A stretch of 24,623 bases of DNA from IMG/VR virus record IMGVR_UViG_3300023179_000494, positions 1 to 24,623 of that record; one strand, given 5' to 3'. The DNA comes from a virus. The position numbers were made by a program, and so were the translations under genes. The stretch's first letter is position 1, and each line of letters opens with the position of its first letter. The notes beneath the pieces were generated by a model, which was given only the letters and a program-made list of their open reading frames with translations, did not search any database and was not told where the DNA came from. This document shows positions 1 to 24,623 of this stretch, piece by piece.

Positions 1-81
1 TTATTATTTATTATTTGGTGTTCAGTCATGTAAAGACTTTTAAATTGATGTTTTAGAAATTTATGACCTAGAAAATATAAG

Positions 82-1023
82 TTATAAACCTCTAACATTT
101 GGGTAATTTAGTTTAAACCAATCACACGTTTTTCTGAGACTAATATCAAAATCGGTGTAGTCTTCTTTTTTCCAAGAAGTAACTTCTAATAATTTTTTAT
201 TAGAAGAAGGTTTTTGATATTGACCTCTAGGTTTGTCTAGATCATAAATAAAAGAGCCTTGATAATCAAGAAAAGTTTTTATTTTTTCGGCAACATAAGA
301 AATTGAATGCTGTTCTGTATTTCCTATGTTTAATGGTTCTGGATCATTGTATTGATTTGAAACTTTGATTAAAATATCTGCTATATCTCCTGAATATGTA
401 AATTCTCTTATTGGTTTACCATCGCCCCATATTTCAACTATAGGCTTGTTTTCTAATTTTGCTTCCCAAATTTTTCTTATTAATGCTGGTATTACATGAC
501 TGTTTTCTAAGTCAAAATTGTCATTTTCTCCAAATAGGTTGTTTGGAATAACGGTTATATAATTTACTCCATGTTGTTTACGATATGCTCTTGTTTGTAC
601 GTCCAACATTCTTTTAGCATAAGCATAACCAAAATTACTTTGATGTGGTGGACCCATATGCAATTGATTTTCAGTTAATGGATACTTTATGTAAGGCTCA
701 TCTGGATATACACATGTTGAAAGAACTGAAACAACTTTTGGTATATTATGATCAATACAAGCTTTTAGTAGATTAGTATTCATCACTATATTATCATCAT
801 AAAAGTCTGCAACAAATTCCATATTAGCTTTTACCCCACCAACTTTTGCTGCTAAATGAAAAACACAATCTATTCTATGAGTTCCAAAATATTTTTTGAT
901 TGATTCTTTATCTAAAAGATTGAGTTCTGTAGATTTTGGGGCAACAAAATTCTTGTTGTTTTGTTTTAACTTGTTAACAAGCGCATAACCCAATAAACCA
1001 CTTCCACCAGTTATTAATATCAT
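82..1023 (-). CDS. fcl: GDP-L-fucose synthase (extended SDR family)
   Basis: Likely GDP-4-keto-6-deoxymannose 3,5-epimerase/4-reductase, which makes GDP-L-fucose with NADPH. The 313 residues are close to the usual ~320 for the family. Visible: an N-terminal Rossmann glycine motif GGSGLLG (residues 6-12); the SDR catalytic set with Ser102 and Cys104 in STCVYP and Tyr133-x3-Lys137; the family signature NLFGENDNF followed by ENSHVIPALIRK with His176; and GDGKPIREFTYSGD (about 200-213), typical of this enzyme. ATG start at 1023. It is the only gene here with an obvious metabolic role and runs away from the plus-strand gene at 1176. Sugar-nucleotide genes are known auxiliary genes in large marine and freshwater myoviruses, where they are thought to alter host surface glycans. 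That role is inference here, as is origin by transfer. The family call is firm; exact substrate is slightly less so. Confidence 0.92.
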   Translation of the reverse strand: MILITGGSGLLGYALVNKLKQNNKNFVAPKSTELNLLDKESIKKYFGTHRIDCVFHLAAKVGGVKANMEFVADFYDDNIVMNTNLLKACIDHNIPKVVSVLSTCVYPDEPYIKYPLTENQLHMGPPHQSNFGYAYAKRMLDVQTRAYRKQHGVNYITVIPNNLFGENDNFDLENSHVIPALIRKIWEAKLENKPIVEIWGDGKPIREFTYSGDIADILIKVSNQYNDPEPLNIGNTEQHSISYVAEKIKTFLDYQGSFIYDLDKPRGQYQKPSSNKKLLEVTSWKKEDYTDFDISLRKTCDWFKLNYPNVRGL

Positions 1024-1175
1024 GGTTTAAATAATATAGTTAGAAATTTACTATGTCAAAATTTTAAAATAAATTTGGTACATAGTTGGGCATATATCAT
1101 ATTAAATATTGACAAAATATAACCAGACAAGAATTATAATTTTAAACGGCATGGTAAATAATAGTTAAATCTGTT
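1024..1175. other. Divergent intergenic region
   Basis: This 152-base AT-rich gap separates the leftward fcl gene from the rightward gene at 1176. It must hold the start signals for both. The only recognisable element is a sigma70-like pair on the plus strand. Neither flanking start codon has a good Shine-Dalgarno sequence. Confidence 0.6.
1109..1140 (+). promoter_or_regulatory. Candidate sigma70-like promoter
   Basis: A consensus TTGACA (1109-1114) and a consensus TATAAT (1135-1140) lie upstream of the gene at 1176. The spacer is 20 nt, longer than the optimal 17, so activity is uncertain. In AT-rich DNA a chance TATAAT is easy to find, but the TTGACA is less so. Confidence 0.3.
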
Positions 1176-2096
1176 ATGAAATTACTTGATATTATTTTTG
1201 AAGCAGGTGCCATGGGTGGAGGAGGTGTTGCGGGCTATATGGGAGAAAATGACGACGTTGATGAAATGGCAATCCAACAGTTTAAAACTGTTGGGGATTG
1301 GGAACGACGTTCTTCTTTTGGAGATATAGATAGAAAATTGTTAACTTCACCAAAAGGTGTAGAAAAGATTAGACGGCAATGGGAAAAAACTCCATATAAT
1401 TTTGACATGTACCTTGTTAATGATCCAAGAGTAAACAAATCTCAATTTAGAGAAGTAGGCGTTGTTAACATGGATTTTGTGAGAGATAAGATGGGGCTCA
1501 CCCCAGAGGAAATTCCAGATCCAGATGGAAATACAATAACTATTATCTATACAAGCAATACAGGGGCAGAACGTTACATGGCTTCTGGCTGGATTTTAGC
1601 ACATCGTTTAGGCCATGCAATCGCAAGAGGCAACGATTATATTGCAAAAATGTGGGGAGAATTTATAAATCGCTTACGCAGAAGAGTAGCCAGTATATTA
1701 GATCGAGTTTACAATATCGATACCCACCCAAGAAGATTTGATTTTTCAGGTAGATTTGATTCAGAGGGTGAAATAAAAAGAGAAAAAATATTAAAATATG
1801 TAGCTCAACAACTTGGCACAATGAAAAGTGCTCGTGAAAATAAAATGCGTAGTTGGTATGAGTTTGCATATGAGTTATTAGCTCAATATCTCCTAACTGG
1901 TTCTATTAAATTCAACCCTCTGCCAAAACAATTACTCGTTGGTTATGGCCCTTACGGACGAAAACAAATTCGTTATTCAAGAGATGAAGAACTTCTTAAA
2001 GAAATTAATGGAGAATTAGAAGAATTTGCTATCACAATACAATTTGAATTAAAGTCAATTCTTGATGCCGCTGTTGGTTCTGTATTTGTAATGTAA
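1176..2096 (+). CDS. Putative internal head protein with capsid-targeting-like N-terminus and HRLGH motif
   Basis: 306 residues, no confident family. Residues 1-9 (MKLLDIIFE) followed by Ala-Gly have the form of a T4 capsid-targeting sequence, with an I-F-E|A site for a gp21-type prohead protease. A Gly-rich stretch follows to about residue 24. The same 24 residues, nearly unchanged, begin the otherwise unrelated gene at 13653. The body contains WILAHRLGHAIARG (His143, Arg144, His147), which looks like a zincin HExxH helix with the catalytic Glu replaced by Arg. YEFAYELLAQYLLTG (228-242) resembles the downstream Glu helix of such metallopeptidases. I infer a packaged virion protein with a zincin-like fold that is probably not a normal protease. 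ATG start; no clear ribosome binding site. The function is unknown; the N-terminal similarity is directly visible. Confidence 0.8.
   Translation: MKLLDIIFEAGAMGGGGVAGYMGENDDVDEMAIQQFKTVGDWERRSSFGDIDRKLLTSPKGVEKIRRQWEKTPYNFDMYLVNDPRVNKSQFREVGVVNMDFVRDKMGLTPEEIPDPDGNTITIIYTSNTGAERYMASGWILAHRLGHAIARGNDYIAKMWGEFINRLRRRVASILDRVYNIDTHPRRFDFSGRFDSEGEIKREKILKYVAQQLGTMKSARENKMRSWYEFAYELLAQYLLTGSIKFNPLPKQLLVGYGPYGRKQIRYSRDEELLKEINGELEEFAITIQFELKSILDAAVGSVFVM
1188..1214 (+). repeat. 27-bp exact repeat, copy 1 (5' coding cassette)
   Basis: Codons 5-13 of this gene are identical base for base to 13665-13691 in the gene at 13653. Similarity continues with synonymous changes to about codon 24, and the first 8 bases of both genes also match. 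Beyond that the two proteins are unrelated. The block spans the predicted I-F-E|A cleavage site. Confidence 0.9.
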
Positions 2097-2214
2097 ACTA
2101 GATTTCCAGCAAGCACAAGATAATAAAATACGTGATCTTGCTGCCAATAACATTAACTCTATTGACAAAGTTAAGTACAATACAAATTGTATTCATGAGC
2201 TATATCATATTTAG
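2092..2214 (+). pseudogene. Short coding remnant, possibly the 3' end of an HNH-type gene
   Basis: A reading frame open from 2092 to the TAG at 2212-2214 has no start codon and reads LDFQQAQDNKIRDLAANN near its beginning. It shares 16 identical bases (2125-2140 with 3044-3059), in the same reading frame, with the 3' part of the HNH gene just downstream (LDLKNKIRDLV). It also ends with a Cys/His pattern (NCIHELYH) loosely like the HNH end (CQGCHENLH). It may be what is left of an earlier homing-endonuclease copy or of a gene disrupted by one. The similarity is short, so chance is possible. Confidence 0.35.
2179..2193. repeat. 15-bp operator-like palindrome
   Basis: AATACAA and TTGTATT form 7-bp inverted arms around one central base, about 40 bases upstream of the HNH gene start. 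It could be a regulator site or chance in AT-rich DNA. Confidence 0.25.
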
Positions 2215-2230
2215 TGGTAATAAATAAATC

Positions 2231-3166
2231 ATGAATAAAACAGAGAAAAAGCCTATTGTCTTAACAGAAAAAGAAAAGCGCAAAAATAAAACGTATAACT
2301 GTCCTGAATGTAACGTTCAGTTTAATTTAAACTCTCTAAGAATTCACTATACAAAAACACATAATAAATCTTCAAAACAGCTTTGTACAATATTGTTTTA
2401 TGATAATATTGTACCAACTTGCAAATGTGGCTGTGGTGGTGAAGTTTATTTCTTTGGTCTAATGCAAGGATTTGGATCTTATGTAAAAGGTCATCATGTT
2501 AGAGAATATGATAAAAATCCTTGGAATAAAGAAAATGGTACGGAAGCCAAAAAGAAGTCAAAGGAAACAAAAAAGAAACTTTATGAGGAAGGTAAGTTCA
2601 AATACTTTGATGGTAAAGAACCCTGGAATAAAGGCAAAAGAAAAGCATTGGACCCAGAATATGCAGCAAGAATAACTTTTACCGACACTGTAGAGTTTAA
2701 ACAAAATCAAGCAAAAATAATTAAGAAAAATATGCAAGATGGAAAAATAGTTTTCAGAAAGGGAGAAAATTCTTCCTTATGGAAAGGAGGAATAAGTCCA
2801 TTGAATTCTTATTGTAGAAGTTCAAGCGATTTGTATAAAAAATGGATTTATCCTTGTTTGGTAAAAGATGAATTTAAATGCCAGCATTGTGGTATCAGCG
2901 ATAGTGAACTTGAAGTTCATCATGATGGGGAAACCTTTTCTTCAATTTTAAGAAAGATTGCAACTGCTGAAGGATGGATGGAGAAACATTTCTTAAATGA
3001 AAGATTGCAAAATCCTGATCAAGAAACACTAGATTTAAAAAACAAAATACGTGATCTTGTTATTAAGTATCACGTTGAAAATAACGTTAGCGGCATTTCG
3101 CTTTGCCAAGGCTGTCACGAAAACTTACACGAAAATTATAATCTAAAAAATAAAGATGTCGTGTAA
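2231..3166 (+). CDS. HNH homing endonuclease with zinc finger and NUMOD-like repeats
   Basis: 311 residues, likely a free-standing phage homing endonuclease that nicks or cuts DNA at a recognition site. Domain order: a C2H2-like finger (Cys24, Cys27, His39, His44); a Cys-rich CKCGCGG knot (64-70) found in many such phage enzymes; two NPWNK / EPWNKGK motifs (about 96-136) of the NUMOD3 DNA-binding type; GENSSLWKGG (178-187); and a C-terminal HNH core with Cys217-x2-Cys220, EVHHD (228-232) and Cys292-x2-Cys295-His296...His300 as zinc and catalytic ligands. All key ligands are present, so it looks intact. It lies between virion genes, convergent with the tail-tube gene, with 27 bases between them and no terminator. 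The ATG at 2231 has no Shine-Dalgarno sequence; its context, ataaatcATGaataaaa, is identical over 17 bases to the start of the gene at 24448. Confidence 0.88.
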   Translation: MNKTEKKPIVLTEKEKRKNKTYNCPECNVQFNLNSLRIHYTKTHNKSSKQLCTILFYDNIVPTCKCGCGGEVYFFGLMQGFGSYVKGHHVREYDKNPWNKENGTEAKKKSKETKKKLYEEGKFKYFDGKEPWNKGKRKALDPEYAARITFTDTVEFKQNQAKIIKKNMQDGKIVFRKGENSSLWKGGISPLNSYCRSSSDLYKKWIYPCLVKDEFKCQHCGISDSELEVHHDGETFSSILRKIATAEGWMEKHFLNERLQNPDQETLDLKNKIRDLVIKYHVENNVSGISLCQGCHENLHENYNLKNKDVV

Positions 3167-3193
3167 GTATGCGAAATTATTAAGGAAGTTGTA

Positions 3194-3682
3194 TTAAAAT
3201 GTTGCGTAAGCAATATCGTATTCTAGCGTTAGGGTGATTTCTTGCATTTCTGCTGATTCGTGTGCGAATTCACCAAAGTTTGCGGAAGTAATGAATGCGC
3301 CACGAATTTCCCAACGGTTGATTACGTTTAGAACTGGGTCTAGGATTTTGATAACAATATCGCGTTTGTAGAAGTCCATGTAACCAGAACGACCAGAAAT
3401 ATACTCAGTTGAAAGTCTTAGCCATTCTTGAATTTGTTGTGTTGCGTTTGGTGCAATTGCTTGGTGCAATGTGACGTTCATTGGTTGGAATGTCATTTTG
3501 GTTGCAACTTTGCGTTGAACGTTCAACCAGTGAATGTCGGCTTTTTCAACTTGAACTTCTGGGGCGGCAAATGATTTAATTAAGAAGTAGTCGATTCCTT
3601 CAATTTCAAGAACCGCCCTGTTTTTCATAACAGGTTCCCACTTCACTGGAAGTGTTTTGTTGATTGATAATGTTTCGGCCAT
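3194..3682 (-). CDS. 19: Tail tube protein (T4 gp19-like)
   Basis: 162 residues against 163 for T4 gp19. It is the inner tube of the contractile tail, a stack of hexamers that carries DNA through the baseplate. The sequence has the family look: an N-terminal PVKWEPVMKNRAVLEIEGIDYFLIKSF strand pair, the central FQPMNVTLHQ...WLRLSTEYISGRSGYMDFYKRDI, and the C-terminal strand WEIRGAFITSANFG...EITLTLEYDIA. It lies directly after two sheath genes on the same strand, as in T4 (18 then 19). ATG at 3682. The only plausible Shine-Dalgarno (AGGGA, 3692-3696) lies inside a perfect hairpin, suggesting control of translation. Confidence 0.9.
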   Translation of the reverse strand: MAETLSINKTLPVKWEPVMKNRAVLEIEGIDYFLIKSFAAPEVQVEKADIHWLNVQRKVATKMTFQPMNVTLHQAIAPNATQQIQEWLRLSTEYISGRSGYMDFYKRDIVIKILDPVLNVINRWEIRGAFITSANFGEFAHESAEMQEITLTLEYDIAYATF

Positions 3683-3739
3683 AATATAAAATCCCTATAT
3701 CTCTAGCTTTTAACTATTGAGATATAGGGATTTTATATT
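3683..3739 (-). promoter_or_regulatory. Perfect 21-bp hairpin abutting the tail-tube start codon
   Basis: Arms 3683-3703 and 3719-3739 are perfect inverted repeats around a 15-nt loop. In the minus-strand mRNA the 3' arm ends immediately before the ATG and contains the AGGGA Shine-Dalgarno candidate, so a transcript reading in from the sheath gene would bury its ribosome binding site. The 5' arm contains a TATAAAAT box. A transcript starting there would lose most of that arm and leave the site free. The hairpin could instead be an RNA processing site or a weak terminator. Confidence 0.75.
3730..3737 (-). promoter_or_regulatory. Weak late-promoter-like TATAAAAT box
   Basis: Matches the T4 late consensus TATAAATA at 6 of 8 bases, and sits about 47 nt upstream of the tail-tube ATG in the 5' arm of the hairpin. 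Tentative, because such boxes occur often in AT-rich DNA. Confidence 0.3.
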
Positions 3740-3740
3740 G

Positions 3741-3768
3741 TCCTAAAATCGATTTAGGATATTTTTTT
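3741..3768 (+). terminator. Small terminator-like hairpin between sheath and tube genes
   Basis: TCCTAAA (3741-3747) pairs with TTTAGGA (3753-3759) and is followed on the plus strand by a T-rich run ending at 3768. It reads as an intrinsic terminator for plus-strand (antisense) transcription. On the minus strand it has no U-tract. It lies just after the stop of the 3767-6778 gene. The 7-bp stem is weak. Confidence 0.4.
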
Positions 3769-6700
3769 ATGATGTAAATTGTACTGAGTTTCTGGTTAGA
3801 ACGAATGTTACATCGATAAATTCAAGCGCACGGGTTGGTTGAACAACGATTTTGCCACGTATTGTTCTGTTGGCTCTATCGAGTGCTGTGGTTGTTGTTG
3901 TGTCAATCACTACTCTGTATTGATCAACGCCACCAAGATCTTGAATTTCTTTTAACACTGGTTCAATTTGACGTTGGAACCCTGCGAGAGCATCGTCTGT
4001 ATATTGTTCAAATAGGTTAGATTTGGCAATTGCACGGATTCTCCTTCTAAGGGTTAGCATCATTCTGCGGACATTGATACGTTCTAGGGCTGAAACTGTT
4101 GCGTTAACTGTCTTTTGTCCCCAGACTTTAACTCCTTGGCCTTGGAAGGCTGTGATTGGGTTAATTTTTTCTGGATATAGATCGTCAATGTTTTCTTGTT
4201 TAAGATTTAGTGCAGTTCTTTCAACAGAGTTTAGAGCGCCACGGCTGAAGCCTGCTGGTGCAAACCATGGGTGACCGATAAGATCATTTAAACCGTATGC
4301 GCCTAGAACGGCAACTGTTGGTGGTACACGAACCGATACTCTGTTAAAGTCGTCTCTAATGATAACATCTGGGAAGTAGGCGGCAGCGTAAGATGAATTC
4401 AATCCTCTATTTCTAAAGTTTGTAATTGTTTGAGAGATAGAAACATCTTGTGAGTTTGGATCAACAACAGCGTTACCATATGTATCTTCTTCTTCGATAT
4501 CAAAGATGTAGAAAATATCTTTTCTGTCATTTGTTGCGATATCAATTGCTGCATCAGTAATAATTGAATGACGGATTCCTGGGAGTACAAAAAGTCTGCC
4601 GTCAACTTCAGAGGCATCTGATACAAGATGCAGAGCTTTTGTATAGGCTTTAACAGTTGGACCATTTGAGAAACCTCTGTTTGAAGAGTCCATTTCTTCT
4701 GTTATGGCTTTGTTTGTTAGGTAGTTTGTGTCTGTGTTAAAGATTCTTACTCCATCAAAACCGCCATAGAAATATGTTGTAAATTTAGCAATGCTTCTGG
4801 TTGTTGGATCAGCAAGATCGCTTAATGTTAGTGCTCTTGTTAGATTGGTTGTATTTGTTGCAATATTACCTGCACGGACATATGTCCAATCTTTTAGTCT
4901 GTTAACATCGGGTAAGTTTGTAGCAGATATATAATAAATTTGAACTTTTTCAAGACTGAAAAGGTTATTATTAAACCTATCTGCATCTAGGATACCATTT
5001 GTGGTTGTATCTGCCACGCCTTCATTGTTATCAACAGTAAAATTCATCCAATCAAGTTGGAAATTTGGGAAGTATTTGCTTCTTGATGGTAAGCTTTTGT
5101 TTGGTACTGCTGAACTATTTGGTTCGCTAATAGAAACAACGTTTTCAAATTGTACGCCCCAGTACAGTGAGCGATCAACTGTTTTGGTTGTACCAGAACC
5201 TTTTGTTAGTGCTGATCTATATGGAACTGGCGGCTCAACAACTTTATAGAATGGATTTTGTGAGCTCAAATAAGCAGCATCACTGAATGCTGGCAAAGGA
5301 GAAGAACCAGATGTTACCAAGTGTTGTGGACCTCTAAAGCCCATTGGCATTAATCCAGAGTTAATATCTCCATTATCAACCAACGCATTCATTTCAACAC
5401 GAATATAACGTGAACGTAGATCATAGTTGCCTGTTTCGGTTAAGCCTTGTTGATCTTCTCCAATATCAAAATTATAATAAACGTGTTTATCGCCAATTTG
5501 TTTGGCGATGTATGAATCTGATGTTGGATTTAGTGTTAATCCTCTAAAGGCTTCTAAAACAACCTTACCGCCATCTGAATCGCCAAAGCTTCTTACAACA
5601 ACATCGAATGTGCCGTATGGAGCGGCATCGTTTGTTGATGGGAAAATGTTTTCAATGCTAACTTTAACATTGTTTTTATCACCATCAGAAATTAGATGTA
5701 GTTTAAAGAGGTTTTGATATAAACCACCTTGTTTTTGTGAAATAAACCAAGGTGTGTGGGCTGTTTGATAACGGTCTTCAAAATTTTCGTAGTTTGGAGC
5801 AGTTGCTGAACCGCTGTTGCGAGTTTGTGAACCAGTAACCAAGAATGCGATATTTTCTTTTGTTCCACCAACAGCATTTAAAATAATACCAGAACCAGTT
5901 GGCACAGCAATTGCACTTTGAATGTCATAATAAGAATAAAGAACATATCCTGCTTCTTCCATTCTTTGTGCATCCCTGTTGAAAACATTACCAAAATAAT
6001 TTGGGGCAGAAGGATCAAAAGATGCTGTAAGGGCTCTTGGGAAAAGTTCATTTGAACCTTTGTGACCGTTGAGAAGCATTACGAATTCTTGAGCGCCATT
6101 TAATAAATTAACTGTACCTGTAACGTAACCTTTGACAGTTCCTGCTGAAAAATCAGCAGAAGTTGATGCGCTAGGCAATGAAGAGTCTGGGTCTTTTGAT
6201 GAAGAAAGGCGCAAGATTACGCCTGATGCAGCCATGATTACGCCACGTAATACAGGTTGACCAACCCCAGATAAACCAGCATCACTAAACAAGGTTGATC
6301 CAGCACTTTGGCTCATATATGCGCCAAGAAAATATGTTCTGCCTAGTGTGCCAGCAGCAGTTGGAGATGTGGAAGTTGCATTTGCATATGCATTGTTTCC
6401 AAGACCGCCAGAAAGTGCGCTTTGTGGTTGTTGCGCGCCGACAACGAAACCAGCACTTTCTACTTTACCTCTGTTGTCTCCACTTTCTGTTCTTTTTAAA
6501 CCCAAACCAACACCAAGAACTCTAATCTGAGTTAATGCTTGCTGTGTTCTAAACCATTCAGTTGCTGCTAGAGAACCATAGTTTAGATACGTTCTTGGGA
6601 AACCAAAGTAGCTTCTCCAATCTTGTAATGTTGGTACTAGTACAGGAACAAATGCTGGCCCGATTTCTGTAGTTGAAATAATAACAGCAGGTAAGCCAGA

Positions 6701-6778
6701 AGGAAGAATAGATGTTCCTCCACTTAAGTCGATTTCACGAACTCCGACACCCGCGCTTTTAAATGTTAGATCTACCAT
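3767..6778 (-). CDS. 18: Tail sheath protein, tube-proximal copy (T4 gp18-like)
   Basis: 1003 residues, well above the 659 of T4 gp18. Contractile outer sheath of the tail. N-terminal signs: VGVREIDLSGG and GPAFVPV (40-46). Central: the YGTFDVVVR...DSD strand with IRVEMN and YGGFDGVRIF. The conserved C-terminal domain runs from INPITAFQGQGVKVWGQKTV through RINVRRMMLTLRRRIRAIAKSNLFEQ to GKIVVQPTRALEFIDVTFVLTRN, the part that links neighbouring subunits in known sheaths. The extra length lies in the middle, where sheaths usually carry surface domains. The ATG at 6778 is preceded by AAAGG with good spacing. It is a clear but diverged paralogue of the upstream gene at 6899-9964 and is separated from it by a strong terminator, so it probably has its own promoter. 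It is followed by the tube gene. Confidence 0.93.
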   Translation of the reverse strand: MVDLTFKSAGVGVREIDLSGGTSILPSGLPAVIISTTEIGPAFVPVLVPTLQDWRSYFGFPRTYLNYGSLAATEWFRTQQALTQIRVLGVGLGLKRTESGDNRGKVESAGFVVGAQQPQSALSGGLGNNAYANATSTSPTAAGTLGRTYFLGAYMSQSAGSTLFSDAGLSGVGQPVLRGVIMAASGVILRLSSSKDPDSSLPSASTSADFSAGTVKGYVTGTVNLLNGAQEFVMLLNGHKGSNELFPRALTASFDPSAPNYFGNVFNRDAQRMEEAGYVLYSYYDIQSAIAVPTGSGIILNAVGGTKENIAFLVTGSQTRNSGSATAPNYENFEDRYQTAHTPWFISQKQGGLYQNLFKLHLISDGDKNNVKVSIENIFPSTNDAAPYGTFDVVVRSFGDSDGGKVVLEAFRGLTLNPTSDSYIAKQIGDKHVYYNFDIGEDQQGLTETGNYDLRSRYIRVEMNALVDNGDINSGLMPMGFRGPQHLVTSGSSPLPAFSDAAYLSSQNPFYKVVEPPVPYRSALTKGSGTTKTVDRSLYWGVQFENVVSISEPNSSAVPNKSLPSRSKYFPNFQLDWMNFTVDNNEGVADTTTNGILDADRFNNNLFSLEKVQIYYISATNLPDVNRLKDWTYVRAGNIATNTTNLTRALTLSDLADPTTRSIAKFTTYFYGGFDGVRIFNTDTNYLTNKAITEEMDSSNRGFSNGPTVKAYTKALHLVSDASEVDGRLFVLPGIRHSIITDAAIDIATNDRKDIFYIFDIEEEDTYGNAVVDPNSQDVSISQTITNFRNRGLNSSYAAAYFPDVIIRDDFNRVSVRVPPTVAVLGAYGLNDLIGHPWFAPAGFSRGALNSVERTALNLKQENIDDLYPEKINPITAFQGQGVKVWGQKTVNATVSALERINVRRMMLTLRRRIRAIAKSNLFEQYTDDALAGFQRQIEPVLKEIQDLGGVDQYRVVIDTTTTTALDRANRTIRGKIVVQPTRALEFIDVTFVLTRNSVQFTS

Positions 6779-6795
6779 ATTTTAACCTTTAATTT

Positions 6796-6803
6796 CTTTT
6801 ATA
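6796..6803 (-). promoter_or_regulatory. Weak late-promoter-like TATAAAAG box
   Basis: A TATAAA-type box lies 17 nt upstream of the start codon of the tube-proximal sheath gene and downstream of the terminator of the other sheath gene. Initiation about 6 nt downstream would give a very short leader that still carries the AAAGG ribosome binding site. It matches 6 of 8 bases of the T4 late consensus. Confidence 0.35.
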
Positions 6804-6821
6804 TCAAATTGTAATTACAGC

Positions 6822-6867
6822 ATAAAAACAAAAACCCTGCCCAACAATTTAATTTGGGCAGGGTTTT
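6822..6867 (-). terminator. Strong rho-independent terminator between the two sheath genes
   Basis: A 14-bp perfect stem (6831-6844 with 6854-6867), GC-rich at its centre (CCCTGCCC), has a 9-nt loop and is followed on the minus strand by a TGTTTTTAT run. It ends transcription of the 6899-9964 gene before the next sheath gene. Confidence 0.9.
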
Positions 6868-6898
6868 AAGTTAAGTTAAGTTGACTTTTTAATATTTT

Positions 6899-9800
6899 TT
6901 AAACTAACAAGAATGTTCCGCTATTTGTGATAATAAAATCTAGAACAATGTATTCAATTGATTCAATTGGTTGAACCAAAACTGTTGCGTTTAATTTATT
7001 ATTTTCTCTATCAACTTCTGTATTATTGGTATCATCACAAACCACTTTAAAGGCTTTGATGCCTTTGGATTGCTGAATTGTTGATAGTTGTAATGAAGTT
7101 GCCGTGATAAATCTATCACGAATTTCATTTGTTAGTTGTTCAAACAAGAGGTTATTACCAATATTTGCAATTGCTCTTGCCACTTCAATTGCAAGACGTT
7201 TAACATTTACTCTAGAGGTAAGAGCATTTATTCCTTGTTTGAGGGTGTATTGAGAGAATATTACAAAGGTGCCTTCATCTTTAAAGATTGGGTTAATTCT
7301 TGTATCATAGAATAAATCCTTATCAGAAGCTTTAACTCTTTGAGATACGCCCTTAACAAATGAAAGTGCGGCACGATTTAATCCTGCGGCAGCATACCAT
7401 GGATATGCAACTCTATCATTAAATCCGTATGCAGCTAGTGCGGCAACAGAAGCTGGAACAACAGTTAGTTTGTTGTTTACATTATCTTCAATTGTTACTG
7501 ATGGGTGATATACTGCAACAGCATTGTTATTTAATGCTCTTGCATCAAATTCTTGTGCTGTTTTAGTATTATCAATATAATGTCCAATTTCTCCATCAAA
7601 AATTCTTACAGAATTGGAATCATAAGCTGGAATATCCATTATGTAGAATGCCTTGCCGAAACTTAGAACTTTTTGTGCGGCATAATCTGTAACAACTGGT
7701 TCACGTTGACCTGGCAATACAACCAAGTTAGATGGTGATGTTAATGGATCTGTAACAACATTAACGGCTGTTTTATAGCTATTAACTTGGTTGTTATTAT
7801 CTCCAACACCATTTTGGTTTGTTGTAAATCCTGGAGAAATGTAATTTGAGGCAGCACCGCCAAATCCAATTGAACCAGATTCTACTGATGTTGATCTGTC
7901 TGTAAATCTTCTAGCATCTTTATCTAGAATGTTTACACCATCAAAACCACCGTATATTAAAGTTGTAAACTTCGCATATTCGGCAAAACGGTTAAAATCT
8001 GATGGAGAACCTTTTTGCAAAATGGTTGCAAAAGTGATTCTATCTCCATAGCTGCCATCAGTAATTTTGTAGTTTGTTCCATCTGGCACACCATTTCTGA
8101 TATACGCCGCATTTTTCATAATTGTCCCAGTTGATGATGTTAGATCAGCAATAGAACCATTAGCAAATGCAACACGGGCAAGAGTAAATTTGTTATCATT
8201 AAATAAATCTACACTAGAGCCTGTAATAACTGTATCGAGTTTTGGAATACCCGTAAATTTAGCGTAGCTTTTGATTATTGGGTTTAGTGTATCAGAAGTA
8301 TTTGTGTTTGTGGCATCGTTGTTTCTTTCAAATTTAACACCCCAAAACAATCTAGAATCTGCAATTTCTGTTGCTCCTGGTTGACCAGTAAATGCAGCAG
8401 AAGAAGTTATATTGCCTCTTGTTACTTTAAATCTAAATGGTAGTGGTGGTGCAATTGAACCAGTTAAAGCTGGGAAGGTTAGTATCGCCGCTGAAGCAGA
8501 AAGTGCCATTCTGCCAACACCTGATACGTCGGTTAATGAATCACTTGATTTTATAGTGGTTACACCTCTAAACCCAAATGGTAATGCACTGGCTGGAGTA
8601 ACTTTTGTTAATACATTTGAGTTTATGGCAACTCTAATATATTTGGATTTATTTGGATATGTACCTATTACTTGAAGACCACGATCAGATTCACTTTCAA
8701 AATCAAATTTATATGAAGTTTTTGTGTCGCCAATCACTTTGCCAATGTAGTTATCCGAATCTTGATCAAGAGTTACGTTTGTAAATTGTTCAAGAATTTC
8801 TTGGTTAAAATCACTATCGTTAAAGTTACGAACTAGAACTGTAAATGTTCCATATTGATTGTTTGGATCTGAAGATGCTTTTAGATTTGCAATTGAAATT
8901 TTCACCATTTCATTTGCATTAGCGCCATCTGATAATGGTTCAAAAGAGAATAAGTCATATTCCAAGTTACCAAATGGTTGAGAAATAAATGATGGTGTGC
9001 TTGGAGTTGTGTATCTTGTATCAAATCTTCCAAAAAGATTTCTAAATGGAACTGAAGTTAAACCTCCTGTTGCAGTTGTACCAGCAGAGCCAGAAACAAT
9101 GCCAACTGAACTTGAAACAAATGTACCAGTTGCTACAGCGGCAATTTCTGCATCTACTGCAAAATCTGCATACAAGTAGTGACCAGTGGTTGCAAATTTA
9201 TCTGGATCAGTGTTTAGTACATTTGCATAGTAATCTGCATCAGATGGGTTTAAAGAAGCTGTATAAATTGTAATTCCAGCGAAGCCATCACTATTTCCAA
9301 ATGCAGTTCCAAGGCTTGTTGAAACAATTAGTTTAAATTTACCGTTTGTTATACTGTTTGAACCGCTATCAATTGTAGCAACGTCATCAAGAGCGTTTGT
9401 ATAGGATTCGTTTACGCCATCCATTATCATGATGCGTGAACCAGATGAGCAAAAGATCATGCCTCTTACTAAGTTAACCGCATTTCCTGCTAAAGAATAT
9501 GATCTGTTATCCGTAAACATTGGATAACCATATGCTTCTTGGTTTGTTAGAGTGTGGCGGGCAACTAAGAATTGAACAGCCCCTTGATGACGACCATCAC
9601 CTGAAATTTGAACTACCGAAGAAGAAACTGCAAAACCTGCGTTCTGCACAATCCCTTTTGTGCGGGTATCTTCAAAATCTCCAGAGCCGCTGTTTGTACC
9701 TGCTCCTAACAATCTAACGAAAACTGCGTTTGTTCTGTTTTCTAGCCATCTTTGGGAGGCATAAGTGGCTGGATAACCTGGGGTTACCGAGCCAAATATT

Positions 9801-9964
9801 GCTATTTGATCCGAAAATGAACCAAGTGAAACAGGTACAAATGCAGGTCCAAAAACTGATGCGCCAATAATTGCAGCAGGAGTTCCTACTGGTTGAATTA
9901 CTCTAAGTGAAGCATCAATTTCAGAATCATAATATCCTGGTGCTTTTAATATTTGTTCTGCCAT
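6899..9964 (-). CDS. 18: Tail sheath protein, neck-proximal copy (T4 gp18-like)
   Basis: 1021 residues, a second sheath paralogue. It shares with the other copy the N-terminal GPAFVPV (39-45), the central YGTFTVLVRNFNDSD and SKYIRVAINSNV strands, IYGGFDGVNIL, and the C-terminal domain from INPIFKDEGTFVIFSQYTL through RVNVKRLAIEVARAIANIGNNLLFEQ to VLVQPIESIEYIVLDFIITN. Overall similarity by eye is low outside these blocks, so the duplication is old or one copy was acquired separately. The ATG at 9964 follows AAAGG at a rather long spacing. Upstream is the gp15-like gene, downstream a strong terminator. It may build a mixed sheath with its neighbour or serve a different tail part; the sequence does not say which. 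Both copies look intact. Confidence 0.92.
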   Translation of the reverse strand: MAEQILKAPGYYDSEIDASLRVIQPVGTPAAIIGASVFGPAFVPVSLGSFSDQIAIFGSVTPGYPATYASQRWLENRTNAVFVRLLGAGTNSGSGDFEDTRTKGIVQNAGFAVSSSVVQISGDGRHQGAVQFLVARHTLTNQEAYGYPMFTDNRSYSLAGNAVNLVRGMIFCSSGSRIMIMDGVNESYTNALDDVATIDSGSNSITNGKFKLIVSTSLGTAFGNSDGFAGITIYTASLNPSDADYYANVLNTDPDKFATTGHYLYADFAVDAEIAAVATGTFVSSSVGIVSGSAGTTATGGLTSVPFRNLFGRFDTRYTTPSTPSFISQPFGNLEYDLFSFEPLSDGANANEMVKISIANLKASSDPNNQYGTFTVLVRNFNDSDFNQEILEQFTNVTLDQDSDNYIGKVIGDTKTSYKFDFESESDRGLQVIGTYPNKSKYIRVAINSNVLTKVTPASALPFGFRGVTTIKSSDSLTDVSGVGRMALSASAAILTFPALTGSIAPPLPFRFKVTRGNITSSAAFTGQPGATEIADSRLFWGVKFERNNDATNTNTSDTLNPIIKSYAKFTGIPKLDTVITGSSVDLFNDNKFTLARVAFANGSIADLTSSTGTIMKNAAYIRNGVPDGTNYKITDGSYGDRITFATILQKGSPSDFNRFAEYAKFTTLIYGGFDGVNILDKDARRFTDRSTSVESGSIGFGGAASNYISPGFTTNQNGVGDNNNQVNSYKTAVNVVTDPLTSPSNLVVLPGQREPVVTDYAAQKVLSFGKAFYIMDIPAYDSNSVRIFDGEIGHYIDNTKTAQEFDARALNNNAVAVYHPSVTIEDNVNNKLTVVPASVAALAAYGFNDRVAYPWYAAAGLNRAALSFVKGVSQRVKASDKDLFYDTRINPIFKDEGTFVIFSQYTLKQGINALTSRVNVKRLAIEVARAIANIGNNLLFEQLTNEIRDRFITATSLQLSTIQQSKGIKAFKVVCDDTNNTEVDRENNKLNATVLVQPIESIEYIVLDFIITNSGTFLLV

Positions 9965-10032
9965 TTTTTTATTTACCTTTTACTTTAAAAACAAAGTTCA
10001 AGGATAATTAGAACACTCTTTTGCAGAAACAT

Positions 10033-11343
10033 TCAGTCTTTTGAAATAAGTTCAATTACTTCATTAATACTTGACGCTCTATATACGGTTTCTTTTGATT
10101 GTCGCCCTTCAGTTACTTCGGCATAAACTATTTCTCTTTTATTAGTTAACTCATTTATAACTTCCTTTTCAAAATATAGATTTTGTTCGGTTGTTTTTGG
10201 TTTTGGATCACTGATTTCATCAACATCTGAAAGTAAAAATCTATCTTGATTTTGTTTAATACCGCTTTGGTCTATTAAAGATTTGTGATAGATCTTAGTT
10301 GAAGAAAAATTAACTTCAAAGTCAAAGTTTACCGCAGTTGTATACTTTTTGACTGGGTACATATTTGTTAATTCATTTGGTGGTAGAAGAAATGCTTTAA
10401 CTCTAAGTTCAAGACTTGTTTTGACGATTTTTTCTTGATCGCTATTATCTTCAAAGTTGTCTTCCATTGATATTTGATCGCCAAGATAAGCTACATACCA
10501 ATAACCCGCATCTGTTGTTAACACATAAGCATTATCCATTGGTAATTTTGAACTTAATATTGATTGTATCAACAGGTTCATTGTACCCATATCTTCTGTC
10601 CATAAAGTAACTTGATAAGTTAAATCAACAAATGTTGGAGCAGGAATAGCCAAATATTCCAAAGTATTATTGTTTAATTTTGGATCAAGCAACATTCCTT
10701 TTTGCGTTGAAATATCATTTTTGTTGCCGCCTCTAGTTCTTCTAGAGGTAGGAACAGAAGGTATATTTCTTAAACCAAGTTTATTAATTAAGTTTTGATA
10801 AAATGGATCTCGTTCATTGTCAGGTGAGATTTTTACAATTATTTCACCTGTTGCGCTACTAATTGCTCTTGAGTTTTGAACAGCTAATGAGCTTTCAATA
10901 CCTGTCCTCCTAATTGAAATGGCGGGCAATATTAACAAATTATCTTTTGAACGCAACGGAGTTAATTTTTTTGCCATTGCAAATCTATCACCGCCAGCAA
11001 AAATAACTCTTGGTTTGTTAAGCGAATAAACTTTATTAGCACCTTTAAGATATTTTGTTGGAAATTTTATTGTTTCATCAAATAAAGTTTTTACGCTTTT
11101 GTCGATATCCAATATCGTACAAGGAGGAATTTCAACCGTTTCATATGCAGGATCTTGTCCTTGTAAACCACCGTAAGGCAGTTGTTCTAATCCAGCAATA
11201 TCTTCTGGTGGAGGTTGGATATTTTGTCTGGTAATATTACCTTTGGTCCCGTCAATAAAACGTTCTGGTACTGGAATTTCCTTTTGGTAGTTATAAAACT
11301 CCCCTTGTTGGTTTCCAAATCTCTTTGCTTTACCTGTTGTCAT
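10033..11343 (-). CDS. 15: Tail sheath stabiliser / tail completion protein (T4 gp15-like)
   Basis: 436 residues against 272 in T4. gp15 forms the ring that caps the finished tail and joins it to the neck. The match is to the core: PAPTFVDLTYQVTLWTEDMGTMNLLIQSIL (about 235-265) corresponds to the gp15 strand-helix unit, followed by WYVAYLGDQISMEDNFEDNSDQEKIVKTSLELRVKAFLLPP, a pattern (variable loop, then strand, then Pro-Pro) shared with gp15. About 100 N-terminal residues, with PERFIDG and Pro-rich PPPEDIAG, have no counterpart that I recognise. Position between the gp14-like gene and the sheath genes is the T4 order and supports the call, since sequence similarity is weak. ATG at 11343, no strong ribosome binding site. 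Confidence 0.65.
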   Translation of the reverse strand: MTTGKAKRFGNQQGEFYNYQKEIPVPERFIDGTKGNITRQNIQPPPEDIAGLEQLPYGGLQGQDPAYETVEIPPCTILDIDKSVKTLFDETIKFPTKYLKGANKVYSLNKPRVIFAGGDRFAMAKKLTPLRSKDNLLILPAISIRRTGIESSLAVQNSRAISSATGEIIVKISPDNERDPFYQNLINKLGLRNIPSVPTSRRTRGGNKNDISTQKGMLLDPKLNNNTLEYLAIPAPTFVDLTYQVTLWTEDMGTMNLLIQSILSSKLPMDNAYVLTTDAGYWYVAYLGDQISMEDNFEDNSDQEKIVKTSLELRVKAFLLPPNELTNMYPVKKYTTAVNFDFEVNFSSTKIYHKSLIDQSGIKQNQDRFLLSDVDEISDPKPKTTEQNLYFEKEVINELTNKREIVYAEVTEGRQSKETVYRASSINEVIELISKD

Positions 11344-11419
11344 TTTTAGTAATCTTAACTAGAAAATAGTTTTTGGTTAGAAAACTAAACAAATGAATTA
11401 GATGATTTACATTAAAATA

Positions 11420-12130
11420 TTATTGATAAAATTCATCATCTACTTCATCATCAATCAAGAATGTATTAACTTTATCATCTCCAATTGGTTCAATCGAAGA
11501 TTGACTATCTTGGTTAACAATTCTTGGACCTTCTCCAAGAGCAATTGGAGCCATTTCTTCTCCAAGTCTTTCACGCATCTCTCTAATGTCGTTTGTGATT
11601 CCTTCTTTGGTTTCTTTAAGACCACGTTGTTGAACAAATTCTTTTTGAACATCGTCTGGTTCTGATGCTGGTGGCAAGTATTTGGATGGGTCAAATCTTC
11701 CTGGCCTTGCTGTTACAGCAGATATTCTAAACGATCTATCATACTCTTCTTGACCCCAAAGGTTACTAAGCGGAACACAGACAACAATTTCGTATGTGTG
11801 ACTACCATATGTAAAAAAATCACCTTCTGCAAGTTTAATATTTTTTAGAGTTAAATCTCTACCTTGGAAGAAAACTTCTAATTTACCTTGAAGATAAGTC
11901 CCATAGTTGTTGCTAACGTTTTCCCATTCTGGTTGACCCACTAATGCATCAATTTCAATTGGACCGTCATAGACTTTTTCAATTGCTTCATCATAAGTTT
12001 CATTAATCAATGACTTATTGGTGGACATTGGAAAATAATATATTTTTTGCCCTATGATATCTTTTATCATTTCCTGAGTGATATCAGTATGATATTGGAT
12101 CTCTTTTTGAGTTATAAAAAGTCTAGACAT
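11420..12130 (-). CDS. 14: Neck protein (T4 gp14-like)
   Basis: 236 residues against 256 in T4. gp14 works with gp13 at the head-tail joint. Visible family pattern: IYYFPM near the N-terminus; the central block GQPEWENVSNNYGTYLQGKLEVFF; AEGDFFTYGSHTYEIVVCVPLSNLWGQEEYDRSFRISAVTARPGRFDPSK (a G-D-x-x-Y then E-I, and W/F-x-x-G-Q pattern seen in gp14 proteins); and an acidic C-terminal tail ending DDEFYQ, like the acidic F/D-rich end of gp14. It sits between the gp13-like and gp15-like genes on the same strand, as in T4. ATG at 12130 without a clear Shine-Dalgarno sequence. Confidence 0.75.
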   Translation of the reverse strand: MSRLFITQKEIQYHTDITQEMIKDIIGQKIYYFPMSTNKSLINETYDEAIEKVYDGPIEIDALVGQPEWENVSNNYGTYLQGKLEVFFQGRDLTLKNIKLAEGDFFTYGSHTYEIVVCVPLSNLWGQEEYDRSFRISAVTARPGRFDPSKYLPPASEPDDVQKEFVQQRGLKETKEGITNDIREMRERLGEEMAPIALGEGPRIVNQDSQSSIEPIGDDKVNTFLIDDEVDDEFYQ

Positions 12131-12217
12131 TGATTATCAATAGTTAAATAGTTTCTGGTGTTTTACTTTATTTTAAATTATCTACACTTATTATTAAGAT
12201 AAAAAATACAAAGATTA

Positions 12218-13531
12218 TTAACGGATTCTTATGATTGTTGTTGGTGGAAGCGGCAACAAAGACATAATTTTATTGGTTTGTTCAAGCTTCATGGCCTCTT
12301 TCTCCATTAGTTTATCATAACTTAAACCATCAAGATATTCTTTTGCGCTTGTATAAAGTTTATCTGTGCCTTCTTTACCAAAACTTAGCAACTCTGGGCC
12401 ATTCATTGTTAAATCGTTACCAGGAATAGGTATTGTGCTCGTTTTTGAACGAATCCAACCCAATGTTTGGGCACAAAGATAAAGGGTATATTCTCTGATC
12501 CAGTTTCTACACCAAATATTTAGACTATCATAATTTACAACTCCAAGTGGTACGTTTGCAGGGTTTGAAACACCATATAGATTAGATGGGAAATAAAAAG
12601 TTCCACCAGGACCACTACCTGTTGTTATTCCAGAACCTATTACCGATGGGCTAGGTGTAAATGAACTATCCATCCTTGGGTCATAAGCTGGTTGTTTAAA
12701 ACCAACCCTAATCCAAAGTTTTCTAGAGCCGCTAGCCATAAAATCACCAGTTCCTGGTGTTGGATAAATTCTTAAACTACGTCCTTTAAGTTCATACGAA
12801 TAGTGAGAGCGACGAATTCTTCTAGCATCTTCAAACAAACCCGCTCTAAGCACATCTTCATAAAGAGGCAAAACGAAGTATTTGGTATCTGGAATTGCCA
12901 CACCAGCTTCAGAAGTAAAATCTGAACCATAAGCAATGGTTGAACCATAGTTTGAGTTAAAAATATACTCAACTGGCTCATAATGATAAACGTTGTAAAT
13001 TGTAAATCTTACGTTAGAACCAGAACCAACATAATTAAAAAGTGGCACACCATTTTCATCTTTTAATTCTGTAAAAAGATCATAGTCTTGACGGCTAGAT
13101 GTTAAATAGATTGATCCAGAATAAGATTCAGCCCAGTTACCATATCCAACGTAACTCAAATATGGAGCAGTTAATGTATCTAAATATCCTAATGTTTGTT
13201 GTACATAAGTGTTAGATAAGTTTACAGAAAATAAACCAGTTCCACCATTTGCAGTTGGATTAAAACTTGCAGTTGGGGTTCCAAGTAAGGAGGCGAGATT
13301 ACTTTTTGCGGCATATTCTGCCAATAAAGCATTTAGTTGCCATGTGGCCTCTTCAAAAGAAGTCCAGATAATTTTTTTTGTTAATTCAACGCTTAGTACT
13401 TGTTCGCCAAATCTGATTAAGACATAACGAACCATGTTGTCCGCATCTTTTTGAAAAAGTGGTGACGAGTCATAAAGACCAAATGCTGTTGGATTAAGTG
13501 TTTGATTGAAGCCGCTACCAATTGATGACAT
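12218..13531 (-). CDS. 13: Neck protein (T4 gp13-like)
   Basis: 437 residues, longer than T4 gp13 (309). Likely head-completion/neck protein at the portal-tail junction. The C-terminal third carries the family pattern: WCRNWIREYTLYLCAQTLG, WIRSKTSTIPIPGNDLTMNG (close to the gp13 I-R-S/G-K...P-I-P-G...L-x-x-x-G motif), then a Lys/Glu-rich helix that probably contacts the portal. The N-terminal half has FGEQVLSVELT (41-51), with acidic and aromatic residues common in cyanophage and marine T4-like neck proteins, and Gly/Ser-rich loops. First gene of the neck-tail block; ATG at 13531 with a weak GAG upstream. A TATAAATA late-promoter-like box lies about 110 nt upstream. Confidence 0.75.
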   Translation of the reverse strand: MSSIGSGFNQTLNPTAFGLYDSSPLFQKDADNMVRYVLIRFGEQVLSVELTKKIIWTSFEEATWQLNALLAEYAAKSNLASLLGTPTASFNPTANGGTGLFSVNLSNTYVQQTLGYLDTLTAPYLSYVGYGNWAESYSGSIYLTSSRQDYDLFTELKDENGVPLFNYVGSGSNVRFTIYNVYHYEPVEYIFNSNYGSTIAYGSDFTSEAGVAIPDTKYFVLPLYEDVLRAGLFEDARRIRRSHYSYELKGRSLRIYPTPGTGDFMASGSRKLWIRVGFKQPAYDPRMDSSFTPSPSVIGSGITTGSGPGGTFYFPSNLYGVSNPANVPLGVVNYDSLNIWCRNWIREYTLYLCAQTLGWIRSKTSTIPIPGNDLTMNGPELLSFGKEGTDKLYTSAKEYLDGLSYDKLMEKEAMKLEQTNKIMSLLPLPPTTIIRIR

Positions 13532-13652
13532 ATTACTTACTCAGATGCTTAATTAAACAGCATACAATGAATAATAAGCATTCTATTTTATTTTACTTGT
13601 TTCAATTGTTTGCTGTATTCACAGTGATCAGATTTGGTTTATATTTATAAGC
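13532..13652. other. Divergent intergenic region with late-type promoter box
   Basis: These 121 AT-rich bases separate the leftward neck operon from the rightward gene at 13653. They contain the TATAAATA box described separately and a loose inverted repeat, ATGCTTA/TAAGCAT (13545-13551 and 13575-13581). Confidence 0.6.
13642..13649 (-). promoter_or_regulatory. T4 late-promoter-like TATAAATA, firing into the neck-tail operon
   Basis: An exact match on the minus strand to the T4 late consensus TATAAATA. It lies upstream of the gp13-like gene and faces it, with about 105 nt of leader implied. It is immediately upstream of the divergent gene at 13653, where its complement is part of the AT-rich start region. 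T4-type late transcription factors (gp55, gp33, gp45) are not in the window. Confidence 0.5.
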
Positions 13653-14258
13653 ATGAAATTGAAAGATATTATTTTTGAAGCAGGTGCCATGAGCGGTGGT
13701 GGCGTCGTTGGCTACATGGGAGAAGAAGACACTAGTTTGGACGAGAAAAAACAAACAAAAAAAGATGACAGATGTACTAGAATTGCAAAAAGAAAATACC
13801 GTCGTTGGCCTAGTGCCTATGCCTCTGGTGCAGTAGTCCAATGTAGGAGAGGTAGGATATGGCGAGATCTAAAAGAAGAATTTGAAAATCTTGATTTAGA
13901 TGAAGAGTACGTTGACGCTTATCATGGCATGAATGAAGAAGAACAATTAGAAGAAGAAGTGTTGGTTAATCCCGAAGAAGTAAATGAAGAGATTATTGAA
14001 TTACTTTTAAATGAATTACTTTCAGAAGGTAAAAGATTTAAAGCAGAAAAAGAAAAGGGTTTGCATGGTTGGTTTTCAAGAAATAGAGGCAAAGGCTGGA
14101 TTGATTGCCGCACAGGAGGACCTTGTGGACGGGAAAAGGGAGAAAAAAGAAAATATCCAGCTTGCAGACCAACAAAAGCAATGTGCAATAAGGTTGGCCC
14201 AAGAAGAAAAAAAGGTAGAAAACCAGTATCTTGGGTTCCAAAAAGCAAACAAAAATAA
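13653..14258 (+). CDS. Putative packaged basic protein with capsid-targeting-like N-terminus
   Basis: 201 residues in three parts after a leader. Residues 1-24 are almost the same as those of the gene at 1176, with I-F-E|A at 7-10. Residues 32-72 are basic with Cys41 and Cys64 and the motif RWPSAYASGAVVQCRRG, which I recall as recurrent in phage and giant-virus proteins of unknown function. Residues 73-125 are very acidic (runs of Glu). Residues 126-201 are basic: GLHGWFSRNRGKGWIDCRTGGPCG, then KYPACRPTKAMC with four cysteines, possibly metal-binding, and a Lys/Arg-rich end. A second L-S-E|G site (123-126) falls exactly between the acidic and last basic parts. I infer a DNA-associated internal head protein matured by the prohead protease. 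No Shine-Dalgarno sequence is visible before the ATG. It probably shares a transcript with the gene at 14312. Confidence 0.82.
   Translation: MKLKDIIFEAGAMSGGGVVGYMGEEDTSLDEKKQTKKDDRCTRIAKRKYRRWPSAYASGAVVQCRRGRIWRDLKEEFENLDLDEEYVDAYHGMNEEEQLEEEVLVNPEEVNEEIIELLLNELLSEGKRFKAEKEKGLHGWFSRNRGKGWIDCRTGGPCGREKGEKRKYPACRPTKAMCNKVGPRRKKGRKPVSWVPKSKQK
13665..13691 (+). repeat. 27-bp exact repeat, copy 2 (5' coding cassette)
   Basis: Identical to 1188-1214, in the same codon positions (5-13) of the gene at 13653. See the first copy. Confidence 0.9.
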
Positions 14259-14311
14259 CGACTTAGAGATACTACTATTTGTAAAATAATATTTGAGTAG
14301 TTAAACATGTT

Positions 14312-15067
14312 GTGGAAAAAATAACTCTTAGACAAGTCAGTGACAAACCAATTGGAACTTTGGTTCGACCAGTTCAATTGTATAAAGGTTGCATTTTTCC
14401 ATACAAAGAAAAAGAGAATTTTGGATTTTGGTTTAGTAGAAACCAGAAAATAAAATGTTCTCATCAATCATTTAAAAGTTCAATTGAGAACTACAAGGTT
14501 TTTATGGGGCAAGAAAAAAATATAACAAAACAATTTGAAGAACTAAAATTTGGAGATTTAAATCAATCAAATAATTTATTAAGGGATACATACACTGGTG
14601 TTGTAACCAGTTTTGTTTATTACGATAATAAAGGTTATCGACTTTGTGATAGTCTTGAAAAGCAAGAAAAACTATTGGCTAAAAAAAATAAATACAAAGA
14701 TTTACATATTAAATTTTTAGGGGTAAAGTTATATCATGATGTTGATTTACAATCTTTAGAAGGCAAAAATGAATGGAAGTATCACTCGCAAGAACATTTT
14801 GATTTTCTTTATCCGAGTGAATTTGTTGTAACGCTAAAACATTTAATAAAGTATGAAGCAATCCAACAAACTCAAAATATTGTTACTTCAAGGAAAGAAT
14901 ATATTGTTTTATCCACTGGGATAAAAAATAACTTGGCAACAATAGCTTTAAACTCCTTGAGTAATAAGGAGGTTAAGATATTGACTGATACAAAAATCAG
15001 GTTTTTTGAACCTAATATAGCTTTTACAATAAAGGAATTAAACTCTTCAATTTCTCAAACAGGTTGA
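14312..15067 (+). CDS. Hypothetical protein, uncertain start
   Basis: 251 residues from a GTG at 14312; I do not recognise a family. It is Lys-rich and mixed alpha/beta in appearance, with no signal peptide, membrane segment or Cys cluster. An in-frame TGA at 14294-14296 limits extension upstream. An ATG at 14307 is out of frame, giving only ATG-TTG-TGG-AAA-AAA-TAA, but one extra A in the following A6 run would join it to this frame. The true start may therefore involve a homopolymer error or slippage. It lies 53 bases after the gene at 13653, probably in the same transcript. Its 3' end overlaps the convergent gene at 15055 by 13 bases, and no terminator is visible between them. Confidence 0.65.
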   Translation: MEKITLRQVSDKPIGTLVRPVQLYKGCIFPYKEKENFGFWFSRNQKIKCSHQSFKSSIENYKVFMGQEKNITKQFEELKFGDLNQSNNLLRDTYTGVVTSFVYYDNKGYRLCDSLEKQEKLLAKKNKYKDLHIKFLGVKLYHDVDLQSLEGKNEWKYHSQEHFDFLYPSEFVVTLKHLIKYEAIQQTQNIVTSRKEYIVLSTGIKNNLATIALNSLSNKEVKILTDTKIRFFEPNIAFTIKELNSSISQTG

Positions 15068-15318
15068 GTCCCGTCGAGTTTTTGAGTTAAGGTATCAACT
15101 TCTTCATGTAGCTGCTTAACTTGAGTGTTATAAACCTCTACATATTCAGGTGTTAATACCAGCTTAGATTCCATCCCAGGGGCAGTACTTTCTTCCAAAC
15201 GGATTGTGCGAAAGTGATCGCCAATATGGGTATTTGTTGCCATGCTCAGGCAAAGCAAATCAGCCAACTGTCTAATAAGTTGGTCTGACAGGACATAAAT
15301 TTTTCTTTCAGTGCTCAT
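15055..15318 (-). CDS. Small hypothetical phage protein
   Basis: 87 residues. The first half is probably helical (LSDQLIRQLADLLCLSMATNTHIGDHFRTIRLEE) and the C-terminal part reads LTPEYVEVYNTQVKQLHEEVDTLTQKL, a short amphipathic or coiled-coil helix. I recall similar small proteins of unknown role in T4-like marine phages but cannot name the family. It is the last gene of the minus-strand baseplate block, 9 bases after the DnaJ-like gene. ATG at 15318 without a Shine-Dalgarno sequence. Confidence 0.7.
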   Translation of the reverse strand: MSTERKIYVLSDQLIRQLADLLCLSMATNTHIGDHFRTIRLEESTAPGMESKLVLTPEYVEVYNTQVKQLHEEVDTLTQKLDGTQPV

Positions 15319-15327
15319 AAAATATTA

Positions 15328-16329
15328 TTATAAATTATTTTGTTTTATTTTGTTTAACAATTCTCGTTGTTCTTCCGTAATTGATTGTGGAAACTCGGGA
15401 ATAATATTAATCTTTAATAAACCTCGTTTACCATTTTTTGGTAAACCCTTGTCTTCAATAACCACTTCATTTTGACTGGTTGTAAATTGAAATACTAGGT
15501 TTTCTTCCCCATCATGCAAATTTAGCTCCTTTTCTCCTCCAAGAAGAAAATCATAGATGCTAACTTTAACATCTTTCATTAGGTGTTGTTTGTTGGGTGA
15601 AAGATAAAAATCTTTTGGAATATCAATTGTTGTTCGTACAATATAAATAACTTCTACATCTTGTACATTTCTGCTTATTTTTCTACCAGATGGAGCGTTA
15701 GCTTGGACTTCTATTTCTTCTTTTAGATGTTGCGTAGTTGATCCAGAGCCATTGCACGATTTGCAATTTTCAATTTCAACACCCATGCCTCCACAATATT
15801 CGCAAGCGGTTTGGATCATTTGTTGAAAAAACCCGTTGGAAGATTTTTTCACTTGAGCCCCTGAACCATTACATTCATTACATTTGCGATTAGTTGGTAC
15901 AACACACCTACCCATGCAATCAAAGCAGGTTAAATTAAAGTTTAGATCTATGTTACGTTTGCATCCTTGCACCGCTTCCTTAAAAGATAAAAGGATTGGT
16001 TCATTAATTTCAACTTCAACTTGCTTTGGTTTTTCTTGCTTTTGTTGCCTCATTACTCCCCTGCCCATAAACTGGGCAAACATATCAGCTATATTGCCGA
16101 AATTAAAACCATGGTGTTGATTTTTTGAGGCTTCATAACTGCCGTCATTGATAGAGTTATAAGCGTTTTGAACTTGTTTAAATTTGTTTTCTGCCGTAGC
16201 TTTTTCTTCGTCAGTTTTACCATTTTGTCTATCAGGATGATATTCAAAACATTTTGCCCGATAAGCTTTTTTTAATGTTTCTTCATCACATCCCTCAGAT
16301 ACACCTAATACTTCATATGGATTTTGCAT
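15328..16329 (-). CDS. dnaJ: DnaJ-type (class A) co-chaperone
   Basis: 333 residues from the ATG at 16329 (start NPYEVLGVSEG); an upstream in-frame TTG at 16380 would add 17 residues unlike any J-domain and is less likely. DnaJ proteins pass clients to Hsp70 (DnaK) and trigger its ATPase through the HPD motif, seen here at 31-33. Then comes a very short Gly/Phe segment (HHGFNFGN, 72-79) and a zinc-binding region with four CxxC pairs (135/138, 150/153, 176/179, 189/192). The first repeat reads CFDCMGRC instead of CxxCxGxG. A C-terminal substrate domain follows, with DFLLGGEKEL and KGLPKNGKRGLLKINI typical of DnaJ CTD II, and no clear dimer extension. All main ligands are kept, so it should be active. 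Its place among tail genes suggests a role in virion protein folding, probably with host DnaK; that is inference. Confidence 0.93.
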   Translation of the reverse strand: MQNPYEVLGVSEGCDEETLKKAYRAKCFEYHPDRQNGKTDEEKATAENKFKQVQNAYNSINDGSYEASKNQHHGFNFGNIADMFAQFMGRGVMRQQKQEKPKQVEVEINEPILLSFKEAVQGCKRNIDLNFNLTCFDCMGRCVVPTNRKCNECNGSGAQVKKSSNGFFQQMIQTACEYCGGMGVEIENCKSCNGSGSTTQHLKEEIEVQANAPSGRKISRNVQDVEVIYIVRTTIDIPKDFYLSPNKQHLMKDVKVSIYDFLLGGEKELNLHDGEENLVFQFTTSQNEVVIEDKGLPKNGKRGLLKINIIPEFPQSITEEQRELLNKIKQNNL

Positions 16330-16356
16330 GTTTGAGATAACTTTCTTGGCTAGTAT

Positions 16357-16376
16357 CAACACTGTCTTTAGTGTTG
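16357..16376 (-). other. Short hairpin upstream of the DnaJ-like gene
   Basis: CAACACT pairs with AGTGTTG (7 bp, 6-nt loop) between the stop of the 16391 gene and the favoured DnaJ start codon. It may influence translation or processing. There is no U-tract, so it is not an intrinsic terminator. Confidence 0.35.
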
Positions 16377-16390
16377 TCAACTTAACTTGT

Positions 16391-19300
16391 TTAAGGTGCT
16401 TCTGCTGCGGCTGCTTCTTCTAGTGCAAGTTCTGTTAATAAGTTTTCTTGTGCTGTTCCGACTTCTTCTGGCGTAAATACTATGTTTGGTGCCGCATCTG
16501 TTGCTGCGGTGTCTGCGGCACCAGATAGTGAATCCATTTGCACGGCAAACGCATTAACTTGATCAATAAATGAACGGTACTTGCCATAACCATCATAAAA
16601 TACGAATTTTATTTCAGTTTTAAACTCCCCAGGACTTATTGTGTGAGAAACACCGTTTACAACATAAATGTTATCAACCGTTGTCCCAGTTTGAAAATCT
16701 ACAAATACTCTTTGTCCGAAATTTACCAAAGTATTACCCATGCAACTAACACTTAGTTCGCCAGGAATAATCTGGATTGGCAATCCTCCAGGCTGTTCAC
16801 CATTCGCTCTTTGCGGACTTGCATTTGTTGCCCTTAACATGTTTACTGATGAAAGTGCTGGGTCGTTTAGCGAAGCAAGATTTGCTGTGTAAATAGTAGT
16901 CCCACCACAGCCATATATGATATATGGCATTGTTTTCATAATAAACTCTTTTAATTTCCCTTGACTTCCTGTAAAACGATAAAATGTATATCTACCGTCT
17001 GGATTTAACTCTGTTCTTGATGGTCTTATACTTTGGATTAAACCTTGCTCTAAAGCCGTATTAACAATTCTTTGTATCGCTTCTCTTTGGTTTTTACCAA
17101 CAATAGAATTTTGATTTGTATCAGTTATTGTAGAAAAAGATGAAAGAGTATTATCTCTTGCAACTTCTAAAATGGTTCCAAGACCCTCATATTGTGTAGC
17201 TTGTTTGTCAAACACATGTAGTCTTAAAATTGTTTTGCTTTCATCAATGCTTTGGCTTAAACCACCACCATCTATTCTGATATTTTTTCTCGGTAAAGTC
17301 TCCATATACATTTGAATTTCTGGCATTTTAAATGTACCATCAGGGGTTATATTTTTTAACCTTTCAGAAATTTCTGTTTGTAATCTTACAGCATCAAATC
17401 TAGCAGTTGTTTGAGCTTGATTTGTATTTCTATCAATTGTTTTCTCATAAAGATCATCAATACCATAAACGGCAGCAGCAGGATCATCTATAACTGTACC
17501 TTGTAAAAAAGACATAAAATCATTTATGTTTACGTTTGTAGCTCTTGACGTTGATTCCATTCTATAACGAAAATATTGTTCTAATAAAAATTTTAAATCT
17601 ATAATAAAATTTGAAGTATTCAGGAATCTTGCATATCCTGCATAGTTGTTGAAAGGATAAAAAACAAACTGAACCTCATCATATTTGCCTGTGGCAGCAA
17701 GCGGCTGGCCAATAAAAACCATTAATAGTTTACCAAGAGAAACAACGTCATTTCCATGGTCAAATTCTCTTAAAATTTCTTGACTTAAATTTTGTCCAGG
17801 GGTACTTTGTGCTGGTTGTGACTGGTTTCCATTTCTTAATATTCTTCTAAATCTGCTAGCGGGCTCTCTTCGTGGAGCATTTGGCAATCTATTTGTTGGT
17901 AATTCTAGAAAATCAGGCACAAACGGATCATACCCTTGTTTTAGTTTTGAAAATTGATCTCTTAATTCACCTTGAATAGAATTTGATAATTCTTGTAACA
18001 GAGGAGCAGAATTTGATGCTGGTAGTTGTCTGTTTGTTGTTCTAGCTGCTCGGGATTGTCTAACATTACCAAAAAGTTCGTCTAGAGATTCTAAAAGAGT
18101 TCTAACGTTTTGATTTCTATTTGAATTAGAATTTAAACTTGTACGTAATTGTCCAATTTGTTGTACTAACTGTGGCGTCAATCTGATGTTACTTTGAATG
18201 TCCGAAAGAGTATCAAGTGCTTGAACTCCACGTATTTCTCTGGTAGAATTATTCCCACCGCCACCACCACTACTTGGATTTGGCAAAGATTGTCTAAACC
18301 TAGAAATAATCTCGCCTAATTCTTGTATTCTAACCAGTGATTGTTGTGTAGCTCCAGATGTGTTTGCAATATTTGTTGTATGAAGATCACTAGAACCTTT
18401 GGTGAATAGTTCAAGTGTTATGTTTACTTGCCCAACCTCATCAAAGGAAAATTGGACATTTTTTATACCATATTTTTCTTTAACTCTTGTTGAGTTAAAT
18501 AAATCAGCATAAGAATTTCCAGCTTCTGGTGGGTCAGGATGAATCCACCCATATTCAATCATTAACTCTGTTGTTCCATATAAATCAGGTTTTACCAAGT
18601 CTGCAATTTCATGTAAACGGCTTCTATCATGTAGAATAAATTCTAGTTTTGCAGTTTTAAATGAAAACAAGCCAGCACCAGAAGACGCTAAATCAATTGA
18701 TAACTGTTTAAAAGATAAAAAAGGTCTAAATTTGTCAATAACTGAAGTGGAACGTAAGCTGTACTCAGCATCTCCAGCACTTAATCTATTATAAACTGGG
18801 TTCGGAGTGTTCGCATTTACCATAGTTTGTGGTGAGGTAAATAACTCAAACCCAGATGTAGCTAACATTCCTGATTGATTTGATGCACCAGTTATTTGCC
18901 CCGCCACTTCATTTGCTCTTGTTAATAGATCTAAATTAGAATTATTTCTAACTTGAACTGCTCCTTCTAGAAATTTGAATATAGAAGGAGCAGATAAATT
19001 TCCATTAAAATCTGTTGTGCTTTTACCAAACATAAATTGCACATCCAAATAAGGTAAAAGTCTTGCCATTTCTAAATTCGGAATACCATTAAAAACAATT
19101 GATAAACCTTCTGCATTTTTACTGGATGGGGATATGTTTGGCGAATATATTTCAATTGCAGATAATTTTTTTACTATATCATCTTCATTGGATTTGTTTA
19201 ACATTTGTCCAATGTCTGCATAGGAATAAAGAGTTTCATTTGGACTAGAGCTGTGATGTAATTTTACAAAATTTGCCAAAGCAGAATCAGTACTAAGATC

Positions 19301-19678
19301 TATATCTGCATCTGGACTTTGTGATCCTAAAATATAATATTGTAGTGCGGAAACTAAATCATTTCTACTACTGGCAATTTCAGTTTGGTAAGTAACTTGC
19401 CCATTACCATCTGCTTGTCCTGTAATTGGTACTGGTATTCTATTAACAACTTCATCAACAACAGGCAAAGCACCTTCTGAGGTATTGATGATTAAATCAA
19501 CTAATTTTATTTCAGCTTGTGTTGGCCTTAAATTATCTGGCGGGATTTCATTTCTATGACCTTGTAATTGTTGAAAAGCAATTAATGAAGAAAGATCTTC
19601 AGCATTGAGAACCCCAAAATATTTGGATAGTTTTGAAACCGCTCTATAATAATATGTTCTTGGAAGTTGTCTTACCAT
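16391..19678 (-). CDS. Large baseplate hub-like / tail structural protein
   Basis: 1095 residues from the ATG at 19678 (VRQLPRTYYYRAVSKLSKYFG); a TTG at 19702 and an ATG at 19687 in the same frame are possible, but no ribosome binding site favours either. Segments resemble hub proteins of the gpD/gp27 type: FSFKTAKLEFILHDRSRLHEIADLVKP followed by YGTTELMIEYGWIHPD (about 338-382 in this numbering), and near the C-terminus SVSCMGNTLVNFGQRVFVDF with VVNGVSHTISPGEFKTEIKFVFYDGYG (about 980-1057), the usual end of such hubs. The last ~40 residues are Ala- and Glu-rich. A Gln/Asn-rich middle (about 450-620) looks like a flexible insert. The gene directly follows a LysM protein, a common arrangement of hub and LysM genes in contractile tails. 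The exact role is inferred. Confidence 0.72.
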   Translation of the reverse strand: MVRQLPRTYYYRAVSKLSKYFGVLNAEDLSSLIAFQQLQGHRNEIPPDNLRPTQAEIKLVDLIINTSEGALPVVDEVVNRIPVPITGQADGNGQVTYQTEIASSRNDLVSALQYYILGSQSPDADIDLSTDSALANFVKLHHSSSPNETLYSYADIGQMLNKSNEDDIVKKLSAIEIYSPNISPSSKNAEGLSIVFNGIPNLEMARLLPYLDVQFMFGKSTTDFNGNLSAPSIFKFLEGAVQVRNNSNLDLLTRANEVAGQITGASNQSGMLATSGFELFTSPQTMVNANTPNPVYNRLSAGDAEYSLRSTSVIDKFRPFLSFKQLSIDLASSGAGLFSFKTAKLEFILHDRSRLHEIADLVKPDLYGTTELMIEYGWIHPDPPEAGNSYADLFNSTRVKEKYGIKNVQFSFDEVGQVNITLELFTKGSSDLHTTNIANTSGATQQSLVRIQELGEIISRFRQSLPNPSSGGGGGNNSTREIRGVQALDTLSDIQSNIRLTPQLVQQIGQLRTSLNSNSNRNQNVRTLLESLDELFGNVRQSRAARTTNRQLPASNSAPLLQELSNSIQGELRDQFSKLKQGYDPFVPDFLELPTNRLPNAPRREPASRFRRILRNGNQSQPAQSTPGQNLSQEILREFDHGNDVVSLGKLLMVFIGQPLAATGKYDEVQFVFYPFNNYAGYARFLNTSNFIIDLKFLLEQYFRYRMESTSRATNVNINDFMSFLQGTVIDDPAAAVYGIDDLYEKTIDRNTNQAQTTARFDAVRLQTEISERLKNITPDGTFKMPEIQMYMETLPRKNIRIDGGGLSQSIDESKTILRLHVFDKQATQYEGLGTILEVARDNTLSSFSTITDTNQNSIVGKNQREAIQRIVNTALEQGLIQSIRPSRTELNPDGRYTFYRFTGSQGKLKEFIMKTMPYIIYGCGGTTIYTANLASLNDPALSSVNMLRATNASPQRANGEQPGGLPIQIIPGELSVSCMGNTLVNFGQRVFVDFQTGTTVDNIYVVNGVSHTISPGEFKTEIKFVFYDGYGKYRSFIDQVNAFAVQMDSLSGAADTAATDAAPNIVFTPEEVGTAQENLLTELALEEAAAAEAP

Positions 19679-19707
19679 GATTAACATTAAATACAAAAGC
19701 AATTAAA

Positions 19708-19989
19708 TTACAAAAATGCTCTTATATCATCTATATTTGGGACAATTATTGATGTGCCAGGTGGTACTTGTAGACTATTTCCAATGTTTGATGCGGCAGC
19801 TAAAATATCATATTTTAAAGGATCACCATAAAACTCGGCAGCAAGAGTGTCTAAACGTTCTTTGCCAGTTAATATATGTAGACTGTATCTAACAACACCA
19901 GCAGCAATAGCTTTTCTTAACTGTGGTATAAATTCTGATGTCCCATAATATTGTCCTAAATTTAAGAGTGGGGTACGATCATATCTCAT
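19708..19989 (-). CDS. LysM-domain tail/baseplate protein (gp53/gpX type)
   Basis: 93 residues. The C-terminal half is a LysM fold: ERLDTLAAEFYGDPLKYDILAAASNI, then LQVPPGTSIIVP (about 44-84), with the typical Asn-Ile and Pro-Pro-Gly turn. In contractile tails small LysM proteins (P2 gpX, T4 gp53, PVC7) join the tube or hub to the baseplate rather than act on peptidoglycan. The ATG at 19989 is set by a strong AGGAG nine bases upstream, embedded in the end of the preceding gene, so the two are probably translationally coupled. The downstream hub-like gene follows closely. Confidence 0.85.
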   Translation of the reverse strand: MRYDRTPLLNLGQYYGTSEFIPQLRKAIAAGVVRYSLHILTGKERLDTLAAEFYGDPLKYDILAAASNIGNSLQVPPGTSIIVPNIDDIRAFL

Positions 19990-19993
19990 TGGT

Positions 19994-22900
19994 TTATGCT
20001 CCTAGTTTGTTAGTTGATGGGAAGAGATATTTGCTTCTGCTTTGATTAAACTTTTCAAGACCTTCGTTTGATGATTCGTTATTACCCATGATATTGTTTA
20101 CAATTGTACCAGTTGGCCAAATTGGTGCAGTCATAAATCCTTTATTATCTAATCCTGGGTTGATATCATGGATTGGTGTGATTTCCATAGCTACCGTTAA
20201 AAGCTGCGGGGCACGCCCATCAAATCTTTCAACAGACCAAGGAACTTCCGTTAAACCATCTAGGTTCATTGAACGAATCACACAAGCCAATCCTTTACCT
20301 TCTGTTGAACAAAAAGCTTTCATAATTGGATTTGGATCGTCTCCATCACATTTAAAAAAGTCAGGAATTGAATTGTTAACAGTTTCAATCTGTTGTTGCG
20401 GTGGAGGCGGTTCGCGAATTATTTGAACTACTCGATTTAAACAACCAGGGTTAACACAAATAACCCAGCCAGTTGGATCTTTTGAATATTGAATTATATT
20501 ATTAATATCTCTTGCTCTTGTGTTGCCGCCATTGGTAATAACCCCACCTAATTGGCCTGAAGCACCAGTGTTTGCATTTGTAACTCTTACATAATAATTG
20601 AAACCTGTTCTTCTTGAAGATGGATGGATTTCTACGATTTCCCCTGTAACATAAGCAGAATTAGAAGGTATGTACAAGAAAAGATTAGCGGCTCTTATAT
20701 ATTCCCCAGTCAATTGACCTCTGGCTTGAGCTTCTGATGTGGCGGCAGGATTTCCCATGTAATTGTTATCTCTGCTTGCAGCAGCCCATCTGTGTTTACT
20801 GCCTTTTGGTCTTATTTCAACCTGATCACCTACCTGCAATGGCCTTGGTGCTTCGGTACTCGCTTCTAATTGTTGTTGCTGTTGACTAATTCTATTAGGT
20901 TGTGGTCTAACGCTAACTACTCTTGTTGATGCTAATTCAAAAGTACTACGTTCACCATCAGCTAAACCTGCTAAACCAAATAATCTAGCTACTGCAAGTT
21001 TAGAATAATTAGATTTCCATAGGTCACCAAATCTGATTCTCATTAGTGGTGAGGCAGCAAAAACCTGCGAAAATGGCTGAATAAACTTGCTTCCTTGGTA
21101 GTTTAACAATCTTCCTTCTGAATATTGTGGATACAAACAAGCGGCAAGCCTGTTAACTTTATACCACATTTGTTCGTGATCATCTTGACTTGTTGCTAAT
21201 ATTTTAAATGTAAAATTAATTGTACGTTTTGTGTTTTTATAAACTGGTACAACACCCGTTCTACCATAACCTTCTGTTTCATTGAATTCCGCAGAAAGGT
21301 TATCACTTACAGATTCTAAAAATGCATGAAATGAAATAATTTCATTTGTACGTAAATCATGAAAATAAAATGGAACATAGTCCATTTCCAAATAATCTTC
21401 CATTGATTTTACATCAGCCTGTGAAATTCTATCATTTTGTGCTGATGTGATTACTTTGTTTGTTTTTACAAGTTCAACAAGAGCATTCCCTGCTGGGAAA
21501 TCACTACTTTCTACAAGTGCTGCATTTGCCTCTAAAATTCCCCGTGGAACTAATAGCATGGATTCTAAAGTTGTATTAGCATATGCTAATCCACCATGAT
21601 TTGTATCTAGCCTATGTTTAATCACAAGTATGCCAGGATCAAAACGAGCATCATTAGGAGATATCAATTCTTCAACGGAATCTATATCAGAAACATAGCC
21701 GTCAATTCCCTGCACAGGAACTTGCTGTTGAGTGTGCAATATAATTAAAGCTTTGTCCCCAATAATTGATAAAACTTTAATAAATTTAATTGCAAAGTTA
21801 GATTTTAAACTTTCAACCAATTCTTCATTAGGAATACTATTTGCATTTAATGTGCTGCTAGCACCGCCAGTTGTAACAGGAAGACTAGTAGGTTGTTGGC
21901 TTAAATTAAGTTGTTTTATAGCTACATTTAGTTTTCTAACAAATGTGGAAATATAACCATACATTTTTGGGTTTTTACCCGCATGTTCTTGACTTGGAGA
22001 TCCGTTTTGACTATTGAAATTATCTGCCAAACCAAAAAATTGCTTGAAACCAGCTTGTACTGATTGATAAAAATCATTTGTAAGTGGCGGGGTATCAAAC
22101 GGATCTAGTGTGTTTGCTGTGTTTTCTGCACCAGCGTTAGCTAGGTTAGAACCAAGAAGTTTTTGTCTATCTCTAGAAGTACCATTTGCTAAGTGATCTC
22201 CAAGACCTCTACCAGTTAAGCTAAATCTCTGTATGATCTGATTTAAAGCATGGGATATTGTAACAATTTTTGCAAATAATACTGGGGAAGATATTTGTTC
22301 CCTGGTCCCAGTATAAGGTCTTATTGGGTTATTTGGGCTTCCGTGTGAAGTTACTAAATTACTATTATCAAATGCCGAGTCGTTGTTATCGGTGTTTTGA
22401 TATTTTGGTTTTACACTTTTTAAAACAGTTGTTGGTTTAAAAGAACCAAACGTAATTTTATCACCATCCTCAACAATGCTTTGAGCATTTGGATTGTCGT
22501 TTTCTATTGAAACAGCTAGTAAATCAAGACCAGAGGCGGCAAGTAAAAGATTTAATCCCACCTTTTTCATTTCCTCAATTGTTATTTGATTTTCTTGTAA
22601 ATTTGCTTCAACAACATCTGGATATTTTCTCGGGGCATGTTCACCAAGGTTTTTATATTGTATACTGCCTAATATAACTTTATTTTCGTTGTAATCTTGT
22701 GGATTAAAAAAAGGTTTGCTTGGAGAGTTTATGTTGTTGGAACTCAACAAATTATCGACGCTGCGATTTATTTTTGACTCTTGAGGGTTTTTAGATAATT
22801 GGTTTAATAAATCTGGCCAGCTTGGATCTTCTGGGTTAAGTGCCAGTTTACCTTTTTTAATTCTAAAACCCAACATGTTTGAGTTTGATGTAGTCTCAAG

Positions 22901-23188
22901 ACTTGTTTTAGCCTCTTCCGAATCAATTGTTTTTAAAAGAGTTTTTTGAAACTCAGGAACAGTTGTTAATGGAGCCTCACCAGCCCCCTTATCAGTTTCA
23001 TAATAATTTCTTGATATTGGGAAAAAATCATTTGCATTTTCGCTGTTAATTCCAACAGTTTCAGAAACTTCTTTTCTAAACTCTTGTACAATATCATCTC
23101 CACGATTTGGCTCAGTTGGAATCCTTTCCAATTGACTTTCCAAAACAATAAAATATTTCCCTGTGTTGTTGTGTCTATAGAACGACAT
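19994..23188 (-). CDS. Large tail/baseplate structural protein
   Basis: 1064 residues, first gene of the baseplate block. I do not recognise a named family, but several parts look like phage tail proteins. VPFYFHDLRTNEIISFHAFLESVSDN through TINFTFKI...MWYKVNRLAACLYPQYS (about 605-690) resembles a recurring segment of myovirus baseplate proteins. LQVGDQVEIRPKGSKHRW to VTGEIVEIHPSSRR (about 784-860) looks like a small SH3-like barrel insert. Cysteines in WVICVNPGC and FKCDGD...AFCSTEGKGLAC could form disulfides or bind metal. The C-terminal MEITPIHDINPGLDNKGF ends in a segment common to baseplate proteins. The N-terminal 450 residues are rich in Asn, Gln, Ser and look flexible. ATG at 23188 without a clear Shine-Dalgarno sequence. 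Seen: size, context and segments; inferred: the baseplate role. Confidence 0.65.
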   Translation of the reverse strand: MSFYRHNNTGKYFIVLESQLERIPTEPNRGDDIVQEFRKEVSETVGINSENANDFFPISRNYYETDKGAGEAPLTTVPEFQKTLLKTIDSEEAKTSLETTSNSNMLGFRIKKGKLALNPEDPSWPDLLNQLSKNPQESKINRSVDNLLSSNNINSPSKPFFNPQDYNENKVILGSIQYKNLGEHAPRKYPDVVEANLQENQITIEEMKKVGLNLLLAASGLDLLAVSIENDNPNAQSIVEDGDKITFGSFKPTTVLKSVKPKYQNTDNNDSAFDNSNLVTSHGSPNNPIRPYTGTREQISSPVLFAKIVTISHALNQIIQRFSLTGRGLGDHLANGTSRDRQKLLGSNLANAGAENTANTLDPFDTPPLTNDFYQSVQAGFKQFFGLADNFNSQNGSPSQEHAGKNPKMYGYISTFVRKLNVAIKQLNLSQQPTSLPVTTGGASSTLNANSIPNEELVESLKSNFAIKFIKVLSIIGDKALIILHTQQQVPVQGIDGYVSDIDSVEELISPNDARFDPGILVIKHRLDTNHGGLAYANTTLESMLLVPRGILEANAALVESSDFPAGNALVELVKTNKVITSAQNDRISQADVKSMEDYLEMDYVPFYFHDLRTNEIISFHAFLESVSDNLSAEFNETEGYGRTGVVPVYKNTKRTINFTFKILATSQDDHEQMWYKVNRLAACLYPQYSEGRLLNYQGSKFIQPFSQVFAASPLMRIRFGDLWKSNYSKLAVARLFGLAGLADGERSTFELASTRVVSVRPQPNRISQQQQQLEASTEAPRPLQVGDQVEIRPKGSKHRWAAASRDNNYMGNPAATSEAQARGQLTGEYIRAANLFLYIPSNSAYVTGEIVEIHPSSRRTGFNYYVRVTNANTGASGQLGGVITNGGNTRARDINNIIQYSKDPTGWVICVNPGCLNRVVQIIREPPPPQQQIETVNNSIPDFFKCDGDDPNPIMKAFCSTEGKGLACVIRSMNLDGLTEVPWSVERFDGRAPQLLTVAMEITPIHDINPGLDNKGFMTAPIWPTGTIVNNIMGNNESSNEGLEKFNQSRSKYLFPSTNKLGA
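19999..20003 (-). promoter_or_regulatory. Strong Shine-Dalgarno AGGAG for the LysM gene
   Basis: One of the few clear ribosome binding sites here. It lies within the last codons of the preceding gene, 9 bases before the ATG, and decides the LysM start. Confidence 0.75.
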
Positions 23189-23285
23189 AATTCTAAATTC
23201 TAACTACATAGTATTCATTTTTTAAACTTTGTAGTTTTTGTATCTTATTTAAAATTAAACTCTTATTTAATAAAGGGAAATATAA
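23189..23285. other. Divergent intergenic region
   Basis: These 97 AT-rich bases lie between the leftward baseplate block and the rightward gene at 23286. No exact TATAAATA is present. A one-mismatch CATAAATA on the minus strand (23309-23316) lies inside the plus-strand gene and is a weak candidate for the leftward operon. Confidence 0.5.
23272..23277 (+). promoter_or_regulatory. Shine-Dalgarno AAAGGG for the gene at 23286
   Basis: A clear purine-rich site 8 bases before the ATG, fixing the start. Confidence 0.65.
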
Positions 23286-24341
23286 ATGAAACCAAATAAA
23301 TCAAAATTTATTTATGAGGCAGTCTCAAACTATCGTAATGAAGTGAATGTTGCCTATAATATAATAAAAGAAGCTCTAAAAAATCCTGCTTTTGCAGAGG
23401 TAAAAGTCAAATATAAAAACGTTTTAGAAGTACAACTTAACGAAGCGTTTTTTCCAACCGCACCTTCATTAAGAAGACTATCTGTTGGGCCAGCATTAAC
23501 TGGCCCAACAACAGCGGCACTAAATGCAATTGCTAGACTAGAATACTTGCTAAATACAACTGATCCAACTACAAATGAAGTTGGAGCAAAAGAAGTTGCA
23601 ATGCTTAATAAGGCAATCAATGATGCAGCAGAAACTCTTGATTTTGAAAGAGATAAAGATGAAGAAAGATTAAATGCTAGACTAGCCAAAGCTCCAACAA
23701 AAGAAGATCGCGACATGCTTGTTGATGAGATAAATTCTATCGCCAAATCAGTAGAAACTGTTAAACAAAATGCCAAAGTTGCGCTTAGTAAAGCATATTT
23801 TAGATTAAAAGAACTTCTTGATTTTTTTGCCGCAAAAAAATCAGAAATTGATGCGGTTATTAACAACGTAATTTCAGCAAGCACTGATTTATCTAAACAC
23901 AGAATTGGTAAAGGTTCAGCACAAGCAGCAATTAAAGCGGCAGAAGTAAGAAGAGAAAAGAAACTTAAAGATATTGAGCTTGAAGATGAAACAGAAGCAT
24001 TTGAGAGAAAAATAAAAGGGGGTGGAATTGGTTCCATGCTCCGAGGTTTATTTAGAGAAGAAAAACAAAAAATTCACGAAGGTTTAATGAGCGATTTATT
24101 AAGTCCTGGTAACGGTCAACTTGATAAATACACATCAAAAGTTGACGCTTTTATTGACGAGGCAATCGAAACCTGCGATGAACTAGTTGAAGAAGGCAAT
24201 AGTATACTAGAAGAAGATTTTTATCGCCTTCCACAAGCAGGGGAAAGATCAAGATTGATTCTTGAAATGATTGGTTTAATCAAGAAATTTAAATGCGATC
24301 TTGAAAACATTCCATGGCAACTTAGACAACGTATGGGTTAA
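23286..24341 (+). CDS. Putative internal head or scaffold-like helical protein with multi-site leader
   Basis: 351 residues, largely helical and charged, no named family. The first ~54 residues hold three (I/L)-x-E|A sites: I-Y-E|A ending at residue 11, I-K-E|A at 29 and L-N-E|A at 53. The next gene begins with a paralogous leader carrying sites at 9, 27 and 50. More such sites occur later: I-H-E|G (265) and I-D-E|A (292). The middle (100-245) is probably coiled coil (KDEERLNARLAKAPTKEDRDML, AAEVRREKKLKDIELEDE). This pattern, many prohead-protease-type sites in a helical protein, recalls T4 scaffold and internal proteins. The start is fixed by AAAGGG 8 bases upstream. The gene points away from the baseplate block and is followed by a palindrome and an intrinsic terminator. 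The role is inferred from the leader, not from homology. Confidence 0.82.
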   Translation: MKPNKSKFIYEAVSNYRNEVNVAYNIIKEALKNPAFAEVKVKYKNVLEVQLNEAFFPTAPSLRRLSVGPALTGPTTAALNAIARLEYLLNTTDPTTNEVGAKEVAMLNKAINDAAETLDFERDKDEERLNARLAKAPTKEDRDMLVDEINSIAKSVETVKQNAKVALSKAYFRLKELLDFFAAKKSEIDAVINNVISASTDLSKHRIGKGSAQAAIKAAEVRREKKLKDIELEDETEAFERKIKGGGIGSMLRGLFREEKQKIHEGLMSDLLSPGNGQLDKYTSKVDAFIDEAIETCDELVEEGNSILEEDFYRLPQAGERSRLILEMIGLIKKFKCDLENIPWQLRQRMG

Positions 24342-24358
24342 TCTAAAATTTTAGATTA
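24339..24358. repeat. 20-bp perfect palindrome at the stop codon
   Basis: TAATCTAAAA and TTTTAGATTA meet without a loop, starting at the TAA stop of the gene at 23286. It may form a weak hairpin or cruciform before the terminator, or serve as a protein site. Confidence 0.6.
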
Positions 24359-24367
24359 AAATTATAG

Positions 24368-24405
24368 AGGCATCAGTGTTAATCAACTGATGCCTTGTGT
24401 TTTTT
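24368..24405 (+). terminator. Rho-independent terminator
   Basis: A 10-bp perfect stem, AGGCATCAGT with ACTGATGCCT (24368-24377 and 24386-24395), 8-nt loop, followed by TGTGTTTTTT. It ends the transcript of the gene at 23286 before the paralogue at 24448. Confidence 0.9.
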
Positions 24406-24447
24406 ATAAGATCTATTTTTTTAGTTTATATTTATTTCATATAAATC

Positions 24448-24623
24448 ATGAATAAAAATAAATTATTACTTGAAGCAGTAAAATACCAACAAAAAAAACT
24501 TGGTCATATAGAAGGTATATTAAAAGAAGCACTAGCACATCCTGTGTTTGAATCTCTTAAACAATTTGAAAACGAACTTGAATATCAATTGTTTGAAGGA
24601 GTTGTTTATGGTATTGTAGAGCG
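24448..24623 (+). CDS. Partial gene: paralogue of the leader of the gene at 23286
   Basis: 58 codons are visible before the window ends. The ATG at 24448 lacks a Shine-Dalgarno sequence; its context matches the HNH gene start over 17 bases. The leader is alignable with the gene at 23286: (N)K-x-K...LLEAV against FIYEAV, GILKEALAHPVF against NIIKEALKNPAF, and LEYQLFEG against LEVQLNEA. The three candidate cleavage sites (L-L-E|A at 9, L-K-E|A at 27, L-F-E|G at 50) keep the 18- and 23-residue spacing. I infer another internal head protein made as a precursor. The body is outside the window, so nothing can be said of its mature function. Confidence 0.8.
   Translation, partial: MNKNKLLLEAVKYQQKKLGHIEGILKEALAHPVFESLKQFENELEYQLFEGVVYGIVE

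Follow-up and report, generated by a model that had tools for sequence, protein, structure and literature searches.

Four plus-strand genes of an uncultured virus of bacteria start with short, similar sequences, which raises the question of whether their products are sent into the phage head. Internal proteins of phage T4 carry a capsid-targeting sequence of about 10 residues that ends in F-I-x-E↓A (the arrow marks the cleavage point) and is cut by the gp21 protease after entry into the prohead. We analysed positions 1-24,623 of IMG/VR record IMGVR_UViG_3300023179_000494 (the window, 24,623 nt) together with related phages. With a probability of roughly 0.83, we infer that, in a tailed phage whose head is of the T4 type, the four genes carry T4-like capsid-targeting leaders on packaged and probably injected proteins.

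Four genes of the window with T4-like leaders

The features of the window to which we refer, with the evidence for each, are as follows.

1176..2096, plus strand: leader gene 1, 306 aa, phage-only domain with an invariant H-R-x-G-H (ORF, relatives, structure model)
1176..1202, plus strand: leader MKLLDIIFE, predicted cut before Ala10 (sequence)
1203..1247, plus strand: AGAMGGGGVAGYMGE segment in common with gene 13653 (82% identity over 17 aa)
2231..3166, plus strand: HNH-type endonuclease, leaderless (phrog_8446, E 4e-4)
3194..3682, minus strand: tail tube protein gp19, anchor for finding relatives (PF06841, E 6e-8; phrog_4542, E 1e-23)
6899..9964, minus strand: tail sheath protein with a paralogue at 3767-6778 (tblastn to phage tail sheaths; paralogy)
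13653..14258, plus strand: leader gene 2, 201 aa, WPSAYASG motif region and DUF5872 (PF19197, E 6e-7; phrog_727, E 1e-10)
13653..13679, plus strand: leader MKLKDIIFE, predicted cut before Ala10 (sequence)
14312..15067, plus strand: leaderless gene with a counterpart in relatives G004 and G002 (ORF, comparison with relatives)
23286..24341, plus strand: leader gene 3, 351 aa, helical (judged from sequence by eye) and internal-protein-like
23286..23318, plus strand: leader MKPNKSKFIYE, predicted cut before Ala12 (E-A-V invariant in three family members)
24448..24623, plus strand: leader gene 4, incomplete at the window end, paralogue of gene 3 (40% identity to the start of 23286)
24448..24474, plus strand: leader MNKNKLLLE, predicted cut before Ala10 (sequence)

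Translation of the ORFs, with gene starts taken from a simple purpose-written caller, gives the N-termini MKLLDIIFE↓AGAM (1176-2096), MKLKDIIFE↓AGAM (13653-14258), MKPNKSKFIYE↓AVSN (23286-24341) and MNKNKLLLE↓AVKY (24448 to the window end), in agreement with the sequence-only reading, which had reported T4-like leaders on these four genes. The leader ends in (I/L)-x-E↓A in 4/4 genes, and all four thus have the (I/L)-x-E↓(A/G/S) form of a short T4-type capsid-targeting peptide. Because 23286 and 24448 are paralogous, the bodies behind the four leaders are of three unrelated types. Pfam search found no recognised enzyme domain in either paralogue. The 23286 gene is homologous to two adjacent genes, 95027 and 95339, of the 204-kb relative G002; a scan of viral contigs with its protein gave no relative, and the G002 homologue was found by reading G002. 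Across this family of three, E-A-V is invariant and most of the leader otherwise differs. The three complete proteins (1176, 13653 and 23286) have predicted mature masses of 34, 22 and 38 kDa and pI values of 8.0, 9.1 and 5.5, such that the 13653 protein is basic but the set does not fit the 'small basic' description of T4 IPI-III.

The orientation of these genes, opposite to the tail structural genes, had also been put forward. The observation is true as stated but not specific: since the leaderless genes 2231-3166 and 14312-15067 are also on the plus strand, we rejected orientation as evidence for packaging.

Leader frequency and cargo in related phages

From the window, we derived the motif [LFIVY][IL][FY]E in residues 1-12 and applied it to other records. 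In the window, it is present in 3/16 proteins (expected at most 0.06, p = 2.7e-5), and the strict T4 form [IL]xE[AGS] is likewise present in 3/16 (0.34 expected, p = 0.005); these counts are without 24448, which is below the 60-aa minimum of the test. The window motif starts 9 of the 228 proteins of G002 (0.75 expected, p = 1e-7) and 9 of the 82 proteins of an 86-kb contig, G008 (0.43 expected, p = 9e-10), and was found in 0/113 proteins of G007 and 0/194 proteins of phage immuto. The strict form is not enriched in G002 (8 vs. 4.8 expected), which reflects variation at the position following Glu: in the G002 and G008 leaders, it is filled by S, M, E, D, K, N, Q, Y or G. Hence the expectation of Ala, Gly or Ser after Glu held for the window, where all four genes have Ala, and failed in these two relatives. 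As a genome-wide predictor, the strict T4 rule was rejected, given that it showed no enrichment in G002, phage immuto or Mel-JY01. The cultured Flavobacterium phage vB_FspM_immuto_2-6A (phage immuto) has a T4-type head and leader-like starts of the form FLVE↓N or FLTE↓N on gp003, gp076, gp077 and gp092, and its gp084 contains DUF5872; Microcystis phage Mel-JY01 is a second cultured phage with a head of this type and leader-like genes. Clustering of N-termini by identity was dropped as a statistic because the paralogue background in G002 was too high. Leaders differ among homologues of the 1176 domain, yet [IL]xE is retained at each of the nine N-termini examined (4.1 expected, joint p = 4e-4).

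The proteome-wide scan of a relative, which had been suggested as a check, added about 10 proteins with the same leader. These belong to unrelated families, and several are of enzyme classes that have been described for proteins delivered by phages. In relatives, the leader precedes an ART-PolyVal ADP-ribosyltransferase (PF18760, E 5e-16), a GNAT acetyltransferase and, in G002, five kinase-like proteins of phrog_4301. The phrog_4301 sequences contain a glycine-rich loop, VLKV, D-x4-N and LDxG; their structure model is of low confidence (pLDDT 60), with best matches mostly to kinases and aminoglycoside phosphotransferases. We found no report of kinases with capsid-targeting leaders in the open-access literature. 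Most G002 leader proteins are acidic after maturation, in contrast to the small, basic internal proteins of T4, and cargo content differs between relatives.

These data bear on the alternative that the leader targets the prohead and is removed, with the proteins staying in the head as structural (core or internal) components rather than serving as injected effectors. Such a role would suit 23286 and 24448, in which no enzyme domain is recognised, and LxE↓A or IxE↓A is found close to the start of core and scaffold proteins of T4 as well (QLIAE↓A in gp22, LIE↓A in gp67). However, the ART, GNAT and kinase-like cargo of relatives has no obvious structural role, and the cargo varies among relatives; we therefore consider a purely structural function unlikely, although it is the strongest of the alternatives.

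Prohead protease and capsid maturation site

Comparison of the window DNA with 50,697 phage records gave no direct similarity match. No protease or capsid gene was found within the 24,623 nt of the window; the evidence on protease and capsid comes from relatives that share the tail genes of the window. An S77, T4-type prohead protease (PF03420) is encoded by the close relatives G002 and G003, and close relatives also encode the gp23 capsid protein (PF07068). In the alignment, G002 and G004 have VLME↓A at the predicted gp23 maturation site, where T4 has FLTE↓A, and the corresponding sites in two cultured relatives are IVSE↓A and LISE↓A. The comparison of protease and capsid site that the sequence-only reading had called for thus came out in its favour in the closest relatives. 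In the 86-kb G008 fragment, neither S77 protease nor gp23 was detected, although it holds the densest leader cluster. As a control, ipII and ipIII of T4 in the same collection start with MKTYQEFIAE↓A; processing of the T4 leader is governed by its residues 8 and 10 (P3 and P1; PMC9026906).

Alternatively, the leader might stay uncleaved, as a retained docking peptide that binds the phage scaffold or another assembly partner. The unconstrained residue after Glu in relatives, where large residues break the T4 rule, is compatible with docking, whereas the Ala after Glu in all four window genes, the reading LME↓A where the capsid protein of this phage group aligns with the T4 maturation site, and the invariant Glu, more readily explained by cleavage than by docking, make it improbable.

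The leader as a movable module

Genes 1176 and 13653 have 27 identical bases (GATATTATTTTTGAAGCAGGTGCCATG) across the junction of leader and following segment, and their products share about 15 further residues after the leader (AGAM.GGGV.GYMGE; 82% identity over 17 aa). Beyond the leader and glycine segment, the two bodies are unrelated, and all-by-all BLAST with leaders removed places the same leader on otherwise unrelated bodies. Because the 27 identical bases sit on unrelated bodies, the leader, judged from these sequences, behaves as a movable module. When DNA was scanned by pattern for the extended leader DIIFEAGAM, the sole match was the known relative L031. Some leader genes are paralogous (four in G008, the five kinase-like genes in G002, and 23286 with 24448), but it is highly improbable that the N-terminal likeness stems from shared ancestry or some general property (a preference at translation starts, for example) and not from targeting: unrelated bodies have the leader in common, its excess is restricted to certain genomes, with none in G007 or phage immuto, and no tail gene of the window starts with it.

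Relatives of the 1176 protein are 37-78% identical to it. The protein has no Pfam or PHROG match, and none was found in phage records, PDB sequences or, by profile, bacterial genomes. In its structure model, residues 1-29 (leader and glycine segment) have pLDDT <50 and are predicted to be disordered, and the fold begins at about residue 30. H-R-x-G-H, invariant in nine 1176-domain sequences, resembles HExxH with Arg replacing Glu, so that the zincin HExxH active site is absent. In fold comparison (VIA-align), the top nine rows are zinc metallopeptidases, with weak scores (Z 4.7 at most), and a Foldseek search of the PDB gave nothing significant (E >0.5). The domain is fused to a Pol-beta nucleotidyltransferase in G006 and G009, and is probably metallopeptidase-like but non-hydrolytic.

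Discussion

The interpretation of the leader-bearing proteins as packaged internal proteins is supported by the protease, the capsid site and the leader scan of the relatives; packaging, cleavage and injection we infer from these. The first 9-11 residues would be a capsid-targeting sequence that docks the protein on the internal core during prohead assembly; the S77 prohead protease would then cut after Glu of (I/L)-x-E, leaving a mature protein that starts at Ala inside the head, and the proteins would probably be ejected with the DNA at infection. The 23286 and 24448 products may be internal or core proteins, and DNA binding inside the head is a possible role of the basic DUF5872 protein 13653. 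Because related phages put the same leader on protein-modifying enzymes, the set is probably best seen as a modular cargo kit for host takeover or for blocking defences, all cargo functions being putative; the bacterium would receive this enzyme kit together with the viral DNA.

As in T4 IPI-III and Alt, unrelated proteins share a leader of some 10 residues with I-x-E↓A at its end, and, as in T4, the phage group has an S77 protease and gp23, a capsid protein with the same kind of site; the T4 internal proteins, too, have only the leader in common (PMC12373910). Unlike in T4, the leader core is IIFE, LIFE or ILFE, not EFIAE, relatives have various residues after the cut, and the cargo predicted in relatives consists of larger, often acidic proteins, among them kinase-like, GNAT and ART proteins. 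ART, kinase, GNAT and Pol-beta nucleotidyltransferase classes also occur in polyvalent proteins, which are thought to be co-delivered with DNA (PMC5512222); in contrast to these, the proteins described here are mostly stand-alone domains with their own short leader, only the G006 and G009 proteins being fused, and no leader protein of the window or G002 combines two effector domains. The likeness to DarB of phage P1, whose N-terminal signal, mapped to within the first 30 residues, sends an internal protein into the capsid (PMC9024508), is one of concept. In SPN3US and phiKZ, a gp21-related protease likewise cuts head proteins C-terminal to Glu, but most propeptides there are much longer, >100 residues in SPN3US (PMC5694885).

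The concept is already known from T4; the lineage, the leader wording and the cargo are new. The cargo families (1176 domain, DUF5872 protein and phrog_4301) recur behind IIFE, MKIKPLIFE, ILFE, MLKEYIEELVNE and LLQE, each keeping [LIV]-x-E, and because the same families sit behind different leaders in different phages, cargo may be re-tagged on moving between phages. A broader and tentative proposal, perhaps nearly an even bet, is that T4-headed phages outside the enterobacteria deliver protein-modifying enzymes as such a modular kit at time zero, with a lineage-specific address tag and re-tagged cargo.

In T-even phages, the shared leader revealed injected proteins that were later proven to be anti-restriction factors (PMC12373910). 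Should this reasoning apply here, the injected proteins of uncultured phages could be listed directly from sequence by a leader of nine residues, which would also flag candidate host-modifying and anti-defence enzymes that are now unannotated. Cultured phages with comparable leader sets exist, which makes the claim testable; if it is true, a phage lineage turns mobile enzyme domains into head cargo by means of a short tag.

Leader genes within the tail region

The minus strand of the window (24,623 b, IMG/VR virus record) encodes a contractile tail, which is broken up by six sizeable plus-strand genes. Four of these begin with the T4-like leaders described in the sequence-only reading, and their N-termini read as stated there in the window ORFs (a slash marks the predicted cut after Glu).

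Features of the window
Minus strand: tail tube (PF06841, E 6e-8)
Minus strand: two paralogous sheath-like proteins
Minus strand: sheath stabiliser
1176, plus strand: N-terminus MKLLDIIFE/A
13653, plus strand: N-terminus MKLKDIIFE/A
23286, plus strand: N-terminus MKPNKSKFIYE/A
24448, plus strand: N-terminus MNKNKLLLE/A; gene cut by the window end

The leader genes do run opposite to the tail genes, but two plus-strand genes without such a leader, 2231-3166 (HNH-type) and 14312-15067, share this orientation, so that orientation alone is no marker of the set. The tail-sheath-like proteins 3767-6778 and 6899-9964 adjoin and are ~30% identical, with the same pair in the related contigs G002 and G004, where a DnaJ-like gene also occupies the same position among the tail genes as in the window (15328-16380).

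Prohead protease and predicted capsid maturation site

Searching with the tail tube yielded five related contigs, including G002 (203,914 b) and G003 (172,135 b), which are identical over 114,409 b and therefore the same phage. The window, G001, G004 and G005 match G002 at 75-89% identity in the tail sheath and at 86-91% in the tail tube. The prohead protease and major capsid protein that the sequence-only reading proposed to look for are encoded in these relatives: an S77 protease (PF03420, E 1e-24) in G002 and G003, and a gp23-type capsid protein (PF07068, E about 1e-59) in G002, G003 and G004. The window fragment (24,623 b) contains neither gene, and we therefore infer the T4-type head of the window phage from its relatives.

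In the G002 capsid protein, the region that aligns with mature T4 gp23 lies just after VLME66/A; a cut after Glu66 would remove nearly as many residues as the T4 gp23 propeptide has, namely 65 (PMC5694885). Among six aligned capsid proteins, this place reads FLTE/A (T4), IVSE/A (the cultured Flavobacterium phage vB_FspM_immuto_2-6A, hereafter immuto), LISE/A (Microcystis phage Mel-JY01), LLKE/T (contig G009) and VLME/A (G002 and G004), the last being a putative site of the kind anticipated from the leaders. In the gp22-like scaffold of G002, [ILV]xE[AGS] occurs nine times, vs. 3.3 in shuffles (0.2% of shuffles). T4 ipII and ipIII (MKTYQEFIAE/A), gp22 and gp23, from the same collection, served as the positive control.

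Directly after the G002 tail tube gene, a small plus-strand gene (116069-116548) encodes a product matching gp23-type capsid residues 445-574 (28% identity, E 4e-13). At 62-93 kb (L019, L020), G002 carries ~25 short paralogous genes in two arrays of opposite orientation, whose shared starts resemble MKTIKLK..E.IP.NFTGIVE and which have motifs in common, HREDGPAIEW among them.

Leader frequency compared to chance

The motif [LFIVY][IL][FY]E in the first 12 residues, read from the window and then applied to other records, is in excess in G002 (9 of 228 proteins, where internal positions would give 0.64 and shuffling of the N-termini 0.75; p = 1e-7) and in G008, an 86.5-kb contig found with the 1176 protein as query (9 of 82 vs. 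0.43 expected; p = 9e-10). It occurs at 0 of 113 protein starts in contig G007 and at none in immuto, where the looser [FIL][IL]xE is over-represented (18 vs. 5.3 expected; p = 1e-5) and a leader of the phage's own wording, FDLKKFLVE, is repeated. Because the residue after Glu varies, G002 shows no enrichment of the strict T4 form, [IL]xE[AGS] (8 vs. 4.8 expected).

Leaders on unrelated bodies

The leader behaves as a module: when leader proteins were compared all against all with leaders removed, the bodies formed many unrelated groups. Several G002 leader proteins match no family; the others include ADP-ribosyltransferase (ART), kinase-like and acetyltransferase (GNAT) proteins.

Leader proteins of G002
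28172: ART (PF18760, E 5e-16)
Five leader proteins: kinase-like (phrog_4301 matches)
195751: GNAT (PF00583, E 4e-5)

The G008 bodies include the domain forming the body of the 1176 protein, four minus-strand paralogues of one family without assigned function, one protein with a HELGH motif, one judged ART-like by eye and one weakly matching VanY-like peptidases (E 0.02). Nine leader genes lie within 12 kb of G008 (47512-59319). Genes 1176 and 13653 share 27 consecutive identical bases at the leader and 82% identity over the 17 residues after it, with unrelated bodies, which suggests that the tag was copied recently. Between tail genes of contig G012 (886-4169, L129) stands a tandem array of four kinase-like phrog_4301 genes, whose leaders are almost identical (MLKEYIEELVNEVLRGF).

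Conservation around the predicted cut

The 1176 domain is present in ten viral contigs, behind strongly divergent leaders (MIKLSDIIFE/A, MSNLKLYNILYE/N, ..VKELIAE/T, ..QTWISE/A and ..RALIE/V), and [IL]xE is kept in 9 of the 9 N-termini examined (4.1 expected; joint p = 4e-4). G006 and G009 encode the domain as part of a fusion, where it follows a Pol-beta nucleotidyltransferase (PF01743, E 2e-36 in G006), with ..QITE/A or ..ILSE/Q near the N-terminus. The family of 23286, 24448 and G002-95339 has an invariant E-A-V after the leader, most of which is variable, and other phages carry members of the WPSAYASG/DUF5872 family behind different leaders (e.g., MKHIIKEVLLQE/A) and inside fusions, there with LxE/A or LxE/G in front.

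An S-adenosylmethionine lyase family protein of Mel-JY01 (L144 12405-13691, record 52405-53691; PF23780, E 4e-10) has the leader-like start MQFKQYILGE/SS and is possibly a packaged anti-restriction enzyme. Two Mel-JY01 paralogues (L145 276-926 and 2056-2718; starts MIKLKSLLQE/I and MIKLMSLVTE/T) have ART-like features, judged by eye, and neither a Pfam nor a PHROG match.

Predicted structures

AlphaFold modelling of the 1176 protein (nine sequences; pLDDT 77.5) left residues 1-29 below 50, with the fold beginning at about residue 30, as would be expected of a removable leader and linker. The top fold matches are zinc metallopeptidases, all weak (Z 4.7 at most), and an invariant HRxGH stands where HExxH would be, so ordinary peptidase activity seems unlikely. 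One kinase-like protein gave a poor model (pLDDT 60), with kinases and aminoglycoside phosphotransferases as most of its best matches; its sequence retains the glycine-rich loop, VLKV, D-x4-N and LDxG.

Probable delivery with the DNA

The leader is the sole common part of T4 Ip1-3, three inhibitors that act on different type IV restriction enzymes (PMC12373910). The window leaders follow the sequence part of the T4 capsid-targeting rule, and their interpretation as T4-like targeting signals is probably right; we infer packaging, cleavage and injection of the leader proteins as well as the roles of the cargo. For polyvalent proteins, thought to be delivered by phages and plasmids with their DNA, four protein-modifying classes are listed (PMC5512222), and these are the classes found behind the leader in the relatives (ART, kinase-like, GNAT and Pol-beta nucleotidyltransferase). 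This match played no part in finding the leaders and is, in our analysis, the independent evidence that most strongly supports delivery. Compared to the T4 mechanism, the leader in this new lineage is worded differently, the demands after the predicted cut are relaxed and the cargo is richer; we read the leader set as a variant of that known mechanism.

Follow-up and report, generated by a model that had tools for sequence, protein, structure and literature searches.

Two tandem genes at the 3' end of this viral DNA encode products that begin with similar leaders of about 50 residues, and the locus raises the question whether these leaders are propeptides cut during head maturation and, if so, what kind of proteins carry them. 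The window, i.e. the whole stretch analysed here, is a complete IMG/VR record of 24,623 bases, so that the gene at 24448 ends with the contig. It is a fragment of a T4-like myophage. Its minus strand bears the tube gene (gp19 family), a tandem pair of giant sheath-type paralogues and further putative tail genes, while on the plus strand the genes at 23286-24341 and from 24448 onward sit past a gene for a putative baseplate protein of about 1064 residues (Table 1). The sheath-type paralogues (3767-6778 and 6899-9964, 1003 and 1021 residues) are paired likewise in the related contigs G002 and G013. A gene for a DnaJ-type co-chaperone lies within the tail gene cluster (15328-16380), and a similar-looking gene is present in G002 (102781-103773). 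The T4 late-promoter consensus TATAAATA is not enriched in the window.

Table 1. Features of the locus formed by the genes at 23286 and 24448. Bars in motifs mark predicted cuts.
Feature	Position	Strand	Remark
351-residue predicted all-helical protein: leader 1-53, N-terminal body 54-265, C-terminal domain 266-351	23286..24341	+	
Site 1 propeptide MKPNKSKFIYE|A, targeting-sequence-like, 11 residues	23286..23318	+	Glu and P1' Ala invariant in three leaders
Predicted released peptide, 18 residues, ending IKE|A (site 2, Glu29)	23319..23372	+	
Predicted released peptide, 24 residues, ending LNE|A (site 3, Glu53)	23373..23444	+	
N-terminal body, residues 54-265, helical	23445..24080	+	Homologous to separate 215-residue ORF of G002
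Putative vestigial N-terminus of formerly separate C-domain gene, M251-LRGLFREEKQKIHE, ending in site 4 IHE|G (Glu265)	24036..24080	+	Based on alignment with start Met and leader of separate C-domain genes
C-terminal domain, residues 266-351, predicted helical hairpin, acidic (pI 4.5)	24081..24338	+	
Intrinsic-terminator-like hairpin between both genes, GAGGCATCAGT-loop-ACTGATGCCTT, then T run	24367..24396	+	
Second leader copy, gene cut by contig end, 58 residues read; LLE|A 9, LKE|A 27, LFE|G 50	24448..24623	+	

The preliminary description of this locus had aligned the two leaders, and they are indeed homologous (40% identity over 50 residues, E = 5e-5; nucleotide identity 58% when aligned by codon). 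The (I/L)-x-E|(A/G) sites lie exactly where it had placed them, at residues 11 (IYE|A), 29 (IKE|A) and 53 (LNE|A) in the 23286 product and at 9, 27 and 50 in the second copy, and would delimit inner peptides of 18 and 24 and of 18 and 23 residues, respectively. The view that this pattern is hard to explain by chance is borne out by shuffling, in which at least three strict [IL]xE[AGS] sites occur in a leader with P = 4e-5 (gene 23286) and 1e-3 (gene 24448), and by the body segments of 60 residues from the ORFs of the window, G002 and G013, only one of which, among 1273, has three strict sites. The match in spacing between the two copies is, however, partly a matter of common descent. Since the copies are not independent, relatives were sought, their conservation being the better test.

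Single-sequence searches with the window protein against 50,697 phage records and viral contigs yielded no relatives, and neither Pfam nor PHROGs contained a reliable match for the 23286 protein. Relatives were reached only via the sheath, neck and capsid genes. The most informative one, found through its sheath protein, is the 204-kb contig G002 (G001 is an overlapping assembly, evidently of the same phage), in which a collinear homologue of the 23286 protein adjoins the same baseplate gene. Its leader carries LTE|A at residue 10, LKE|M at 28 and LHE|S at 52, with the same spacing as in the 23286 leader. A leader profile run against all sequence gathered recovered the three known leaders and no further homologue; the conservation argument therefore rests on three sequences. 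Although these are only 28-40% identical, the three Glu and the Ile or Leu at each P3 are kept, so that the features of a protease substrate, an aliphatic P3 and Glu at P1, are present at three sites in three of three leaders. Complete conservation of [IL]xE at all three sites has a column-shuffle P of about 7e-4, and a cruder test, asking that three given columns all be invariant, gives P = 0.011. The sole exception among the small P1' residues is the Met after the second Glu in G002. In all three leaders the first site closes a stretch of about ten residues ending in L/I-x-E and followed by a small residue, as in the propeptides of T4 internal proteins.

What could cut at such sites is indicated by the same relative. 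The window fragment is without a protease or capsid gene, and the evidence for the protease comes from G002, where genes are present for a head-maturation protease (phrog_207, E = 5.5e-35), a portal protein and a T4-type capsid protein. T4 gp21 cleaves after L/I-X-E; it splits gp22, gp67 and other core proteins into several pieces and takes targeting propeptides of about ten residues off internal proteins (PMC9026906). In the capsid proteins of the clade a Glu stands at the position of T4 gp23 maturation, from which its role is deduced, in 79 of 79 sequences, followed by Ser (52), Ala (16) or Thr (5); P3 is Leu in the sequences printed. The capsid propeptide holds another Glu (LLE-N-Q, position 51 of the G002 protein, in which the maturation Glu is residue 66) that is likewise found in 79 of 79. 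The protease gene in relatives and the invariant capsid Glu make it most likely that the leader serves as a propeptide for targeting and is cleaved by the prohead protease.

A fourth conserved site, missed by the preliminary description, lies far downstream of the leader in the 23286 protein (IHE|G, 265/266). The counterpart in G002 consists of two ORFs, one of 215 residues ending in TAA and a second of 102 residues starting MKKVQFKNEMKTVLKE|GLLSK, while the window has a single frame reading GSMLRGLFREEKQKIHE|GLMSD at the joint, with M251 aligned to the start Met of the small G002 ORF. Seven other records (G002, G013, G025, G038, G056, G060 and G062) encode the C-domain in a small ORF of its own. 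The aligned copies have a short leader that ends in (I/L/V)(K/H)E|(A/G), at about residues 13-16 in most of them. The Glu is invariant in 8 of 8 aligned sequences, which correspond to about five independent lineages as G025, G056, G060 and G062 are close relatives; it follows Ile, Leu or Val at P3 and is the sole invariant column of the leader region. Two further records with the domain, G030 and G059, are cut by contig ends and were left out of the leader comparison. Separate genes being the common state, the 23286 gene is most simply explained as an in-frame fusion that arose through loss of a stop codon, and its product resembles a pair of protease substrates joined in one frame whose intervening cut site has survived. 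That the motif by itself is no proof of cutting is illustrated by a strict match, IDE|A at 292, which lacks conservation and falls within the hairpin that was predicted with confidence.

Searches for the C-domain in the genome collection, in T4, in the phages Mel-JY01 (Microcystis) and immuto (Flavobacterium) and in about 95 other records found no copy. For the genes upstream of the C-domain gene in G013, G038 and G056, considered as counterparts of the N-terminal body, homology was not detected. A histone-deacetylase-family gene (PF00850, E about 1e-30) lies near the C-domain gene, 3' of the tail genes, in several relatives (L235:295-1152, L059:14456-15337, L234 and L233).

Cutting at all four sites would yield fragments of 11, 18, 24, 212 and 86 residues. 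The 212-residue fragment (residues 54-265) has a pI of 8.1 and a net charge of +1, the 86-residue fragment a pI of 4.5. The full-length model is all-helical and of low confidence (pLDDT 54). The C-domain was modelled as a helical hairpin (pLDDT 79) preceded by a low-confidence stretch that holds site 4, and a fold search with this hairpin returned nothing at E below 0.5.

We consider it probable, at roughly 70%, that the leader is a three-site propeptide, that the products of both genes are internal or core head proteins and that the 23286 protein is a fusion cut at 265/266. The sequence shows the sites, how well they are conserved, the gene split in relatives, the protease gene and the conserved capsid site; on this basis we infer cleavage itself, packaging and the fate of the peptides as follows. 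The products of both genes would belong to the internal or core proteins of a T4-like phage head. The first ten or so residues would do what the capsid targeting sequence does in T4 internal proteins and carry the protein into the prohead core, and after shell assembly a gp21-type prohead protease would cut the leader at its three (I/L)xE|(A/G/S) sites. An 18-mer and a 23- or 24-mer would result, most likely exiting the head. In the 23286 protein, a second head protein would be fused behind the first, its former targeting leader having become an internal linker, and the cut at IHE|G would give a protein of about 23 kDa and a C-domain protein of about 10 kDa.

The closest parallel is offered by the T4 internal proteins IPI-IPIII, which also have an N-terminal propeptide of about ten residues ending in L/I-x-E and similar leaders on diverse bodies. 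Here, in contrast, two more conserved sites follow within a leader of about 50 residues, and the gene at 23286 appears to combine two substrates, with a site between them. Assignment to the T4 internal protein class was rejected because neither predicted fragment is clearly a small basic protein (212 residues with pI 8.1 and 86 residues with pI 4.5); though not filed there, the 23286 protein may work like one. The ejection proteins gp53 and gp54 of the giant phage SPN3US resemble the present case in that one propeptide receives several cuts, as established by mass spectrometry (PMC10052503), but their propeptides are 125-137 residues long and the protease motif is another; the likeness implies no relation in sequence. 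T4 gp23 and its homologues in the clade share an N-terminal propeptide ending in L-x-E|S/A with a Glu invariant in 79 relatives; they differ in being shell rather than internal proteins with a single maturation site.

Conservation of the Glu residues might instead reflect an amphipathic leader helix with a structural or binding role and no cutting at all. The leader is in fact predicted to be helical at residues 5-30 and 34-43, five further residues (Glu 48, K28, L31, F36 and K40) are invariant in the three-way alignment, KEAL-type words are generic helix formers and (I/L)xE is common in helical proteins. We nevertheless regard this explanation as unlikely, since the 18/24 spacing has no heptad pattern, an aliphatic P3 and a mostly small P1' are conserved alongside the Glu, site 4 lies in a low-confidence linker ahead of a domain that has its own gene in other records, and the same motif recurs in the capsid protein of the clade. 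Nor is it likely that the leader is the module of T4 gp67 (PIP), a prohead core protein, and that the entire precursor is degraded as scaffold. T4 gp67 does have three N-terminal E|A/G sites (6, 22 and 46) with a similar spacing, 16/24 against 18/24, but comparison by hhalign of the leaders with seven gp67 sequences gave a probability of 0.3% over one column, and in seven orthologues of gp67 the last of the three Glu alone is invariant. Two traits of gp67 are likewise missing, namely the acidic C-terminal tail after the third site and a position directly after the portal gene; the gene at 23286 adjoins the putative baseplate gene instead, and in G002 this location is about 38 kb from the portal.

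Adjacency to the baseplate gene, in the window as in G002, and the position of the C-domain gene near the tube gene in G013 would also suit a component of the tail or baseplate, unconnected with the head pathway, whose motif matches are fortuitous. The density and conservation of the three sites and the E|A/G conserved before the C-domain in every aligned copy speak against this possibility, to which we give little credence. As to the peptides, the preliminary description had the two inner ones released and kept like the small head peptides of T4. Whereas cleavage of the sites is supported indirectly, by the conserved Glu residues, the capsid site, the protease gene of relatives, the position of the leader and the fourth site, retention is not. 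Both leader peptides could persist as small functional components of the mature head, given that their lengths of 18 and 23/24 are conserved and that processed fragments of core proteins do occur within T4 heads (PMC9026906), yet outside the site residues the peptides are poorly conserved, and published work on T4 and SPN3US suggests that propeptide and core fragments mostly exit the head (PMC9026906, PMC10052503), which makes such a role highly improbable. We also doubt a bolder version of the propeptide reading, according to which the 23286 product would be a head polyprotein created by stop-codon loss between adjacent genes for two substrates with targeting of their own, and tolerated because the protease separates its halves, with the inner peptides conserved as released products rather than debris.

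Leaders of the single-site kind occur elsewhere in the window. The genes at 1176-2096 and 13653-14258 encode unrelated bodies behind a common leader of 26 residues, MKLxDIIFE|AGAMxGGGVxGYMGE, which is 85% identical (82% in DNA over 72 nt), has IFE|A at residue 9 and, judged by these sequences, is a modular leader. The product of 13653-14258 is a basic DUF5872 protein. As unrelated bodies share a leader here, the bodies encoded by genes 24448 and 23286 are not necessarily paralogous. In G002, nine N-termini carry [LIF][LIVF]FE at residues 6-16, a density 10.6 times that in protein bodies with a P of 3e-7 that is qualified by the choice of the pattern after inspection of the data, while the broad N-terminal [IL]xE is not significantly enriched across G002 and G013. 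Five tandem genes of G002 (117561-120883) have the near-identical N-termini MKIK(P/S)LIFE, and a run of tandem small proteins at 82855-93643 has a common NGTKYWYKEGKLHREDGPA-like sequence. Targeting-like N-termini are also present on the products of 192684-193478, 195751-196251 and 200452-201165; one of these matches GNAT acetyltransferases (PF00583), and the other two, without a Pfam match, contain the glycine-rich loop-like sequence LGEGxxRxVFDLGxGKxIKFA. All three are possibly packaged enzymes.

Head processing at this locus would thus be of the known T4 style and act on a new protein family, and a fusion that keeps its cut site would add some interest. T4-style head processing would extend to a large group of uncultured T4-like phages, in which the code I/L-x-E|A/S/G may be readable as a guide to packaged, possibly injected proteins. 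The fusion with its retained cut site would be a natural test of whether a fused head protein can be separated into its parts by the prohead protease.
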